Positions 1 to 64,000 of a DNA stretch of 64,000 nucleotides are shown piece after piece. A program made the position numbers and the translations under genes. Each line of letters begins with the position of its first letter. The first letter of the stretch is position 1. The notes below the pieces were generated by a model. The model had not been told where the DNA came from. It did no database searches and saw only the letters and a list, made by a program, of their open reading frames with translations. This DNA is from Catellatospora coxensis (GTDB lineage: Bacteria; Actinomycetota; Actinomycetes; Mycobacteriales; Micromonosporaceae): positions 1-64,000 of the forward strand of contig NZ_BONI01000045.1 of assembly GCF_016862635.1 (NCBI RefSeq). The letters are read 5' to 3'.

Positions 1-826
1 CGCCGAGGGCGGGGCTGTTGATGGCCAGGCCGTCGCGGGTGACCTGGTTGCCGGCGAGGCTCACGTTGAGCACGCCCGGGTCGGCCGGCGCCGGCCAGGT
101 CCCGGTGATCCGCCCGGCCAGGTAGTCCGGCCAGCGGGTGTTCGCCCCGAGCGTCGAGCCCGAACCGTCGGAGATCGAGTCGCCGAGCACGACGACCGTG
201 CCCAGGCCGGTCGGGGTGAGCACTTCGATCCCGGCCAGGTAGTAGAAGTGGTTGTACGCGGCGGTCTGCCCGCTGCCGTCGATGTCGCCGGCGCGGTCAC
301 CGGCGTAGACGTACGAGGTCTGGCGGGCGGTCCAGTGCCACGAGGTCGCACCCGTCGCGGTCGGCAGATAGAGGGTCACCGCCAGGTCCTGGGCGGCGGC
401 GACGGTCAGGTCGACCGGATCGCTGAGCACCTCGGCGCCCTTGTAGACCACGGTGGAGGCGCTGCCGTTGAAGGTGACCTCGCGAAGGCTGCCGGGCTGC
501 AGCGTCGGCGAGCCGGCGGCCACCGGCAGGCCGACGGTCGCGTGGCCGATGGTCAGCGGCTGCGTGCCGTACGCGTTGGTGAAGCGCAGCCGGATCTTCT
601 GCCCGCCGAGGGAGACCCGCACGAGCTGGCGGATCGACTGGTCGGTGAAGCCGTTGAGCGAGCTGCCGGTGTTGGCCAGGCTCGGCGCGGTCAGCGCGGT
701 GCCCCAGGTGCCCACCCAGCGCGGGGGCAGCCCGCCGGAGGCCGGTCCCGCCGCGCCGACCAGCGTGGTCGCGAGCAGGCCGAGTCCGGCGAGCGCGGCG
801 ACGGCACGCCTTCGGTTGATCATCAC
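1..826 (-). CDS. Secreted SGNH/GDSL hydrolase (3' end outside window)
   Basis: The first 275 or so residues of a secreted SGNH/GDSL-type esterase; the gene runs off the left edge, so the C-terminal Asp-x-x-His catalytic block is not visible. The N-terminus (MINRRRAVAALAGLGLLATT) is a typical signal peptide. It is followed by a beta-rich region beginning WVGTWGTALTAPS, common in actinobacterial secreted GDSL lipases, and the serine block VVVLGDSISDGSG lies near residue 215. A GTG at 826 sits 8 bases after a GGAGG Shine-Dalgarno sequence; an ATG at 823 is the next codon and also possible. The family hydrolyses ester bonds of lipids or acylated polysaccharides. Its neighbour is a pectate lyase, so a plant-polysaccharide deacetylase role is plausible but not shown. 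Confidence 0.85.
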   Translation of the reverse strand, partial: MMINRRRAVAALAGLGLLATTLVGAAGPASGGLPPRWVGTWGTALTAPSLANTGSSLNGFTDQSIRQLVRVSLGGQKIRLRFTNAYGTQPLTIGHATVGLPVAAGSPTLQPGSLREVTFNGSASTVVYKGAEVLSDPVDLTVAAAQDLAVTLYLPTATGATSWHWTARQTSYVYAGDRAGDIDGSGQTAAYNHFYYLAGIEVLTPTGLGTVVVLGDSISDGSGSTLGANTRWPDYLAGRITGTWPAPADPGVLNVSLAGNQVTRDGLAINSPALG

Positions 827-990
827 TTGTGGAACCTCCGTCGATTCCCGAGGGGGATGCGGCGGACCGTCCCGCCACCGGCACCACGATGTCAATAAAT
901 CTCTAATGTGGAGATATACGAATCTGCTGTGGTTATTGCCGGTTCGGCTGATTTATCCGGTACGTCTGGCGGCGTCCGGCCGCGCGCTGG

Positions 991-1022
991 GCGGGCCGCC
1001 CGGGGGGCACCGGGCGGCCCGC
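991..1022 (-). terminator. Hairpin terminator after the pectate lyase gene
   Basis: A 13-bp perfect GC-rich inverted repeat (991-1003 with 1010-1022, loop GGGGCA) begins 15 bases past the stop codon of the pectate lyase on the minus strand. There is no clear U tract, which is usual for actinobacterial terminators. Confidence 0.7.
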
Positions 1023-1036
1023 CGGTCTACCGCGGA

Positions 1037-2614
1037 TCAGAAGCGGGCTCCGACGTCGGCGCCGTTGGCGGGACGCAGGAACGTGGAGGAGGGGATCGAG
1101 CCGTCGGCGGTACGGGCTCCGGTGATCGTGCTCGGGTCGGTGCTCTGCAGCGACCAGGTGCCGCCGAGGTCCCACGAGTTGCCCGAGCCGCTGGAGTTGG
1201 ACCCGAGCGACACGGCGGTCCCGTTGGCCACCGCGAGGTTCTTGGTCAGCGTGCTGTCGGAACGGTTGGCGTTGAACCCGGTGCCGGGGTTGTCCCAGGC
1301 CGTGCAGCGGTCGATCAGATGCTGGCCGGGGTTGTTGTTGTCGATGAAACCGCCGACCGCGTTGTCCCAGGTCATGCTGTTGCGTACGGCGTGGCTCGCG
1401 GACACGGCGTTGCCGCCGAGCTTGAACCCGTTGCCGTCACCGGTGTAGTTCGGCAGGTTCCACCGGTTGAAGCCGTTGCCCCAGGACAGGCTGTTCTCCA
1501 GCAGGATCGGCGAGGAGAACATCCAGAAGTCGAGCCCGTCGTCGGAGTTGTTCCACAGGCGCGCGCCGCGCACCACGTTGCCGCTGCCGGAGCCCTCCTT
1601 GATGGCCAGGCCGTCGGCGCTCTCGCCGTTCTTGCGCGGGTCGCGGTTGCCGTAGCTGTCCAGGTTCAGGATCAGGTTGTTGCTGGAGGAGCCCTGCAGG
1701 TGCAGGCCGCTCTCGTAGTTGTCGCGGGTGATCAGCCGGTCGAACACGTTGTTGTTCGTGTCCAGGCCGAAGACGGCGTACGGCCCGTGGATGATCTCCA
1801 GGCCGATGATGCGCCACCAGTCGCCCTCGATGTGGATCGCGCCGCGTTCGGAGCGGGGGATGGTGGAGTCCACCGCGCCCGGCGTGTACGACATGTTCTC
1901 GCCGTCGAGCACGACCTTCTCGGTGCCGTAGTTGCGCAGGACGATCGGCTGGCTCGACGTGCCGTTCTTGAGGATCTGCACGTTGGTGCTCGGCGCGTAC
2001 GTCCCGCCGCGCACGTGGATCGTGTACCCGGGCTGGGCCAGGTCGACCGCGCGCTGGATGGTCTTCAGCGGGGCGCTCAGCGTGCCCGCGTTCGCGTCGT
2101 TGCCGCCGGTCGCCACGTACAGCGCGGTCGTGGGCGGCGGGGTGCCGCCCACCTCGAACTCCAGGTAGTCCACGTTGGCCAGGCCGGTCGCGGTGGTCGG
2201 GCTGAGGCGGATCGTGTTGCTGCCGGCGTTGACGTTGACCGTCAGCGTCTTGGTGGTCCAGGCGTCCCAGGTGCCGGTGCCCTCGAAGGACACGGTCTGC
2301 ACCGTCGCCCCGTTCACGACCAGCCCGGCCGGCCGCGCGGTGGTGGTGCCGTTGGCGAACCGTACGCCGAGCGTGGCGGTGCCGGCGTTCGCGGCGGTGA
2401 CCGTGAACTGCACGTACCCGCTGGTGCTGTTGGCGCCGTTGCAGAAGCCGGAGCCGGAGAACCCGGCCCAGTTGCTGTCGACGGTGCCGACGCAGACGGC
2501 GGGCGAGGTCTCGGCCTCGTGGCGGGTCGGCGCGGCTGCGGCCATGGGTGCGGGCAGCGCGAGCACCGCGCCGACGGCCAGGGCGGCGCCCGCGGCCAAT
2601 GATGTGACTCTCAT
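1037..2614 (-). CDS. Secreted CBM-pectate lyase (PL9-like beta-helix)
   Basis: A 525-residue exported polysaccharide lyase. Residues 1-28 form a signal peptide ending ALPAPMAAAA. Residues about 31-152 look like a CBM35/CBM6-type beta-sandwich (HEAETSPAVC at the start, VDYLEFEV at the end). A short GGTPPPTT linker leads to a right-handed parallel beta-helix starting LYVATGGNDANAGT. The helix carries the PL9-type block with YESGLHLQG, NRDPRKNGESADGLA and NNSDDGLDFW, whose Asp and Lys residues match the calcium and base positions of PL9 pectate lyases. Expected reaction: beta-elimination of polygalacturonate outside the cell. The gene stands alone, with its own operator-bearing upstream region and a terminator. 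The PL9 assignment is from motif recognition. Confidence 0.88.
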   Translation of the reverse strand: MRVTSLAAGAALAVGAVLALPAPMAAAAPTRHEAETSPAVCVGTVDSNWAGFSGSGFCNGANSTSGYVQFTVTAANAGTATLGVRFANGTTTARPAGLVVNGATVQTVSFEGTGTWDAWTTKTLTVNVNAGSNTIRLSPTTATGLANVDYLEFEVGGTPPPTTALYVATGGNDANAGTLSAPLKTIQRAVDLAQPGYTIHVRGGTYAPSTNVQILKNGTSSQPIVLRNYGTEKVVLDGENMSYTPGAVDSTIPRSERGAIHIEGDWWRIIGLEIIHGPYAVFGLDTNNNVFDRLITRDNYESGLHLQGSSSNNLILNLDSYGNRDPRKNGESADGLAIKEGSGSGNVVRGARLWNNSDDGLDFWMFSSPILLENSLSWGNGFNRWNLPNYTGDGNGFKLGGNAVSASHAVRNSMTWDNAVGGFIDNNNPGQHLIDRCTAWDNPGTGFNANRSDSTLTKNLAVANGTAVSLGSNSSGSGNSWDLGGTWSLQSTDPSTITGARTADGSIPSSTFLRPANGADVGARF

Positions 2615-2740
2615 GTGTCTCCCATGCTGGAGCGGCGTGGTACGAGCGCACGCAAGTGCGGACCCACGCCGCAGGGGCGGGACGACGCGCGAGGGTCCTC
2701 GCCCGGAAGGAACCCGGAACGTCGATGCGACCCAGTCTCT

Positions 2741-2790
2741 GGAAAGCGCTTGCCCATTGGCAAGGGTTGACGTTTGCAGATTTGTTGCAG
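2741..2790 (-). promoter_or_regulatory. Operator region upstream of the pectate lyase
   Basis: Three overlapping or adjacent elements lie 127-176 bases upstream of the lyase start. GGAAAGCGCTTGCC (2741-2754) is a near-perfect LacI-type palindrome around a central GCGC. An inverted repeat CTTGCC-N4-GGCAAG (2749-2764) overlaps it. TTGCAG occurs twice (2774-2779 and 2785-2790), 11 bases apart, i.e. one helical turn. This arrangement suggests repression by a LacI-family protein plus a second DNA-binding factor. No convincing -10/-35 pair was found, and the cognate regulators are not identified. Confidence 0.5.
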
Positions 2791-2810
2791 GCGACCGAAG
2801 TCCGCGGTGG

Positions 2811-3257
2811 TCAGGCCCCGCGGGTGAGGGTGCTGTCGTCGCGGGCGTCCATGTACATGTCGGACGCGATCTTCCAACCGTCCGGCTCGCGGACGAACAC
2901 CTTCAGCGAGAAGTTGCGCCGCACCGCCATCGCCGATCCGTCGGCGTGCTGCTGGCCCTCGCGCTCCAGGTAGGTCTTCACGACCGCCACGTCCGGGGCC
3001 ACCCACCGGATGTCGGCCTGTGGCGGGCCCAGCGGCCGCCCCGCGGCGAAGTGCCGGTCGGCGAACAGCTCGGTCAGGTATGCCGCGATCTGCGCGCCGC
3101 CCGTGCGGGTGGTGCCGAACGCGTTGGTCCAGTCCGCGTCCGCGGTGTACAGCTCGGCGACGCCGTCGGCGGACAGGCTGCCGAACGCGTGCGCCAGGCA
3201 CATCATCACCGCGCCGATCGCGTCCTCGTCCTGCGGGCTGCCCGCGCATCCGGTCAT
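2811..3257 (-). CDS. SgcJ/EcaC-type SnoaL-like domain protein
   Basis: A 148-residue cytosolic protein with the NTF2/SnoaL cone fold typical of the SgcJ/EcaC family: an N-terminal helix (DEDAIGAVMMCLAHAF), then the DWTNAFG strand, the KTYLEREG strand and a C-terminal sheet ending VREPDGWKIASDMYMD. Family members are small-molecule binders or isomerase-like enzymes, and most are uncharacterised. The start at 3257 was chosen because upstream in-frame sequence is arginine/proline-rich and unlike the family. It is transcribed divergently from the membrane-protein/two-component operon. The specific substrate is unknown. Confidence 0.75.
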   Translation of the reverse strand: MTGCAGSPQDEDAIGAVMMCLAHAFGSLSADGVAELYTADADWTNAFGTTRTGGAQIAAYLTELFADRHFAAGRPLGPPQADIRWVAPDVAVVKTYLEREGQQHADGSAMAVRRNFSLKVFVREPDGWKIASDMYMDARDDSTLTRGA

Positions 3258-3379
3258 GACCGCAGCGTACGACCGAGTGCCGGGACGCCACCGCGAAACG
3301 GGAAAGGCCGGCTGCCGGACCCGTGAACCGGACGGTCGGCACTGCCGCAGTGACCAACGGCCTGCATAGCCTGCGCGGC

Positions 3380-3955
3380 ATGTCAATGCAATGGTTGTCG
3401 CGCTTCGGCGCGGTCTGCGGCATCGTCCTCGCCCTGTCGCTGGGCGTGCCGGGTGTGGTGGAGGCGTTCACCGGGGAGACCACGGTGACCAGCTTCGTCG
3501 TCGGGCTCGGCGCGGCCTTCGGGGCTCCCGCGCTGTACGCCTACCAGCTGCGCCAGGCGGACGCGGCGGGCCGGTTCGGCGCGTTCGCGTTCGCGGTCAA
3601 CGTGATCGGGCTCGGCCTGTTCACCGGGGTCGGTTTCGCGTTGAACCTGGTCCTGTTCTTCCTCGACCAGGCGGCCGTGGCGGCGGTGCTCGACGGGCCG
3701 ACCCGGTGGGCGGTGCTGGGCAGCGCGGTCGTCTTCGTCGTCGGCAGCGTCCTGTTCGGAGTGTCCATGTTCCGGGCCCGGGTGCTGCCCCGGGTCGCGG
3801 CGGCCGGTTACACCGTCTCGCTGGTGCTGCTCGCCGCCGCGCTCGCCCCGCTGCCGGACTCGTTGCTCAGCAGCGCCGCGCACGTCGCGGCAGCCGCGTC
3901 ACTGGTGTGGCTGTCGGCCGCGGTCTGGCCCGTACCCTCGACCCGTGAACTCTGA
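3380..3955 (+). CDS. Small integral membrane protein, first gene of a two-component operon
   Basis: About 191 residues with five or six hydrophobic segments (for example LSRFGAVCGIVLALSLGV, VNVIGLGLFTGVGFALNLVL, WAVLGSAVVFVVGSVLFGV). I do not recognise a named family. The ATG at 3380 is preferred because a TAGCCT -10 box ends 7 bases upstream (3367-3372), the leaderless layout seen repeatedly in this window. The last codons overlap the GTG start of the histidine kinase, so the three genes are probably co-translated. A role as an accessory sensor or target of the two-component system is inferred only from this linkage. Confidence 0.75.
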   Translation: MSMQWLSRFGAVCGIVLALSLGVPGVVEAFTGETTVTSFVVGLGAAFGAPALYAYQLRQADAAGRFGAFAFAVNVIGLGLFTGVGFALNLVLFFLDQAAVAAVLDGPTRWAVLGSAVVFVVGSVLFGVSMFRARVLPRVAAAGYTVSLVLLAAALAPLPDSLLSSAAHVAAAASLVWLSAAVWPVPSTREL

Positions 3956-4979
3956 CCGTTCCGTCCGGTGGGTGTCGCCGGTGCTGTACACGGCGGTCCT
4001 GGTCGCCGGGCTGCACGCCTGGCTGGTCGGCATCGGCGACACCCGGCTGCCGCTGTTCCTCGGCGGCATGGCCGCGCTGTTCGCGCTGGAGTTCGTGCGG
4101 CACGACCTGATCGCCCTGCTCGGCCGCATCGCGCTGATCGCCGCCGTCGTGTCCGCCGACGGATCGGGCCTGTCCCGGGTGTTGCTGGCCCTGCTGCCGT
4201 TCACCGCGTACTTCGCCTTCGGCCGGGCGGCGGCCGTCGCGCTCGGCGCGGCCTGCCTGGCCGGGGTCGCCACGGTCGCGCAGCTGCGCCGGCCGGGTTG
4301 GACATCCGACACCGAGCAGGTGTCGGACCTGCTCATGCTGGCGCTGGCGATCGCCCTGGCGATCGCGATGGCGGCGGTCGCGGTGGAGGAGCGCCGGGGC
4401 CGCGAGCGCATCGCGGACCTGTCCGCGGCGGCCGAGCGGCAGCGGCTCGCCCGCGACCTGCACGACGACCTGGGCCATCACCTGACCGCCGTCATCGTGC
4501 TGCTGGAGAAGGCGGAGGCGTTCCGCGAGCGCGACCCGCAGGCCGCGCAGCGTGCCCTGGCCGACGCGAGCGGCTCGGCCCGGCGTGCGCTGAGCGAGGT
4601 GCGCACCTCGGTGCGCTCGTGGGACTTCCACCTCGGCACGGCGCTGCGGGAGCTGTGCACCGACACGGTCGTGCTCAGGCTCGCCGGGGACGAGAGCCGC
4701 TACCCGGAGCCGGTGCTGCGCTCGCTGTTCCACGCCGCGCAGGAGGCGATCACCAACGCCCGGCGGCACGCCGGGGACGGCGTCGTCGAGGTGTACGCCG
4801 ACCTGGGTCCGGATCGGGCGCTGCTGACGGTCACCGACACCGGCCCCGGGTTCGCCGCGGACCGGGAGGGCTTCGGGCTGCGCGGCATGCGCCGGCGGGT
4901 CCGCGGCGTCGGGGGAGAGGTCGCGGTGCGCAGCGCGGCCTCGGCGGGCACGCGGATCGAGGTGACGGTGCCGCTGTGA
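3945..4979 (+). CDS. NarL-family sensor histidine kinase
   Basis: A 344-residue membrane sensor kinase. Residues 10-145 contain about five transmembrane helices with only short loops, so it probably senses membrane state or a small ligand rather than binding a large extracellular domain. The HisKA_3 dimerisation block ARDLHDDLGHHL places the phosphoacceptor at His173. The HATPase domain follows, with an N box around EAITNARRHAGDG, the DTGPGF G1 box and GFGLRGMRRR. It starts at a GTG overlapping the upstream membrane-protein gene, and its stop overlaps the GTG of the response regulator. Expected role: autophosphorylation and phosphotransfer to that regulator. Signal unknown. Confidence 0.92.
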   Translation: MNSDRSVRWVSPVLYTAVLVAGLHAWLVGIGDTRLPLFLGGMAALFALEFVRHDLIALLGRIALIAAVVSADGSGLSRVLLALLPFTAYFAFGRAAAVALGAACLAGVATVAQLRRPGWTSDTEQVSDLLMLALAIALAIAMAAVAVEERRGRERIADLSAAAERQRLARDLHDDLGHHLTAVIVLLEKAEAFRERDPQAAQRALADASGSARRALSEVRTSVRSWDFHLGTALRELCTDTVVLRLAGDESRYPEPVLRSLFHAAQEAITNARRHAGDGVVEVYADLGPDRALLTVTDTGPGFAADREGFGLRGMRRRVRGVGGEVAVRSAASAGTRIEVTVPL

Positions 4980-5602
4980 CGACACGCGTGGTGGTGGTCG
5001 ACGACCAGCAGCTCATCCGGGAGGGCATCGCGTCCCTGCTCGGCATCCAGGACGGTGTCGAGGTCGTCGGCACGGCGGCCGACGGCCGTGAGGCGGTCGA
5101 GGTGGCCCTGCGCACCGGCCCCGACGTGGTGCTGATGGACGTGCGCATGCCGGGCATGGACGGCGTGGCGGCGGTGGCCGCCCTGGCGGAGAAGCTGCCG
5201 GCATGCCGGGTGGTCATGCTGACCACCTTCGACGACCAGGACTACGTGGTACGGGCGCTGCAGGCCGGCGCGGCCGGTTACCTGCTCAAGGACCTGCCGT
5301 CCCGGGATCTGGCCGCCGCGGTGAAGCTGGCCCACGCGGGCGTGCTCCCCCTCGACCCGGCCGTCGCGGCGCGGCTGACCGCCGCCGTTCCGCGGCGCAC
5401 CCCGGCCGTCACGTTGAGCGTCCGGGAGACCGACATCCTGCGGCTGGTCGCCCAGGGCATGACCAACCGGGAGATCGGCCGCGAGCTGCACCTGAGCGAG
5501 GGCACCGTCAAGAACCACATGTCGCGCATCCTCGACCGGCTCGGCCTGCGCGACCGCACCCAGGCCGCCGTGTACGCCCGCGACCACGGACTGACGTCCT
5601 GA
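4976..5602 (+). CDS. NarL/FixJ-type response regulator
   Basis: A 208-residue DNA-binding response regulator paired with the preceding kinase. The receiver domain has the acidic pocket VVVVDD (residues 5-10), the phosphoacceptor in VLMDVRMPGMDG (Asp55) and the conserved Lys in GYLLKD. A LuxR-type helix-turn-helix fills the C-terminus (LSVRETDILRLVAQGMTNRE through EGTVKNHMSRILDRLGL). The GTG start at 4976 overlaps the kinase stop by four bases, indicating translational coupling. Targets are unknown; autoregulation of the operon is usual for this class but not visible here. Confidence 0.93.
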   Translation: MTTRVVVVDDQQLIREGIASLLGIQDGVEVVGTAADGREAVEVALRTGPDVVLMDVRMPGMDGVAAVAALAEKLPACRVVMLTTFDDQDYVVRALQAGAAGYLLKDLPSRDLAAAVKLAHAGVLPLDPAVAARLTAAVPRRTPAVTLSVRETDILRLVAQGMTNREIGRELHLSEGTVKNHMSRILDRLGLRDRTQAAVYARDHGLTS

Positions 5603-5670
5603 CCCGAGGATCGTGCCGCCGGCTCGCATTTTCGGCTGCGTCGGCGCAGCGGCCACGGTAGCTTGGCGCG

Positions 5671-6759
5671 GTGACCGACGACCTGGACGAAGCACGCGCC
5701 CTGCTGCCCGGAGTGACCGTCACCCCGGTCGACGCCCTGGGCGGCAGCAGCCGGTCCGCGGTGCGCCGGGCGCGGATCAACGGCCCGGACACGCCGCCGA
5801 CGACGGTGATCGTGAAGACGTTCGACCATCCGGAGAGCTGGGCGCGCGAGTCGGCCGCGCTCGCCGTGCTGCCCGCGGGCACGCCCGCACCGCGGCTGAT
5901 CGCGGCAGGGCCGGTCCCGCCTGTCGTCGTCATGTCGGACCTCGGCGCGGGCACGAACGTGGCCGACGCCCTGCTCGGCACGGACCCGGCGGCCGCCGAG
6001 TCCGCCGTGTACGCCTGGGCCGACGCGATCGCGGCCGTGCACCTGGCGACATCCGGCTTGCGCGACGCGTTCCGCGCCGAGCTGGACGCCCGCGCCGAGC
6101 CGGGCACCGCGCCGCTGACCTCGGTCGCCGCGAAACTCGACGAGAACATCGCCGGCCTGCGGGCGGCTTGCGGGCCGCTCGGTGTGGCTGTACCGGAGTC
6201 CCTGGCCGACGCGTTCCGCGCCGAGGCCGCCCGTCTCGGCGACGACGCCAACTCGACGCTGTCGCCGAGCGACGCCTGCCCGGACAACAACGTGCTCACC
6301 GGCACCGGGCTCGCCCTGATCGACTTCGAGCACGCCGAGTGGCGGCACATCGCCTGGGATGTGGCCTACCTGCGGGTGCCGTGGCCGTCGTGCTGGTGCT
6401 CCTGGCGGCTGCCGGACGACGTCGCCGACCGGGCGGTGGCCCGCTACCGCGACGCGATGGCCGCCCACCTGCCGTACGTGAGCACGCCGGGGTTCGACCG
6501 CGACCTCGCCGCGGCCACGGTCCTGTGGGCGGTGCCGTACTCGTCGTGGTTCCTGCCGCAGACCCTCGCCGCGGACCCGACGGCCGCCGGCAAGCTGGAC
6601 TCGCCCCGGCGACGCGCGCTGCTGCTGCACCGCCTCGACCTCGCCCGGCAGATCTCGGCGGCCCCGGAGATCGCAGCGTTCGCCGGTGAGCTGCATGCGG
6701 CACTGGTGGGCAGGTGGGGCGAGGTGCCGCTGGCACTCGCGCGGGCCTTCCGGGGGTGA
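5671..6759 (+). CDS. Aminoglycoside phosphotransferase-family kinase
   Basis: A 362-residue protein with the APH/ChoK kinase-like fold: an N-lobe with PPTTVIVKTF (ATP-site Lys), the hinge and MSDLGAG region, then the catalytic loop near residue 205 reading SPSDACPDNN and the metal-binding LIDFEHAEW. The usual His-Gly-Asp at the catalytic loop is replaced here by Pro-Ser-Asp, but the catalytic Asp and the Asn five positions on are kept, so activity remains plausible. A TAGCTT -10 box ends six bases before the GTG start at 5671, suggesting a leaderless mRNA. The substrate (antibiotic, sugar, choline or other) cannot be told from sequence. Confidence 0.8.
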   Translation: MTDDLDEARALLPGVTVTPVDALGGSSRSAVRRARINGPDTPPTTVIVKTFDHPESWARESAALAVLPAGTPAPRLIAAGPVPPVVVMSDLGAGTNVADALLGTDPAAAESAVYAWADAIAAVHLATSGLRDAFRAELDARAEPGTAPLTSVAAKLDENIAGLRAACGPLGVAVPESLADAFRAEAARLGDDANSTLSPSDACPDNNVLTGTGLALIDFEHAEWRHIAWDVAYLRVPWPSCWCSWRLPDDVADRAVARYRDAMAAHLPYVSTPGFDRDLAAATVLWAVPYSSWFLPQTLAADPTAAGKLDSPRRRALLLHRLDLARQISAAPEIAAFAGELHAALVGRWGEVPLALARAFRG

Positions 6760-6777
6760 CGGTGCCCAGCCGGTGGA

Positions 6778-7335
6778 CTACTCCAGGTTCTCCCTGGAGA
6801 TCGGCGGGCCGATCCGGAGGTCGCGGAACGTGGCCTCCAGCCCCGCGCGCTCGGGTGAGCAGCACATGACACCGACGTCGACGGTCTCCGGCAGGTCGAG
6901 GTAGCCGAGGCGGGCCAGCTGCCACGTGCCGTCCGCGTTGCGGAAGTGCACGGTCAGGGCCTCGCCGAAGCGGGTCACCCGCATCGCCATCTCACCGCGG
7001 TGACCCGGGACCGGCACCATCGACACGTCGGAGAACTCGCGCGTGTAGACCGTGCTGACGTGGACGGTGCCGGAGGTGACCTCCAGGCCGGTCTTCAGCC
7101 AGTTGCCCACGTCGGCCCGGACCATCATGCCGGCCTGGTCGAACAGCGTCGTGTGCGAAGCGGACACGACGACCTCGGCGGTGAAGTCGCCGGCCACCGG
7201 CCGGTGGTAGAAGTGCCCGCTGTCGGTGACCCACCCGTAGAACGTCCTGCGCCAGAAGTCCGTCTTCAGCTCGGTGACGGCGCGCAGCACGCCGCCTTCC
7301 AGCGACCATTCACCCGGCTCGTTCAACCAGGACAT
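6778..7335 (-). CDS. DUF1349 domain protein downstream of the GH38 mannosidase
   Basis: A 185-residue protein of the DUF1349 family (concanavalin-like beta-sandwich). Signature parts are DFWRRTFYGWVTDSGHFYH, FDQAGMMVRADVGNWLKTGLE and VGVMCCSP. There is no signal peptide, so it is presumably cytoplasmic. ATG 7335 was chosen because the conserved fold starts immediately after it (WLNEPGEWSL) and upstream residues are low-complexity. It lies 46 bases after the GH38 gene on the same strand, so it is the last gene of that two-gene unit. DUF1349 proteins are often found beside glycoside hydrolases; whether they bind or cleave sugar is not settled. Confidence 0.85.
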   Translation of the reverse strand: MSWLNEPGEWSLEGGVLRAVTELKTDFWRRTFYGWVTDSGHFYHRPVAGDFTAEVVVSASHTTLFDQAGMMVRADVGNWLKTGLEVTSGTVHVSTVYTREFSDVSMVPVPGHRGEMAMRVTRFGEALTVHFRNADGTWQLARLGYLDLPETVDVGVMCCSPERAGLEATFRDLRIGPPISRENLE

Positions 7336-7381
7336 TCCCGTCAGCACAGCGGAGATCGTAACCGCCGCCGCGGCTGCGCGC

Positions 7382-10300
7382 TCACCTGCTGAGCCTGATG
7401 GTGAGGATCTGGAAAGGACGGAGCCGCAGGTCGACACGGCTGACCTCGGGCCCGCCGTGGGACGGCGGTGCGTCGCCGACCGGGTTCTCGAGCAGGTCGG
7501 CGAGCCGGGCGGTGGCGTAGGGAACCGCGACGGTCAGCCGCGCCGCCGCCTGGCCCCCGTGCGCCTCGTACAGCCGGACCACGACGTCCCCGCTGCGGTC
7601 GTCGGCCAGTTTGACCGCCTCGACCACGACGCCGTCATGGTCGACCGCGACCAGCGGCGCGACGGCCCGCCCGCCCACGACCCGCCGCACCGGCAGGTTC
7701 AGGTGGTATCCGTCACGCACCGCGTCGGCGATCCCGGCGCCGGGCAGCAGCACGTGCCGGAACGAGTGGGCGCCCTGATCGGTGCCCGGGTCGGGGAAAC
7801 GAGCGGCGCGCAGCAGCGACACCCGCACCATGGTCGCCGTCCGTCCCTGCCGGTCCCGGACGCGGCTCACCTCGTGGCCGTAGGTGGCGTCGTTGAGCAG
7901 CGCCACGCCGTAGCCCGGTTCGCCGACGTGCAGCCACCGGTGGGCGCACACCTCGAACCGGGCGGCGTCCCACGAGGTGTTGGTGTGCGTCGGGCGCTTG
8001 ACGTGCCCGTACTGGATCTCGGAGGAGGAGTGGTCGGCGAGCACGTCGACGGGGAACGCGAGCTTGAGGATCTTCTCGCTCTCGTGCCAGGAGACGTCGG
8101 TGTCGATGTCGAGCGCGCCCCGCCCGGCCGCCAGCCGTAGCCGCTGCACCATCTCCGACCCGCCGAACCGGCGTACGACGCGCACCCGGCACTCGTCCGG
8201 CGTCGCCGCTTCGAGCCGGACCTCCTCGGCGGGCAGCTCGGCCGCGGTGTTGCGGTAGTACGAGTCGATCTCCCAGGCGTCCCAGGCGTGGGGCACATCC
8301 GGGTGCAGCTGGACGAGGTTGGCGGCCAGTCCGTCGGGAACGACCTCCCGCCCCACCCGGAGATCGACCAGCGAACTGATCAGGCCGGTGCGGCCCACGG
8401 TCACCCGGAGCACGCCGTTGTCCAGCACGATCCCGTCCTCGCCGGCGACGGCGGTCACCGGCGGGTCCGTCTCGCCCTTGGCCGGGCGGGACCCGGGTGC
8501 CAGGGCCGCGCCCAGCGCGGGCAGCCCGTCGCGGGCGTGCGGCGCGGCGTTGAACAGCACCGGCGTGCCGCCGGGTCCGGCGAGGGCGCGCAGCGCGCCG
8601 TCGACGATGCCTTCCAGCTCCGCGCACACCCGGGCGTAGGTCTGCTCGGCCTCCTGGTGCACCCAGGCGATCGAGCTGCCCGGCAGGATGTCGTGGAACT
8701 GGTGCAGCAAAACCGTCTTCCACAGCCGGTCCAGCGCGTCGTACGGGTACTCGGCCAGCCCCGCGACGGCCGCCGTGCCCGCCCACAGCTCGGCCTCGCG
8801 CAGCAGGTGCTCGCTGCGCCGGTTGCCGCGTTTGGTGCGGGCCTGGCTGGTGTAGGTGCCCCGGTGGAACTCCAGATACAGCTCGCCGGCCCACACCGGG
8901 GGATGCGGGTACTCCGCCTCGGCCGCCCGGAAGAACTCCGCGGGCGAGCGCATGGTGACCCGCGGCGAGCCTTCCAGGTCCGCGGTGCGCCGCGCCCTGG
9001 CGATCATCTCGCGGGTGGGGCCGCCGCCGCCGTCGCCCCAGCCGAACGGCACGAGCGAGTGGGTGGCGCGGCCCTTCTCGGCGAAGTTGCGCGCCGCGTG
9101 CGCCAGCTCGGCGGCCGACAGCTCGCTGTTGTAGGTGTCCACCGGCGGGAAGTGGGTGAAGACCCGGCTGCCGTCGACGCCCTCCCAGTCGAAGGTGTGG
9201 TGCGGGAAGCGGTTGGTCTGGTTCCAGGACAGCTTCTGGGTCAGGAACCAGCGCGCCCCGGCGAGCCGGATGAGCTGCGGGAGCGCGGCGCTGTAGCCGA
9301 ACGAGTCGGGCAGCCACACCTCCTGGGTGTCGATCCCGAACTCGTCGGCGTAGAAGCGCTTGCCGTGCACGAGCTGGCGGGCCAGGGACTCGCCGCCGGG
9401 CAGGTTGGTGTCCGACTCGACCCACATGCCGCCCACGGGGACGAACCGGCCCGCCGCGATGTGCTCGCTGATCCGGGCGTACAGCTGCGGCTGGTGCTCC
9501 TTCATCCAGGCGAGCTGCTGCGCCTGCGACATGGCGTACCGGAAGTCGTCGTGCTCGGCCAGCAGCGCGGTGACGTTGGCCGTGGTGCGGGCCACCTTGC
9601 GTACGGTCTCGCGCAGCGGCCACAGCCAGGCGGTGTCGATGTGCGCGTGCCCGACCGCCGAGATCCGGTGCGCGCTGGCGTGCGCGGGTCGCGTCAGGAC
9701 GTCGGCGAGCTGCTCGCGGGCCGCGCCGGCGCTTCCGGGCACGTCGGACAGGTCGGTCGCGTCCAGGGACCGCTCGATCGCGCGCAGGATCTCGAACCGG
9801 CGCGCGTCGTGCGGGCTCAGCTCGGCCATGAGCTGGGAGAGGACCTCCAGGTCCTGGACGAGTTCCCAGACCTGACGTTCGAAGACGGCCAGTTCGATCC
9901 GGCCCAGCCGGTACAGCGGCTCGGCGCCCGCCGTGGCGCGGTCGCCGAGGTCGGTGCGGCCCCACGGGAGGCCGATCAGCGGGTTGGCCGCCGCCTCGAC
10001 CAGGAAGCCCACCGGCTCGCCGCCGCGGGCGGGACGGGCGACGGGCAGGTGGCCGCTGCGCGGGTGCAGTCCTTTCACGATCTGCCCGTCGAGGGCGTAC
10101 GCCAGGCCCTCGCACTGGAACCCCGGCCGGTCGGCGTCGAACCCGAGGTCGACCAGCGCCTCGACCTCGCGGCCGGCCCAGTCGGCGGGGACCTCGCCCG
10201 TGATGCGCCACCAGGCGGTGCCCCACGGCGCACCCCACCGGTCACCCGCGGCCGCGGGCGCGTACGCCGCGGCGGCGGCCTCGGTGAACGGGACCGGTTC

Positions 10301-10420
10301 ACCGGGTGCGTGCCACACGTGCACCGTCAACGCGCTGGTCGCGGAGTGGACCGCGGGGCGGATCCGTTCGGCCAGCAGCCGCCGCAGCCGCCGTTCCACC
10401 AGGACGTGGTCGTCATGCAT
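7382..10420 (-). CDS. GH38 alpha-mannosidase
   Basis: A 1012-residue family GH38 enzyme, near the usual size of bacterial cytosolic members. The N-terminal catalytic domain has the zinc-site block GHAHIDTAWLWPLRETVRKV, the WLPDSFGYSAALPQ nucleophile region, and FGWGDGGGGPTREM. Beta-sandwich domains follow. No signal peptide is visible, so it should act on imported oligosaccharides. ATG 10420 was preferred because it follows an AGGTG-type ribosome site and begins the conserved MHDDHVLVERR region. The family cleaves alpha-mannosidic bonds with retention. In this locus the likely substrate is mannose caps or branches of lipoarabinomannan-type glycans (inference). The operator at 10515-10526 lies 95 bases upstream. 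Confidence 0.93.
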   Translation of the reverse strand: MHDDHVLVERRLRRLLAERIRPAVHSATSALTVHVWHAPGEPVPFTEAAAAAYAPAAAGDRWGAPWGTAWWRITGEVPADWAGREVEALVDLGFDADRPGFQCEGLAYALDGQIVKGLHPRSGHLPVARPARGGEPVGFLVEAAANPLIGLPWGRTDLGDRATAGAEPLYRLGRIELAVFERQVWELVQDLEVLSQLMAELSPHDARRFEILRAIERSLDATDLSDVPGSAGAAREQLADVLTRPAHASAHRISAVGHAHIDTAWLWPLRETVRKVARTTANVTALLAEHDDFRYAMSQAQQLAWMKEHQPQLYARISEHIAAGRFVPVGGMWVESDTNLPGGESLARQLVHGKRFYADEFGIDTQEVWLPDSFGYSAALPQLIRLAGARWFLTQKLSWNQTNRFPHHTFDWEGVDGSRVFTHFPPVDTYNSELSAAELAHAARNFAEKGRATHSLVPFGWGDGGGGPTREMIARARRTADLEGSPRVTMRSPAEFFRAAEAEYPHPPVWAGELYLEFHRGTYTSQARTKRGNRRSEHLLREAELWAGTAAVAGLAEYPYDALDRLWKTVLLHQFHDILPGSSIAWVHQEAEQTYARVCAELEGIVDGALRALAGPGGTPVLFNAAPHARDGLPALGAALAPGSRPAKGETDPPVTAVAGEDGIVLDNGVLRVTVGRTGLISSLVDLRVGREVVPDGLAANLVQLHPDVPHAWDAWEIDSYYRNTAAELPAEEVRLEAATPDECRVRVVRRFGGSEMVQRLRLAAGRGALDIDTDVSWHESEKILKLAFPVDVLADHSSSEIQYGHVKRPTHTNTSWDAARFEVCAHRWLHVGEPGYGVALLNDATYGHEVSRVRDRQGRTATMVRVSLLRAARFPDPGTDQGAHSFRHVLLPGAGIADAVRDGYHLNLPVRRVVGGRAVAPLVAVDHDGVVVEAVKLADDRSGDVVVRLYEAHGGQAAARLTVAVPYATARLADLLENPVGDAPPSHGGPEVSRVDLRLRPFQILTIRLSR

Positions 10421-10514
10421 GGGCACCTCGCAGAGTCGGCTGATCCGTGCCCGCCGTGCCGGGGCGGCCACCGAGATCTTAACCTCATATCCGCTCCCCG
10501 TGCCGCAGGATCTT

Positions 10515-10526
10515 GAAATCGATTTC
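10515..10526. promoter_or_regulatory. LacI-type operator GAAATCGATTTC, site 1 (GH38 side)
   Basis: A perfect 12-bp palindrome, GAAATCGATTTC, in the divergent region between the GH38 unit and the GH183 lipoprotein operon. On the minus strand a TTGCCC element (10540-10535) precedes it and CAAGAT overlaps its far end with a 19-base gap, a weak promoter candidate. The same word recurs at 22897-22908 and, with one mismatch each, at 10584-10595 and 24029-24040. Confidence 0.75.
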
Positions 10527-10578
10527 GCGCTGTTGGGCAAGGTTTTCCGAGGTCAGCTGAGCAGGCTTTAGAGGGCTC

Positions 10579-10607
10579 TTGACGAAACCGATTTCCTCGG
10601 GTTCACT
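10579..10607 (+). promoter_or_regulatory. Promoter with LacI-type operator, site 2 (GH183/ABC operon)
   Basis: A -35-like TTGACG (10579-10584), a 17-base spacer and a weak -10 TTCACT (10602-10607) precede the GH183-ABC transporter operon. The near-palindrome GAAACCGATTTC (10584-10595) fills the spacer, so a bound repressor would occlude RNA polymerase. The -10 match is poor, so the promoter call is less certain than the operator call. Confidence 0.65.
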
Positions 10608-10643
10608 GCTAGCCATCCTGCTCCCGACGGGAAAGGCGGACAC

Positions 10644-11777
10644 GTGCCGGCAACGCGCATGAAACCCCGCCGCTCCCGTCGTGACTGGACGGCGGCGCTC
10701 CTCGCCGTCGTGGTCGTTTCCGCCGGCTGCTCCACCCGAGGAGGGCAGATGAACCCGATGGCAGAGCAGCCCTTCCGGCTGGCGGGCGTGACCGAGGTGC
10801 GGCGGGTGTCGCAGCTGACCGGACCGGACTCGCCGAACCGCACCGACCGCGTCGCGGTCGCGGGCACCGACCTGGGGTCGATGTTCGAGGCGGACGGCAA
10901 GGTCTGGTTCGTCTTCGGGGACACCTTCGGCAGGCGGGAGCCGGGTTTCACCGGCGGCGGTGGTGAGCAGTGGCGCTCGAACGCGCTGGCGCACTCCACC
11001 GACACCGACCCGGCCGACGGCATCACGCTGGACTTCATCGTCGACGAGCAGGGCCATGCCAAGGAACTGCTCGGCTCCGAGAAGGTCGACTTCAGCGAGA
11101 TGACGGTGATCCCGACCTACGGGTTCGCCGCGAACGGCGCGATGTACCTCGCCTACATGTCCGTCCGCCACTGGGGCGAGCCGGGCGAGTGGGAGGCCAA
11201 CCACGCGGGCCTGGGCAAGTCGACCGATCACGGGCAGACGTGGGTCAAGCTGGCCGCGCCGACCTGGCCGGGGGACAGCAACTTCGTCCAGGTCAGCGTC
11301 GCCGAGGTCGGCGGGCAGCTCTACTTCTGGGGCGTCACGCACGGCCGGTTCGGCGGCGTGCAGCTGATGAAGGTCGAGCCGGCACAGGTCGAGGTCCCGG
11401 GCGCGTACCGGTACTTCGCCGGCACCGCCGCCGACGGATCGCCGCTCTGGTCGGCAGACCGGGCCGCGGCGCGCACCATCGTCGACGACACGGTCGGCGA
11501 GCTGTCCGTGGTGTGGAACGAGCACCTGCAGAGGTGGCTGATGTCCTATACCAACGGCGGCGGAGCGGGCGCGAGCCTGCGCGAGGGCCTGACGCCGTGG
11601 GGGCCCTGGGGTGACGCGATCACCCTGGTCTCCGCGGCCGACGTGCCGGGGCTCTACTCGCCGTACATGCTCCCGCGGTTCACTGCGGACGGGGGCAGAA
11701 CCATCTATTTCACGCTTTCGGTCTGGGACCCGTACAACGTCTTCTGGTACCGGGCCGACCTGGTCAGCAAAGCCTGA
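10644..11777 (+). CDS. GH183 (DUF4185) lipoprotein, endo-D-arabinanase candidate
   Basis: A 377-residue DUF4185/GH183 five-bladed beta-propeller protein. The N-terminus ends in a lipobox (VVVVSAGC, Cys29), so it should be tethered to the outer face of the membrane. Family landmarks are VAGTDLGSMFEADGKVWFVF followed by GDTFG, YMSVRHWGEPGEW and SVWDPYNVFWYRADL. Asp76 and Asp93 are the candidate catalytic pair, with spacing like that of characterised members. GTG 10644 follows AAAGG by seven bases. Characterised GH183 enzymes cut internal alpha-D-arabinofuranosyl bonds of mycobacterial arabinogalactan and lipoarabinomannan; activity here is inferred. It opens an operon with the sugar ABC transporter. 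Confidence 0.88.
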   Translation: MPATRMKPRRSRRDWTAALLAVVVVSAGCSTRGGQMNPMAEQPFRLAGVTEVRRVSQLTGPDSPNRTDRVAVAGTDLGSMFEADGKVWFVFGDTFGRREPGFTGGGGEQWRSNALAHSTDTDPADGITLDFIVDEQGHAKELLGSEKVDFSEMTVIPTYGFAANGAMYLAYMSVRHWGEPGEWEANHAGLGKSTDHGQTWVKLAAPTWPGDSNFVQVSVAEVGGQLYFWGVTHGRFGGVQLMKVEPAQVEVPGAYRYFAGTAADGSPLWSADRAAARTIVDDTVGELSVVWNEHLQRWLMSYTNGGGAGASLREGLTPWGPWGDAITLVSAADVPGLYSPYMLPRFTADGGRTIYFTLSVWDPYNVFWYRADLVSKA

Positions 11778-11833
11778 CGCAGGCATTATGACGAACTGCG
11801 CCTCGGTCACGGGGCGCGGCAAAAGGAGGAGCG

Positions 11834-13156
11834 ATGCGCAGACGCGGCATGGTTTTGCTCGCGATAGCAGCTGTCACTGCGTCCACCGTGTTGAGCGGTT
11901 GCGGCGGTGGGAGCGAGGATCCGGCCGGCAAGACCACCCTCACGTTCTGGCAGCAGAAGTTCGAGGACTACCAGCAGGCGTGGTTCAAGAAGTACGTGGA
12001 CCAGTACAACGCCTCGCAGGACAAGGTGAAGGTCGAGCTGCAGGTCGTGCCCGCCGACACCTGGGCGCAGAAGCTCAAGGCGGCGCAGGCCGCGGGCAAG
12101 GCCCCCGACATCGCGACGACCAGCTACGGCAACGTCGCCCCGGGCGTGGCACAGGGCCAGTTCGCCGCCCTGGACGAGCTGCTGCCCGCCGAGGCGTTCA
12201 CCGACGTCAAGGACAACGTCAAGGGCTTCGTCACGGTCGGCGGCAAGCACTACGCGTACCCGATGCTGGTCGAGCCGTCGACGGTGCTGTACTACCGCAC
12301 CGACCTGGTGACCGCGGCCGGGCTGGACCCGAACAGCCCGCCGAAGACCTGGGACGAGCTGGTCCAGTGGGCGACCAAGCTGACCCAGGGCAAGGTCAAG
12401 GGCATGACCATCGCGTCGGCCGGGGTGGACCTGGGCTGGTCCAGCTGGGGCCTGCAGTACAACGCCTGCGGCAAGCTGCCGGTGAACGACGACTGGTCGA
12501 AGTCCACGGCGACCGAGCCGTGCTTCGAGAAGCTGCTGAACTTCTACAAGACGCTGTACCAGGGCGGCCTGATCCCCAAGACGCCCAAGGTCGGCTACGC
12601 CGACGGCGCGCCGTACGGGCAGGGCGAGGTCGCGATGATGGCCGGCGGCTCGTGGGTGATCGGCCAGCTCAAGAACGATTTCAAGGCGATGGTCGCCAAG
12701 ACCGCGGTCGCCCCGTTCCCGTCGATCGACGGCGACCCGACCAAGACCACCGCCACCCTCGGCGGCTGGACGCTGACCGTCGACGCCAAGTCCAAGGGCA
12801 AGCAGCAGGCCGCCGACTTCGTCAAGTACCTGCTGGCCGGCGACCCGGCGATCATGGCCGACTTCTTCAAGACCAGCGGCTTCTCCAAGTACACCGTGCG
12901 CGCCTCGGTGGACCAGGCGCTGGTGGGCAACCCCGACGCCACCTCCGACCCGTTCATGAAGGTCATCTCGGAGAAGGTCGTGCCGTTCGGCAAGCAGGAG
13001 CCCGCCTACCCGTGGGACATCTCGCTGGCCTTCGGCACCGCGATCGAGTCGGCGATGAAGGGCAAGGCCGACGTGCCGACCTCACTGAAGACGGCCGCGG
13101 CCGCCATCGACGACGTCATCAAGAAGCAGTCGCTGGCCGGGACTGCGCCCAAGTAA
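11834..13156 (+). CDS. Sugar-binding lipoprotein of an ABC importer
   Basis: A 440-residue family 1 solute-binding protein. The signal peptide ends in a lipobox (TVLSGCGGG), and the mature part begins KTTLTFWQQKFEDYQ, with the usual two-lobe pattern (PDIATTSYGN; KHYAYPMLVEPSTVLYYRTD; MMAGGSWVIGQL; GGWTLTVDAKSKGK). A strong AAAAGGAGGAG ribosome site precedes ATG 11834. It follows the GH183 lipoprotein by 56 bases and precedes two permeases. The ligand is probably an oligosaccharide; D-arabino-oligosaccharides are the contextual guess. A long hairpin directly after the gene (13169-13206) could stabilise this mRNA segment so that binding protein outnumbers permease. Confidence 0.93.
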   Translation: MRRRGMVLLAIAAVTASTVLSGCGGGSEDPAGKTTLTFWQQKFEDYQQAWFKKYVDQYNASQDKVKVELQVVPADTWAQKLKAAQAAGKAPDIATTSYGNVAPGVAQGQFAALDELLPAEAFTDVKDNVKGFVTVGGKHYAYPMLVEPSTVLYYRTDLVTAAGLDPNSPPKTWDELVQWATKLTQGKVKGMTIASAGVDLGWSSWGLQYNACGKLPVNDDWSKSTATEPCFEKLLNFYKTLYQGGLIPKTPKVGYADGAPYGQGEVAMMAGGSWVIGQLKNDFKAMVAKTAVAPFPSIDGDPTKTTATLGGWTLTVDAKSKGKQQAADFVKYLLAGDPAIMADFFKTSGFSKYTVRASVDQALVGNPDATSDPFMKVISEKVVPFGKQEPAYPWDISLAFGTAIESAMKGKADVPTSLKTAAAAIDDVIKKQSLAGTAPK

Positions 13157-13168
13157 GCGTGCCGACTC

Positions 13169-13206
13169 CGGTGCCCGGGACGACGCGCCACGCGTCCCGG
13201 GCACCG
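13169..13206 (+). other. Intercistronic hairpin between binding-protein and permease genes
   Basis: A 14-bp perfect inverted repeat (13169-13182 with 13193-13206, 10-base loop) starts 12 bases after the binding-protein stop and ends 19 bases before the permease start. In comparable operons such hairpins block 3' exonucleases or cause partial termination, giving excess binding protein. This role is inferred from position and structure. Confidence 0.6.
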
Positions 13207-13225
13207 CTCTTCGAGGGGATGAACG

Positions 13226-14191
13226 TTGACTGCTCTGGACTCGCGGGTCGCCGCGCCGCCCGACCCGGCCCCGGACGCCGAGCCGCGCGGCGGCCGGCGG
13301 GCCGCCGCGGCCCGCCACGGACGGGACAACCGCACCGCCTACCTGATGATCGCCCCGATGGTGGTGCTGCTCGGCATCTTCGTGTTCTGGCCACTGGCCA
13401 ACTCCGTTTACCTGAGCACCTTCAAGATCAGTTTCTACCAGGAGCCGGAGTTCGTCGGCCTGGACTTCTACCAGTACGTGCTGGAGAGCCCGCGCTTCTG
13501 GGAGTCGATCGTCGTCGGCCTCTACTACGCGGTGCTCACCGTGCCGACCGGCATCGTCATCGCGCTGCTGCTGGCCAGCTTCATCAAGACGCTGAGCAGG
13601 CGGCTGGCCTCCTACATGAAGGTCACCGTCTACCTGCCGGCCGTCGTGTCCACCGTCGTCGCCTCGGTCCTGTTCGTGTTCATGTACCAGGACGAGGGCG
13701 TCATCAACTGGATGCTCAGCCTGCTCAACCACGGCCCGGTCAACTGGCTCAACGACCCGTCGTACGCGCTGCCCGCCGTCGCCGTGCCCGGCATCTGGCT
13801 CAGCTTCGGCGTCACCACGCTGATCCTGCTGGCCGGCCTGCTGGACATCCCGGAGAACTACTACGAGTCGGCGCAGCTCGACGGGGCCGGCTTCTTCCAG
13901 CGGCTGTTCAAAATCACCATCCCGCTGCTCAAGAACGTGCTGCTCTACCTGCTGGTCACCGGCTTCACCCTCGCCATCCAGCTGTTCGAGCTGCCGCTCA
14001 TCATGACCAACGGCGGCCCGGTCGACGCCACGACCACCCCGAACCTCTACATCTTCAACAGCTTCCGCGACCTGACGCCGTACGCCACCAGCTTCTCGCT
14101 CACCGCGTCGCTGATGCTGTTCGTCGTGCTCGGCGCGATCTCGCTGGTGATCTTCAAGCTCGTCAACTCCGACAAAGCCATCGACGGCTAG
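13226..14191 (+). CDS. ABC sugar transporter permease 1 (MalF-like)
   Basis: A 321-residue inner-membrane permease of the MalF/UgpA type with six predicted helices after a basic, proline-rich N-terminus. The EAA loop is PENYYESAQLDGAGFFQRLF, followed by KITIPLLK. The start is a TTG at 13226 after a GAGGGG element; no better-placed ATG or GTG exists near the conserved region. It pairs with the second permease 11 bases downstream. No ATP-binding subunit is encoded here, as in many actinobacterial sugar importers that share one MsiK-type ATPase. Confidence 0.92.
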   Translation: MTALDSRVAAPPDPAPDAEPRGGRRAAAARHGRDNRTAYLMIAPMVVLLGIFVFWPLANSVYLSTFKISFYQEPEFVGLDFYQYVLESPRFWESIVVGLYYAVLTVPTGIVIALLLASFIKTLSRRLASYMKVTVYLPAVVSTVVASVLFVFMYQDEGVINWMLSLLNHGPVNWLNDPSYALPAVAVPGIWLSFGVTTLILLAGLLDIPENYYESAQLDGAGFFQRLFKITIPLLKNVLLYLLVTGFTLAIQLFELPLIMTNGGPVDATTTPNLYIFNSFRDLTPYATSFSLTASLMLFVVLGAISLVIFKLVNSDKAIDG

Positions 14192-14202
14192 GCAGGGGAG
14201 CC

Positions 14203-15024
14203 ATGACCAAGTCCGTCCCGCAACGGGTCTTCTCCGCCGTGCTCATCACCCTGATCAGCCTCAGCGTGATGTTCCCCCTCGCCTGGATGGCGATCTCCGG
14301 GTTCAAGGGCAAGACCGAGGTGCTGCGCTCGCCGTTCCAGTTCTTCCCCGACATGTGGCGCTGGGACAACTACTCGGCGATCCTGGCCGACCCGCAGTTC
14401 ATGCGGGCGATGGGCGTCACCGTCGTCGGCGCGCTCATCTTCACCGCGCTGAGCCTGACCGTGAACACCCTCGCCGCGTACGCGTTCGCCCGGCTGGAGT
14501 TCACCGGCAAGCGCTTCTGGTGGGTGTACTGCCTGACCCCGATGTTCATCCCGGCCATGGCGATCCTGCTCACCTCGTTCATGGTGGTGTCCGACCTCGG
14601 CATGCTCGACACCCTCGCGGTGCTGATCATCCCGGGCGCCGCGTCGGCCGGTCAGATGTTCTTCATCCGGCAGTTCTACCTGGGCTTCCCGATCGCGGTC
14701 GAGGAGGCCGCGCTGGTCGACGGCGCGACCCGCTGGCAGATCTTCGTCCGGGTGTTCCTGCCCCAGTCCGCGGCCCCGTTCGTGGTCATGGGCATCGCGT
14801 CCTACCTGGCGTACTGGAACGCCTACGTGTGGCCGGTGCTCACCATCACCGACCCCGACCTGACCCAGATCATGCAGTTCCTCGGCAACTTCCGCTCCGA
14901 CCGGGGCAACGACTGGGGCCTGCTGATGGCCGGCTCCACGCTGGCGTCCCTGCCCACCATCGGCCTGCTGCTGATCTTCCAGCGCTTCATCGTCAACGGC
15001 GTGCGCATCTCGGGCATCAAGTGA
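14203..15024 (+). CDS. ABC sugar transporter permease 2 (MalG-like)
   Basis: A 273-residue MalG/UgpE-type permease with six helices. The EAA loop reads PIAVEEAALVDGATRWQIF, followed by FLPQSAAPF. ATG 14203 follows GCAGGGGAG. The stop overlaps the GTG of the mannitol-dehydrogenase-family gene by four bases, so import and oxidation or reduction of the sugar are probably co-expressed. It completes the membrane part of the importer. Confidence 0.93.
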   Translation: MTKSVPQRVFSAVLITLISLSVMFPLAWMAISGFKGKTEVLRSPFQFFPDMWRWDNYSAILADPQFMRAMGVTVVGALIFTALSLTVNTLAAYAFARLEFTGKRFWWVYCLTPMFIPAMAILLTSFMVVSDLGMLDTLAVLIIPGAASAGQMFFIRQFYLGFPIAVEEAALVDGATRWQIFVRVFLPQSAAPFVVMGIASYLAYWNAYVWPVLTITDPDLTQIMQFLGNFRSDRGNDWGLLMAGSTLASLPTIGLLLIFQRFIVNGVRISGIK

Positions 15025-16412
15025 ACGCGGGCATCGTGCACGTGGGCGTCGGCGGCTTCCACCGCGCCCACCAGGCGATGGTCCTGGACGACCTGCGGGT
15101 GCTCGGCCTGGCCGAAGGCTGGGGCATCTGCGGTGTCGGCGTCCTGCCCGGCGACCGGCGGATGCGCGACGTGCTGCGCGCCCAGGACTTCGGCTACACG
15201 CTGGTGCTCAAGCATCCCGACGGGCGGCAGACCGCTCGCGGCATCGCCTCGATCGTCGACTACCTGTTCGCCCCCGACGACCCGGAAGCCGTCATCGAGA
15301 AGATGGCCTCGTCCGAGGTCCGCATCGTCTCGCTGACCATCACCGAGGGCGGCTACCACGTCGACCGGGTGACCGGCGAGTTCGACGCGAGCGACCCGCG
15401 CATCGCTGCGGACCTCGTCCCCGGCGCGGTGCCGCAGACCGCGTTCGGCCTGATCGCCGAGGCACTGCGCCGCCGCCGCGAGCGAGGCCTGATCCCGTTC
15501 ACGGTGCTGTCGTGCGACAACATCCAGGGCAACGGCGACGTCTGCCAGCGGATGCTGACCGCCTTCGCCAGCCGCATGGACCCCGAACTCGGCACGTGGA
15601 TCGCCGGCAGCGTGGCGTTCCCGAACTCCATGGTGGACCGGATCACCCCGGCGACGACCGACGACGACCGGGCGGCGGTCACCGCCCGGTTCGGCGTCGA
15701 CGACGCCTGGCCGGTGGTCGCGGAGCCGTTCTTCCAGTGGGTCATCGAGGATCACTTCCCGGCCGGGCGGCCGCCGTTCGAGGCGGCGGGCGTGCAGCTG
15801 GTGGCCGACGTCGAACCGTTCGAGCTGATGAAACTTCGCCTGCTCAACGCCAGCCATCAGGGGCTGTGCTACTTCGGGCGGCTCAGCGGATACCACTACG
15901 TGCACGAGGCGGCGCAGGACCCGCTCATCGCGCGCCTGCTGCGCCGCTACATGGATGAGGAGGCCACGCCGACGCTGCACCCGGTGCCGGGCGTCGACCT
16001 CGACCGCTACAAGGACACCCTGCTGGAGCGGTTCGCCAACCCGCACGTGCGCGACACCGTGGCCCGGTTGTGCGTGGACTCGTCCGACCGCATCCCAGGC
16101 TGGCTGCTGCCCGTCGTACGGCACCAGCTCGCCACGGGCGGCCAGGTCCGGCTGTCGGCGGCGATCGTCGCCAGCTGGGCCCGCTACGCCGAGGGCGTCG
16201 ACGAGCGCGGCGAGCCGATCGAGGTGGTGGACGGCAGGCGCGACACGGTCATGGCGTACGCGACTCGTCAGCGCACCGACCCGCTCGCCTTCCTGCGGCA
16301 GAGTGACCTGTTCGGCGACCTGGCCGAGGACACCCGGTTCACCGCCGAGTACCGGTGGGCGCTGGAGTCGCTGATGCAGCGCGGCGCGCAGGCGACGCTG
16401 GCCGATCTCTGA
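15021..16412 (+). CDS. Mannitol dehydrogenase-family polyol/sugar-acid oxidoreductase
   Basis: A 463-residue long-chain dehydrogenase of the mannitol dehydrogenase family. The Rossmann nucleotide site is near the N-terminus (IVHVGVGGFHRAHQAMVLDD), and the catalytic block MKLRLLNASHQGL carries the family Lys, Asn and His. Family members are NAD-dependent enzymes such as mannitol 2-dehydrogenase, D-arabinitol 4-dehydrogenase and fructuronate reductase. The GTG start at 15021 overlaps the permease stop. In a D-arabinose locus the attractive roles are D-arabinitol oxidation or interconversion with D-ribulose or D-xylulose, but specificity cannot be read from sequence. It is the last gene before a terminator hairpin. 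Confidence 0.88.
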   Translation: MNAGIVHVGVGGFHRAHQAMVLDDLRVLGLAEGWGICGVGVLPGDRRMRDVLRAQDFGYTLVLKHPDGRQTARGIASIVDYLFAPDDPEAVIEKMASSEVRIVSLTITEGGYHVDRVTGEFDASDPRIAADLVPGAVPQTAFGLIAEALRRRRERGLIPFTVLSCDNIQGNGDVCQRMLTAFASRMDPELGTWIAGSVAFPNSMVDRITPATTDDDRAAVTARFGVDDAWPVVAEPFFQWVIEDHFPAGRPPFEAAGVQLVADVEPFELMKLRLLNASHQGLCYFGRLSGYHYVHEAAQDPLIARLLRRYMDEEATPTLHPVPGVDLDRYKDTLLERFANPHVRDTVARLCVDSSDRIPGWLLPVVRHQLATGGQVRLSAAIVASWARYAEGVDERGEPIEVVDGRRDTVMAYATRQRTDPLAFLRQSDLFGDLAEDTRFTAEYRWALESLMQRGAQATLADL

Positions 16413-16445
16413 CCGCGAGCGCGGCGAGCCGAGTTGCCGGGGGAC

Positions 16446-16476
16446 CCGCCGGCCGGCCCGATCAGTCGGCCGGCGG
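16446..16476 (+). terminator. Terminator of the GH183-ABC-dehydrogenase operon
   Basis: A 10-bp perfect GC stem (16446-16455 with 16467-16476, 11-base loop) begins 34 bases past the dehydrogenase stop. No U tract, as usual in this genome. Confidence 0.6.
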
Positions 16477-16541
16477 CGGGCCTGCGCCGGGCTCGGGCGT
16501 GAACCTGCAGCTCTACGGGCCGTGCACTAGCATCACGTTCC

Positions 16542-17060
16542 ATGATCGTATGGATCAACGGCACCCACGGCGCCGGCAAGACGACGACCAGTGCCCTCGT
16601 GCGACCACTGATCCCGGATTCACGGGTATTCGACGCCGAGAAGGTCGGCGAGACCCTCATGGACATCTCGCCGGGGTTGCCCGAAACGGACAACTTCCAG
16701 CACTGGCCGCCGTGGCGGCAACTCGTCGTCGAGACCGCCCGGCGCGTACTCGACTACACCGGCGGCACCCTGGTGGTGCCGATGACCGTCCTGGTCGAGC
16801 AGTACTGGCGCGAGATCAGCACAGGCCTCGCCCAACACCGCATCCCGGTCAGGCACTTCGTCCTCCACGCCGACCAGGACACCCTCCGCGGACGCATCGA
16901 GGGAGAACACGCCGTCCCCTCCCCGTTCCGCCTCAAATACCTTGAGCCCTACGCCGAGGCGTCCCGCACGTGGCTGCACAGCGAGGCCGAGGTCGTCGAC
17001 ACGACGCACCTCACGCCCACCCAGGCGGCCCTGCGTATCGCAGAGGCCGTCAAGAGCTGA
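16542..17060 (+). CDS. P-loop kinase/ATPase resembling TmrB
   Basis: A 172-residue small P-loop NTPase. The Walker A motif is at the very N-terminus (VWINGTHGAGKTTT), the central region carries GTLVVPMTVLVEQYWREI, and DQDTLRGRIEGEHA matches the lid region of nucleotide/shikimate-kinase-like folds. The overall pattern resembles the tunicamycin-resistance protein TmrB and other uncharacterised AAA/NMP-kinase-like proteins. A TAGCAT box ends eight bases upstream of ATG 16542, suggesting its own leaderless promoter. It sits between two hairpins inside the polysaccharide locus but has separate transcription signals, so it may be a passenger. Substrate unknown. Confidence 0.75.
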   Translation: MIVWINGTHGAGKTTTSALVRPLIPDSRVFDAEKVGETLMDISPGLPETDNFQHWPPWRQLVVETARRVLDYTGGTLVVPMTVLVEQYWREISTGLAQHRIPVRHFVLHADQDTLRGRIEGEHAVPSPFRLKYLEPYAEASRTWLHSEAEVVDTTHLTPTQAALRIAEAVKS

Positions 17061-17119
17061 GGTCCGCCTGCCGTGGCTCACCCGCAGGAGAGTGGGGCCG
17101 CAGGTCGTCATCAGAGCCA

Positions 17120-17155
17120 ACGGCCGGCAGCCCCGGAATCCAGGCTGCCGGCCGT
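17120..17155. terminator. Bidirectional terminator between TmrB-like gene and isomerase operon
   Basis: A 13-bp perfect stem (17120-17132 with 17143-17155, 10-base loop) lies between the convergent ends of the TmrB-like gene and the isomerase gene, so it can serve both transcripts. Confidence 0.7.
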
Positions 17156-17174
17156 CCCTGACCCGTCGACGAGG

Positions 17175-18812
17175 TCAGAGTTTCACGTCGCCGCACAGGT
17201 GTACGGCGAGGCCCAGCTCGGTGAACAGCGCCGCCTTGGCCAGCAGCGCCCGGTCGGCCCCGTCCGCGTCGGGGGCGTACGCCACCTGCACGTGGTTGGC
17301 CTTGTGCCGGGCCATCAGCTGGTCACGGCCGACGCCGTCGAGCACCGCGTGCATGATCGGCCACTGCTTCGTGGTCGCCTCCAGCCGCCGCTGCGTCTCG
17401 GCGGCCGGCAGGTCGGCCACGTGGCCCCGGCCGATGTCGACGTGCAGCGCCCCGTCCATCACGAACACCCGCGACCAGACGATCTCGCCGGGCACCGCGA
17501 CGCCGCTGAGCGTGCCGCCGCCGAGCGGGAAGTACATCGGCGGCTGCCGCATGCTCCAGCTGTTCTGGTAGCCGCCGTGGTGCGAGGCCGGGGCCGAACC
17601 GGAGATCTCGAACACCCACACGAACTCGCCGTCGTACTCGTCGCCCCAGCGGATGTCGTGCAGGGTGGTCGCCGGGTCGAAGCCCATCGCGTTCCAGATC
17701 CGGTTGGTGACCAGCGCGTCGACGGCCACGCCCCAGTCGACCTCGTTGAAGTGCGGCAGCGGCTGCCCGGCGTACAGCTCCCGGGACCCGTCGCGGCTGC
17801 GCACCGGCGGCCGCTCGGCGTTGTTCAGCAGGCCCTCGGCCAGGTCACTGGCCGGAACCGTGTCCTTGAGGCCCTGCTGGTACTGGATGCCGACCGCGTC
17901 GAGGCCGAAGTCGTCGCTGATCCGCAGCGCCGCGATGTACATCTTGAGCTGGCTTTCCACCTGCGCCTCGGTCAGCTCGGTGGCCTCGTCCGTGCCGAAG
18001 TGGAAGGTGAAGCCGCGCTCGTCCAGCCAGCTGCGCGCGGCGGCGGCCTCGTCGTCGCCGACCCGGGCCATCTCGGCGACCAGCGCGGACTGCGACAGCC
18101 GCTCCTTGAAGATGCCCAGCGGGTTCAGCATCTCGTCGTCGAAGATCGCGTTGTACATGCCCATGCAGCCCTCGTCGAACACGCCGACGACGGCCTTGTC
18201 GTCACGCAGCTGCCGGGCCAGCGCGACACCCAGCTCCACCTCGGCCGAAGCCGGGTCGAGGCCGGGCAGGGGACGCACGTGCGACTGGTCGTGGCGCAGC
18301 TCGCCGGTGTCCAGCCAGGTCCGCAGCCCGTCCAGCGCCCACTGGTCGGTGAAGTCCTCGCTCCACAGCGCCGAGTGGGCGACCCCGGCCTTGGTCAGGC
18401 TGGCGGTCAGGTTGAGCAGGCCGACCAGGCCGGGGAACTCCCCGGACCAGTTCGCCACGATCAGGATCGGCCCCCGGTGGGTACGCAGCCCGGCGAGCAC
18501 GTGGTGGCTGTACTGCCACACCGCGTCCACGACGACCAGCGGCGCGTCCACCGGGATGCCCTTGAACACCTCGATGCCGTAGCGCTGGCTGTCGATGAAA
18601 CCGTGGCCCTTGGCCTCGTCGAATGGGTGTGCTCGGTGCGCCGCCCAGCCCAGCTGGTCCAGGGCCGCCGTGACGGCGGCCTCGAATTGCTGCTGTGCGG
18701 GCCAGCAGGTGATGTTGGCCGACGGCCGCAGGTCACCACTGGCGATCGTGTAGACGGTGCGGGGCTGCGCCTGCGGACGCTGCGAGGGCGAGGGCAGGAG
18801 ATAACTCGTCAT
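17175..18812 (-). CDS. L-fucose/L-arabinose isomerase-family protein, D-arabinose isomerase candidate
   Basis: A 545-residue protein of the fucose/arabinose isomerase superfamily. Recognisable parts are an N-terminal Rossmann-like region (PLVVVDAVWQYSHHVLAGL), VVGVFDEGCMGMYNAIFDD with a candidate catalytic or metal-binding Glu, and DDFGLDAVGIQYQQGLKD. A C-terminal beta domain ends in ARHKANHVQVAY, where a His could complete the metal site. L-fucose isomerases commonly also convert D-arabinose to D-ribulose, since the sugars share configuration at C2-C4. With GH183, GH172 and GH116 genes around it and a pentulose kinase in the same operon, D-arabinose is the likely substrate (inference). ATG 18812 overlaps the GH116 stop by four bases. 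Confidence 0.8.
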   Translation of the reverse strand: MTSYLLPSPSQRPQAQPRTVYTIASGDLRPSANITCWPAQQQFEAAVTAALDQLGWAAHRAHPFDEAKGHGFIDSQRYGIEVFKGIPVDAPLVVVDAVWQYSHHVLAGLRTHRGPILIVANWSGEFPGLVGLLNLTASLTKAGVAHSALWSEDFTDQWALDGLRTWLDTGELRHDQSHVRPLPGLDPASAEVELGVALARQLRDDKAVVGVFDEGCMGMYNAIFDDEMLNPLGIFKERLSQSALVAEMARVGDDEAAAARSWLDERGFTFHFGTDEATELTEAQVESQLKMYIAALRISDDFGLDAVGIQYQQGLKDTVPASDLAEGLLNNAERPPVRSRDGSRELYAGQPLPHFNEVDWGVAVDALVTNRIWNAMGFDPATTLHDIRWGDEYDGEFVWVFEISGSAPASHHGGYQNSWSMRQPPMYFPLGGGTLSGVAVPGEIVWSRVFVMDGALHVDIGRGHVADLPAAETQRRLEATTKQWPIMHAVLDGVGRDQLMARHKANHVQVAYAPDADGADRALLAKAALFTELGLAVHLCGDVKL

Positions 18813-21325
18813 GCTCGATCCTTCCGATCGTGGGGGTCAGGGGCGGTGAGCTGTAGTGATTCGCCCGCGGCGAGCCGCACCGGGCCCGCGGCCAGCGGCC
18901 CGAGCCCGGGGTGGGCGACGGTGAGGTGGTGCAGGTCGAGACAGCCGCCCAGGACGCGCACCTGCGCGCCGTCCGGGGAGAGGATCAACTCGCCCCACCC
19001 CGCGCCGGTGGTGAAGATCGTGCGCAGCCGGTCACCGCCCCAGCGGGGGGTGAAGTCGAGGTTGCGCGCCGTGGCGACGTGGTCCACACCGCTGAGCGCG
19101 ACCACCAGACCCCAGCTGGCCAGCGAGCGGGCGTAGTGGTTGCCGCACTCGACCTCGTTCCACGGGTTGCGCCGATGGCCGTCGTGCCGGTCGCGCACGG
19201 CGCGGACCAGTTCGAGCCCTTCCTCGACCAGCCCTTCGAAGATGAGGTGGGTGGCCACCTGGTATTCGATGCCGGTCCACACCTCGTCGCTGTAGACGAA
19301 CGGGATGCGCGGGCGGCCGCCGCGCGGCCAGGAGCACAGCACGAGCCCGGCCTCGTCGTCGAGGGCGTACGTGCGCTGGACGCTGTGGTGGCCGCCCAGG
19401 TCGGCGCGGAAGTTGTGCCGGTGGACGGCGGCGACGGCGCTGCGCACGTGCTCGGCGGGCAGCACGTGGCCGAGCCCGGCTACGTGCGCCAGCAGCTGGC
19501 CGAACACCTGGTCGGACAGGCAGCCCGTGCCGTACTGGTAGCGGCGCGCGTCGACGTCGTCGAGCCGCTGCTCGTAGTACTCGCCATTGAACAGCAGCTC
19601 GTCCATCCGCGCCGCGCCGGTGGCGGCCGTGTCCCGGTAGCGCTTGGCCGTCTCGGTGTCGCCCATCCGTTCGGCGATCGCCGCGCCGGCGGTCAGCGCG
19701 GCGAAGAACATCGAGTTGGCCAGCGAGTTGGGGCCGTGGAACTCGATGTCGTACGTGTTGTGCTGCTCGCTGTCGAGCACCCCGTCGCCGTCGGCGTCCC
19801 AGGCGGTGAACGCGAACTCCAGGGCCCGCCGCGCGCCCGGCCAGCAGTCGGCGAGCAGGGTGTCGTCGCCGCTGAACCGCCACTCGCGGTACAGCCGCAC
19901 GATCGCGCCGAGCTGCCCGTCGACCGCGGGGTGGAAGTCCCACGGCGCGTTGCCGAACACGCTGTTGGCGCGGAAGTTCATCCGCCCGTCGGGGCGGGTC
20001 TCGTGCATGAACTCGGTGCGCCGGGCGTCGCGTTCCAGCTCCGGGAACAGGAACGCGGCCGTCTGGGCGTAGTTCCAGACGTGCGTGCAGGTGCCCTCGC
20101 AGCTTCCGGAGTCGTCGAAGCTGCCCTCCCAGGCCGCGAAGCGGCCGCCTTCGAGGCGGAAGCAGGTGGTGCTGCGCAGCGCGACCAGGGTCGAGCTGAC
20201 GGCGTCGACGACCTCGGGCGGCAGCGTGCTGCCGAACAGGGCCCCGTGGAAGGCGCGGGTCTGCCGTTCCAGCTCGGGCAGGTCGGCGGCGAGCCGCCGG
20301 GCGACGGCCCAGGCGTCGGCGTACGCCGTGGCGTAGTGGTTGCGGACCACCTCTCCGGCGTGGGTGTTGTCCAGGTTGATGTTGCCCTGCCAAGCCCGGG
20401 GCCGGTTCGGGAAGTGCCAGCTGAGCAGGAACTCGAAGTCCCTGCTCTCACCGGGGGCGAGCCGGTGGGCGATGCCCAGCGAGCCGACGCGCAGCCTGGT
20501 GAACCAGTCCGGGTACGGCGGCTGGTCGATGCTGAAGGCGGTCTCCGGAGTCAGCCGCCCGGTGGCGCGCAGCTCGTCCCAGAACACCTGGACGCCGTCC
20601 TGCCAGAACCCGGACAGCCACTGCGGTTTCGCCGTCGTGTGCGGGTCGGTGGTGGCCAGCACGGCGGTGCCGTGGCGGGGGTCGTCTGCCGGCAGGTCGC
20701 TGCCGAACCGGATGCCGCGCAGCCCGTCCTGCTCGGTCCAGCCGTTGCCCGGCTGCCCGGCGTACTTCGGGAAGTGGTGCACGTCGCGGCCGGTGATGCC
20801 GACCGGGTTGGCCATCGATCCGACGACGGTGACGTCGGCGGCGACGGCCAGGGGATTGGTGACCGTGTAGCGCAGCACCGCGCAGGGGATGCCGGAGGCG
20901 TCGGCGTCCAGCGGCACCAGCGGCGTGAACGCGGTCAGCGCGACCCGCACCCCGAGGTCGTCGTCGGTGAAATCGATCCGCAGCAGCGGGTACTCGCCGC
21001 GCATCCGGCTGTCGCGCAGCCGGGGCAGCCCGGCCAGCTGGCCCGCGTAGTAGCCCTGGTCGCCCTCGTGCGGCCCGGTCAGCCGCGACTCCAGGACCTT
21101 CGTGACGGGGTCGCCGCCCGCGGGCGCGGCGCGGATCGCGAAGAAGGTGAACGGCAGCCGGGCGCCCTTGGCCGGGCGGTTGGCGAGTTCCCAGTCGCGC
21201 AGCTCGCCGCGCGCGCCGATCGACACGTTGCCGGTGCCGATGCCGCCGAGCGGGAACGCGGCGACCGAGGCGTCGGGGCCGAGTCCCCGGGCGGCCGGGG
21301 AAGCGTTTTCAGCGGGTACGGGCAT
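18809..21325 (-). CDS. GH116 glycosidase, exo-beta-D-arabinofuranosidase candidate
   Basis: An 838-residue GH116 enzyme without a signal peptide, so cytoplasmic. The N-terminal beta-sandwich starts with AAFPLGGIGTGNVSIGARGE. The (alpha/alpha)6 catalytic domain contains SCEGTCTHVWNYAQ, with candidate nucleophile Glu410, and QHNTYDIEFHGPNS, with candidate acid/base Asp526, both matching GH116 landmarks. The family contains beta-glucosidases, beta-xylosidases and glucosylceramidases. An exo-beta-D-arabinofuranosidase of this family acts with GH172 and GH183 on mycobacterial D-arabinan, and that activity fits this setting best. The gene lies 47 bases after the FGGY kinase, and its stop overlaps the isomerase start. 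ATG 21325 is the best start available. Confidence 0.88.
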   Translation of the reverse strand: MPVPAENASPAARGLGPDASVAAFPLGGIGTGNVSIGARGELRDWELANRPAKGARLPFTFFAIRAAPAGGDPVTKVLESRLTGPHEGDQGYYAGQLAGLPRLRDSRMRGEYPLLRIDFTDDDLGVRVALTAFTPLVPLDADASGIPCAVLRYTVTNPLAVAADVTVVGSMANPVGITGRDVHHFPKYAGQPGNGWTEQDGLRGIRFGSDLPADDPRHGTAVLATTDPHTTAKPQWLSGFWQDGVQVFWDELRATGRLTPETAFSIDQPPYPDWFTRLRVGSLGIAHRLAPGESRDFEFLLSWHFPNRPRAWQGNINLDNTHAGEVVRNHYATAYADAWAVARRLAADLPELERQTRAFHGALFGSTLPPEVVDAVSSTLVALRSTTCFRLEGGRFAAWEGSFDDSGSCEGTCTHVWNYAQTAAFLFPELERDARRTEFMHETRPDGRMNFRANSVFGNAPWDFHPAVDGQLGAIVRLYREWRFSGDDTLLADCWPGARRALEFAFTAWDADGDGVLDSEQHNTYDIEFHGPNSLANSMFFAALTAGAAIAERMGDTETAKRYRDTAATGAARMDELLFNGEYYEQRLDDVDARRYQYGTGCLSDQVFGQLLAHVAGLGHVLPAEHVRSAVAAVHRHNFRADLGGHHSVQRTYALDDEAGLVLCSWPRGGRPRIPFVYSDEVWTGIEYQVATHLIFEGLVEEGLELVRAVRDRHDGHRRNPWNEVECGNHYARSLASWGLVVALSGVDHVATARNLDFTPRWGGDRLRTIFTTGAGWGELILSPDGAQVRVLGGCLDLHHLTVAHPGLGPLAAGPVRLAAGESLQLTAPDPHDRKDRA

Positions 21326-21372
21326 GAGGGGGCACAGCTCCGTCCAAGGGGTCGACGGGTCAGCAGGGGTGT

Positions 21373-22881
21373 TCAGCGGTCGGCGGGCCGGCGTTCGCGG
21401 GCGGCGAGGGCGTGCACGGTCGGCGCGGTCGCCGGATACAGGTCGAGGTAGAGCGCGTAAAGCTCGTCGTAGTCGGCGCGGACCGACGGCCGCGGCGTGC
21501 GCGTCTCGACGATCGGGTTCCACTCGCCGATGTCGGGCTCGCCGACCGCGCCCGCGGCCAGGAACGCCGCCCCGAACGCCGCCCCGATCGTCTTGGCCGG
21601 GATGGCCTGCGGCAGGCCGGTCACATCGGACACGATCTGGGTCCACAGGCTGCCCTGCGCGCCACCGCCGACGGCCACGATCCGCTCGACCTGCCCGCCC
21701 GCCTGCTCGATCGCGGCCACGTTGTGCCGTACGCCGAACGCCGTCGCCTCCAGCGCCGCCCGGTACAGGTCGCCGCGGGTGTGCGCGACGGTGAGCCCGG
21801 CCAGCACCCCGCGCGCGTCGGGGTCGGCGATCGGGGTGCGCTCCCCGGCGAAGTACGGCAGCAGGAGCAGCCCGTGCGCGCCCGGCCCGGCCGCGTCGGC
21901 CAGCGCCAGCAGCTCCGGGTAGCCCGGCGAGCCGAACAGCTCGCGCAGCCAGCCTGTGATCGCGCCCGAGGTGGCCATGCCCCCGGCGAGGTTGCGGGTG
22001 CCGGGCAGCGCGCCGACCGTGCCCCACAGCGTCGGCGAGGTCAGCGGCTTGTCCACGGTGTTGATGAGGAACATCGTGGTGCCGTACATCAGCATCAGGT
22101 CGCCGACCTGGTGTGCGCCGACGCTGATCGCCTCCGACCACGCGTCGATGGTGCCCGCGATCACGGGCGTCCCGGCTTCGAGCCCGGTCTCGGCGGCGGC
22201 CTGCGCCGACACCCCGCCGACGATGTCGCCCGGCCACACCAGCGGCGGCAGCTGCGCCCCCGCGGCGACCTCGGCCGCCCACGGGCCGTGCCAGCCCTGC
22301 GCGCCCGCGTCGTACATCGGGGTGCACTGGCTGGCCGAGTGGTGGTCGAGGTAGTAGGCGCCGGTCAGCTTCCAGCCGAGCCAGGTGCTGGGCTGGAACA
22401 GCCGCCAGTCCCCGGCGACGGCCTGCGGCTCGTGCTCGGCCAGCCAGGCCAGCTTCGGCCCGACCGCCTGCGTGCTCAGCGACGAGCCGCAGCGCTCGCG
22501 GATCGCGTCCGCGCCGCCGAGCCGCTCGGTCAGCCGCTCGATCTGCGCGGTGGCGCGGGTATCGATTCCATACAGGACCGCGGGACGGCGCGGCTCACCC
22601 GCCAGGTCGGTGACCAGCACACAGGGGCCCATGCCGCTCACGCCGACCGACCGCACCTGCCCCGGCTCGGGGGCGCCGGGCGCGGCCAGCAGCTCGCGGA
22701 TGATGCCGGCAGCCTCGTCCCACCAGACGTGGGCGTCCATCTCGACGTGACCGGGCGCGGGCCGGAGCACCTCGTGCTCACGGGTGGCGGTGGCGACGAT
22801 CGTGCCGTCGAGCGTGACGAGCACGCCCTTGCTGCTCGACGTTCCGATGTCGACGCCGAGGACACAGGCTTGCCTCAACAT
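21373..22881 (-). CDS. FGGY-family carbohydrate kinase (pentulose kinase candidate)
   Basis: A 502-residue FGGY sugar kinase. The N-terminal ATPase fold has CVLGVDIGTSSSKGVLVTLDG, the sugar site includes VSGMGPCVLV and IAGTIDAWSEAISVGA, and the C-terminal lobe has LPYFAGERTPIADPDARG and VAVGGGAQGSLWTQI. Overall it resembles xylulo-, ribulo- and gluconokinases; the sequence alone does not settle the sugar. Beside an isomerase able to make D-ribulose, phosphorylation of D-ribulose (or D-xylulose) into the pentose phosphate pathway is the natural reading. ATG 22881 lies six bases after the -10 box of an operator-bearing promoter, so the mRNA is probably leaderless. First gene of the kinase-GH116-isomerase operon. 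Confidence 0.9.
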   Translation of the reverse strand: MLRQACVLGVDIGTSSSKGVLVTLDGTIVATATREHEVLRPAPGHVEMDAHVWWDEAAGIIRELLAAPGAPEPGQVRSVGVSGMGPCVLVTDLAGEPRRPAVLYGIDTRATAQIERLTERLGGADAIRERCGSSLSTQAVGPKLAWLAEHEPQAVAGDWRLFQPSTWLGWKLTGAYYLDHHSASQCTPMYDAGAQGWHGPWAAEVAAGAQLPPLVWPGDIVGGVSAQAAAETGLEAGTPVIAGTIDAWSEAISVGAHQVGDLMLMYGTTMFLINTVDKPLTSPTLWGTVGALPGTRNLAGGMATSGAITGWLRELFGSPGYPELLALADAAGPGAHGLLLLPYFAGERTPIADPDARGVLAGLTVAHTRGDLYRAALEATAFGVRHNVAAIEQAGGQVERIVAVGGGAQGSLWTQIVSDVTGLPQAIPAKTIGAAFGAAFLAAGAVGEPDIGEWNPIVETRTPRPSVRADYDELYALYLDLYPATAPTVHALAARERRPADR

Positions 22882-22887
22882 GCCCGT

Positions 22888-22916
22888 ACCCTGTCAGAAA
22901 TCGATTTCACCGTCAA
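22888..22916 (-). promoter_or_regulatory. Promoter with LacI-type operator, site 3 (kinase-GH116-isomerase operon)
   Basis: Read on the minus strand: -35 TTGACG (22916-22911), a 17-base spacer, -10 CAGGGT (22893-22888), then six bases to the kinase ATG. The perfect palindrome GAAATCGATTTC (22897-22908) occupies the spacer. It lies in the 68-base gap after the LacI gene, so the operon has its own repressible promoter even if some transcription reads through from the regulator. Confidence 0.82.
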
Positions 22917-22949
22917 GCACCGGCACCGCCGCGGCGTTGCCGGGAGGTC

Positions 22950-23921
22950 TCAGCCGACGGGCGTCAGCTGGTTGCGCAGCACGATGGTGCGGGCCGGCTG
23001 GTCGTCGCCGGTGATGCGTTCCAGCAGCAGTTTCGCGGCGGTGGTGCCCAGGTGCCGGGCGGGCATGTGCACCACCGTGATCGGGATCGGCACCAGCGGC
23101 AGGAACGGCAGGTCGCCGAAGACCGCCACCCCCGTGGCGGGGGGCAGTTTGCCCTGCTCGGACAGCACCCGCAGGGCGCCGACGCTCATCAGGTTGTTGG
23201 CCACGAACACCGCGTCGGGCGGCTCGGGCAGCGCGAGCAGTTCACTCATGGCCGCCGCGCCGCCCTCGACGCGGAAGTCGGCGTAGCGCAGGTAGCGGTC
23301 GTCGGTCGGGCGCGCGGCCGTGACCGCGTCGCGCCAGCCGTCGGCGCGCTGCGTGGCGGTCTCGACGTCGCTCGGGCCGGTGATGCAGGCGATGCGCTGG
23401 AAACCCTGCTCCACCAGGGCCTGCGTGGCGGCCCGGCCGCCCGCCCGGTTGTCGACGATGACCGCGTCCACGTCCACGCCGTGCGGGCTGCGGTCGACCG
23501 CCACGACCGGGCACTTGCGCGCGATCAGGCCGCTCAGGTCGCTGTTGCCGCCGGCCGCCGCGATGATCACGCCGGCCATGTTGGCGCTCAGCGCGACGTC
23601 GAGGTAGCGCAGCTCGGTGTCGTGGTCCTCGTCGGTGTTGCACAGCACCACCGAGTATCCGGCCGCGCGGGCGACGTCCTCGACGCCGCGGGCCAGCGCG
23701 GTGAAGAACGGGTTCTCGATGTCCGGGATGACCAGAGCGATCACCTCGGAGCTCTGCAGCCGCAGGGTGCGCGCGGTGCGGCTCGGGGTGAACGCGAGCG
23801 CCTTGGCCGCCTTGCGCACGGCCTCGGCCTTCTCGGGGGACACGTTGGCGCCGTTGAACACGCGCGAGACGGTGGCGGGAGAGACCCCGGCCGCGGCGGC
23901 GACCTCGTAGATCGTTGGCAT
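22950..23921 (-). CDS. LacI-family repressor, probable regulator of the locus
   Basis: A 323-residue LacI/GalR regulator. The N-terminal helix-turn-helix and hinge read PTIYEVAAAAGVSPATVSRV, then ARTLRLQSSEVIALVIPDIE leads into the periplasmic-binding-like effector domain (NMAGVIIAAAGGNS; FQRIACITGPSDVETATQRA; DAVFVANNLMSVGALRVL). ATG 23921 follows GAGGAAGCG and starts exactly at the conserved DNA-binding domain; upstream in-frame residues do not fit the family. It lies between two copies of the GAAATCGATTTC-type operator, one before the kinase operon and one before the divergent GH172 gene, so it is the obvious candidate repressor. The inducer is probably a D-arabinose-containing saccharide (inference). 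Confidence 0.93.
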   Translation of the reverse strand: MPTIYEVAAAAGVSPATVSRVFNGANVSPEKAEAVRKAAKALAFTPSRTARTLRLQSSEVIALVIPDIENPFFTALARGVEDVARAAGYSVVLCNTDEDHDTELRYLDVALSANMAGVIIAAAGGNSDLSGLIARKCPVVAVDRSPHGVDVDAVIVDNRAGGRAATQALVEQGFQRIACITGPSDVETATQRADGWRDAVTAARPTDDRYLRYADFRVEGGAAAMSELLALPEPPDAVFVANNLMSVGALRVLSEQGKLPPATGVAVFGDLPFLPLVPIPITVVHMPARHLGTTAAKLLLERITGDDQPARTIVLRNQLTPVG

Positions 23922-23996
23922 CGCTTCCTCATCGATCGGCCGGCCGTCCCGCCGGTGGAGCTGTGGGGCGTCAGGGCTTGGGGCGTCGGCGACCCG

Positions 23997-24040
23997 TTGA
24001 CACGATAGCCGCCTCACCCTACCTTAATGAAATCGATTCC
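23997..24040 (+). promoter_or_regulatory. Promoter with LacI-type operator, site 4 (GH172-GH183-esterase operon)
   Basis: The clearest promoter in the window: -35 TTGACA (23997-24002), 17-base spacer, -10 TACCTT (24020-24025). The near-palindrome GAAATCGATTCC (24029-24040) covers the predicted transcription start, a classic repressor position. It could also affect the divergent LacI gene, giving autoregulation. Confidence 0.85.
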
Positions 24041-24097
24041 AGGCCGGTGCACTCCACCGCGCCCGTCGACCCTGCCCCGAATCGTCGAGGAGAGCTA

Positions 24098-25219
24098 GTG
24101 GTCACCGTGGACCTCAGTACGATCGCACGGCTGAGGGCCGTGCAGACCCGCTCGATCAGCCCGGAGAACTTCGACGGATCGGCAGGCGGCGGGGGCCGGG
24201 CGACCGAGGGCACCGGCGCGGCGTGCGCCCGCGACCTCGGCCCCGGCTGGAAGATCTCGCCCAGCGTCGACATCGCCGCCGGGGAGACCTTCGACCTGGC
24301 CAACATCCAGGGCCCCGGCAAGATCACGCACATCTGGATCACCACGCACAAGGACAACTGGCGCACCCTGCTGCTGCGAGCGTACTGGGACGGCAGCGAG
24401 GAGCCCGCGATCGAGGTTCCCTACGGGGACTTCTTCTGCAGCGGCTGGGGCGATTTCGCCCAGGTCGACTCGCAGGTCATCGCCGCCAACCCGCACGGGG
24501 GATTCAACTCGTACTGGCCGATGCCGTTCACCGACGGCGCCCGCCTGACCGTGGAGAACCTGTCCACGGTCAGCGTCCGGGTCTACTACCAGATCACCTA
24601 CGAGATCGGCGGCGACTACTCGGGCCTGGGCTACCTGCACGCCCAGTGGCGGCGCAGCAACCCCCTCGAACACCTCAAGACGCACGTGCTGGTCGACGGC
24701 GTCGAGGGCAGCGGCCACTACGTCGGCACCTACCTGGCCTGGGGCGTCAACAGCAACGGCTGGTGGGGCGAGGGCGAGATCAAGTTCTACCTCGACGACG
24801 ACGAGGACTACCCGACCATCTGCGGCACCGGCACCGAGGACTACTTCGGCGGCGCGTGGAACTTCGACGTGCCCGGCAAGGGCTACACCGCCTACTCCAC
24901 GCCGTACCTGGGCATGCCGCAGGTGATCCGCCCCGACGGGCTCTACGTCAGCCAGCAGCGCTTCGGCATGTACCGCTGGCACCTGCCCGACCCGATCCAC
25001 TTCGCGCAGCGGCTGCGCGTCGACATCCAGGCGCTGGGCTGGCGCTCCGGGTGGCGCTACCTGCCGCTGCGCGACGACATCGCCTCGACGGCCCTGTTCT
25101 ACCTCGACCGGCCCACGGCGCGCCGCCCGCGCACGCCCAGCGCCGACGACCTGGAGGTCCATCTGGGGTCGGCCCCCGTGCCGGACCTGGGGGCGCAGCC
25201 ACCGCGCATGCCGGACTGA
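24098..25219 (+). CDS. GH172 (DUF2961), exo-alpha-D-arabinofuranosidase candidate
   Basis: A 373-residue DUF2961/GH172 protein: double jelly-roll fold, no signal peptide, so cytoplasmic. Family landmarks are QGPGKITHIWIT, a WWGEGEIKF strand (Glu225/Glu227) and the hallmark ICGTGTEDYFGGAW (Glu247). The spacing of about 20-22 residues between the two Glu clusters matches the catalytic pair of characterised members. Known activities are hydrolysis of alpha-D-arabinofuranosides, including mycobacterial D-arabinan, and of alpha-D-fructofuranosides. The arabinan role is favoured by the GH183 and GH116 neighbours. GTG 24098 is used because an AGGAGAG site lies five bases upstream. First gene of a three-gene operon. 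Confidence 0.9.
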   Translation: MVTVDLSTIARLRAVQTRSISPENFDGSAGGGGRATEGTGAACARDLGPGWKISPSVDIAAGETFDLANIQGPGKITHIWITTHKDNWRTLLLRAYWDGSEEPAIEVPYGDFFCSGWGDFAQVDSQVIAANPHGGFNSYWPMPFTDGARLTVENLSTVSVRVYYQITYEIGGDYSGLGYLHAQWRRSNPLEHLKTHVLVDGVEGSGHYVGTYLAWGVNSNGWWGEGEIKFYLDDDEDYPTICGTGTEDYFGGAWNFDVPGKGYTAYSTPYLGMPQVIRPDGLYVSQQRFGMYRWHLPDPIHFAQRLRVDIQALGWRSGWRYLPLRDDIASTALFYLDRPTARRPRTPSADDLEVHLGSAPVPDLGAQPPRMPD

Positions 25220-25240
25220 CCGGCACCACGTTTCACCGGG

Positions 25241-25269
25241 ACGGCAGGCCGCACCCGGCGGCTTGCCGT
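25241..25269 (+). other. Intercistronic hairpin between GH172 and GH183 genes
   Basis: A 12-bp stem with one G-U wobble (25241-25252 with 25258-25269, 5-base loop) lies 22 bases after the GH172 stop and 28 before the next start. It could adjust expression of the secreted enzymes relative to GH172. Function is inferred from position only. Confidence 0.4.
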
Positions 25270-25296
25270 GCCCGCGACAGGGAAGGAGAACCGCAC

Positions 25297-26859
25297 ATGC
25301 ACCCGCACAACGGACTCAGATCCATCCCGCGTATCCTCGCCGGCGTCGCCCTGACGCTCGGCACCGTGGCCGCGACCGGCTTCGTCGCCGTCGCGCCCGC
25401 CGCCGCCACCTCCGCGCACACCCCGGCGACCGTCATCCAGAAGATCACCGGCGTCGGCTCGCCGAACAACACCTACGGCCGCTGGAACCTCAAGGCCACC
25501 GACCTCGGCATCCTGTGGGACAACAACGCCGGCCAGACCATGGCCCTGTTCGGCGACACCTTCGGCGACGCCTGGATCGGCCCCGGCGGCGGCGCGTTCG
25601 GCGCCGGCGACCTGAACTGGCGCAGCAACGTGCTGCTGCGCTCCACCGACACCAACCTCGCCGACGGCATGTCGTTCGCCAGCGCCGTCACCGCCGCCGA
25701 CGGGCGGGCCCGGGAGATCCTGCCCGGCCTGCACCAGCCCGACAACACCGGCGAGGTCACCAAGATCCCCACCGCGGGCATCGCCGTCGGCAACCGGCAG
25801 TACGTGTCGTTCATGTCGGTGCGCCACTGGGGCGTGCCCGGCCAGTGGACCACGAACTACGCCAAGCTCGCCTACTCCGACGACAACGGCAACACGTGGT
25901 CCACCACGAACACCCCGGTCTGGAACAACCCGTCGTTCACCGACCAGTTCCAGATGCACGCGTTCGAGCGCCGCGACGGCTACCTGTACGTCTTCGGCAC
26001 CCCGAGCGGCCGCAGCGGCAGCATCCGGCTCGCCCGCGTGCCCGAGGCCCAGATCCTGACCCAGAGCGCCTGGCAGTACTGGAACGGCGGCGCCTGGGTG
26101 ACCAACAACCTCGCCGCCGCCACCCCGATCGTCGGCGCGCCCGCCGCCGAGCTGTCCGTGCGCTACGACGCCTACAGCGGCCGCTGGCTGATGATGTACC
26201 TGTCCGGCGAGGACATCATCCTGCGCACCGCGACCAGCCCCACCGGCCCGTGGAGCGGCGCGCAGACCGTCGCCGGCTCCGCCGACTACCCGGGTCTGTA
26301 CGGCGGCTACATCCACCCGTGGAGCTCCGGCGGCAACATCTACTTCGCGATGTCGCAGTGGGACCCCTACAACGTGTACCTGATGAAGATCCGGATCAAC
26401 ACCGCCGGGCAGATCATCGACCCGAACCTGATGGGCGACCCGAGCTTCGAACGCGGCGCGCTCAACGGCAGCGGCACCGGCGGCTTCTGGGCCTGCAAGG
26501 GCAACTGCGGCCTCGACAACGGCTACTGGGGCTACACCGGCGTACGCAACGGCTACGCCCGCTACAACAGCGGCTGGCACGACCTGCACCAGACCGTGCC
26601 CGTCACCGCGAACACCAACTACCAGCTCAGCGGCTTCCTGCGCACCTCGCCGAACAGCGACAACGGCTTCTTCGGCGTACGCGGCACCAACGACGTCGTC
26701 ATCGCCGAGGCCAACTTCCGCGCCGTCGGGGCGTGGACCCGGTTCACCGTGAACTTCAACAGCGGCTCGCGTACCGCCGTCACCGTATTCGGCGGCGTCT
26801 GGACCGACCACGGCGACATCTGGATCCAGCTCGACGACTTCTCCCTCACCCGCGTCTGA
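25297..26859 (+). CDS. Secreted GH183 (DUF4185) with C-terminal carbohydrate-binding domain
   Basis: A 520-residue exported protein: a Sec-type signal peptide ending VAVAPAAATSA, a DUF4185/GH183 beta-propeller at about residues 45-380, and a C-terminal CBM4/9-like beta-sandwich from about 383 (LMGDPSFERGALNGSGTGGF to WIQLDDFSLTRV). Propeller landmarks match the other copy in this window: WNLKATDLGILWDNNAGQTM then ALFGDTFGD (candidate catalytic Asp69 and Asp87), FMSVRHWGVPGQW and MSQWDPYNVYLMK. ATG 25297 follows GGAAGGAGAA. Unlike the lipoprotein copy, this one should be released and can bind glycan. Endo-D-arabinanase activity is inferred from the family. It is followed 16 bases later by the esterase. 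Confidence 0.88.
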   Translation: MHPHNGLRSIPRILAGVALTLGTVAATGFVAVAPAAATSAHTPATVIQKITGVGSPNNTYGRWNLKATDLGILWDNNAGQTMALFGDTFGDAWIGPGGGAFGAGDLNWRSNVLLRSTDTNLADGMSFASAVTAADGRAREILPGLHQPDNTGEVTKIPTAGIAVGNRQYVSFMSVRHWGVPGQWTTNYAKLAYSDDNGNTWSTTNTPVWNNPSFTDQFQMHAFERRDGYLYVFGTPSGRSGSIRLARVPEAQILTQSAWQYWNGGAWVTNNLAAATPIVGAPAAELSVRYDAYSGRWLMMYLSGEDIILRTATSPTGPWSGAQTVAGSADYPGLYGGYIHPWSSGGNIYFAMSQWDPYNVYLMKIRINTAGQIIDPNLMGDPSFERGALNGSGTGGFWACKGNCGLDNGYWGYTGVRNGYARYNSGWHDLHQTVPVTANTNYQLSGFLRTSPNSDNGFFGVRGTNDVVIAEANFRAVGAWTRFTVNFNSGSRTAVTVFGGVWTDHGDIWIQLDDFSLTRV

Positions 26860-26875
26860 CCCGGCCGGAGCGATC

Positions 26876-27856
26876 ATGGACCAGCACACCTCCCGCACCC
26901 TCAGCCGCCGGCGGCTGCTCACCGGGGCCGCGGCGGCCGGCGTCGCCGCGAGCCTGTTCTCCGGCGCGCCCGCCCAGGCCGCGGGCGACGGTTTCGGCCT
27001 GCGCATCGTCGACCGCAACGAGAACGGCGGACGGCTGCAGTACTACCGCTTCGCCACCGACGCGATCGAGTGGGATCCGGCGGTCAACATCCTGCTTCCG
27101 GACGGTTACCACACCAGCGGCAAGCGATACCCGATCCTGTTCCTGCTGCACGGCGGCGGGGGAGCGGATTTCCGCACCTTCCACCTGCAGGACAACATCG
27201 TCAACCTGACCGCGGGCCGGGAACTGATCGTCGTCATGCCCGACGCGTCCACCGGCTGGTACAGCAACCCGGTCAGCACCCTGGCCGGGCCACGGAACTG
27301 GGAGACCTTCCACATCGGGCAGCTGCTGCCCTGGGTGGAGGCGAACTTCCGCACCTTCGCCGAGTACGACGGCCGCGCCGTGGCGGGCTTCTCCATGGGC
27401 GGCTTCGGGGCGCTGAAGTACACCGCGAAGTACTACGGCCACTTCTGCTCCGTCAGCGCCCACTCCGGCCCGGCCAGCCTGCGCCGCGACTTCGGCCTGG
27501 TGGTGCACTGGGCCAACGCCACCTCCGCCGCGCTCGACCTCGGCGGCGGCACCGTCTACGGCGCGCCGCTGTGGGACGAGGCGCGGGTCAGCGCCGACAA
27601 CCCGATGCAGCGCGTCCCCAGCTACCACAACAAGCGGATCTTCCTGGTGGCCGGCACCTCACCGGACCCGGTCAACTGGTTCGACTCCGCCAACGAGACG
27701 CAGGTCCTGGCCGGGCAGCGCGAGTTCCGCGCCGCGCTCGGCCAGGCCGGCATCCCGCACGAGTGGCACGAGCGTCCCGGCGGCCACTACTTCCGCCACG
27801 ACATGTTCCTGCGCGACCTCGACGGCATGCTCGCCCGCCTGCGCCGCGCCGGCTGA
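26876..27856 (+). CDS. TAT-exported antigen-85-fold esterase
   Basis: A 326-residue alpha/beta hydrolase of the esterase D/antigen 85 group. A twin-arginine signal (LSRRRLLTGAAAAG) predicts folded export. The core has ILFLLHGGGGADFRT (oxyanion region), the nucleophile elbow AGFSMGGFGALKY and a C-terminal WHERPGGHYF that supplies the His. Relatives include feruloyl and S-formylglutathione esterases and the mycolyltransferases of mycobacteria. Placed directly after a secreted endo-D-arabinanase candidate, it may remove ester groups such as mycoloyl or succinyl residues that decorate D-arabinan; that is inference. ATG 26876 lies 16 bases after the GH183 stop, and the operon ends at a strong hairpin. 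Confidence 0.88.
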   Translation: MDQHTSRTLSRRRLLTGAAAAGVAASLFSGAPAQAAGDGFGLRIVDRNENGGRLQYYRFATDAIEWDPAVNILLPDGYHTSGKRYPILFLLHGGGGADFRTFHLQDNIVNLTAGRELIVVMPDASTGWYSNPVSTLAGPRNWETFHIGQLLPWVEANFRTFAEYDGRAVAGFSMGGFGALKYTAKYYGHFCSVSAHSGPASLRRDFGLVVHWANATSAALDLGGGTVYGAPLWDEARVSADNPMQRVPSYHNKRIFLVAGTSPDPVNWFDSANETQVLAGQREFRAALGQAGIPHEWHERPGGHYFRHDMFLRDLDGMLARLRRAG

Positions 27857-27859
27857 ACC

Positions 27860-27903
27860 CGAACCCGGCAGGCACCGACCTCACGCGGTGCCTGCCGGGT
27901 TCG
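27860..27903. terminator. Strong bidirectional terminator ending the arabinan locus
   Basis: An 18-bp perfect stem (27860-27877 with 27886-27903, 8-base loop) starts four bases past the esterase stop and lies just beyond the convergent DinB gene end. It is among the strongest hairpins in the window and marks the right boundary of the locus. Confidence 0.8.
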
Positions 27904-27917
27904 CCCCCGTTCCGCCT

Positions 27918-28472
27918 TCACTGCGGCGGGTCCTCGCCGGTCAGGCCGTCGACGGCCTCGCGGAGCAGGTCAGCGTGTCCGACGTGGCGGGCGTACTCGT
28001 CATGCAGGTCCACGACGATGCGGCGCAGGTTCGGCCGTGTGCCGTCGGCCGCCGCCGTGTACTTGGCGGGCTGATCGAGCCCCCCGTCGGGCAGGGCCTT
28101 GCCCAACGCCGCCCGCGAGCGGTCGACCGCACCTTGCCACAGTGCGTACAGCTCGGCGGGCGTGTCGCCGGCCGCGCTGTGCCAGACCCAGGCCGGGTCG
28201 GCCGCCTCCGGCACGTTCAGCGGCGGGCCGGGGGCCTCGCCGGTGAAGTCGATCGTGTAACGCTCCTCGACCGCCGCCATGTGTTTGAGCAGGCCGGCGA
28301 GGGTCAGCGTGGACGGCGGCTGGGTGCGGTTCAGGCCCGCCGCGTCCAGCCCGCCGCACTTCCAGGCGAACGTGGCACGCGAGCGGTCGAGGGCGAACAG
28401 CAGCATCTCGACCTCGCCGGCCGTCATGGACGGCTCGCTGATCGTCGTGTCGAGGACGATGTCGTCAGTCAT
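27918..28472 (-). CDS. DinB/DUF664-family protein
   Basis: A 184-residue protein of the DinB four-helix-bundle superfamily, DUF664 type. Helix 1 begins AGEVEMLLFALDRSRATFAW, LLKHMAAVEERY gives the first metal-ligand His, and VDLHDEYARHVGHADLLREA gives the C-terminal His pair. Family members include mycothiol- and bacillithiol-dependent transferases, so a thiol-dependent detoxification role is possible. ATG 28472 is favoured because a TAGCCT -10 box ends seven bases upstream, a leaderless layout. Divergent from the WYL regulator, which may control it. Confidence 0.85.
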   Translation of the reverse strand: MTDDIVLDTTISEPSMTAGEVEMLLFALDRSRATFAWKCGGLDAAGLNRTQPPSTLTLAGLLKHMAAVEERYTIDFTGEAPGPPLNVPEAADPAWVWHSAAGDTPAELYALWQGAVDRSRAALGKALPDGGLDQPAKYTAAADGTRPNLRRIVVDLHDEYARHVGHADLLREAVDGLTGEDPPQ

Positions 28473-28563
28473 GGCGAGAAGGCTAGATTCAGTTCCGGAC
28501 GTTTTGCTTCCGGAACCGGCGAAGCGGCCGCGAGGGCGCGGCATCGCGCAGGAAGGACGGCAT

Positions 28564-29550
28564 GTGACACCCGAGGCGAGTCCCACCGCACGGGCGCTGA
28601 TGGCGCTGGAACTCGTCCAGGCCAGTCCCGGCATCACCGCCGACCGGCTCGCCGACAAGCTGGGCGTGTCCGAGCGGGCGGCCCGGCGCTACGTCGGCAT
28701 CCTGCGCGAGGCGGGTATCCCGATCGAGTCCGTGCGCGGCCCGTACGGCGGCTACCGGGTGGGCCGCGGGCTGCGCCTGCCGCCGCTGGTGTTCAGCGCG
28801 ACCGAAGCGCTCGGCCTGGTCATGGCGGTCCTCGACGGCCACCACGACGCCGGGGACCCGACCAGCGCCGTCGGCAGCGCGCTCGGCAAGATCGTGCGGG
28901 CGCTGCCGGAACCGGTGGCCGCCCAGGCCGAGGCGGTCCGCCGGGCCACCGCGCCGGCGCCCGACCGCGGCGCCGCCCGGCCCGACCCGCAGACCACCAC
29001 GGAACTCGTGCGCGCGAGTTCGGAGCACCGCCGTGTGCGCCTGCGCTACCGGTCCGAGGCCGGCGTGGAGCGGGACCTCGACGTCGACCCGTGGGCGGTC
29101 GTCGTGCGGCACAGCCGCTGGTACCTGCTGTGCTGGTCGCACACCTCCGACGGCCGCCGCGCGTACCGCATCGACCGGGTACGCGGTCTCGACCTGCTCG
29201 CCGAGACCTTCGTCCCACCGGCCGACCTCGACCCGGTCGCCACGCTGGAGGAACATCTCGCGGTCGGCTGGGATTACTCCGTCGAGGTGATCATCGAGGC
29301 GCCGCTGGACACCGTCGCCCGCCACGTGTCACGCAACCTCGGCCGCCTCGAACCGGCCGACGCCGACACCTGCCGCCTGACCGGCACGACCAGCAACCCC
29401 TGGTGGTACGCCGAACAGCTCACCGCCCTGCCGGTCGCGTTCCGCATCCTCGGCGGCCCGGAGATCCGCCACACCGCACAGGCGCTCGGCCGACGGCTGC
29501 TCGCCGCGGTCGAGGACACGCCCACCGACGCAGCCCCGCCCTCGGGCTAG
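28564..29550 (+). CDS. WYL-domain transcriptional regulator (YafY-like)
   Basis: A 328-residue regulator. The N-terminal winged helix-turn-helix (ITADRLADKLGVSERAARRY) is followed by PIESVRGPYGGYRVG, the usual wing, then a WYL domain (RVRLRYRSEAGVERDLDVDP, RHSRWYLLCW, RAYRIDRVRGL) and a WCX-type C-terminus. GTG 28564 follows GGAAGGACGG; an overlapping ATG two bases earlier is out of frame and stops at once. WYL domains bind ligands or nucleic acid. The divergent DinB gene is the natural first target. Confidence 0.9.
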   Translation: MTPEASPTARALMALELVQASPGITADRLADKLGVSERAARRYVGILREAGIPIESVRGPYGGYRVGRGLRLPPLVFSATEALGLVMAVLDGHHDAGDPTSAVGSALGKIVRALPEPVAAQAEAVRRATAPAPDRGAARPDPQTTTELVRASSEHRRVRLRYRSEAGVERDLDVDPWAVVVRHSRWYLLCWSHTSDGRRAYRIDRVRGLDLLAETFVPPADLDPVATLEEHLAVGWDYSVEVIIEAPLDTVARHVSRNLGRLEPADADTCRLTGTTSNPWWYAEQLTALPVAFRILGGPEIRHTAQALGRRLLAAVEDTPTDAAPPSG

Positions 29551-29619
29551 GCGAGACCTCTTGACCTGGCCAGCCGGGTTTTACGCGAATTCGGGACGCC
29601 CGCTGCTCGCTTTCCGCGA

Positions 29620-31893
29620 TCAGCCCAGGTCGGCCAGGGTCTGGCGGGCCTGCGCCAGGTAGCCCATGTCGAGCGTATTTCCGGGGGCTACGTTCGCTTC
29701 GAGCAGCTCTACGCCGCGGGCGAGGTCGGTTCGGGCCTGGGCGGTGTGGTCGAGGGCGGCGCGAGCTCTACCCATGGCGATGTGAATGCGGCCCAGATCT
29801 TCGGGTTGCTTGATTTCGGTGACCAACGGGAGCGCCAGCGTACCCGTGTGCAGGCACTCGGCCCACTGTTCCAGGGCGCAGTGGGCAATGGTCATGGCGG
29901 TCAGCGCACGCGATCGGGTGATGAGAGCCTGGCGCGGCGGCACTGGCCGGCGATCCACCTCGACCAGCGTCTGCCGGCAGGTGTCGATGGCCTCATCGTA
30001 ACGGTCCGCCATCTGGAGGGTGTATGCGTATGCCACCGACTGCCACAGGTACCCGATGTGGTTTCCGGCTCGGTCGCTCAGCTGGTATGCCTCGCGGTGG
30101 GCCCGCAACGCGTCGTCGAGCCGGCCCAGGTTCCGCCACGCCGTGGCGGCGAACTGCATCGCCAGCCCCTGTGCCTGGAGGTTGCCGACCTCTTCGGCCA
30201 ACCGGTATCCCTGCATCGCGACTTCGGCGGACTCACCGGCCCGGCCACCGCACGCCATCAGCGCCCACGCGTAGTTGTTGATGTGCCCCACCAGCTGCCA
30301 TCGGTCGGGCAGGGCCGCCGCCGCGGTACTGGACAACTTCAACACCTCGATCCAGCCCGACCATGGGCGGGTTTCATCGGAGTAGTAGCCCATCGCCCGG
30401 ACGGCATCGACGACGAGTTGGTGGCTGCCCTGCGCGGCGGCGACGCGCAGCGCCTGCAGCCAGTTGTCGGTCTCGGCCCGCAGCCAGGCGCCGGCCTCCT
30501 CCAAGCTGGTCAGCGGCACCAGCCCGGCCCAGCCGTCGGGCAGCGCGGCGTAGTCCGGGTCGTACCACCGGCCGGCGACGATCGCGGTCTCCAGCAGCCA
30601 GGTCGTCATACGTTCGATCGCGGCGTCCCGGGTCTCGGGTGATTCGTCGGTCCGCAGTCGCTCATCGGCGAACAGGCGGATCAGATCGTGGAACCGGTAC
30701 CGGTCGACGCCCTCAGGTTGCAGCAGTCCGAACTCGACCAGCTCGTCGAGGTGGTCCTCGGCGTCGGCCGGCGTGGTCTCGGTGAGCACCGCCGCCAGCG
30801 GCGCGGCGAAATCGGCGCCCGGCACGTGGGCGAGGCGGCGAAACAACGTGGCGGCCGGTGCGGGCAGCTGGGCGTAGGACAGGGCGAACGCGGTTCCGAC
30901 CCCGGTGTCGCCTGCCGCCAGCGCGGCGAGCCTGCGGTCGGCGCCGGCGAGCCGCGCGATCATGTTCTCGACGGTCCATTGCGGACGTCCGGCCAGCCGG
31001 GTCCCGGCGATCCGCAGCGCCAACGGCAGGTGCCCACACAGCCGTGACAACGTCTGCACCTGGTCGGCCACGGCCGGATCCGCGGCCTGCGCGGCGATCG
31101 CGCTCAGCAGGCCGGCGGACTCGAACCCGGCCAGCAGCGGCAGCTCGATCCGCAGGACACCCTCCAGGCCGCCGAGCGCTCGCCGGCTCGTCACGATGAC
31201 CAGGCACCGTCCACCGGCGGGCAGCAGCGGCCGGACCTGGTCCTCGGACCTGGCGTTGTCGAGCACCAGCAGGCATCGCCTGTCGCGCAGCAGCGTGCGC
31301 AGTTGCGCGGAGCGGTCATCGTCGCCGGTGGCGATCCGGCCCGCGCTGACGTCGAGTGCGCGCAACAGGCGCAGCAGCACCTCGCCGACCGCGACCGGCG
31401 ACGGATCGACGCCTCGCAGGTCGACGTACAGACGCCCGTCGGGAAAGCTGTCACCCAGCTCCTCGGCAGCCCGCACTGCGAACGCCGTCTTGCCCAGACC
31501 CGGCTGCCCGTGCACCACGACCACCGGCGGCGGCCCGTCGCCACTCGACGCCAGCTTCGCGGCTTTGCGGACGATGGCGAGTTCCTCGGCCCGGCCGACG
31601 AAGTCGGTGACCCCACGGGGCAGGTCACCCAGCCGGGGCCGACCGGCGGCGCTGGGAGAACGGGCCTGCTCCGCCGCCGCCATCAAGACGGCGCGGTCGT
31701 CACCGGTCACGCGCAGACCGTCGGCGAGGGCGGCGAGGGTGCGGGCCTGCGGCGCCCGGCTGTACCCGCGTTCCATGTCCGAGATGGCCCGGGAACTGAC
31801 CCCCGACGCCTCGGCGAGTTGCTCCATGGTCAACCCAGCGGACCGGCGCAGGGCCCGCAGTCGGTCGCCGAACAATGACCTCGGGCCCGTCAC
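29620..31893 (-). CDS. HTH-NB-ARC-TPR (STAND-type) regulator
   Basis: A 757-residue signal-transduction protein. Residues 8-62 form an XRE-type helix-turn-helix (LRRSAGLTMEQLAEASGVSS). An NB-ARC ATPase follows, with Walker A VVHGQPGLGKTAFA near residue 128 and Walker B CLLVLDNARS. A winged-helix region (YRFHDLIRLFADER) and C-terminal TPR-like repeats complete the STAND layout. These proteins act as ligand-gated switches in actinobacteria, often for secondary metabolism or development. The GTG at 31893 is preceded by TATGAT with a six-base gap, indicating a leaderless transcript. The target genes are unknown. Confidence 0.9.
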   Translation of the reverse strand: MTGPRSLFGDRLRALRRSAGLTMEQLAEASGVSSRAISDMERGYSRAPQARTLAALADGLRVTGDDRAVLMAAAEQARSPSAAGRPRLGDLPRGVTDFVGRAEELAIVRKAAKLASSGDGPPPVVVVHGQPGLGKTAFAVRAAEELGDSFPDGRLYVDLRGVDPSPVAVGEVLLRLLRALDVSAGRIATGDDDRSAQLRTLLRDRRCLLVLDNARSEDQVRPLLPAGGRCLVIVTSRRALGGLEGVLRIELPLLAGFESAGLLSAIAAQAADPAVADQVQTLSRLCGHLPLALRIAGTRLAGRPQWTVENMIARLAGADRRLAALAAGDTGVGTAFALSYAQLPAPAATLFRRLAHVPGADFAAPLAAVLTETTPADAEDHLDELVEFGLLQPEGVDRYRFHDLIRLFADERLRTDESPETRDAAIERMTTWLLETAIVAGRWYDPDYAALPDGWAGLVPLTSLEEAGAWLRAETDNWLQALRVAAAQGSHQLVVDAVRAMGYYSDETRPWSGWIEVLKLSSTAAAALPDRWQLVGHINNYAWALMACGGRAGESAEVAMQGYRLAEEVGNLQAQGLAMQFAATAWRNLGRLDDALRAHREAYQLSDRAGNHIGYLWQSVAYAYTLQMADRYDEAIDTCRQTLVEVDRRPVPPRQALITRSRALTAMTIAHCALEQWAECLHTGTLALPLVTEIKQPEDLGRIHIAMGRARAALDHTAQARTDLARGVELLEANVAPGNTLDMGYLAQARQTLADLG

Positions 31894-32060
31894 CCGAACA
31901 TCATAAGCGCGCGAGCCCGGAATCGATCTTCAACCCGACACCCACAGCATGATGCCTGATCGTCCGATAGATGGCATCGGGAGTCGGGTGATCTGTCGAA
32001 CTGCCGTCTCGCGTTCGGCTCCGATCTGGCGTCCACGGAGGGCGACGGATCAGCTGAGCA

Positions 32061-32993
32061 CTAGCGCGCCGATGTCGCCTCGGTGAACGTCTCGCGCAGC
32101 GCGGTGTCCAACGACCGGCCGGACACGGGTTCGATGAACAGGCGGGCGAGCAGCAGGCCGGAGAAGTGGGCCGGGTTGATGCCCGACTCCTTGCCGCCGA
32201 GGGACTGCAGCGCGCCGCCGGAGCGCAGGGCGGCCCGCACCAAGCCGGCGGGCAGGCGGCGGACGCGGCGGCCCCGGCCGACCGCCTCGGCGATCCGGGA
32301 GATCATGTCGTGCCAGGTGAGGTTCTCGTCGGCGACCGGGATGTCCTCGCCGCTGGCCTGTTCCAGCGCGTCGGCCGCGACCTCGGCCACGTGGCGCGCC
32401 GAGGTCGCGGCGGTCCCGCCGATCGGCGCGGCCAGCGGCGCGCGCGACCTGGCCCAGCCGTCGAGCGGACCGGCCCAGTTCGGCAGGCGGTCACCGGCCC
32501 GGCCGAAGACGAACGGCAGCTCCAGCACCGCGACCGGCAGGGACGGCCCGGCGGCCGCCCGCCCCTCGCGGGCCTGCTCCACCCGGCTGCGGATGTAGGT
32601 GTGGCGCTCGGTCAGCCGCCACTGCGGGTGCAACCGGTCGAAATAGGTGTAGTACGAGCCCATGACGACGCCTCGGGTGAGTCCCTCCGCACGGGCGGCC
32701 ATGAACAGGCGTACCACCGGATCGACCATGTCCCGGCGGAACGCCGGATGGATCGGCTTGCGCAGTGGCCGCTGCTCGTCCGTGCGGGCCGCGTACACCA
32801 CGCCGTCGTGCCCGGCCAGCAGCGGCCGCAGGTCCTCGACCTGCGCCGACCCGGCATCGAGGACATGGTCGACGTCCCCCGACCGCGCCACCGTGGTCAC
32901 GGCATGGCCGCGCTCGCCCAGCACCTCCACCACATGCGCGCCGATCAGGCCGGTGCCACCCACCACGAGAATTCTCACGATCGCATCGTCCAC
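32061..32993 (-). CDS. NAD-dependent epimerase/dehydratase-like SDR protein
   Basis: A 310-residue extended-SDR protein. The dinucleotide site RILVVGGTGLIGAHVVEVLG is at the N-terminus, DGVVYAARTDEQRP and VVMGSYYTYFDRL follow, and VLELPFVFGRAGDRLPNW is a typical substrate-side strand. The catalytic Tyr-x-x-x-Lys is not clear, so it may be an atypical SDR used for binding or a diverged oxidoreductase. GTG 32993 is used; a GTG five codons later (VRILVV) is an alternative. Upstream (31894-32060) I see only an imperfect inverted repeat and no gene. Confidence 0.78.
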   Translation of the reverse strand: MDDAIVRILVVGGTGLIGAHVVEVLGERGHAVTTVARSGDVDHVLDAGSAQVEDLRPLLAGHDGVVYAARTDEQRPLRKPIHPAFRRDMVDPVVRLFMAARAEGLTRGVVMGSYYTYFDRLHPQWRLTERHTYIRSRVEQAREGRAAAGPSLPVAVLELPFVFGRAGDRLPNWAGPLDGWARSRAPLAAPIGGTAATSARHVAEVAADALEQASGEDIPVADENLTWHDMISRIAEAVGRGRRVRRLPAGLVRAALRSGGALQSLGGKESGINPAHFSGLLLARLFIEPVSGRSLDTALRETFTEATSAR

Positions 32994-33035
32994 GTTGGAT
33001 CGGGCTGGAACAAACCGTGAGATCAGCGGGCCGGT

Positions 33036-33131
33036 TCACATGACGTGGCCGGTGCGGGCGGCGAGGGCGTAGTCGCGCGGCTCCTGCGGCTCGTCGAACA
33101 GGTACGCCGGCCAGGCGTCGAAGCCGTTCAC
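33036..33131 (-). CDS. 31-codon small ORF or gene remnant
   Basis: GTG at 33131 opens a 31-codon frame (VNGFDAWPAYLFDEPQEPRD, then YALAARTGHVM) with normal GC-rich third positions. TTCAAT lies seven bases upstream as a possible leaderless -10. The amino-acid composition looks natural rather than like a shadow frame, and no other gene covers 32994-33184. It could be a true small protein or the tail of a decayed gene. Family not recognised. Confidence 0.3.
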   Translation of the reverse strand: MNGFDAWPAYLFDEPQEPRDYALAARTGHVM

Positions 33132-33184
33132 GGTCCTGATTGAACCGATCCGGGGCGGGCCTGTCGAGCCGTTTCGGCTTTCGG

Positions 33185-34036
33185 TCAGCGGGTACAGGTC
33201 CAGAAGTCGTACGGGTGGCGTCCGGGCCGGAAACCGTGCGCCTCCACCATGTGCACCGCCGGGCCGAACCCGAACGCCAGCCCGGTCGGGTCGTGGGCGT
33301 CGCTGCCGAACGTGACCGCCCGCCCGCCCTCCTGCCGCCACCAGCGCACGACCTCCGGATGCAGCGGCACCTTCGTGTTCACCTCCAGCGCCCGGCCGCT
33401 GCCGGCCAGCACCCGCAGCGCGTGCCGGAACTCCTCCTCGAAGGCGGCCGGATCGAACGGCCCGGCCTGCGCGGGCCAGTACCGGACGGGGTAGTCGATG
33501 TGGGCCAGCACCGAGAACACGTCGCTTCCGGCGGCCATCCTGGCGACCTCGGCCAGGTAGTCCCGGACGACCTGGTCTGCGGTCCGGCGCCGGAGGAGGC
33601 CCGGCGGCTCGGTGAACCCGTCCCCGTCGGTGAGGCAGTGCACGGAGCCGAGCACGCGGTCGAACCGCCCGGCGGCGAGCACCTTCGCGGCCGCTGCCGC
33701 GTGCCAGTGCGGCTCGCCCATCTCCAGGCCGCTCAGGATCCGCAGGCTCGGAAACCGTTCCCGACACGACTCGACGGCCTCCAGGTAGCCCGCCACATCG
33801 AACACCGGGGGAGTGAGCAGCCCGTCCGGTCCGGTGAGGGTCGCCATGCGCCCACCCGGCCTGATGGTGTCGAGCGGGACCGTCCAGACCGTGTGGTCCA
33901 GGTGCTCGGTGAAGGCGATCGCGGGCAGGCCGAGTTCCACCGCCCGCGCGCAGGAGCCCGCCATCGAGCCCTTCTCGGCGTCCCAGGACCACTCGCTGTG
34001 CAGGTGGCCGTCCGCAGGCAACGTTACGAAACCCAC
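33185..34036 (-). CDS. PHP-domain phosphatase (histidinol-phosphatase-like)
   Basis: A 283-residue PHP-superfamily metal phosphoesterase. The metal-binding motifs appear in order: DGHLHSEWSWD near the N-terminus, AFTEHLDH, LSGLEMGEPHWH, LGSVHCLTDGD, VLAHIDYPVR and FGSDAHDP. This pattern matches HisK-type histidinol phosphatases, but no other his gene is nearby, so another phosphate monoester is possible. GTG 34036 is chosen because GGGGGAAG sits just upstream and the conserved domain starts within ten residues. Divergent from the STAS gene. Confidence 0.85.
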   Translation of the reverse strand: MGFVTLPADGHLHSEWSWDAEKGSMAGSCARAVELGLPAIAFTEHLDHTVWTVPLDTIRPGGRMATLTGPDGLLTPPVFDVAGYLEAVESCRERFPSLRILSGLEMGEPHWHAAAAAKVLAAGRFDRVLGSVHCLTDGDGFTEPPGLLRRRTADQVVRDYLAEVARMAAGSDVFSVLAHIDYPVRYWPAQAGPFDPAAFEEEFRHALRVLAGSGRALEVNTKVPLHPEVVRWWRQEGGRAVTFGSDAHDPTGLAFGFGPAVHMVEAHGFRPGRHPYDFWTCTR

Positions 34037-34199
34037 CGCTTCCCCCGATTTTGGCCCTGCTGCGTGGCTCGGGCAACGATATACAGACTTCGCTGCGCGC
34101 GCCGCCCCGGCCGAGTCCCGTTCCAGGCGTTTGGCCGGACGATCGGGCGGGTACTGGACGCGAGAGTTGCCGCCGGTCAGCGCGAAGGAGGCCGCGCCG

Positions 34200-34511
34200 A
34201 TGCGAGTCACCCATGCCACGGTCGTCGACGGCGGCGTCTGCACCGTTCGGCTGGCCGGGGACGTCGACATGTCGGAGGTCGAATCGGTCACCGCGTGGCT
34301 GCGCGCGGCGATCGACACGTCGGGCTGCGAGGTCGTCGAGGTCGACCTGTCCGACACCCGGTTTCTCGACTCCATGGGTATCGCGGGGCTGGTGCGGGCG
34401 GACGCGTACGCGCGCGAGCAGGGCATCCGGCTGCGGTGCGTCAACGTGCAGCCGTGGGTACGGCGGGTCTTCCAGGTCGCCGGGGTGGCCGACCACCTCG
34501 ACCTGTCCTGA
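34200..34511 (+). CDS. STAS-domain anti-sigma factor antagonist
   Basis: A 103-residue single STAS domain of the SpoIIAA/RsbV type. It has VCTVRLAGDVDMSEVESVT and the phosphoacceptor loop DLSDTRFLDSMGIAGL, where the Ser after Asp is the expected site of phosphorylation by an anti-sigma kinase. ATG 34200 is preceded by GAAGGAGG. No partner kinase or sigma factor lies in the window, so its network is unknown. Confidence 0.9.
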   Translation: MRVTHATVVDGGVCTVRLAGDVDMSEVESVTAWLRAAIDTSGCEVVEVDLSDTRFLDSMGIAGLVRADAYAREQGIRLRCVNVQPWVRRVFQVAGVADHLDLS

Positions 34512-34550
34512 GGCCGTACGCGGGCGCCGGTGTGTGCGATCATGGTCGGC

Positions 34551-34898
34551 ATGACAGCGCCGAGCGACGAGTGGGTCAGCATCGCCGCCTACGAGAACGC
34601 CCCGGGGTGCGTGCGGCCTGGCGCCGCCGTGCGGGCTTGACTGCGTGAGCGCGGCATCGACTGGATGCCGCTGGCTGAGGACGCGGTGCGGGTCGGCCTG
34701 GCCTGCGGGCCCGACCGGGACGGTCGCTGGCGCGGCTGGTACGACATCCGCGTCCGAGCCGGCGAGCTGTGGACCCTTGGACTGCACCCGGATCAGCCGT
34801 CCGCTCGGGTGACCGGCCCGTCGCCGCCGGCCTGGTGGCACGCGGCGGCCGAGCACCGGGCCGGCTGGCGAGGCCCCCGTCGACGAGGAAACGTATGA
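34551..34898 (+). pseudogene. Hypothetical gene interrupted by an in-frame TGA
   Basis: A frame beginning ATG 34551 (MTAPSDEWVSIAAYENAPG) reads for 29 codons to a TGA at 34638-34640. It then continues in the same frame as a coherent protein (LRERGIDWMPLAEDAVRVGL and on) to the TGA at 34896-34898, which overlaps the next gene start as ATGA. Both halves have typical coding composition, and the overlap suggests an intact operon until recently. A single nonsense change would explain it; sequencing error or an internal restart at ATG 34665 (77 residues) are alternatives. The family is not recognised. Confidence 0.55.
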
Positions 34899-35896
34899 AT
34901 CTGGTGCTGATGCCCATGTCGGGTCCCGACTTCGAGCGGCGCGCCGCGATGCTGCGCCGTCGTTATGCCGGCAACCTGGAGCGGGAGAAGGGCATGGCTG
35001 CCGCCGACGCCGAGGCCGAGGCGCGCCGGCAGATGGAGGTGGTCCTGCCGCGAGGGCTGGACAGCGAGCTGGCGATCCTGCGATCCGCGCAGGTGGACGG
35101 CGTCCAGGTCGGCTGGCTGTGGGCGATGCTGCCGGGCGCGCCGACCCGTCCTGAGATGGCCTGGCTGCACAACATCGAGGTCGATCCGGAGCACCAGGGC
35201 CGAGGCCACGCCCGGGCGATGATCCGGGCTCTGGAGCACGAGCTGCGCGGCCAGGACGTCACCCGGCTCGGCCTCAACGTGTTCGGCGGCAACACCCGGG
35301 CCATCGGCCTGTACGAGAGCCTGGGCTTCACCGTGATGGCGCAGCAGATGGCAAAAGCACTGGACCCGGCACCGGCCGACGAGGCCGCCGTCGCACCGGC
35401 GGTCGTCGACGACGCCGATCAGGCGCCCGACCCGCAGTACGTCGCCGGACTCACCCGGGTGCGGGTCGCGGCGGGTGTGCTGTACCGGGACGGGCAGGGG
35501 CGGGTGCTGATCGTCCAGCCGACGTACAAGGACACCGCGGAGATCCCGGGCGGGGCGCTGGAGGCGGGCGAGTCGCCGCTGCAGGCCTGCCGCCGCGAGG
35601 TCCGCGAGGAACTCGGGGTCGACCTGCCGGTCGGCGGGCTGCTGGCCGTCGACTGGACGCCGCCGCGGCCGCACTGGGACGGCGCCCTGATGTTCGTCTT
35701 CGACGGCGGCGAGCTCACCGCCGCGCAGACCGAGGCGATCCGGGCGGCGCCCGACGAGCTCAGCGGTTGGCGGTTCGCCGCGGTGGCCGACCTGGACACG
35801 CTGATGGTCCCGCGGCTGGCGAAGCGGATCCGCGCCTGCCTGGCGCTGGCGTCGGCCGGAAGCTACCTGGAGTCCGGCGACCTGCCGACGCCCTGA
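34895..35896 (+). CDS. GNAT acetyltransferase-NUDIX hydrolase fusion
   Basis: A 333-residue two-domain protein. Residues about 1-155 are a GNAT acetyltransferase (AWLHNIEVDPEHQGRGHARA is the acetyl-CoA loop; GNTRAIGLYESLGF the C-terminal signature). An Asp/Ala-rich linker leads to a NUDIX domain from about 180, with a full NUDIX box (GGALEAGESPLQACRREV, then REELGVD). Acetyl transfer and nucleoside-diphosphate-X hydrolysis in one chain suggests linked modification or clean-up chemistry, but substrates are unknown. ATG 34895 follows GACGAGGAA and overlaps the stop of the interrupted upstream gene. Confidence 0.88.
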   Translation: MNLVLMPMSGPDFERRAAMLRRRYAGNLEREKGMAAADAEAEARRQMEVVLPRGLDSELAILRSAQVDGVQVGWLWAMLPGAPTRPEMAWLHNIEVDPEHQGRGHARAMIRALEHELRGQDVTRLGLNVFGGNTRAIGLYESLGFTVMAQQMAKALDPAPADEAAVAPAVVDDADQAPDPQYVAGLTRVRVAAGVLYRDGQGRVLIVQPTYKDTAEIPGGALEAGESPLQACRREVREELGVDLPVGGLLAVDWTPPRPHWDGALMFVFDGGELTAAQTEAIRAAPDELSGWRFAAVADLDTLMVPRLAKRIRACLALASAGSYLESGDLPTP

Positions 35897-35898
35897 CC

Positions 35899-36279
35899 TC
35901 AGGCGGGGACGATCTTCGTCGTGGTGGTCCGGGCGGGCGCGGCCGTCATCGGGTCGACGTACTCGGCTCCGTGGCTGTGGTACTTGGTCCGGTAGGCGTC
36001 GTCGATCCGGGCGTTGACGGCAGGGTCGGGCTCGTCGACGAAGGCGACGTCCCGGTCGACGCCCGCCGCCCGGATGTGGCCCTCGTGGCGGGTCTTCGTA
36101 GCCCGGTACCAGCGGCCTTCGGGACCCCGGTAGGACCTGACGTACAGGTCGTCGCCGCTACGGACGACCCAGATCGTGGTCGGCTCGCGCAGCGAGCCGT
36201 CGCGTCGCCGGGCGGCGATGTCCAGCTCGTCGGCGGCGCCGATGCGGTCGAGTTCCTTGGCGGTCCAGGTCGTGGTCAT
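35899..36279 (-). CDS. DUF2255-family protein
   Basis: A 126-residue protein recognisable as DUF2255 from WTAKELDRIGAADELDIAAR, TTIWVVRSGDDLYVRSYRG and GRWYRATKTRHEGHIRAAG. This family resembles flavin-reductase-fold nitroreductase-like proteins and is uncharacterised. ATG 36279 starts at the conserved region. It converges with the GNAT-NUDIX gene, with only two bases between the stop codons. Confidence 0.85.
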   Translation of the reverse strand: MTTTWTAKELDRIGAADELDIAARRRDGSLREPTTIWVVRSGDDLYVRSYRGPEGRWYRATKTRHEGHIRAAGVDRDVAFVDEPDPAVNARIDDAYRTKYHSHGAEYVDPMTAAPARTTTTKIVPA

Positions 36280-36449
36280 CGGATGCTTCCTTCCCGATGC
36301 CGGACGCCTGCCGTGGTCGAACGGCCGGCGCGCGGCGTTCCCGGCCCCCATTCTACGAGCGTGGCGGCTTGGCCGTGGCAGGTCTTGCGCGGCGCGTGGT
36401 TGTCCCGGACCATCTGGGGATTGGACACGGCAGCAACGGGGAGGCATGT

Positions 36450-36767
36450 ATGAATGGCACGGTGCGGCACCAACCGAGGGTCGCCTTCGACGCGGCCCGG
36501 GTGCTGGTCGGCGTGGCGGCCGGTGACGCCGGCCTGTTCGCCTGGTACACCGAACAGCTGGTGGCCCTGCTCGGGCCGTCCGGCCGGCGCGACCTGTCGG
36601 CCACCCGCAAGGAGCTCACGACCTCGTCGCGCGAGAACACGCGCGACGTCGAAGGGGGCAAGTGGCGGGCCGGTTTCGAGGACCTGCTGCGCACCCGGCC
36701 GGAGGTCACCGAGAGCCTGCACCAGCTGACGCTGTCGGCTCAGGTGCGGCTTCCGCACGCCGGCTGA
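36450..36767 (+). CDS. Hypothetical 105-residue protein
   Basis: A small soluble protein with a GGGGAGG ribosome site before ATG 36450. It is helical in character: DAARVLVGVAAGDAGLFAWY, EQLVALLGPS, then a charged stretch ENTRDVEGGKWRAGFEDLL. No membrane segment, cysteines or known motif. I do not recognise a family. It is bounded by a hairpin terminator at 36780-36810. Confidence 0.6.
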   Translation: MNGTVRHQPRVAFDAARVLVGVAAGDAGLFAWYTEQLVALLGPSGRRDLSATRKELTTSSRENTRDVEGGKWRAGFEDLLRTRPEVTESLHQLTLSAQVRLPHAG

Positions 36768-36779
36768 CACCGGCCGGCA

Positions 36780-36810
36780 CGCATCCGGGCCGGTGACCGG
36801 CTCGGATGCG
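36780..36810. terminator. Bidirectional terminator
   Basis: A 31-base near-perfect palindrome (CGCATCCG at 36780-36787 pairing with 36803-36810, inner GCCGGT/ACCGGC) lies between the convergent hypothetical gene and the small membrane-protein gene. Confidence 0.6.
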
Positions 36811-36848
36811 CAGGTCGCGGTGCTGCCGCGGCGCTTGCCGGCGGTCGC

Positions 36849-37268
36849 TCAGAGGACGGTGCGCATCGCCCTCTTGCGGGCCGCGCGCCGCCGCCGGTAC
36901 GTCCTGCCCAGGGCGGCGAGCCCGACCGCGGCCCCGAACACGATCGGCGCGACCACGACGATGGCCACCGGCCAGGCATCGGTCCCGTCGCTGTCGGTGA
37001 AGTACTCGTCATAGACGCCGTAGACCACCGCGGCGGGCACGGTGACGGCCAGTCCGCTGGTCAGGACGCTCAGGTCCCAGCGGCCCGCGGCGAGTGCGAC
37101 GATCGCCAGCGCTATCGGCTGCCAGACGGTCTGCCACGTCTGGACATGCTGGTCAGCGGCGATCAGCGCCTCCGGCAGGAGCGGCACGGGCCATGGCGTG
37201 CACACGACCGCCACGGCACTGGCGGCGAGCGCGACGACGGTCGCCTTCAACCCCTCGGGCAGAGCCAC
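36849..37268 (-). CDS. Small membrane protein
   Basis: A 139-residue protein with four hydrophobic stretches (TVVALAASAVAVVCTPW, WQPIALAIVALAAG, VLTSGLAVTVPAAVVYGVY, WPVAIVVVAPIVFGAAVGLA) and an Arg-rich cytoplasmic tail (RTYRRRRAARKRAM). GTG 37268 is chosen because AGGAG lies eight bases upstream. No family recognised. Confidence 0.65.
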   Translation of the reverse strand: MALPEGLKATVVALAASAVAVVCTPWPVPLLPEALIAADQHVQTWQTVWQPIALAIVALAAGRWDLSVLTSGLAVTVPAAVVYGVYDEYFTDSDGTDAWPVAIVVVAPIVFGAAVGLAALGRTYRRRRAARKRAMRTVL

Positions 37269-37479
37269 GGACACCACTCCTGTGAAGATCTTGGGTCGGC
37301 ATTCTCGCACTCTTCCGCCACATCGTGGGGAGTGTTCCACGGCGGTGTGACGCATCCGGCTCCGGCGGCGTCAGCAGTCGGACGAACCGGCGATCAGCAG
37401 ACCGCTCGCAGCCTAATGCGTGACCCTCCGTGATGGACACGACGGTCGATCGCTGGAATCCGCGCCTTTCACGTCGGTA

Positions 37480-37614
37480 CCGAAACTTTCGGGGGCACTG
37501 ACCGGGGAAGGCGGCGGTTCACGGCCATGTTGTCGTCAGCCCGGGGAGAAACGTTTCCGGAATTTCCTTGAAACCTTCCCTTGAAAACGCCGAAACGTTG
37601 TGGGAGCGTGTCCA
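37480..37614 (+). promoter_or_regulatory. Three distinct operator-like palindromes upstream of the CE15 esterase
   Basis: The 387-base gap before the CE15 gene holds no gene but three different palindromes. CCGAAACTTTCGG (37480-37492) has the GAAA-N-TTTC form seen at xylan-utilisation genes of some actinobacteria. GAAACGTTTC (37548-37557) is a LacI-type core. TGGGAGCGTGTCCA (37601-37614) is an imperfect CebR-type box. TTGAAA elements at 37568 and 37581 may be -35 boxes. This suggests control by several sugar signals. Regulator identities are inference. Confidence 0.5.
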
Positions 37615-37655
37615 TCGATATACGTGAGCGCATCCAGCGGCAAGGAGGAGCCCGC

Positions 37656-39413
37656 ATGCGAACTGTCCCAGGGAGAAGATCGGCGATCGCGATCGCCGCG
37701 TCCGTCATCCAGCCGGCAGCGAGAGCTCTGGCGACCGGCGGTCGTTCGACGATCCGTTCGACGGCCGTCGCACTGGCGGTGACGGCACTCGCGGTCGCCG
37801 GCGCGGTCACGGTGCTGACGACGACCGCGCCCGCCGAGGCCGCGCTGGTGGCGGCCGTCGAGGACGAGGGCGCCGACTGCCCTGTGACGCTGCCCGGCTC
37901 GCTGACCGCCAACAGCAGGCTCCCCGACCCGTTCCGGCGGATCGACGGCACCCGCATCAGCGCCAAGTCCGACTGGCGGTGCCGCCGGGAGGAGACCAAG
38001 AAGCTGGCGGAGCGGTACGTCTACGGCGAGAAGCCCGCGAAACCGGCGAGCGTCACCGGGACCGTCTCCAGCACGAACATCACGGTGAACGTGTCGCACA
38101 ACGGACGCAGTTCCAGCTTCTCCGCCAGCGTCCAGCTGCCCAGCGGCTCGGGGCCGTTCCCGGCCGTCGTCGTGCTCGGCGGGTTCGGCGCGGACACGGC
38201 CGCGATCCGGGCAGCCGGCGCCGCCGTCATCAACTACGACCCCTACGCGGTCGGCCGGGAGGGCACGCCGCGCAACAACAAGCAGGGCGCGTTCTACACC
38301 ATCTACGGCGCCACCAGCACTACGGGCCTGCTGATGGCCTGGTCCTGGGGCGTGAGCCGGATCATCGACGTCGTCGCGCAGTCGGGCGGCACCATCCTCA
38401 AGGCCGACGCGATGGGCGTGACGGGCTGCTCGCGGTTCGGCAAGGGCGCGTTCGTCGTCGGCGCGTTCGACCAGCGCATCGCGCTGACCATGCCGATCGA
38501 GTCGGGCAGCGCCGGCGTGCCCATCTTCCGGGGCATTCCCGGGGAGGGCGCACAGAGCCTGAGCAGCGCGTACGGCGAGCAGCCATGGCTGGGCGACGCG
38601 TTCGGCTCCTTCACAGGCAACCCGAACAACCTGCCCGTCGACACGCACCAGATGGTCGCCATGGTCGCGCCCCGCGGCCTGTTCATCATGGACAACCCGC
38701 ACATCGTCAACCTCGGCCCCAAGTCCGCCAGCGTCGCGGCGCTGGGCGGAGCCGAGGTCTACAAGGCGCTGGGCGCGGGGGAGAACATCACCTACTGGTC
38801 CGACATCCAGAACGGCAGCCACTGCGCCAACCGGCCCGAGTGGAGCACCCCGCTGCAGCAGAACATCCAGAAGTTCCTCCTCAAGACGGGCAACGCACCC
38901 GGCGCGATCAGGATCTCCAGCCGGGCCGCCGGGAACCTCGCCGAGTGGCGGGACTGGCAGACGCCCACGCTGTCCGACGGCCCCAGCACCCCGCCGTCGC
39001 CCAGCACTCCGCCGTCCCCGAGCACCCCGCCCTCACCCAGCACGCCGCCCTCGCCGAGCACCCCGCCGTCGCCCAGCGTGTCACCGCCCCCGACCGGGTC
39101 GGGCTGCTCGGCCACCGGAACAGTGCAGACGCAGTGGGCGACCGGGTACGTCATCCAGCCGGTCACCGTCACGAACAACGGCACGTCGACCGTCAACGGC
39201 TGGACGCTGACGTTCACCCTGCCCGCCGGGCATGCCGTCACCGGCTCGTGGAACGCGACCGTCACGACCAGCGGCCAGACCGTGACCGCCCGGAACGTGA
39301 GCTTCAACGGCACGATCCCGCCGGGCGGCTCGGTGGCCAACTTCGGCTACCAGGTCAGCCGGCCCAGCGGCAACACCCAGGTGCCGGCCGGATACACCTG
39401 CACCGCGTCGTAG
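37656..39413 (+). CDS. Secreted CE15 glucuronoyl esterase with CBM2
   Basis: A 585-residue exported enzyme. A long positively charged leader and hydrophobic stretch end near TTTAPAEA (residue 62). The CE15 alpha/beta hydrolase has the family nucleophile block GVTGCSRFGKGA (Ser259), the acid in LTMPIESGSAG and the His in NGSHCANR. A linker of five PSTPPSP repeats joins a C-terminal CBM2 (GCSATGTVQTQWATGYVIQP to PAGYTCTAS). CE15 enzymes cleave ester bonds between lignin and the glucuronoyl side chains of xylan; CBM2 anchors to cellulose or xylan. ATG 37656 follows AAGGAGGAG. It has its own multi-operator promoter region and a terminator. Confidence 0.92.
   Translation: MRTVPGRRSAIAIAASVIQPAARALATGGRSTIRSTAVALAVTALAVAGAVTVLTTTAPAEAALVAAVEDEGADCPVTLPGSLTANSRLPDPFRRIDGTRISAKSDWRCRREETKKLAERYVYGEKPAKPASVTGTVSSTNITVNVSHNGRSSSFSASVQLPSGSGPFPAVVVLGGFGADTAAIRAAGAAVINYDPYAVGREGTPRNNKQGAFYTIYGATSTTGLLMAWSWGVSRIIDVVAQSGGTILKADAMGVTGCSRFGKGAFVVGAFDQRIALTMPIESGSAGVPIFRGIPGEGAQSLSSAYGEQPWLGDAFGSFTGNPNNLPVDTHQMVAMVAPRGLFIMDNPHIVNLGPKSASVAALGGAEVYKALGAGENITYWSDIQNGSHCANRPEWSTPLQQNIQKFLLKTGNAPGAIRISSRAAGNLAEWRDWQTPTLSDGPSTPPSPSTPPSPSTPPSPSTPPSPSTPPSPSVSPPPTGSGCSATGTVQTQWATGYVIQPVTVTNNGTSTVNGWTLTFTLPAGHAVTGSWNATVTTSGQTVTARNVSFNGTIPPGGSVANFGYQVSRPSGNTQVPAGYTCTAS
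38982..39086 (+). repeat. Five tandem 21-bp repeats encoding the PSTPPSP linker
   Basis: Five in-frame 21-base units each encode PSTPPSP. They differ mainly at third positions, so the array is old enough to have diverged silently while the peptide was kept. It forms the flexible, probably glycosylated linker between the CE15 and CBM2 domains. Confidence 0.9.
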
Positions 39414-39429
39414 CCCGCACGCGACCCGA

Positions 39430-39465
39430 CGCCGCCCCGGACCACATCCTCGGTCCGGGGCGGCG
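39430..39465. terminator. Bidirectional terminator after CE15 gene
   Basis: A 14-bp perfect stem (39430-39443 with 39452-39465, 8-base loop) lies between the convergent CE15 and zinc-dehydrogenase genes. Confidence 0.75.
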
Positions 39466-39467
39466 CT

Positions 39468-40487
39468 CTATCCGGCCGGCCGCGGATCGATGTGGAACTT
39501 CGGTCCGGGTCCCGCCCCGGGGAGACGCTCGCCCGCGAGCACCGCGCCGACCTGGTCGAGCCCGACGGTGGCGGCGACCAGCGGCCGCGGATCGACCTGG
39601 CCGGCGGCGTACGCGGCGATCGTGGCGGCGAGTCCGGGCGAGGCCGACAGCACCCCGACGGCGGTGACGTCCTTGAGCGCCAACCGCCTGGTGTCGATGT
39701 GGCTGGGGCTGCCCGCCAGGCCGATGTAGACGACACGGCCGGCCGGTTCGACGAGGTCGAGTGCCCTGGCCGGCAGGTAGGCGGCGTTGGTGGCGTCGAC
39801 GACCGCGTCGAAGGGCAGGTCGGGCAGGTCCGGCTCGGTCCAGGCGTGGCCGAAGCCGAGGGTGCGGGCGAAGGCGAGTGATTCGGCGGTGCCGCCCAGC
39901 AGGTGCACCTCGGCGCCGGCGGCGCGGGCGAACATCGCGGTGAGCAGGCCGATGGTGCCGGGGCCGAGGACGAGCACCCGGTCGCCCGGCGCCAGGTTCG
40001 CGGCCTGAGCCGCGCGCAGGGCGTTGCCGCCCGGCTCGACCAGCGCCCCGAGCACCGGGTCGACGCCGTCGGGCAGCTCGTGCAGGGAGGTGGCCGGCAC
40101 GGCGATCTGCTCGGCCAGTGCGCCCGGTCGGCCGCCGCGGATGCCGACCTCCTGCCGTCCCGCGCACACGTGCTGGTGCCCGCGCAGGCAGCGGCGGCAG
40201 GTGCCGTCGCCGAGCATCGTGTCGCCCATGACCCGCCGACCGAGCCAGGCCGGGTCCACGCCGCCGCCGACGGCGCGCACGACCCCGGCCCACTCGTGGC
40301 CCAGCCGCATCGGGAACCGCGCCTGCCCGTCATGCAGGTACGCCATCTCGCCGGTGAAGAACTCGACGTCGGTGCCGCACACCCCGACCCGCTCGACGTC
40401 CACGACGACCTCGCCGACACCGGCCTGCGGCGCGGGGACCTCCCGCACCGAGCACTCGCCGGGCGCGGTCACCACGGCCGCGCGCAT
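39468..40487 (-). CDS. Zinc-binding alcohol/polyol dehydrogenase (MDR family)
   Basis: A 339-residue medium-chain dehydrogenase. The catalytic-zinc region is VGVCGTDVEFF with RLGHEWAGVVRAVGGG (GHE motif). A structural-zinc-like cluster, CRRCLRGHQHVC, follows, though one of the four usual cysteines appears to be His or displaced. The Rossmann site is RVLVLGPGTIGLLTAMFARA. Expected reaction: NAD(P)-dependent oxidation of an alcohol or polyol (threonine or sorbitol dehydrogenase-like). ATG 40487 begins the conserved MRAAVVTAPGE start. No partner genes. Confidence 0.87.
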   Translation of the reverse strand: MRAAVVTAPGECSVREVPAPQAGVGEVVVDVERVGVCGTDVEFFTGEMAYLHDGQARFPMRLGHEWAGVVRAVGGGVDPAWLGRRVMGDTMLGDGTCRRCLRGHQHVCAGRQEVGIRGGRPGALAEQIAVPATSLHELPDGVDPVLGALVEPGGNALRAAQAANLAPGDRVLVLGPGTIGLLTAMFARAAGAEVHLLGGTAESLAFARTLGFGHAWTEPDLPDLPFDAVVDATNAAYLPARALDLVEPAGRVVYIGLAGSPSHIDTRRLALKDVTAVGVLSASPGLAATIAAYAAGQVDPRPLVAATVGLDQVGAVLAGERLPGAGPGPKFHIDPRPAG

Positions 40488-40732
40488 GGTCCGGCCGCTC
40501 AACGCGCGCCGCGATCGCTCGTCGCCATGGCTTCCTCCCGCTCCCGCAACAGGGTAGCGGGGCGGACGTGCCGTGAACGAGCGATCACCAGGCGGGTGAA
40601 CAACCGCCGACCGGTGTTCGCCGGGCAGCGCGACGGGTGGCGGCTCGCGGGCACGGCAGCGGCCGCTCCTAGGATGTCCCTGCCTATTGGACATTCGAGC
40701 GGCCGGCAGCGGCGGCGGTGGGAGGAACCTCA

Positions 40733-42607
40733 GTGGTTCGGCTGGGAGTGCGGCGACGCGCACGCGTCTGGTTCGACGGCACGATGGACCGCGGCGCCGC
40801 CGCCCTCATCGGCTGGCTGGGCCTGGCGTCACTGGTCCTCGTCAGTGTCGTGACCGGACTCGCGGCGCTGTTCGCGCCGAAGGAGACCTACGCCGACGGC
40901 GGCTGGGCGAACGTGCTGTGGCGCAGCGTGCTGCGCACCCTGGACCCGGGCACCATGGGCGGCGACGGCGGCGGGCCCGTCTACCTCGGGCTCATGCTCG
41001 TCGTCACCATCGGCGGCATCTTCCTCGTCAGCTCGCTGATCGGCGTGCTCACCACCGGCCTCAACGACGCCATCACCAACCTGCGCAAGGGCCGCTCGCC
41101 GGTGATCGCCCAGGGCCACATCGTGGTGCTGGGCTGGTCCGACCAGGTCTTCACGGTCGTCAGCGAGCTCGCCGCGGCCAACCGCGGCTCGCGCCGCAGC
41201 AGCGTGGTGGTGCTCGCCGACCGGGACAAGGTCGAGATGGAGGACCAGATCCGCGCCCGGGTCGGCGACACCGGCCGCACCCGGGTGGTGTGCCGGTCCG
41301 GCAGCCCGCTCAAGCGTACCGACCTCGACCTGGTCAGCCTCGACACCGCGCGGGCGGTGATGGTGCTGTCGCCGGCCGGCGACGACCCCGACATCGACGT
41401 CATCAAGGTGCTGCTGCTGCTCAACAACCGGCCCTGGCCCGCGGTGCGGCCGCACGTGGTCGCCGCCGTGCAGGAGTCGGCGAACGTCGCCGCGGCGAAG
41501 CTGGCCGCAGGGCGGCACGCGCTGATCGTCGACGCCGACGACATCGCCGTACGCATGGTCGTGCAGTCGCACCGGCAGTCGGGCCTGTCGACGGTCTGCA
41601 CCGACCTGCTCGACTTCGCCGGCAACGAGATCTACATCCGGGCCGAGCCGTCGCTGGCCGGCCGCGTGTACGGCGAGGTGCTCGGCGCGTTCGAGGCGGG
41701 CGCGCCGATCGGGCTGCGCCGCGCCGACGGGACGATCGCGGTCAACCCGCCGATGGACACCGTCCTGGCCGAGAACGACGAGGTCATCCTCATCGCCGAG
41801 GACGACCTGCTGATCGAGGTTGCCGCCGAACCGGCCCGGGTGCACGGCGACGCGATCGTGCTGGTGCCCGACAGCAAGCGCGCGCCGGACCGGACGCTGA
41901 TGGTCGGCTGGAACTCCCGCGCGGATCGGGTGGTGGACCTGCTGGACCGCTTCGCCGAACCGGGCTCCGTGCTCGACGTCGCCGCCCCGCTCGCGCCGGA
42001 GGAGGCGCTGGCGGCGCAGCGGGCCAACGTGACCGTCGGGCACAAGCGCTGCCAGCCCACCAGCCGCCGTGACCTGGAGGCCATGGAGCTGGGCGGGTAC
42101 CAGAACATCATCGTGCTGTCCGACGACTCCGCCGAGCCCGACCACGCCGACGACCGCACCCTGGTGACGTTGCTGCACCTGCGCGACATCGAGGTCAACC
42201 TGGGCGAGCCGTACTCGATCGTGACCGAGATGAACGACGACGGCAACCGCGAGGTCGCCCAGGTCACCAAGGCCGACGACTTCGTGGTCTCGGCACGGCT
42301 GATCAGCCTGCTGATGACGCAGCTGGCCGAGAACCGGCACCTGTACGAGGTGTTCGCCGACCTGTTCGACGCCTCCGGGGCGGAGATCCACCTCAAGCCG
42401 GCCGGTGACTACGTGCAGCCCGGCGCGGAGGTCACCTTCGCCACGGTGGTGGAGTCGGCCCGGCGGCGCGGCGAGTCGGCGATCGGCTTCCGCCGCCGCG
42501 ACGACGCCGACCAGCCCCCGTTCTACGGCGTCGTGCTCAACCCGCGCCGGTCCCGGCTCGTGCGGCTGGACGCGGGCGACAGCGTCATCGTGATCGCCAC
42601 GGACTGA
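40733..42607 (+). CDS. CASTOR/POLLUX-type ion channel with TrkA-N-like domains
   Basis: A 624-residue membrane protein. Two transmembrane helices (IGWLGLASLVLVSVVTGLAA and LGLMLVVTIGGIFLVSSLIG) flank a pore-like segment. Two Rossmann-like RCK/TrkA-N domains follow (GHIVVLGWSDQVFTVVSELA and DRTLMVGWNSRADRVVDLLD). This is the bacterial CASTOR/POLLUX-related architecture, thought to conduct K+ or other cations under ligand control. GTG 40733 is used because GGGAGG lies seven bases upstream; a GTG at 40718 is less well placed. A TAGGAT box (40670-40675) and an inverted repeat ATGTCC-N9-GGACAT (40674-40694) mark the likely promoter region. Confidence 0.88.
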   Translation: MVRLGVRRRARVWFDGTMDRGAAALIGWLGLASLVLVSVVTGLAALFAPKETYADGGWANVLWRSVLRTLDPGTMGGDGGGPVYLGLMLVVTIGGIFLVSSLIGVLTTGLNDAITNLRKGRSPVIAQGHIVVLGWSDQVFTVVSELAAANRGSRRSSVVVLADRDKVEMEDQIRARVGDTGRTRVVCRSGSPLKRTDLDLVSLDTARAVMVLSPAGDDPDIDVIKVLLLLNNRPWPAVRPHVVAAVQESANVAAAKLAAGRHALIVDADDIAVRMVVQSHRQSGLSTVCTDLLDFAGNEIYIRAEPSLAGRVYGEVLGAFEAGAPIGLRRADGTIAVNPPMDTVLAENDEVILIAEDDLLIEVAAEPARVHGDAIVLVPDSKRAPDRTLMVGWNSRADRVVDLLDRFAEPGSVLDVAAPLAPEEALAAQRANVTVGHKRCQPTSRRDLEAMELGGYQNIIVLSDDSAEPDHADDRTLVTLLHLRDIEVNLGEPYSIVTEMNDDGNREVAQVTKADDFVVSARLISLLMTQLAENRHLYEVFADLFDASGAEIHLKPAGDYVQPGAEVTFATVVESARRRGESAIGFRRRDDADQPPFYGVVLNPRRSRLVRLDAGDSVIVIATD

Positions 42608-42618
42608 CCGCGGATCGA

Positions 42619-42647
42619 GGGCCGGGCGGCCTCAGCCGTCCCGGCCC
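42619..42647. terminator. Short hairpin between convergent genes
   Basis: An 8-bp GC stem (42619-42626 with 42640-42647) between the channel and methyltransferase-like genes; the loop includes the stop codon of the latter. Modest support. Confidence 0.4.
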
Positions 42648-43132
42648 GGTTTCCGCGGTGGCAGCAGGACCAGGGCGTGGTTCTTCGGGCCGCGGAAGGC
42701 CAGCTCCACGTGCTCGACCCGGCCGCCCAGCGCCCGGTGATGGGCGGTGATGGCGTTCATCAGCTCGTCGCGGCCGAGTTTGCGGTCGCGGTCCCAGAAG
42801 TTGCAGCAGGGCACGACGAGCACGGGGCGGACCCGGGCCGAGTCCACGACCTCGCGCAGCGCCTCGTCCGGGTGCAGGCCCACGATCAGGTCGTAGTAGT
42901 CGGCGAGCGTGGCCAGGTAGGGCTCGGCGCGGGCGGGCACGCCCTTGAGCGTCCAGCCACGCGGGTCCACGACCTCGGCCTCCAGGCCGAACCGCTTGCG
43001 CAGCAGCCGGGTCAGCATGCCCTGGCCGCCCGCCACGTCGGCGACGTAGCGGGCCTGCGGGAACCGGCTGGTGACGTACTCGGCGAGCACGTCGAAGCGG
43101 GTCTCGTCGCCATGGAAGCGGTGCCGGGTCAT
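42632..43132 (-). CDS. SAM methyltransferase-like protein
   Basis: A 166-residue protein with a class I methyltransferase-like motif I (YVADVAGGQGMLTRLLRKRF), an acidic strand end (EVVDPRG) and DLIVGLHPDEALREVVDSA in the position of motif IV. VVPCCNFWDRDRKLG resembles a conserved core seen in uncharacterised methyltransferase-like proteins. Substrate unknown. ATG 43132 is used. It follows the ABC exporter gene by 16 bases on the same strand, so the two may be co-transcribed. Confidence 0.7.
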   Translation of the reverse strand: MTRHRFHGDETRFDVLAEYVTSRFPQARYVADVAGGQGMLTRLLRKRFGLEAEVVDPRGWTLKGVPARAEPYLATLADYYDLIVGLHPDEALREVVDSARVRPVLVVPCCNFWDRDRKLGRDELMNAITAHHRALGGRVEHVELAFRGPKNHALVLLPPRKPGRDG

Positions 43133-43148
43133 GGGGACAGTCTCCCGG

Positions 43149-44951
43149 TCACCCGGCGAGTGCCGCGTAGCGGCCACCGACCTCGATGAGCCGGCGGTGC
43201 GAGCCCGACTCGAGGATGCGGCCGTGGTCGAGCACGGCGATCTGGTCGGCGTCGCGCACGGTGGACATCCGGTGCGCGATGGTGATCGTGGTACGCCCGC
43301 GGGTCAGTTCGTCGAGCGCCCGCTGCACGGCCCGCTCGGTCTGCGTGTCCAGAGCGCTGGTCGCCTCGTCGAGCACCAGGATGCGCGGGTCGCGCAGCAG
43401 CGTACGGGCGATCGCCAGCCGCTGCTTCTCGCCGCCGGAGAACCGGTGCCCGCGCGAGCCGACGACGGTGTCGTAGCCGTCGGGCAGCCCGGCGATCAGG
43501 TCGTGGATCTGTGCGCCGCGGGCGGCCTGCTCGATCTCGGCGTCGGTGGCGTCCGGTTTGACGTAGCGCAGGTTCTCCCTGATCGTCGTGTGCAGCAGGT
43601 ACGTCTCCTGGCTGACCACGCCGACGATGCGCGCGACGTCGGCCAGCCGCAGGTCGCGCAGGTCCACGCCGTCGATCGTGATGCGCCCGGCGGACGGGTC
43701 GTGGAGCCGGGCGATCAGCGACGCGATGGTGCTCTTGCCCGATCCGGTCTCGCCGACCAGGGCCAGCGAGGTGCCCGCGGGAACGTCGAGGCTGACGCCC
43801 GCCACGGCGGCGGTCCCGCTGCCCGGGTAGGCGAAGGTGACGTCCTCCAGGCGCAGGTGGCCGGTGACCCGGGCCGGGTCGAGGTCGACCGGGTGCGCCG
43901 GGTCGTCGACGTCGACGGGCAGGTCCAGGTATTCGAAGATGCGGGCGAACAGGGCCAGCGAGCTGGTCAGCGATACGCCGACGTTGAGCAGGCCCATCAG
44001 CGGCCGGAACAGGTTGGCCTGCAGCGCGGTGAAGGCGACCAGGGTGCCGATGCTCAGCGTGCCGGCGGTCGCGGGCAGGCCCGCGCTGAGGTAGATGACG
44101 GCGGGGATGGCCGCGAAGACGATGCTCATCGAGGCCATCCGCCAGCGGCCGGCCAGCTCCGAGCGCAGCTCCAGGTCGATGAGGCGGGCCGAGGAGGCCG
44201 CGAAACGCGCGACGAGCGCGGGGCCGGTGCCGGTGGTCTTGCTCAGCTGCACGCCGCTGATCGACAGGCCCTCGTCGATGGTGACGTTGAGGTCGGCCAG
44301 CTCGTGCTGGCGCTGCGCGGTGATCGTACGGCGCATGCGGGCGACGCGGCGGGTCAGGTAGACGGCCGGGGGCACCACGACCAGGGAGACCAGCGACAGC
44401 TGCCAGGACAGCGCGGCCATGGCCACGGCGGTGGCGACGGTGGTGGTGAGGTTCGAGGCGACGGAGGTGGCGGTGGAGGTGACCACGGCCTGCATACCGC
44501 CGATGTCGTTGGTGATGCGGGACTGCACCTCGCCGGTGCGGGTGCGGGTGAAGAAGGCGATCGACTGCCGATGCAGGTGCGTGAAGACGTCCGTGCGCAG
44601 CCGGTGCATGACCTGCTGGCCGACGGTGGTGGAGAGCCAGGTCTGCACGACGCCCAGCGCGGAGGTCAGCGCGGCGACGGCGACCATGCCGAGCACCAGC
44701 CAGATCAGCAGGGTCAGGTCGGCGTGGGGGAGCGCGACGTCGATGACCTCGCGCAGCAGGAACGGCGAGGCCATGGCGATCACGGACGAGGCCACGATGA
44801 TCGCGGTGACGGCGGCGAGCTGCCAGCGGTGGGCGGTGAACAGGCCGCCGATGCGGCGCAGCGAGACCTCGCGGGCCTGCGCCTTCTCCTCGGCGGTGAC
44901 GGTGTGCGGGCCGCCGCGGCGGCCTTGTCGTTCCATGAGCGGGCTGTCCAA
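43149..44951 (-). CDS. ABC-type multidrug exporter (TMD-NBD)
   Basis: A 600-residue half-transporter, about six transmembrane helices then an ATPase domain. Walker A is ALVGETGSGKSTIASL, the Q loop VVSQETYLLHTTIRENL, the signature RFSGGEKQRLAIAR (FSGGE variant), Walker B RILVLDEATSALD and the H loop TITIAHRMSTV, so all catalytic residues are present and it likely works as a homodimer. The start is a TTG at 44951 eight bases after GGAAGGA; ATG 44936 is the alternative. It is divergent from a MarR regulator across an operator-like palindrome, which implies regulated efflux of a toxic compound. Confidence 0.92.
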   Translation of the reverse strand: MDSPLMERQGRRGGPHTVTAEEKAQAREVSLRRIGGLFTAHRWQLAAVTAIIVASSVIAMASPFLLREVIDVALPHADLTLLIWLVLGMVAVAALTSALGVVQTWLSTTVGQQVMHRLRTDVFTHLHRQSIAFFTRTRTGEVQSRITNDIGGMQAVVTSTATSVASNLTTTVATAVAMAALSWQLSLVSLVVVPPAVYLTRRVARMRRTITAQRQHELADLNVTIDEGLSISGVQLSKTTGTGPALVARFAASSARLIDLELRSELAGRWRMASMSIVFAAIPAVIYLSAGLPATAGTLSIGTLVAFTALQANLFRPLMGLLNVGVSLTSSLALFARIFEYLDLPVDVDDPAHPVDLDPARVTGHLRLEDVTFAYPGSGTAAVAGVSLDVPAGTSLALVGETGSGKSTIASLIARLHDPSAGRITIDGVDLRDLRLADVARIVGVVSQETYLLHTTIRENLRYVKPDATDAEIEQAARGAQIHDLIAGLPDGYDTVVGSRGHRFSGGEKQRLAIARTLLRDPRILVLDEATSALDTQTERAVQRALDELTRGRTTITIAHRMSTVRDADQIAVLDHGRILESGSHRRLIEVGGRYAALAG

Positions 44952-44978
44952 GGGGTGGGTCCTTCCGTGGGTGGATGC

Positions 44979-45000
44979 TGAGGTTACCTCAACATGAGGT
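44979..45000. promoter_or_regulatory. Overlapping MarR-type operator palindromes
   Basis: TGAGGTTACCTCA (44979-44991) overlaps ACCTCA-ACA-TGAGGT (44986-45000), so TGAGGT half-sites are arranged as nested inverted repeats between the divergent exporter and MarR genes. This is the expected place for a MarR dimer to repress both. Confidence 0.65.
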
Positions 45001-45030
45001 TCCAACAGCAACCACTGGTACGGTATTCCC

Positions 45031-45444
45031 GTGGACGAGCACGAGGAGACGGGCCTGTCGGAGGCCTTCTGGGCGGTCGCCCGCCGCCTGCGGCACCTCA
45101 CCAAGGATGCGCTGGCCCCCTGGCAGATCACGCCGTCCCAGTCGCGGGCCCTGAATGTGCTGGGCCGTCAGGAGGCACTGCGCCTCAACGAGCTCGCCGA
45201 GCAGCTGCGCATCGCCCCTCGCTCGGCCACCGAGGTCGTCGACGACCTGCAGGCCCGCGGCCTCGTCGAACGCCGCGCCGACCCGGCGGACCGCCGGGCG
45301 ACGCTGGTGGCGCTGACCGGTCCCGGCCGCGACACCGCCCAGGCCATCGAAGCCGCCCGCCGCGCCGAGGCCGACCGGTTCTTCAGCGCCCTCGACCCGG
45401 ACGATCGCGCCCAGCTCGGTCGTATCCTGCACAAACTCACCTGA
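45031..45444 (+). CDS. MarR-family regulator of the divergent exporter
   Basis: A 137-residue winged-helix regulator: dimerisation helix LSEAFWAVARRLRHLTKDAL, recognition region LRLNELAEQLRIAPRSATEV and the wing DDLQARGLVERRADPADRRA. The GTG at 45031 is preceded by TACGGT with a six-base gap, giving a leaderless layout. Its position opposite the ABC exporter with shared palindromes suggests repression of the exporter and of itself, relieved by a transported ligand. Confidence 0.92.
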   Translation: MDEHEETGLSEAFWAVARRLRHLTKDALAPWQITPSQSRALNVLGRQEALRLNELAEQLRIAPRSATEVVDDLQARGLVERRADPADRRATLVALTGPGRDTAQAIEAARRAEADRFFSALDPDDRAQLGRILHKLT

Positions 45445-45502
45445 CCCAGGTGCACGGTCCGACTGTCGTTGCGTGAGCGGCGCACAGGCTGCGCTGCCAC
45501 CG

Positions 45503-45814
45503 TCAGGCAGGTGCGTCGGCCGCCGGGATCTCCTGCGCCGGGCGAGGCACATAGCGAACATCGGTTTCGGACAGCGGGTTCAGAAAAGCCCGGAACATCA
45601 TGAGGGGATGCCAGCCCTGAGGGGCGGAGTCGAAGGCCGCCACCGCGTCGCGCAGGCCGCCGTTGTCGAGGGCGATCGACAGAGTGCCTTCGCTCTGCTC
45701 GACGGTGGACCGGTCGTCGAGGTACCGCCCAGACGAAGCGCCGCACCAGCAGCTACGCGGCTCCGGCCGCATGAGGATCACATCGCCGCAGGAGCGGCAA
45801 ACCATGAGTTTCAT
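45503..45814 (-). CDS. Small zinc-ribbon-like hypothetical protein
   Basis: A 103-residue protein opening with MVCRSCGDVILMRPEPRSCW followed by CG, i.e. Cys-x2-Cys and Cys-x-Cys pairs that could bind one zinc. The rest (GTLSIALDNGGLRDAVAAFD to FRAFLNPLSETDVRYV) is not recognised. TACCAT lies eight bases upstream of the ATG as a possible leaderless -10. Function unknown. Confidence 0.65.
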   Translation of the reverse strand: MKLMVCRSCGDVILMRPEPRSCWCGASSGRYLDDRSTVEQSEGTLSIALDNGGLRDAVAAFDSAPQGWHPLMMFRAFLNPLSETDVRYVPRPAQEIPAADAPA

Positions 45815-45950
45815 GATCGCGCATGGTAGCCGGAACCGTCCGAATCAGGCCACGGGAATATCGCCGTGTACGTGGCACCGCAACGGTTTCGGCCTGCTCG
45901 GCGACCGACGGGTGAGATGCGGCCGGTCCGTCGGCGCGGCAGGCGACGAG

Positions 45951-45993
45951 GAAGCCGGTCGGTGTGCCATCGTCTGGCGCGCCGACCGGCTTC
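45951..45993 (-). terminator. Terminator of the carboxylase gene
   Basis: A 12-bp perfect stem (45951-45962 with 45982-45993, 19-base loop) begins 16 bases past the stop of the long carboxylase gene. Confidence 0.6.
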
Positions 45994-46008
45994 CGGGCCG
46001 TTCCGGTG

Positions 46009-49000
46009 TTACGCGGCGGCGAGGCCGCGCTCGATCGCCGCGATGATCTGCGGGCGCATCTCCGCGGCGCTGATGATGGCGTCGACGGAGCCGACCTGGA
46101 CGGCGCGCTGGATGCTGTGCACGCCGTCGAACTCGGCGGCGACCTCGCTCAGCTTCTCCGCCCGGACCGAGGCCCGCACGTCGAGCAGCTGCCCGACCAG
46201 GGCCGCCTTCTCGCCGCCGGTCGCGGCGACGATGCGGGTCTCCAGGTCGACCACCCGCGGGTCCTTGGCGGTACGGGCGTTGACGTCACCCGCGAACACC
46301 ACGGCCGCGGCCGGCGCGCCGCCGAGCACCGAGGCGAACGAGCCCTCCAGTGCCAGCACCGTCATGTTCGGGTTGAGCGCCTTGGAGAACACCACGAACG
46401 CGCCGCCGTGGTAGCGGGAGATCACGCAGAACACGATCGGGCCGCGGAAGTTGACGATCGCCCGGCCGATCTCCGCGCCGTACTCCAGCTGCAGCTTGCG
46501 CATCGACTCCGGTGAGCCGTCGAACCCGGACAGGTTCGCCAGCACGACGAGCGGCCGGTTGCCGCTCGCGGCGTTGATGGCCCGCGCCGCCTTCTTCGAC
46601 GACTGCGGGAACAGCGTGCCCGCCGTGTACGTGTCGGGGCCGTCGGTGGGCGGGAAGCCGCGCCGCGGCACCGAGCGGGACTCGATGCCCAGCAGGCACA
46701 CCGGGATGCCGCCCAGGTGCACGTCCTGCACGACGGTCGTCTCGGCGTCGGCCATGCCCGCCCAGCGCTCCAGGATCGCGTGGTCCTGGTCCGCGAGGGC
46801 CCGCATCAGCGTGCGGATGTCGAACGGCTTCTTGCGGTCGGGGTTGTGCTCCTTGGAGAAGATCTGCCCGACGGTCGTGAAGTCGCTGTCCGGCACCGCG
46901 TGCGGGAACGGCGAGATGTCCCGGTCGGCCGGGTCGGTGGTGGCCGCCCGGCGCGGGCCGGCCTCGCCCGGCGCGATGTAGGTGTGCTCGTGGTGGGCCA
47001 TCAGCACGCCCTGGGCGGTCCGCAGGTCCGGGGCCCAGTACTGGGCCTGGCCGTTGGGGCCCATCACCCGGTCGTAGCCGCCGATGCCGAAGTTGTCCTC
47101 GGCCGACACGCCACCGGAGAAGTCCAGCGACTGCTTGCCGGTCAGCACCATCGCCGAGTCCGGGGTCATCACCAGGATGCCCTTGGTGTGCATCAGCATG
47201 GTGGCCTCGGCGTTCCAGTACGGCTGCGCGCCGACCGTGATGCCCGCGACCACGATGTTGATCTCGCCGCCGTCCTGGGTGAACTCGACGATGCGCTTGA
47301 GCGCCGCGGCCACCCAGTCCATGTTCTCGGTGCCCGAGTCCATCGAGATCCGGGCGCCCGCCGACAGCGCGAACCAGTCGAGCGGCACCTGCATCCGCTC
47401 GGCCAGGTTCAGCGCCGCGATGATCCGCGCGCACTCCGGCTCCGACAGCGCGCCCAGCGCCTTGGTCGGGTCGCCGAGCAGCACCACCCGGGTGACGCCC
47501 TCGGGGTAGCGCTCGGTCGGCGTGCTGACCACACCGGCCACGATGCCCGCCTTGTTGCGCCCCTTGGGCCGCTCCACCGCGACCAGCTCACCGGTGTCGT
47601 CCAGGTCGTACTCGGTGAAGCTGCCCTCGCGGCCGGCCAGCAGGCCGGTCAGCTCGTACGGGTAGGTGGTGCCGCGGCGGCGGGCCGACAGCACCTTCTG
47701 CCGGTAGTCGTCCAGCGGCTCGATCGGCTCGGTCGTCGGCGCGGTGACCGACATGCGCATGCCCTGGTCGAAGGACACCTCGACCGCGACGTCGCCCATC
47801 TCGCCGGTGACCTGGTCACGCTGGCGGCCCAGGACGAGCACCTGCTCCAGGCCCGCCCCGGCGGTGCGCGGCAGCACGCGCTGGATGACCGTGTTCAGGT
47901 CCTCCATGGTCAGCTCGCTGTTCGGCCAGACGTACAGCGTGATGCGGTTGGTGTCGAGGCGCTTCTTGGCCGGTCGCCGCGCCTGGACCTTGCGGATCGC
48001 GTCGAGGCAGCCGTCGAGCATGCCCTCCAGGGCCGGCAGGGCCAGCACCCGGCCGTCGGCGTCGCGCAGCGGGGTCAGGTCGCGGACCTGCGCCATCGCC
48101 GCCAGCCGCTCGTCGGCCGGGTTGTCCGGCGCGACGCAGCGGAAGAGGTAGACCTCTTCGTCGATCGACGGCAGGCGGGTCAGGTCGAAGTTGCGCAGCC
48201 GCGGCAGCTGCAGGCGCTCGGCGATCTGCGGGTGCAGCCCGCGGATGACCCGGTCCTCGCCCTGTCCCGGCCGGAACGTGAAGTGGTGGTGCATCGCGGC
48301 GCCGGTCGGCCCGGCCACCGACACGGTGACCCGCTGGAGCACGTCCAGCAGGCCGGCGCGGTCGAGCACCTCGCGCAGCGTGCCGGCCATGGTGTCCGCG
48401 TCGGGCTGGTCGGCCCAGGTCAGGTACACGTCGGCGAAGGACGCGCCGTCGGTCAGCCCGGCGGTCTTCGCCAGGGCCGCGGGCAGGTCGGCGTAGTCCG
48501 TCGCCGTCGAGATCAGCCGGAACCGCTCGCCGTCGCGGTCGTACGCGGCGGTGAAGAACGGGTGCCCGTCGAGCTCGACGCAGTTCACCTCGCTGATGCC
48601 GCGGTTGCCGTAGTAGCGGCGGCTGAGCACCTCCAGCATCGGCCCGTTGTCGGCGTTCGGCCGGCCGATGCGCTGCGCGAGCAGCCGCACCAGCGGCTCC
48701 GGCGAGGCGACCATCTTCGCGATGCGCTCGTCGCGGTCGGCGGCGGCCGGGTCGCGGTCGAGCTGGCGCAGGTGGTCGCGGACCTCGTTGTAGACCTCGG
48801 CGCGCTTGCGGCGCAGCATCGGCTGGGCCGCCCAGCGGAACACGATGCTGCGGGCGAGGTCGCCGACGACCGGGTAGCGGACCTGGGTGGCCCAGATCAG
48901 GTGCTCCAGCGCCTGGCCGACCGCGTCGCGCTGCGCCTCGGCGGGGATCGGCTCGGTCAGCCACTGCTGCAGCAGCGACACGATGACCGCGACGTCGGCC

Positions 49001-51459
49001 GAGGAGCGCTGCTGCGCCAGGAAGATCCGGAAGACGGCCTCTTCCAGCTGGGGCGTACGGTCGAAGCCGTCGACGCCGTAGTGCGCGAGCACCCGGCCCA
49101 GCCGCTGCCGGAACGCGTCCGGCAGCCCGGCTCGGTCGACGTCCAGGCTCTGCAGGTACGCGTGGAAGAACTCGCGCGGGCTGTGCACCCGGGTGTCGGC
49201 GTGGGTCTCCTCGCCGGCCGGCCGGTTGCGGCTCAGTTCGGACAGGTCGGCGAACACCTGCAGCAGCTCGGTCTCGCCCTCGATCGGCACGCGGCCCAAC
49301 TCGGCCCGCCCGGCCAGGTACGTCGACAGCGCCCGGCGCTCGTCGCGCGGGTCGAGGTCGTAACCGAGCAGCAGGCTGCGCAGGTCGGCCAGGCCGCGCG
49401 CGACCCGGGCCTCGGCGGTCAGGCCGTCCGGCTCGGGCGGCAGCTCCAGGTCCACGGTCTCGGTCGTGGCGGCCTCGGCCGCGCTGTCGTCGCCGACCGG
49501 CTCCAGGCGCATCAGCGGCGCGCCGGACTCGACCTGGCTGCCGACCGTCACCGCGATCTCGCGCACCTTCGACCTGACCGGCGCGCGCAGCACCGTCTCC
49601 ATCTTCATGCTCTCGAGCACGAGCACCGGCGCGCCGGCCTCGACCTCGTCGCCGACCTGCAGCGGGGTTGCGACCACCAGCGCCGGGGCGGGGGAGCGCA
49701 GCACGCCGCCCTCGTCGCGGCTGACCCGGTGCGTGACGCCGTCGACCTCGACCAGGTGGATCGGGCCGTGCGTGTCGGTGACCAGCCGGAAGCGGCGGCC
49801 GTTGACCAGGACCCGGCCGGTGTGCTCGTCGAAGCGCTCCAGCTCGACGTCCACGGTCGGGGCCTCGCCGATGCCGACCCGGAAGCGGTGCGGCCCGATC
49901 TGCGCGACCGAGACCCGGTAGGCGGCGCCGCGCAGCTTGAGGTCGATGGGGCGGCCGCTCTTGTGCTGCACCTGCGGGCGTCCGCCGTGCGCGGTGGACA
50001 GCAGCCGCTGCTGCTCGACGAGCGCCTCGTCCTCGTACGCCTCGATCGCGGCGGCGGCCAGCGCGATGCCGGAGTGCTTGGCCGAGACCAGGCGGCCCTG
50101 CGCGCGGACCCGGTCGATCCAGCCGGTGTCGGCGCTGCCGTCGATCACCTCGGGCTGGTCGAGCAGGTCGAGCAGGAAGCTCTTGTTGGTCGCGCCGCCC
50201 TCGATGATGACGGTGGTGTCGGCGACCGCACGGCGCAGCCGGCCGAGCGCCTCCTCGCGGGTACGCCCGAACGCGATGATCTTGGCGATCATCGAGTCGA
50301 AGTCGGCCGGGATGACGTCGCCCTCGCTGACGCCGGTGTCCACCCGCACGCCGGGGCCGGCGGGCAGGGTCAGCCGCTCGATGCGGCCCGGGGACGGGGC
50401 GAAGTCGCGGTCGGGGTCCTCGGCGTTGAGCCGGGCCTCCACCGCGTGGCCCGTCTCGGTCGGGACCAGGTCGCCCAGCCGGCCGCCCGAGGCGACGTGG
50501 ATCTGTGCCTTGACCAGGTCGAAGTCGGTGGTCGCCTCGGTGATCGGGTGCTCGACCTGCAGCCGGGTGTTGACCTCCAGGAAGGCGAAGAGCTTCTCGC
50601 CCGGGTGGTACAGGAACTCCACCGTGCCCGCGCCGCGGTAGTTGACCGCCAGCGCCAGCCGCTCGGCGGCCGCTTTGACCTCGGCGACCTGCTCGGGGGC
50701 GAGCACCGGCGAGGCGGACTCCTCGATGACCTTCTGGTTGCGCCGCTGCACGGAGCAGTCGCGCACGCCCAGCGCCCACGCGGTGCCCTGGCCGTCGGCG
50801 ATGACCTGGACCTCGACGTGCCGGGCGCCGGTGACCAGGCGCTCCAGGAACACGATGCCGCTGCCGAAGGCGCGCTTGGCCTCCAGGCTGGTGCGCTCGT
50901 ACGCGTCGGCCAGCTCCTCGTCGCTGCGCACCACGCGGATGCCGCGCCCGCCGCCGCCGGCGGTGGCCTTGAGCATCAGCGGGTAGCCGATCTCGGCCGC
51001 CGAGCGGGTGGCCGCCTCCAGGCTCTCCACCGCGCCGCGGCTCCACGGCGCGACCGGGACGCCGACCTCCTCGGCGATCAGCTTCGAGCCGATCTTGTCA
51101 CCGAGCTTGCGCATCGCCTCGGCGCTCGGGCCGATGAAGGTGACGCCGATCTTCTCGCACAGCTCGGCGAACGCCGGGTCCTCGGCGACGAAGCCCCAGC
51201 CCACCCACGCGGCGTCGGCCTGCATCTCGACCAGGGCGCGCTCCAGCACGGCGTGGTCGAGGTAGGGGCGCGCGGACGCTGGGCCGAGGCAGTAGCTGTC
51301 GTCGGCCTCGCGGACGAAGGTGGCGGTGCGTTCCGCTTCGGTGTAGAGCGCGATGGTCTCGATCGGCGGGGCGCCGGACTCTGCGTTGATCTCGCGGACG
51401 GCGTGGATCAGCCGCATGGCGGCCTCACCCCGGTTGACGATGGCGATGCGATTGAACAC
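46009..51459 (-). CDS. Single-chain biotin-dependent acyl-CoA carboxylase
   Basis: A 1816-residue enzyme combining all parts of acetyl/propionyl-CoA carboxylase in eukaryote-like order. Biotin carboxylase is at about 1-450 (FNRIAIVNRGEAAMRLIHAV; LKATAGGGGRGIRVV ATP loop; LEVNTRLQVEHPITE). Biotin carrier is at about 580-660, with the biotinyl-lysine motif VLESMKMETVL (Lys619). A central spacer domain and N- and C-terminal carboxyltransferase domains fill the last 700 or so residues (for example GEINIVVAGITVGAQPYWNA, NRPLVVLANLSGFDGSPESM). Expected product: malonyl-CoA or another extended acyl-CoA. Most bacteria encode these as separate subunits. GTG 51459 follows GGAAGG and starts at the conserved FNRIAIVNRGE. 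Confidence 0.92.
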   Translation of the reverse strand: MFNRIAIVNRGEAAMRLIHAVREINAESGAPPIETIALYTEAERTATFVREADDSYCLGPASARPYLDHAVLERALVEMQADAAWVGWGFVAEDPAFAELCEKIGVTFIGPSAEAMRKLGDKIGSKLIAEEVGVPVAPWSRGAVESLEAATRSAAEIGYPLMLKATAGGGGRGIRVVRSDEELADAYERTSLEAKRAFGSGIVFLERLVTGARHVEVQVIADGQGTAWALGVRDCSVQRRNQKVIEESASPVLAPEQVAEVKAAAERLALAVNYRGAGTVEFLYHPGEKLFAFLEVNTRLQVEHPITEATTDFDLVKAQIHVASGGRLGDLVPTETGHAVEARLNAEDPDRDFAPSPGRIERLTLPAGPGVRVDTGVSEGDVIPADFDSMIAKIIAFGRTREEALGRLRRAVADTTVIIEGGATNKSFLLDLLDQPEVIDGSADTGWIDRVRAQGRLVSAKHSGIALAAAAIEAYEDEALVEQQRLLSTAHGGRPQVQHKSGRPIDLKLRGAAYRVSVAQIGPHRFRVGIGEAPTVDVELERFDEHTGRVLVNGRRFRLVTDTHGPIHLVEVDGVTHRVSRDEGGVLRSPAPALVVATPLQVGDEVEAGAPVLVLESMKMETVLRAPVRSKVREIAVTVGSQVESGAPLMRLEPVGDDSAAEAATTETVDLELPPEPDGLTAEARVARGLADLRSLLLGYDLDPRDERRALSTYLAGRAELGRVPIEGETELLQVFADLSELSRNRPAGEETHADTRVHSPREFFHAYLQSLDVDRAGLPDAFRQRLGRVLAHYGVDGFDRTPQLEEAVFRIFLAQQRSSADVAVIVSLLQQWLTEPIPAEAQRDAVGQALEHLIWATQVRYPVVGDLARSIVFRWAAQPMLRRKRAEVYNEVRDHLRQLDRDPAAADRDERIAKMVASPEPLVRLLAQRIGRPNADNGPMLEVLSRRYYGNRGISEVNCVELDGHPFFTAAYDRDGERFRLISTATDYADLPAALAKTAGLTDGASFADVYLTWADQPDADTMAGTLREVLDRAGLLDVLQRVTVSVAGPTGAAMHHHFTFRPGQGEDRVIRGLHPQIAERLQLPRLRNFDLTRLPSIDEEVYLFRCVAPDNPADERLAAMAQVRDLTPLRDADGRVLALPALEGMLDGCLDAIRKVQARRPAKKRLDTNRITLYVWPNSELTMEDLNTVIQRVLPRTAGAGLEQVLVLGRQRDQVTGEMGDVAVEVSFDQGMRMSVTAPTTEPIEPLDDYRQKVLSARRRGTTYPYELTGLLAGREGSFTEYDLDDTGELVAVERPKGRNKAGIVAGVVSTPTERYPEGVTRVVLLGDPTKALGALSEPECARIIAALNLAERMQVPLDWFALSAGARISMDSGTENMDWVAAALKRIVEFTQDGGEINIVVAGITVGAQPYWNAEATMLMHTKGILVMTPDSAMVLTGKQSLDFSGGVSAEDNFGIGGYDRVMGPNGQAQYWAPDLRTAQGVLMAHHEHTYIAPGEAGPRRAATTDPADRDISPFPHAVPDSDFTTVGQIFSKEHNPDRKKPFDIRTLMRALADQDHAILERWAGMADAETTVVQDVHLGGIPVCLLGIESRSVPRRGFPPTDGPDTYTAGTLFPQSSKKAARAINAASGNRPLVVLANLSGFDGSPESMRKLQLEYGAEIGRAIVNFRGPIVFCVISRYHGGAFVVFSKALNPNMTVLALEGSFASVLGGAPAAAVVFAGDVNARTAKDPRVVDLETRIVAATGGEKAALVGQLLDVRASVRAEKLSEVAAEFDGVHSIQRAVQVGSVDAIISAAEMRPQIIAAIERGLAAA

Positions 51460-51641
51460 CGAGTAAGCCTTCCAAAGAACCGAACGAAGAACCCCATGGG
51501 GTGGGTCCCCGTCAACAACCTTTGCAGCTACTGAGCGGTAGCAAACCGTTGTACTGGTCAGGGGACGACAGGGAATTTTGTGGAGAACCACCAAAGCCAG
51601 ACGGCGCTCAATTGGACACACCATCTCAATTCAGGACAAGA

Positions 51642-52673
51642 TCATAAGCTGTCCGGTGTCAGTGACGGTTCGTCCGGGGCGGACAGGCTGAACACCGCGC
51701 CGGCCACCGCCGCGCTGGCGGCGATCTTCGCCTCCAGCGCGCGCAGCCGCACGGCCACGTGCGACTCGACGTCGTCCCCGGCGAGGTCGACGTCGCCGAC
51801 CACGGAGATCATCCGTGGCCCCACCACTTCCAGTCGCAGGTAGGTCACCCGGGCGACCTCGGGCATGGCCAGCATCGAGCGCAGCACGGCGGCGCGTACC
51901 CGCGGGTCGGCCTCCTCCCCGACGAGGAACCGCCGGTTGCGGTTGATGAGCACCGCCGCGACCACCACGAGCAGGACGCCGACCAGGATCGACCCGACGG
52001 CGTCCGGCACGGCCGAGCCCGTCACCTGGTGCGCGGCCAGCCCTGCGGTCGCCAGCACCAGGCCGGTCAGCGCGGCCGCGTCCTCGGCGAACACGGCCCG
52101 CAGCGCCGGATCCGAGGTGGCCAGCACGTGCTCGATGAGATCGCGCTGCATCACCCGGGCATCCGCCCGGGCCTGGCGCACCGACTGCAGGAACGACATT
52201 CCCTCCAGCAGGAACGACAGGCCCAGCACGGCGTACCCGAGGAGGAAGTCGTCGGCCGGGACCGGGTTGCGCAGCTGGCCGACGCCGTGCGTGATCGAGA
52301 ACGCGCCACCGGCCACGAACAGGCCCACCGCCGCGAACAGCGACCAGACGTACGCCTCGCGGCCGTGCCCGAGCGGGTGCTGCCGGTCGGCCGGGCGGGC
52401 GGCGCGGCGGTTGGCCACGACCAGGAACACCTCGTTGCCGGTGTCCGCCCAGGAGTGCGCCGCCTCCGCGGTCAGCGAAGCCGACCTGGTGATCAGCGCC
52501 GCGGCCGTCTTGGCGACCGCGATCAGCAGGTTGGCCCCGAATGCCACGAAGACGGTACGGAAGCTGTCGGGCCCGCGCGTGTCGCCGGGCAGCAGGAAGG
52601 GGAAGCCGCCCGGCGCTTCGTCGCCGTCGCGCCGGGAGTCCTGCGGCGGGCCGGTGCGGCCCGGTCGATTCAT
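51642..52673 (-). CDS. Cation diffusion facilitator (CDF) transporter
   Basis: A 343-residue CDF-family divalent-metal antiporter. About six helices begin FRTVFVAFGANLLIAVAKTA. The metal site in helix 2 reads LTAEAAHSWADTGNEVFLVV (His and Asp ligands), and FAEDAAALTGLVLATAGLAA carries the second helix-5 site. A cytoplasmic ferredoxin-like domain ends the protein (VVGDVDLAGDDVESHVAVRL). Likely exports Zn2+, Fe2+ or Mn2+. It is divergent from the MFS exporter, with 236 bases between that contain no gene. Confidence 0.9.
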   Translation of the reverse strand: MNRPGRTGPPQDSRRDGDEAPGGFPFLLPGDTRGPDSFRTVFVAFGANLLIAVAKTAAALITRSASLTAEAAHSWADTGNEVFLVVANRRAARPADRQHPLGHGREAYVWSLFAAVGLFVAGGAFSITHGVGQLRNPVPADDFLLGYAVLGLSFLLEGMSFLQSVRQARADARVMQRDLIEHVLATSDPALRAVFAEDAAALTGLVLATAGLAAHQVTGSAVPDAVGSILVGVLLVVVAAVLINRNRRFLVGEEADPRVRAAVLRSMLAMPEVARVTYLRLEVVGPRMISVVGDVDLAGDDVESHVAVRLRALEAKIAASAAVAGAVFSLSAPDEPSLTPDSL

Positions 52674-52909
52674 CGATTGCCACCTGTGCGGGTGATCATC
52701 TGGCCCCTACCGGTCGTCTCCGCCTCCGACCATATCCGCCGCCGCCGAGGCCGATCCGTTCCGGTGTGGATCGACAGCCGTCTCGGCCAGTTTTTCACCT
52801 TTAGGCATATATAGCGGGTAGTAGTGCGCAAATAACTCATGATGGACGGGACACTCGATAGCCTGGGCGAAACGCCTCGCCGACCGGACGAGGACGGGGG
52901 AGTGGGTCG

Positions 52910-54487
52910 ATGACCACATCGCCGGACGCGCGGCCGTCGGCGCCGGCGCGGCAGGGGCTGGTGCTCGCCGCGCTGATCATGGTGGCGGCGGTGGCCAACC
53001 TCAACCTGGCCGTCGCCAACGTCGCGCTGCCCGACATCGGGCGGGCGTTCGACTCCTCGCAGACGGCGCTCAACCTCATCGCGGTCGCGTACTCGCTGGG
53101 CCTGGCCTGCTCGGTGCTCTACCTGGGCGCGCTCGGCGACCGGTACGGGCGCAAGCTCATGCTGGTGCTGGGCATCCTGCTGTCGGTGCCCGCGTGCCTG
53201 CTCGCCGCGTACGCCCCGACCGACACCGTCCTGATCGTCGCCCGCTTCGTCGGCGGCCTGTCCGCCGGCATGGCCTACCCGACCACGCTCGCGCTGATCG
53301 CCGCGCTGTGGTCGGGACCGGCCCGCACCCACGCCATCGCGCTCTGGTCGGCGGTCGGCGGCGCGATCGCCTCCCTGGGACCGCTGGCCGCGGGCTTCGC
53401 CCTGGAGCGCTTCTGGTGGGGCTCGGTCTTCCTGATCACCCTGCCGCTGGCGGCGATCGCGCTGGTCATGGCGTTGGTGCTGGTGCCCGCGCACGTGCAC
53501 GAGACCACCGAACCGGTCGACAACCTCGGCGGCATCCTGTCGGTGGTCCTGGTCGGCGCGGCGATCCTGGCCATCAACTTCGCGCCCGTGCCGAACTCCG
53601 GCGCGCTCGTCGCGGGGCTGACCGTGCTCGCGCTGGCCGCGGTCGTCGCGTTCGTGCTGCGCGAGCGCCGGGCCGCGAACCCGCTCTACCACCTCGGCAT
53701 CGCCTCGCGGCGGGTGTTCTGGGTCGCGGCCTGCGCGGGCATCATCGTGTTCGGGTCGCTGATGGGCGCGATGTTCATCGGCCAGCAGTTCCTGCAGAAC
53801 GTGCTCGGCTACACCACGGTGCAGGCCGGCATGGCCATCCTGCCCTCGGCGATCCTGATGGTGCTCATCGCGCCGCGGTCGGCGAAGCTGGTCGAGTCGC
53901 ACGGCGCCAGGTTCACACTGCTCCTCGGGTACGCCTTCGTGCTGCTCGGGTTCCTGACCATGCTGCTGCTCTGGCGGGAGGGCATCGGCTACTGGCAGGT
54001 CGGGCTCGGGTACGCCTTCATCGGCGCGGGTGTCGGGTTCGCGGGCACGCCCGCCTCGCACTCGCTGACCGGCGCGGTCCCGGTGACCCGGGCGGGCATG
54101 GCCTCCGGCACGGCCGACCTGCAGCGCGACCTCGGCGGCGCGGTCATGCAGTCGATCTTCGGGGCACTGCTGACCGCCGGGTACGCCACCGCCGCCGCGG
54201 CCGCGGTCAGCGCCGCCCCGCCCAGCCCGGAGATCACCGCCAGCGTGCAGACCCAGCTCACCAAGTCGTTCTCCAGCGCCGCCACCACCGCCGAGCAGTA
54301 CCCGCAGTACTCGACGCAGATCATCGCCGGGGCCAAGGAGGCGTTCCTGCAGGGCGACCAGTGGGCCTACCTGGCCGGCATCGTCGCGGTGCTGATCGGC
54401 GCGGCCATCGTGTACGCGTTCTTCCCCCGCAAGCACCAGGAGCAGCGGCTGCTCGACGAGTACGCGGCCACGGACGCGGGCAGATAA
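52910..54487 (+). CDS. MFS drug exporter, DHA2-like (14 helices)
   Basis: A 525-residue major facilitator transporter. Motif A appears as LGALGDRYGRKLML after helix 2, and ARFVGGLSAGMAYPTTLALI and GGAIASLGPLAAGFALERFW give motif C-like and adjacent helices. Length and helix count match the DHA2 (EmrB/QacA) proton-coupled exporters. ATG 52910 follows GGGGGAGTGG. The DUF389 gene begins 14 bases downstream, probably in the same operon. No adjacent regulator; substrate unknown. Confidence 0.9.
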   Translation: MTTSPDARPSAPARQGLVLAALIMVAAVANLNLAVANVALPDIGRAFDSSQTALNLIAVAYSLGLACSVLYLGALGDRYGRKLMLVLGILLSVPACLLAAYAPTDTVLIVARFVGGLSAGMAYPTTLALIAALWSGPARTHAIALWSAVGGAIASLGPLAAGFALERFWWGSVFLITLPLAAIALVMALVLVPAHVHETTEPVDNLGGILSVVLVGAAILAINFAPVPNSGALVAGLTVLALAAVVAFVLRERRAANPLYHLGIASRRVFWVAACAGIIVFGSLMGAMFIGQQFLQNVLGYTTVQAGMAILPSAILMVLIAPRSAKLVESHGARFTLLLGYAFVLLGFLTMLLLWREGIGYWQVGLGYAFIGAGVGFAGTPASHSLTGAVPVTRAGMASGTADLQRDLGGAVMQSIFGALLTAGYATAAAAAVSAAPPSPEITASVQTQLTKSFSSAATTAEQYPQYSTQIIAGAKEAFLQGDQWAYLAGIVAVLIGAAIVYAFFPRKHQEQRLLDEYAATDAGR

Positions 54488-54501
54488 CGGGCGGCGTGCC
54501 C

Positions 54502-55464
54502 ATGGACATGATCCACATTCGGGCGGTGAGCCCGCCGGATCTCAGCGATCGCCTCGTCGGCGTGCTCGCCGCCGATCCGGCCGTCGTCAACCTCGTCGTC
54601 CTGCCAGGGGTGGCCCGCAACCCCGACGGCGACGCCATCGAGTGCGACCTGCTCACCGGCGCGGCCAACCAGGTCCTGCGCAGCCTCCGCGACCTGGGCG
54701 TCGACCGCCGCGGCTCGGTCGTCATCGAACCCGTCGAACTGGCCCTGTCCGAGCGGGCCGCGCAGGCCGAGACCCACCGCGGCGCGCTCGCGCGGGCACC
54801 GGTCTGGGACGAGGTCCAGTCGCGCATCCGGGCCGGGGCCTTCTACACGCCGAGCTTCTACCTCTTCCTCGCCGTCGCGGGTGTCATCGGCGCGGTCGGC
54901 ATCCTCACCAACTCGGAGATCCTGATCGTCGGCGCGATGGTCGTGGGACCCGAGTACGCGGCCGTCGTCAGCGTCGCCTCCGGCCTGGACCGCGGCGCTT
55001 GGGCACCGGTCCGCAAAGGGCTGTCCGCCCTGCTCGGCGGTTTCACGCTGGCCTGCCTCGCGGCGTACGGGCTCGGCCTCGTCGTGCGCGGCGCGGGCCG
55101 TACGCCACCGGCCTTCGAGCTGGGGTTGCGGCCCGTGTCCCACCTGATCGACTCGCCGAACTTCTTCTCGATGATCGTCGCGGTGCTGGCGGCCGTCGTC
55201 GGCGTGGTGGCGCTGACCGAGGCGAGGTTCAGCACCATGCTCGGCGTGTTCATCTCGGTCACCACGATCCCGGCGGCGTCCGACATCGGGGTGGCCTGCG
55301 CGTACGCGTTGTGGCGCGAAGCCCGGGGCTCCCTGCTGCAACTGCTGCTCAACCTCGTGGTGCTGATCGTGGTCGGCTTCCTCACGCTGCGCGCCCAGCG
55401 GTTCATCTGGCGGTGGGTGGCGCGGCGGCGCGATCGTGCCGAGCCGGCCGTGCCGGACGGGTGA
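54502..55464 (+). CDS. DUF389 membrane protein
   Basis: A 320-residue DUF389 protein: a soluble N-terminal domain of about 100 residues (IHIRAVSPPDLSDRLVGVLA) then five or six helices carrying the family signature EILIVGAMVVGPEYAAVVSV and ISVTTIPAASDIGVACAYAL. Family function is unknown. ATG 54502 is used; GTG 54496 is possible. Follows the MFS exporter by 14 bases. Confidence 0.85.
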   Translation: MDMIHIRAVSPPDLSDRLVGVLAADPAVVNLVVLPGVARNPDGDAIECDLLTGAANQVLRSLRDLGVDRRGSVVIEPVELALSERAAQAETHRGALARAPVWDEVQSRIRAGAFYTPSFYLFLAVAGVIGAVGILTNSEILIVGAMVVGPEYAAVVSVASGLDRGAWAPVRKGLSALLGGFTLACLAAYGLGLVVRGAGRTPPAFELGLRPVSHLIDSPNFFSMIVAVLAAVVGVVALTEARFSTMLGVFISVTTIPAASDIGVACAYALWREARGSLLQLLLNLVVLIVVGFLTLRAQRFIWRWVARRRDRAEPAVPDG

Positions 55465-55539
55465 ACCGTCCGGGCACCCACCGGTGAGATGGGACAAAAC
55501 CGGAAGGCGGCAGCCTGGGGCCGTCGGTAGCCTGGCCCC

Positions 55540-57279
55540 ATGCCCCCACGCCTGCCGCACCCCGATCCCGGCATTCCGGATATCCGAGGCCCCGTGCGGT
55601 ACCTGTGGTGGCTGGTCCGCCGCCAGTGGCCGCGCGCCCTGCGCGGCAGCGTCGTCGGCACGGCGTGGATGATCGGGCTGGCCGTCCGCCCCTGGCTGAT
55701 CGCGCGGGCGATCGACGACGGGCTGCGCACGGGCGACACGCGGGCCCTGCTGACCTGGGTCGCCGCGATCGTCGCCACCGGAATGGTCGTCGCCTGGCTC
55801 GGCATCATGCGGCACCGGACGATGACCTTCCTGCGCGAGGACGCGACGGCCCGCTCCTCGCAGGTGGTGCTGCACCACATCGCCCGGCTCGGCGCGGTGC
55901 TGCCGCGCACGGTCGCGTCGGGCGAGATCGCGACCGTGTGCGGTACGGACGTGTCGCAGGCCTCGTGGGCGCTGACGATGACCGGGCCGGGTGTCGGCGC
56001 GATCCTGTCCTACGCGACCGCGGCCGTCGTGCTGTGGTCGGTCGACCCGATGCTGGCCCTGTTCGTGCTGCTCGGTGTGCCCGCCGTCGCGCTCGCGGTG
56101 GGACCGCTGCTCAACCGGCTGCAGGGCGTCGACACCGCGTACCGGCACGAGCTCGGGATCCTGACCACCCGGGCCGGTGACATCGTGTCCGGGCTGCGGG
56201 TGCTGGCCGGGGTCGGCGGACGCGACCTGTTCGCCCGCCGGTACGCGGCCCGGTCGCAGAGCCTGCTCCGGCGGGGCTACCGGGTCGGCTCGATCACGAG
56301 CTGGGTGCAGGCGCTGACCGCGGGCATCCCCGCCCTGTTCCTGGCCGCGACCGTCTGGCTGGCGGCGCGGATGGCGACCGAGGGGCAGATCACCGTCGGT
56401 GAGATGGTCGCCGTCTACGGATACACCGCGGTCCTGTCGGTGCCGGTCTGGTTCCTGCTCGAAGGCGGCTTCATGACCGTGCGCGGCATCGTCGCCGCCC
56501 GCCGGATCATCGCCGTGCTGCGCATCGAGCCCGAAGCCACCGCGTCCGGCGCCGCCCCCGCAGGTCCCGCCGAGCTGCATGACCCGCAGTCGGGTCTGAC
56601 CGTGCCGGTGGGCCGCATGATCGGTGTCGCGGCCGAGGACCCGGCGGACGCGATCGCCCTCGCCGACCGGCTCGGCCACTACGTGCCCAGCGAGGTGACC
56701 TGGGGCGGGCTGCCGATCACCGAGGTCGACGCGGCGCAGGTCCGGGCCCGGATCCTCGTCGCCGACCACGACTCCTACCTGTTCCCGGGGCCGCTGCGCG
56801 ACGTGCTGCGCGGCCGCGGCGACGCCACCGACGCGCAGCTCGCCGCCGCGATCCGCACCGCCTCCGCCGACGACGTCGTGGAGTCGCTGCCCGGCGGGCT
56901 CGACGCGCCGATCGAGGCCCGTGGCCGCAACCTCTCCGGCGGCCAGCGCCAGCGGGTACGCCTGGCCCAGCACCTGCTCGCCGAACCCGACGTGCTCATC
57001 CTCGTCGACCCGACCTCGGCCGTCGACTCGCACACCGAGGCCCGCATCGCCGACCGGCTGCACGAGCACCGGACCGGCCGGACCACCGTCGTCATCGCGA
57101 CGTCCCCGCTGCTGCTGGACCGCACCGACCTCGTGGCGTTCGTCCGCGACGGGCGGGTCGCCGCCGTCGGCCGGCACGACGAGCTGCTCGAGACCGAACC
57201 CGGCTACCGGGCACTGGTCGCCCGCGACGCCGACGAGCCCGAGACCGACGCCGCCAGGGAAGTGGGAGCAGCGCGATGA
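55540..57279 (+). CDS. ABC exporter half with degenerate ATP site (heterodimer subunit A)
   Basis: A 579-residue TMD-NBD half-transporter. Its P-loop is lost (VGRMIGVAAEDPADAIALAD stands where GxxGxGKS/T should be) and the Walker B Glu is replaced (VLILVDPTSAVD), yet the signature LSGGQRQRVRLAQ is intact. The downstream partner shows the opposite pattern, so together they should form a heterodimer with one working ATP site. A TAGCCT box ends six bases before ATG 55540 (leaderless). The stop overlaps the partner start as ATGA. Confidence 0.9.
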   Translation: MPPRLPHPDPGIPDIRGPVRYLWWLVRRQWPRALRGSVVGTAWMIGLAVRPWLIARAIDDGLRTGDTRALLTWVAAIVATGMVVAWLGIMRHRTMTFLREDATARSSQVVLHHIARLGAVLPRTVASGEIATVCGTDVSQASWALTMTGPGVGAILSYATAAVVLWSVDPMLALFVLLGVPAVALAVGPLLNRLQGVDTAYRHELGILTTRAGDIVSGLRVLAGVGGRDLFARRYAARSQSLLRRGYRVGSITSWVQALTAGIPALFLAATVWLAARMATEGQITVGEMVAVYGYTAVLSVPVWFLLEGGFMTVRGIVAARRIIAVLRIEPEATASGAAPAGPAELHDPQSGLTVPVGRMIGVAAEDPADAIALADRLGHYVPSEVTWGGLPITEVDAAQVRARILVADHDSYLFPGPLRDVLRGRGDATDAQLAAAIRTASADDVVESLPGGLDAPIEARGRNLSGGQRQRVRLAQHLLAEPDVLILVDPTSAVDSHTEARIADRLHEHRTGRTTVVIATSPLLLDRTDLVAFVRDGRVAAVGRHDELLETEPGYRALVARDADEPETDAAREVGAAR

Positions 57280-59045
57280 CCGAGATCACCGCCGGAGCGT
57301 CGGCGATGAAGGCACTGCCCGTCGCGGACCGGGCGACCGTCCGCCGCTCGGTGGCCGAGCTGGCGCGGGCCGAGAAACGGTCGCTGCTCCTCGGGCTGGT
57401 GCTGCACGTCGCCGCGGCGATCGCCGGACTCGCCTCGCCGTGGCTGGTGGGACGGATCGTCGACCGGGTCGCCGCCGGCGCGGCGGCCTCCGACGTGGAC
57501 ATGTTCGCGCTGGCCATCGCCGGGTGCGTGGTGGCGCAGATCCTGCTCTCCCGCACCGCCCAGAACGTCGGCAACCGGTTCGGCGAGCGGGCCAACGCCC
57601 GGCTGCGCGAGGACTTCGTCGCGCGTACGCTGCGCCTGCCGATCGCCGTGGTCGAGCGGGCGGGCACCGGCGACCTGGCCACCCGCAGCTCCGTCGACGT
57701 CGCCACCGTCGGCAACGCCGTCCGCCAGGTCGTGCCCACGGTGCTGATCTCGGTCATCCAGCTGCTGCTGGTCGTCGCGGCCGCGTTCCTCCTGCATCCG
57801 CTGCTCGGGGTGCTCATCCTCGCCGGGGCCCCGACCACGCTGGCCGTAGCCCGCTGGTATCTGCGCCGGGCTCCGCAGGCGTACCTGGCCGAGGGCGAGG
57901 CTGCCTCGGAGCTGACCGAGTCGATGACGGCGACCGCCGAGGGCGCGCGGACCGTGGAGGCGCTGCGGCTGACCGAGGCGCGGACCCGCGAGGGCACCGC
58001 GCGTATCGCCCGGCAGTGGACGACCCGCCGGACCACGCTGGCGCTGCGCAGCGTCTTCTTCCCCGTCGTCGAGTCCGGCTACGCGCTGCCCGCCGCGGCG
58101 ATGCTGCTCGCGGGCGGATACTTCCTGGCCAACGGCTGGGTCACCCTCGGCGCGGTGGTGGCGGCCACGCTGTACGCCCAGCAGTCGATCGAACCGGTCG
58201 ACCGCATCATGATCTTTCTGGAGCAGGCGCAGCGGGGATTCGCCTCGCTCGCCCGCGTCCTCGGCATCGGACTGGTCGCGCCGGAGCCCCGCGGCGTCGC
58301 CACGGCCCCGCCCGGTCAGCGGCTAGTGGTGCGCGGGGTGCGGTTCCGCTACGCCGGCGGCCACGACGTGCTGCACGGCATCGACCTGGAGGTGCGCCCC
58401 GGCGAGCGGCTGGCCGTCGTCGGCCCGTCCGGCGCGGGCAAGTCCACGCTGGCCCGCCTGCTGGCCGGGATCGACGCGCCCCGCGAGGGGGCCGTCAGCC
58501 TCGGCGGCGTCGCGGTGACCGACCTCGACCCCGCCGAACGCCGCCGCCGCATCGCGCTGGTCACCCAGGAGCACCACGTCTTCATCGGCACGCTGAGAGA
58601 CAACCTCGCCTTCGCCGCCCCCGGCGCGACCGACGACGACATGCTCACGGCGCTCGCGGCCGTGGGCGCGGACTGGTACGCCGACCTGCCTGACGGGCTC
58701 GACACCGAACTCGGCGACGGCGCGCGGGCACTGAACCCGGCCGACGCGCAGCAGGTGGCGCTGGCCCGGCTGGTGCTGGCCGACCCGCACACGCTGATCC
58801 TCGACGAGGCGACGGCGGCGCTGGACCCGACGACCGCCCGCCGCACCGAACGATCGCTCGGCGCGGTCCTGCATGGACGGACCGTGATCGCCATCGCGCA
58901 CCGGCTCTACACCGCGCACGACGCCGACCGGGTCGCCGTCCTGGCCGACGGCCGGATCACCGAGCTGGGCAGCCACGACGAGCTGGTCCGGGCCGACGGG
59001 GCGTACGCGGCGCTGTGGCGTTCCTGGCACGGCGACAAGGCCTGA
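57276..59045 (+). CDS. ABC exporter half with intact Walker motifs (heterodimer subunit B)
   Basis: A 589-residue TMD-NBD half-transporter. Walker A VVGPSGAGKSTLARL and Walker B TLILDEATAALD are intact, with H loop VIAIAHRLYTAHD, but the ABC signature has decayed to ARALNPADAQQVALARL. Combined with the upstream subunit, its Walker A/B plus the other subunit's LSGGQ make the single canonical site. It overlaps the upstream gene by four bases, ensuring matched synthesis. Cargo unknown. Confidence 0.92.
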   Translation: MTEITAGASAMKALPVADRATVRRSVAELARAEKRSLLLGLVLHVAAAIAGLASPWLVGRIVDRVAAGAAASDVDMFALAIAGCVVAQILLSRTAQNVGNRFGERANARLREDFVARTLRLPIAVVERAGTGDLATRSSVDVATVGNAVRQVVPTVLISVIQLLLVVAAAFLLHPLLGVLILAGAPTTLAVARWYLRRAPQAYLAEGEAASELTESMTATAEGARTVEALRLTEARTREGTARIARQWTTRRTTLALRSVFFPVVESGYALPAAAMLLAGGYFLANGWVTLGAVVAATLYAQQSIEPVDRIMIFLEQAQRGFASLARVLGIGLVAPEPRGVATAPPGQRLVVRGVRFRYAGGHDVLHGIDLEVRPGERLAVVGPSGAGKSTLARLLAGIDAPREGAVSLGGVAVTDLDPAERRRRIALVTQEHHVFIGTLRDNLAFAAPGATDDDMLTALAAVGADWYADLPDGLDTELGDGARALNPADAQQVALARLVLADPHTLILDEATAALDPTTARRTERSLGAVLHGRTVIAIAHRLYTAHDADRVAVLADGRITELGSHDELVRADGAYAALWRSWHGDKA

Positions 59046-59057
59046 CGCCTGTCCGGC

Positions 59058-59099
59058 TTGACTTTGTTCGGTCGTCATCGCAATGTGGGAGCGCTTCCA
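59058..59099 (+). promoter_or_regulatory. Promoter with CebR-like operator before the CE3-type esterase
   Basis: TTGACT (59058-59063), a 17-base spacer and CAATGT (59081-59086) form a weak promoter. The palindrome TGGGAGCGCTTCCA (59086-59099) covers the start region. It differs at one position from the TGGGAGCGCTCCCA box bound by CebR, the cellobiose-responsive LacI regulator of streptomycetes, so cellobiose control is a reasonable inference. Confidence 0.65.
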
Positions 59100-59135
59100 T
59101 CGACGAAGCCCGAACACTCTCCAGGAGGCACGCCC

Positions 59136-60821
59136 ATGTCTCGACCCCGCTCCAACCCGCCCCGCCCCACTCCACTCGCGACGCACTCCGTGCGACCTCG
59201 GCTCACCCGCTCCGTCCTCGCCGCGCTGTCCGCGCTCGTCCTCCTCCTCGCCGTCGCCGTGGCCGGTGCGGCTCCCGCGCAGGCCGCGACCCCGATCCGG
59301 ATCATGCCGCTCGGCGACTCCATCACCGGCGGGCCCGGATGCTGGCGCGCCGTGCTCTGGGACCGCCTGCAACGCAGCGGTTTCAGCGACATCGACTTCG
59401 TCGGCACCCAGGCCGGCGGCGGCTGCAACCTCGCGAGCTGGGACGGCGACAACGAAGGCCACGGCGGATACCGCGCCGCCGGCATCGCCGACCAGAACCA
59501 GCTGCCCGGATGGCTGGCCGCCACCCACCCCGACGTCGTGCTCATGCACCTGGGCACCAACGACATCTGGAACAGCACGCCCACGGCGACGATCCTGGCC
59601 GCGTTCAGCAAGCTCGTCGACCAGATGCGGGCGAGCAACCCGGCCACGAAGATCCTGGTCGCCCAGATCATCCCGATGACGCCCAGCGGCTGCTCCTGGT
59701 GCCCGTCCGGCGTCGCCGCGCTGAACAGCGCCATTCCGGGCTGGGCCGCGAACCGGACGACCGCGCAGTCGCCGATCACCGTCGTGGACCAGTTCACCGG
59801 CTTCGACACCACCGCCGACACCAGCGACGGCGTGCACCCCGACGACTCCGGCTTCCAGAAGATGTCCGACCGCTGGTATCCCGCGCTGACCCCGCTGCTC
59901 GGCGGGAGCACGCCGGGCGACACCACCCCGCCGAGCACCCCGGCCGGGTTCTCCGCGACCGTCGACTGCAGCCTGCGGGTCACCCTGACCTGGACCGCGT
60001 CCACCGACAACGTCGGGGTCAGCGGCTACGAGGTGTTCCGCTCCGCCAACGGCGCGGGGTTCGTCTCGATCGGCACGACCACGGCGACGTCGTTCCCGGA
60101 CACGTTGAACGGCCTGTACCGGTACCAGATCAGGGCCCGGGACGCGGCCGGCAACACCTCCGCCTTCACCGACCCCGTCAGCGTGGTGCCCCCGCCGTGC
60201 CCGCCCCAGGACACGCAGCCGCCCACCACGCCCGGCACGCCGGCCGCGTCGGCGGTGACCACGACATCGGCCACCCTCACCTGGACGGCGTCCACCGACG
60301 ACCGCGGCGTCGCCGGGTACGACGTCTACCGGGCGCCCGGCACCGGCGGCAGCTTCGCCCTCGTGGGCACCTCGACCGCCGCCGCCTTCACCGACACCGG
60401 TCTGGCCCCGGCGACCACCTACCGGTACCAGGTCCGCGCGCGCGACGCCGCGGGCAACACCTCCGCGTTCTCGACCGCGGCCACGGTCCGCACCGCGGGC
60501 GGCGCCGCCGGCTGCGCGGCGGCGCTGACCCTGCAGACCGGGTGGGGCGGCGGCTACGTCATGCAGCCCAACACCGTCACGAACACGGGCACGGCCGCCA
60601 TCAACGGGTGGACGGTCACGTTCACCCTGCCTGCCGGGCATGTCCTCACCGGGTCCTGGAACGCGTCCGTGACCGTGAATGGGCAGACCGTGACGGCTCG
60701 CGGGATCACCGGCCAGAACGCCACCCTCGGCGCGGGCAGTGGCACCACCTGGGGCTTCCAGGCTTCTCGACCCGCCGGTGACACCACGGTGCCGTCGGCG
60801 GCCACCTGCGCCGCCTCCTGA
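59136..60821 (+). CDS. Secreted CE3-like SGNH esterase with two FN3 domains and CBM2
   Basis: A 561-residue exported enzyme. The signal peptide ends APAQAA near residue 51. The SGNH domain has the block I PLGDSITGGPGCW (Ser62), LMHLGTNDIW and the C-terminal SDGVHPDDSGF (Asp and His). Two fibronectin type III domains follow (both containing LTWTASTD), then a CBM2 (GCAAALTLQTGWGGGYVMQP). The layout fits an acetyl-xylan esterase acting on plant cell walls. ATG 59136 follows CCAGGAGG. It is monocistronic, with a CebR-like operator and a strong terminator. Confidence 0.9.
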   Translation: MSRPRSNPPRPTPLATHSVRPRLTRSVLAALSALVLLLAVAVAGAAPAQAATPIRIMPLGDSITGGPGCWRAVLWDRLQRSGFSDIDFVGTQAGGGCNLASWDGDNEGHGGYRAAGIADQNQLPGWLAATHPDVVLMHLGTNDIWNSTPTATILAAFSKLVDQMRASNPATKILVAQIIPMTPSGCSWCPSGVAALNSAIPGWAANRTTAQSPITVVDQFTGFDTTADTSDGVHPDDSGFQKMSDRWYPALTPLLGGSTPGDTTPPSTPAGFSATVDCSLRVTLTWTASTDNVGVSGYEVFRSANGAGFVSIGTTTATSFPDTLNGLYRYQIRARDAAGNTSAFTDPVSVVPPPCPPQDTQPPTTPGTPAASAVTTTSATLTWTASTDDRGVAGYDVYRAPGTGGSFALVGTSTAAAFTDTGLAPATTYRYQVRARDAAGNTSAFSTAATVRTAGGAAGCAAALTLQTGWGGGYVMQPNTVTNTGTAAINGWTVTFTLPAGHVLTGSWNASVTVNGQTVTARGITGQNATLGAGSGTTWGFQASRPAGDTTVPSAATCAAS

Positions 60822-60827
60822 CGGATT

Positions 60828-60865
60828 GCACGGCGGAGGGGCGCGCGGACGCCCCTCCGCCGTGC
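60828..60865 (+). terminator. Strong terminator after the CE3-type esterase
   Basis: A 16-bp perfect stem (60828-60843 with 60850-60865, loop CGCGGA) starts six bases past the stop codon. Confidence 0.85.
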
Positions 60866-60954
60866 CGGCTTAGTCGCCGGGGACTTCCACCAGGCCGTAC
60901 TCGAACACGTCTTCGAGGAAGCGGCCGCCCCACCTCCGGAACACCTCCACCACC

Positions 60955-61347
60955 GTGATCCTGCCGGTGCCGGTCGAGCACGACCGCACCGCGACCTTCG
61001 GGGTGTGGCTGTGCGTGCCCGACCACAAGGAGTGGACCCGGATCAACGCGGCGGCCAGGAAGGGCGGCTCGGCCTGGGCCGGAACCACCTTCGAGGGGCG
61101 GCTCGCCACCGCGATCCAGCCGTGGCCGGACGTCTTCGGCGCGTGGACCCGTGCTGTCGTGCCCGCGCCGAACCAGGTTCCCCGCCTGGTGCACAGCCAT
61201 GACCCGCTGCTGGCACGGGTGCTGACCGAGCGGTGGCCCGAGGAGCTGATCCGGTCCCGCGGCGAGCACGCGGTCCGGCCGCTGAGCGGCGGCCCGACCC
61301 CGAATCCGTACCGGCGCTCGCTCTGGTCGCGGCTGAGCGGCAGCTGA
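60955..61347 (+). pseudogene. DUF2199-like protein lacking its N-terminus
   Basis: A 130-residue frame from GTG 60955 matches the C-terminal two-thirds of DUF2199 proteins (ILPVPVEHDRTATFGVWLCV, then a Trp-rich stretch, and HSHDPLLARVLTERWPEEL). The family normally has about 60-80 more residues with a zinc-binding N-terminus; here the upstream 90 bases do not encode it, and a terminator hairpin lies close by. No ribosome site precedes the GTG. It is either a truncated remnant or a short diverged member. The minus strand of 60870-60954 also reads as a natural-looking tail (VFRRWGGRFLEDVFEYGLVE), unexplained. Confidence 0.5.
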
Positions 61348-61449
61348 ACCGTCGCGGCCGGACTCGCGCCGTCCCGAGGTGACCAAGAACGCGTCCCGAA
61401 CGCGATCCGGGTAACACCGCCGTGCCGCCGGGCCGCGTTAGATGGAGGC

Positions 61450-62049
61450 ATGACGAGCAGCAACGGCGCCGTACCGGTGACCATCGCCATCACGCGCCGG
61501 GCCGACCCCAGCCACGCCCGCGAGATGATCGCGTGGATGCGGGCGGGCACGACCCTCGCCGAGGAGTTCCCCGGGTTCCTGGGCGCGGGGTGGGTGCGGC
61601 CGGGGCCGGGCTCCACCGACTGGCACATGCTGTACCGGTTCGCCGACGCCGACGCGCTGCGTACCTGGGAGGAGTCGGCGCAGCGGCAGTGGTGGCTGTC
61701 GTCGGCCCAGGGCATCGTCGAGCACGCCCGCACCGAGCGGCGTACGGGCATCGAGGGCTGGTTCGACCCGCCGCAGGAGCACAGCGTCGAGGAGGCGCGT
61801 ACGCCCGCCCCGCCGCGCTGGAAGCAGGCGGTCACCATCTGGCTGGTGTTCTTCCCGCTCAGCCTGCTGGCCAACGCGGTGGCGGTGCGCTACCTGGCCG
61901 GGGCCGCGCTGGTGGTGCGCACCCTGGTCATCACGCTGTGCCTGACCCCGCTGATGACCTACGTGATGCTGCCGTGGATCACCCGGCTGCTGGAGTGGTG
62001 GCTGCACGGCCGCCCCGCCCCGTGGCGTACGGCGTCATCCGGCCGCTGA
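61450..62049 (+). CDS. ABM-domain membrane protein
   Basis: A 199-residue protein with an N-terminal antibiotic-biosynthesis-monooxygenase/dabb-like ferredoxin fold (VTIAITRRADPSHAREMIAW; DWHMLYRFADADALRTWEES). Two C-terminal helices follow (AVTIWLVFFPLSLLANAVAV and LVITLCLTPLMTYVMLPWIT). The pattern is widespread in actinobacteria and uncharacterised; it may be a membrane-tethered haem or quinone-related enzyme. TTAGAT lies six bases before ATG 61450. Its 3' end overlaps the convergent TetR gene by 15 bases. Confidence 0.82.
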   Translation: MTSSNGAVPVTIAITRRADPSHAREMIAWMRAGTTLAEEFPGFLGAGWVRPGPGSTDWHMLYRFADADALRTWEESAQRQWWLSSAQGIVEHARTERRTGIEGWFDPPQEHSVEEARTPAPPRWKQAVTIWLVFFPLSLLANAVAVRYLAGAALVVRTLVITLCLTPLMTYVMLPWITRLLEWWLHGRPAPWRTASSGR

Positions 62050-62619
62050 CGGCGGGCCCGGCGGGGGCCGCAGCAGGCGGGTGGCCGTGTCGAACAGGTG
62101 CTCGCGCAGTTCGTCGTCGCTGAGGCGTACCAGGGCCGGATCGACCCCGGCCACGATCAGCCCGCCGCTGACCATGGCGGCGGCGACCAGCGTCGAGCCG
62201 TCCGGATCGGGCCCGGTGAACAGGGAGCGGATGCGCTCGAACGAGGCGTGTGCCGGGTGTCCGCGGACCAGCCGCGCGACCATCGGATCGAACTGCACGA
62301 TGGCGGCCAGCCGGCGATGCGTGATGATCAGGTCGATGATGCCGGCGAGCGTCGCGGTGAACCGCCGCTGGTGGTCCGGCTCGGCGTCGATGGCGTCGGC
62401 GATCTCGAGCAGCCTGTCCAGCGCGGGGCCGACCACCGCGAAGACGATGTCCTCCTTGGTGCGGAACTGGTGGTAGACGGCGGCCTTCGTGACGCCCATC
62501 CGGTCGGCGATCATCTGCAGCGAGGTGCCGCTGACGCCCTGCTCGGCGAACAGGTCGAGCGCCGCTTCCAGCACCCGTTCCCGGGCCGGTCGATCGGGCC
62601 GGCTGCCCCGCTGCGCCAT
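62035..62619 (-). CDS. TetR-family regulator
   Basis: A 194-residue TetR repressor. The N-terminal DNA-binding domain reads ARERVLEAALDLFAEQGVSG and MIADRMGVTKAAVYHQFRTK; the rest is an all-helical ligand domain. It is divergent from the KstD-like flavoprotein gene across a double palindromic operator, so it very likely represses that gene and itself. ATG 62619 gives the standard N-terminus. Confidence 0.92.
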   Translation of the reverse strand: MAQRGSRPDRPARERVLEAALDLFAEQGVSGTSLQMIADRMGVTKAAVYHQFRTKEDIVFAVVGPALDRLLEIADAIDAEPDHQRRFTATLAGIIDLIITHRRLAAIVQFDPMVARLVRGHPAHASFERIRSLFTGPDPDGSTLVAAAMVSGGLIVAGVDPALVRLSDDELREHLFDTATRLLRPPPGPPSAAG

Positions 62620-62667
62620 CGTCCGCCTCCGTCCGTCGATCGGCTCCGCGGTGATCCTAACGGCATC

Positions 62668-62717
62668 TTGCGCCTGGATAGCCGATCGGCTAGCTTTGCC
62701 GCCTAGCCGATCGGCTA
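62668..62717. promoter_or_regulatory. Double TetR operator and flavoprotein promoter
   Basis: TAGCCGATCGGCTA occurs twice (62679-62692 and 62704-62717), 25 bases apart. The flanks also mirror each other, so the whole 43-base segment is a larger inverted repeat (GGATAGCC...GGCTATCC). A promoter, TTGCGC (62668-62673), 17-base spacer and TAGCTT (62691-62696), is embedded in it and points to the flavoprotein gene. Confidence 0.82.
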
Positions 62718-62750
62718 TCCAGTTCGGCAGGGTCGTCAGTGGGAGGCGTC

Positions 62751-64000
62751 ATGGGCACCGCTTGGGACAGGGAAGTCGATGTGCTCGTCGTCGGCACGGG
62801 CGCGGCCGGCCTGACCGCCGCGATCGCCACCGCCGACGCCGGCCGCCGGGTGGCCGTCGTGGAGAGCACCGCCACCTGGGGCGGCACCACCGCGCTCAGC
62901 GGCGGCGGGCTGTGGATGCCCGCCAACCCGCTCATGCTCCGCAAGGGCCATGCGGACTCGGTCGACAAGGCACTGACCTACCTGCAGGCGGCCGTCGGCG
63001 ACGCCGGCCCGGCCAGCTCCGACGCGCGGCGGCGCGCGTTCGTCGAGACGGTTCCAGAGGTCTACCAGACGCTGGAGCGGCTGGGGGTGGCCTGGGCCGA
63101 CGCGCCCGAATACCCCGACTACTACCCGGACCGGCCCGGCGGCATGATCGGGCGCGGCATCGAGTCCGAGCCGTTCGACGTACGCCGCCTCGGGCCGTGG
63201 CTGGAGACCGCGCGCTTCCGCGGCTCGACGCCGCCCGTGCCGCTCAAGACCGACGACGTCTGGCTGCTGGTGCGCGCCTGGTCGACGTTCTCCGGCTTCG
63301 TCCGCGGCGCGCGATTCGTGTTCCGCACCCTGTGGGGCTTCGCCCGCGGCAAGCGCCTGCACGGCATCGGCGCGGGCCTGTCCGCCCACCTCATGTCGAT
63401 CGTGACCCGCCAGGGCACGGAGGTGCTGCTCAACACGCCGCTCACCGGGCTCGTCGTCGAGGGCGGAGCGGTCACCGGCGCCGTGGTGACCGGTGCCGAC
63501 GGCGCCACCGTCCGCATCCGGGCCCGGGGCGGGGTCGTGATCGCGGCCGGCGGATTCGCCCGCGACACGCAGTGGCGGCAGAAGTACCACGGCATCCCCG
63601 GCTACACCTCCGCCGCCGACGGCGACCTCGGCGACCCGATCCGCATCGCCGAGTCCGCCGGCGCGCAGCTGGCCCTCATGGACGACGCGTGGTGGGGCCC
63701 GTCGGTCCCGATGCCCGACGGGTCCAGCCAGTTCGTCGTCTCCGAGCGGTCGATGCCGTTCAGCATCGTGGTGGACGGCTCCGGCCGGCGCTACACCAAC
63801 GAGTCGGCCAGCTACATCGACTTCGGACACGCGATGCTGGCGCGGGACAAGACCGTGCCCGCCATTCCCAGCTGGATGATCGTCGACGCTCGGCACCGCC
63901 GCCGCTACCTGTTCAGCGCGCTGGCGCAGGGCACGGCGAAGCTGCGCGAGGCCGGCACGGTGCGTTCGGCCGACACCGTCGAGGCCCTGGCCGTCGAGCT
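62751..64000 (+). CDS. KstD-like FAD-dependent dehydrogenase (3' end outside window)
   Basis: The first 416 residues of a flavoprotein of the 3-ketosteroid delta-1-dehydrogenase/fumarate-reductase group. The FAD site is VDVLVVGTGAAGLTAAIATA with ESTATWGGTTALSGGGLWMP; the second FAD strand is GGVVIAAGGFARD; FSIVVDGSGRRYTNESASY is the usual C-terminal-side block. ATG 62751 follows GGGAGG. Homologues introduce a 1,2 double bond in ring A of steroids; related enzymes act on other ketones. Control by the divergent TetR protein implies an inducible substrate. The gene continues past the window. Confidence 0.88.
   Translation, partial: MGTAWDREVDVLVVGTGAAGLTAAIATADAGRRVAVVESTATWGGTTALSGGGLWMPANPLMLRKGHADSVDKALTYLQAAVGDAGPASSDARRRAFVETVPEVYQTLERLGVAWADAPEYPDYYPDRPGGMIGRGIESEPFDVRRLGPWLETARFRGSTPPVPLKTDDVWLLVRAWSTFSGFVRGARFVFRTLWGFARGKRLHGIGAGLSAHLMSIVTRQGTEVLLNTPLTGLVVEGGAVTGAVVTGADGATVRIRARGGVVIAAGGFARDTQWRQKYHGIPGYTSAADGDLGDPIRIAESAGAQLALMDDAWWGPSVPMPDGSSQFVVSERSMPFSIVVDGSGRRYTNESASYIDFGHAMLARDKTVPAIPSWMIVDARHRRRYLFSALAQGTAKLREAGTVRSADTVEALAVE

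Follow-up and report, generated by a model that had tools for sequence, protein, structure and literature searches.

A D-arabinan PUL has been described for Microbacterium, where it is induced by D-arabinose and by mycobacterial wall extract; the same study also names Cellulomonas as having a gene set and reports putative clusters from other Actinobacteria (PMC10509167). A cluster of Dysgonomonas gadei has GH183 and GH172 enzymes according to the main text of a second paper (PMC10115798), and also holds a putative GH116 (PMC10509167). Here, we analyze a window of 64,000 nucleotides, the whole stretch of DNA studied, from the soil-type actinomycete Catellatospora coxensis. Positions 6778-27856 of the window hold 15 ORFs, each open from start to stop, that encode two GH183 (DUF4185), one GH172 (DUF2961), one GH116, and one GH38 (Table 1). 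Their companions are a sugar-binding protein with two permeases, a D-arabinose/L-fucose-type isomerase, an FGGY kinase, a polyol dehydrogenase, a LacI regulator, a TAT-exported CE1-type esterase, and a DUF1349 protein. We regard it as very probable that this locus lets a member of the Micromonosporaceae utilise D-arabinan, along the pathway proposed below.

The Pfam profile scan covered the longest ORFs (n=19), with ORF starts refined afterwards. It recovered the GH183, GH172, GH116, and GH38 families, and the cluster of two GH183, GH172, and GH116 genes in one stretch, claimed in a preliminary description, is real. The families proposed there for the importer, isomerase, pentulose kinase, polyol dehydrogenase, mannosidase, exported esterase, and LacI regulator were also matched, the isomerase with scores under the cut-offs. 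This grouping is not due to chance, since most of the set recurs in genomes of the same genus, part of it in genomes of the same family, and its core in 13 of 80 named loci. Calling the pathway self-contained was slightly too strong: importer, isomerase, and kinase genes do adjoin the hydrolases, but the 19 ORFs of the scan do not include the ABC ATPase, and we identified no galactan-degrading enzyme at the locus.

Table 1. Genes and predicted operators of the locus (window positions)
Feature	Position	Strand	Evidence
DUF1349 protein	6778..7335	-	PF07081 190 bits; start refined; last gene of GH38 unit
GH38 alpha-mannosidase	7382..10420	-	PF01074 317 bits and C-terminal domains; start refined
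Predicted LacI operator GAAATCGATTTC	10515..10526		between GH38 and GH183a
Predicted LacI operator GAAACCGATTTC	10584..10595		upstream of GH183a
GH183a (DUF4185), predicted lipoprotein endo-D-arabinanase	10644..11777	+	Pfam 308 bits; lipobox-like AGC
Sugar-binding lipoprotein of ABC importer	11834..13156	+	SBP_bac_1/8
ABC importer permease 1	13226..14191	+	BPD_transp_1
ABC importer permease 2	14203..15024	+	BPD_transp_1; start refined
Mannitol-dehydrogenase-family polyol dehydrogenase	15021..16412	+	Pfam mannitol dehydrogenase domains
Small AAA-type kinase ORF	16542..17060	+	PF13671 27.9 bits, cut-off 27
D-arabinose/L-fucose-type isomerase	17175..18812	-	weak L-fucose isomerase domains (Pfam) and AlphaFold fold match
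GH116, predicted exo-beta-D-arabinofuranosidase, ExoMA2 type	18809..21325	-	N-terminal 176 bits, catalytic 159 bits
FGGY pentulose kinase, predicted D-ribulokinase	21373..22881	-	FGGY_N and FGGY_C
Predicted LacI operator GAAATCGATTTC	22897..22908		upstream of kinase-GH116-isomerase genes
LacI-family regulator, predicted D-arabinan repressor	22950..23921	-	Pfam LacI and Peripla_BP
Predicted LacI operator GAAATCGATTCC	24029..24040		between LacI and GH172
GH172, predicted exo-alpha-D-arabinofuranosidase, ExoMA1 type	24098..25219	+	DUF2961/GH172 294 bits
GH183b, predicted secreted endo-D-arabinanase, EndoMA1 type	25297..26859	+	DUF4185 389 bits; C-terminal carbohydrate-binding module
CE1-type esterase with twin-arginine (TAT) signal	26876..27856	+	PF00756 147 bits; motifs SRRRLL, GFSMGG

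Like the PUL of Microbacterium arabinogalactanolyticum (PMC10509167), the locus combines GH183, GH172, and GH116 with an ABC importer, an isomerase, and a kinase, and pairs secreted endo-enzymes with exo-enzymes lacking a signal sequence (no signal peptide was seen in GH172 or GH116). It has two GH183 genes instead of four, and GH38, polyol dehydrogenase, CE1-type esterase, and DUF1349 genes in addition; the words LacI, repressor, mannosidase, and esterase are absent from the main text of PMC10509167, figures and supplement aside. The cluster of D. gadei shares the GH183 and GH172 enzymes but belongs to a Bacteroidota host, and the Gram-positive PUL has been contrasted with the Gram-negative type (PMC10509167). 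Streptomyces loci with GH172, isomerase, kinase, and LacI genes (e.g. L034, L040, L048) also have operators upstream of GH172, and their isomerase, kinase, and LacI are 77%, 63-65%, and 60-61% identical to those described here. However, they show no GH116 match and weak or no GH183 matches within 10 kb of GH172. The novelty initially claimed was too strong: work published in 2023 had already reported this gene set, shown that D-arabinose induces it, and noted it in other Actinobacteria. The statement that the locus lies outside known hosts holds in part: clusters in other Actinobacteria were already given in PMC10509167, whereas the words Actinoplanes and Micromonospora do not occur in the main texts of PMC10509167 and PMC10115798 (figures and supplements aside). 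That we have a new host for a known system, and not a new kind of system, is well supported. Three points are new here: the patchy distribution of the locus among Micromonosporaceae (a sister species has a gutted copy), the prediction of a LacI operator for the D-arabinan pathway, and the additional GH38, polyol dehydrogenase, and esterase genes.

Most of the gene set, in the same order, was found in three genomes of the genus, and a partial set in three genomes of the family. A close GH172 (95-98%) is present in 3 of the 10 other same-genus genomes searched, and a fourth, from the sister species, has the gutted copy, a pattern in line with an optional nutrient trait. The loci with the GH183, GH172, and GH116 core belong to Microbacterium, Sanguibacter, Cryobacterium, Rhodoglobus, and Agromyces, and each has LacI and isomerase matches, the isomerase of L011 being cut off at a contig end. 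The 16S rRNA gave no match in the host assembly and rpoB was used as a marker instead, leaving out the MAG L036, which gave only a fragment of this gene.

The protein families, active-site residues, localisation signals, and operator-like sites, as well as their conservation, are apparent at the sequence level. The crystallised ExoMA1, EndoMA1, and ExoMA2 of M. arabinogalactanolyticum have close homologues in GH172, GH183b, and GH116, respectively, which keep all the active-site residues checked, as named in PMC10509167. GH172 matches ExoMA1 (8ic8) with E=1e-227. The match of GH183b to EndoMA1 (8hhv, E=2e-183) covers residues 2-479 of 488, CBM included, and all seven residues of the module (Asn361, Asp365, Arg381, Tyr382, Asn383, Asp466, and Gln470 in EndoMA1) are kept. 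GH183a matches EndoMA1 with E=5e-53 and is too short to have the C-terminal arabinan-binding module; the catalytic Asp pair (33 and 51 in EndoMA1) is aligned in both GH183. GH116 matches ExoMA2 (8ic6) with E=3e-268, against only 1e-25 for the best GH116 beta-glucosidase. It keeps the nucleophile Glu431, the acid/base Asp557, His446, and Arg483 (4/4, at a constant chain numbering offset of 4), and His446 and Arg483 are differences between ExoMA2 and beta-glucosidase (PMC10509167). The similarity of the key hydrolases to characterised D-arabinan enzymes, the kept specificity residues, and the operator common to the locus support a D-arabinan function, and these particular hydrolases are predicted to act on this polymer.

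Predicted operator sites of the GAAATCGATTTC type occur four times, in three intergenic regions of the locus. Allowing at most one mismatch, the window has eight strand-matches at four places, with 0.24 expected, and four of the seven places with exact matches in the 9.35 Mb genome are at the locus. The 27 named loci with the LacI orthologue have 75 operator sites, whereas none of three simulated sets had any, and in all 27 a site precedes GH172 at a distance of at most 184 bp. Such sites are not confined to this regulator: among the 53 named loci lacking the orthologue, 15 have one, and in 10 of these it lies upstream of GH172. Among same-genus genomes without a close GH172, exact matches were found in G017, G020, G023, and G024, and none in G018 and G022. 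The host genome has 45 LacI-type genes; from the sequences, we infer the pairing of this LacI with the GAAATCGATTTC-type sites and the identity of the inducer. The common operator would tie the genes of the locus together as a co-regulated set, and the shared operator-like sites are indirect support for an induction by D-arabinose or arabinogalactan. Outside the locus, exact matches precede an Rbs-type ABC importer (two, at C21) and a Gfo/Idh/MocA-type gene (one, at C27). We do not claim the former as a member of a D-arabinose regulon, since the nearest relatives of this importer, in G042 (84%) and G045 (44%), are neighbours of large DUF2961 and GH43/GH32-like genes, and in G016, G019, and G021, which carry the locus, the relatives of its binding protein reach only 34-35%.

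The L-fucose isomerase domains of the isomerase score 26 and 25 bits in Pfam (cut-offs of 29 and 28), and a sequence search of PDB chains gave no match. Its AlphaFold model (pLDDT 87) has D-arabinose and L-fucose isomerases as top PDB matches, the first three with E of 3e-19 to 4e-18 and TM of about 0.5, and the best is the Bacillus pallidus D-arabinose isomerase (3a9r). The modelled protein thus has the D-arabinose/L-fucose isomerase fold, and the start of its gene overlaps the GH116 stop. The kinase certainly belongs to the FGGY family and is a predicted D-ribulokinase, the closest named model being XylB (295 bits, cut-off 380). The polyol dehydrogenase, whose start overlaps the stop of permease 2, scores 357 bits against the NCBIfam D-arabinitol 4-dehydrogenase (cut-off 600). 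Like GH38 and the esterase, it has no defined place in the published D-arabinan pathway, and in the 80 named loci the 10 kb on either side of GH172 contain no close homologue of any of the three. No signal peptide was seen in GH38 or in the DUF1349 protein. The DUF1349 gene, an ORF (6778-7335) that the preliminary description left unnamed, is kept in G016, G021, and G025. The esterase matches Cmt1 weakly (E 6e-9), feruloyl-type esterases score better, and sequence matches place it only in the CE1/Ag85 superfamily; AlphaFold on five close orthologues gave a pLDDT of 33. Its role could be to remove mycolate or succinate esters from D-arabinan and so to open the intact wall of mycolic-acid bacteria to GH183, an idea that we find rather unlikely. 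The AAA-type kinase ORF had no match in any of 87 other loci; we rejected it as a member of the pathway, and it probably lies outside it.

Arabinose among the whole-cell sugars is a known trait of Micromonosporaceae, and one could ask if the enzymes trim D-arabinan in the host's own wall. The whole-cell sugars of Actinoplanes missouriensis are reported to be xylose and arabinose (PMC3569393), and mycobacteria are described as encoding GH183 enzymes active on arabinan of the mycobacterial type (PMC10115798). However, Emb (PF04602) and AftA (PF12250) have no homologue in the host, while the C. glutamicum control was positive for both, and the host appears unable to make mycobacterial-type D-arabinan. 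The patchy presence of the locus in the genus and its inclusion of importer, isomerase, and kinase genes also argue against such self-remodelling, which we consider very unlikely; a literature search on D-arabinan in the Micromonospora wall found nothing bearing on the question in the passages covered. Given the lack of Emb and AftA, the reading that we favour is that foreign D-arabinan is catabolised.

The substrate might alternatively be a fructan or difructose anhydride, with GH172 acting on alpha-D-fructofuranosides and the polyol dehydrogenase on mannitol or fructose. Another GH172 member is reported to cleave alpha-D-fructofuranosyl linkages (PMC8605356), and in G042 and G045 there is a second system of the GH172 type, which includes GH43/GH32-like genes and lies near an operator match. 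Yet, the GH172 described here scores 759 bits to ExoMA1 and 133 to alphaFFase1, and groups with Microbacterium sequences in a clade of 19 rows (98/94) from a tree whose rows do not include ExoMA1 and alphaFFase1 themselves. It keeps, within GGAWNF, the equivalent of the ExoMA1 Asn253 said to block fructose (PMC10509167), where Gly admits it, and is accompanied by GH183, an ExoMA2-type GH116, and an isomerase of the D-arabinose/L-fucose fold, making such a substrate extremely unlikely. The main role of the locus could also be the killing of mycolic-acid bacteria, feeding being secondary, as an epibiotic predator of Gordonia is described as having GH183 and GH172 genes (PMC10115798) and the exported esterase is encoded 16 bases past GH183b. 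We deem this unlikely, since exo-enzymes without signal peptides and a LacI regulator make the layout that of a nutrient locus. Feeding on D-arabinan is well supported, and we infer that the host may attack the cell walls of mycolic-acid bacteria.

In the proposed D-arabinan pathway, foreign D-arabinan (arabinogalactan, lipoarabinomannan) would be cleaved extracellularly by GH183b, which is predicted to be secreted, and by GH183a, a predicted lipoprotein, and the D-arabino-oligosaccharides would be imported via the binding protein and the two permeases, with an ATPase encoded elsewhere. In the cytoplasm, GH172 would remove alpha-D-Araf and GH116 beta-D-Araf, and GH38 might take off mannose caps. 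Next, the isomerase would yield D-ribulose and the FGGY kinase D-ribulose 5-phosphate, which would enter the pentose phosphate pathway. LacI would repress the transcription units at GAAATCGATTTC-type sites until relieved by D-arabinose or a derivative. The specificity of the importer and the order of the steps are part of this prediction.

The enzymes could serve as reagents in the analysis of arabinogalactan and lipoarabinomannan, and the esterase is a candidate enzyme for ester-modified arabinan. Our results predict a regulator and an operator for the D-arabinan pathway across several families, and would extend the dismantling pathway published in 2023 to Micromonosporaceae. If the esterase de-esterifies arabinan and GH38 removes mannose caps, the version found in this family would strip walls more completely than the Microbacterium PUL.

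The preliminary description had listed the genes of the 6.8-27.9 kb stretch, and this list was borne out by gene calling on codon-position GC together with Pfam searches; the gene starts in the locus were refined and then checked. The order of the genes, rather than mapped transcripts, suggests that the locus is made of four blocks. In the second, the start of the polyol dehydrogenase overlaps a permease stop, and in the third the isomerase start overlaps the stop of GH116. None of the 19 ORFs scanned with Pfam was an importer ATPase.

Gene blocks (predicted from gene order), operator sites and other features in the window, the host genome (G000) and a same-genus relative
Feature	Position	Direction	Content
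Block 1		leftward	GH38, DUF1349
Block 2		rightward	GH183a (predicted lipoprotein, 10644-11777), sugar-binding protein, permease 1, permease 2, polyol dehydrogenase
Block 3		leftward	LacI, kinase, GH116, isomerase
Block 4		rightward	GH172, GH183b (secreted, with CBM, 25297-26859), esterase
Predicted operator	10515, 10584, 22897, 24029		four GAAAYCGATTYC sites in three intergenic regions
Glucuronoyl esterase	37581-39413		predicted, with CBM2; outside the locus, likely a plant-wall enzyme
Ion channel	40718-42607		Castor/Pollux-type homologue
Carboxylase	46009-51624		1871-aa single chain: biotin carboxylase, biotin carrier, carboxyltransferase
Third host GH183	G000:C19:1-2148 (L097:7-2148)		apparently secreted, FG-GAP repeats
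Operator pair	G000:C21:64788-64965 (L093:9789-9966)		two exact GAAATCGATTTC sites ahead of Rbs-type sugar ABC importer
Single operator match	G000:C27:63133-63144 (L094:9634)		exact, ahead of Gfo/Idh/MocA-type oxidoreductase gene
Second host GH172-type gene	G000:C27:99611-102739 (L096:7612-10740)		large DUF2961 protein, FG-GAP repeats
Gutted locus	G025, L150 7054-10483		DUF1349, kinase, LacI, first part of GH172, two operator sites

Searches of the PDB with phmmer matched the hydrolases to the crystallised D-arabinan enzymes of Microbacterium arabinogalactanolyticum. GH172 matched ExoMA1 (8ic8, E=1e-227), GH116 matched ExoMA2 (8ic6, E=3e-268, against 1e-25 for the best GH116 beta-glucosidase), and GH183b matched EndoMA1 (8hhv, E=2e-183) across the catalytic domain and the CBM. 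GH183a also matched EndoMA1 (E=5e-53). Residues were taken from the text of PMC10509167, with positions counted along the printed alignments; those checked, a subset of the substrate contacts, were conserved in all cases in GH183, GH172 and GH116. Both GH183 proteins have Asp33 and Asp51 of EndoMA1, and GH183b has all seven CBM contacts named in that text. GH172 keeps Asn253, described there as the residue excluding fructose, and GH116 keeps Glu431, Asp557, His446 and Arg483, with chain numbering offset by 4. By eye, we assigned a lipobox-like signal to GH183a, a secretion signal to GH183b and a twin-arginine signal to the esterase, and saw no signal sequence in GH172, GH116 or GH38. This pattern agrees with the model in the text of PMC10509167, in which endo-cleavage is external and exo-cleavage internal. 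The best match of the third host GH183 to GH183b has 53% identity over 61% of the latter.

The isomerase gave weak Pfam matches to fucose isomerase domains. Its AlphaFold model (23 sequences, pLDDT 87) was closest in the PDB to Bacillus pallidus D-arabinose isomerase and then to L-fucose isomerases (TM about 0.5, rmsd about 23), which supports a predicted D-arabinose/L-fucose isomerase fold class, though not the details. The nearest model for the FGGY kinase was XylB, with a score below its cut-off, and from the context we infer D-ribulose as its substrate. For the polyol dehydrogenase, the models of D-arabinitol 4-dehydrogenase (357 bits) and of fructuronate reductase (350 bits) scored much alike, and neither reached its cut-off.

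The predicted LacI operator has 8 strand-matches at four places in the window with up to one mismatch, against a mean of 0.24 in shuffles. A search of the host genome (9.35 Mb) for exact matches gave 7 places, of which 4 belong to the locus, and none for the reversed pattern. We split the 80 named loci fetched around GH172 matches into 27 with a LacI at least 55% identical and 53 others. Allowing up to one mismatch, the former contain 75 sites over 540 kb and the latter 21 over 942 kb. All 27 loci with the LacI orthologue have a site upstream of GH172 at a distance of no more than 184 bp, and 10 of the 53 others have one at no more than 450 bp; simulated versions of the 27 loci gave no site in each of three sets. 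In several Microbacterium loci exact sites also precede the binding-protein and GH183 genes. Against exclusiveness of the operator to this orthologue, at least one site is present in 15 of the 53 other loci, and exact matches occur in four same-genus genomes without a close GH172 (G017, G020, G023, G024); two more such genomes (G018, G022) have none. The reversed pattern matched once in the same-genus genomes searched, in G016. Since the motif resembles general LacI-family operators, it is probably common to related LacI proteins. The words "LacI" and "repressor" are absent from the main text of PMC10509167, and none of the papers found to combine d-arabinose, arabinogalactan and LacI deals with such regulation by title and opening abstract. 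Elsewhere in the host, contig C21 has no LacI match, and relatives of its Rbs-type importer in G042 and G045 adjoin GH172-like and GH43/GH32-like genes; contig C19 has no exact operator match.

Among 14 named genomes compared, the rpoB of the host is nearest to Actinocatenispora (88.7% identity), followed by Streptomyces and Pseudonocardia (78.8%) and Microbacterium (72%), which places the host in Micromonosporaceae. Of the other genomes searched, 3 of 10 from the same genus have a GH172 at 95-98% identity and 3 of 26 from the same family have one at 85-89%; the isomerase marker (E up to 1e-60) is present in 4 of 396 genomes drawn from the phylum, host included. In the three genomes of the same genus the locus is almost complete: all are without the AAA-kinase ORF, the one gene missing from G021, while G019 is also without most of DUF1349 and G016 also without GH38. 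In G025 no locus gene outside the gutted remnant listed in the table had a match within the fetched 20 kb, which indicates that locus loss occurs. Seven Streptomyces loci (L034, L040, L041, L045, L048, L060, L063) carry GH172, kinase, isomerase, LacI and operator-like sites, with no GH116 match within 10 kb, and are possibly a reduced D-arabinofuranoside system.

In the GH172 tree (35 rows), the host groups with Microbacteriaceae, Sanguibacter and Promicromonospora in a clade of 19 rows (98/94), and Actinocatenispora, from its own family, is placed outside. With its counterparts in nine Microbacterium loci the host GH172 shares 81-86% identity, higher than for rpoB. Placement and identity together suggest that GH172 moved between families, in a tree where several inner branches are weakly supported; slow evolution of GH172 may instead account for the high identity. 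As to function, the enzymes might act on arabinan of the host's own wall, as arabinose of unstated chirality is among the whole-cell sugars of Actinoplanes missouriensis in the text of PMC3569393, but this self-remodelling is unlikely given that the host has no match to Emb (PF04602) or AftA (PF12250), for both of which the Corynebacterium glutamicum control was positive. The same text describes D-arabinose as not used by A. missouriensis.

The 80 named loci span at most 10 kb either side of GH172 (less at contig ends), such that genes beyond would be missed. Within them nothing matched GH38, DUF1349, the esterase or the AAA-kinase ORF, and the polyol dehydrogenase had a single weak match (27% identity, L065). 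Within the fetched stretches of six relatives carrying the locus, GH38 is present in two, DUF1349 in two and as a partial trace in one more, the polyol dehydrogenase and the esterase in four each, and the AAA-kinase ORF in none; the FGGY kinase is absent from one (G045). Arabinogalactan carries mycolate esters. Because of these, and of the succinyl groups borne by the D-arabinan of Man-LAM (text of PMC3229680), we hypothesise, as a less likely possibility, that the esterase strips such esters from D-arabinan.

The same D-arabinan utilisation gene set is already described, together with its induction, in the text of PMC10509167, as are gene sets from Cellulomonas and further Actinobacteria; the text of PMC10115798 describes DUF4185 proteins as widespread within actinobacteria. 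By title and opening abstract, none of the D-arabinanase papers listed is on Micromonosporaceae, and "d-arabinan" together with "Actinoplanes" was not found in the literature searched; our search covered text rather than figures and supplements, and clusters from this family could already be in Fig. 9 of PMC10509167. That the locus represents a further host of the published D-arabinan system is well supported, and its new content lies in the predicted regulon and the accessory genes.
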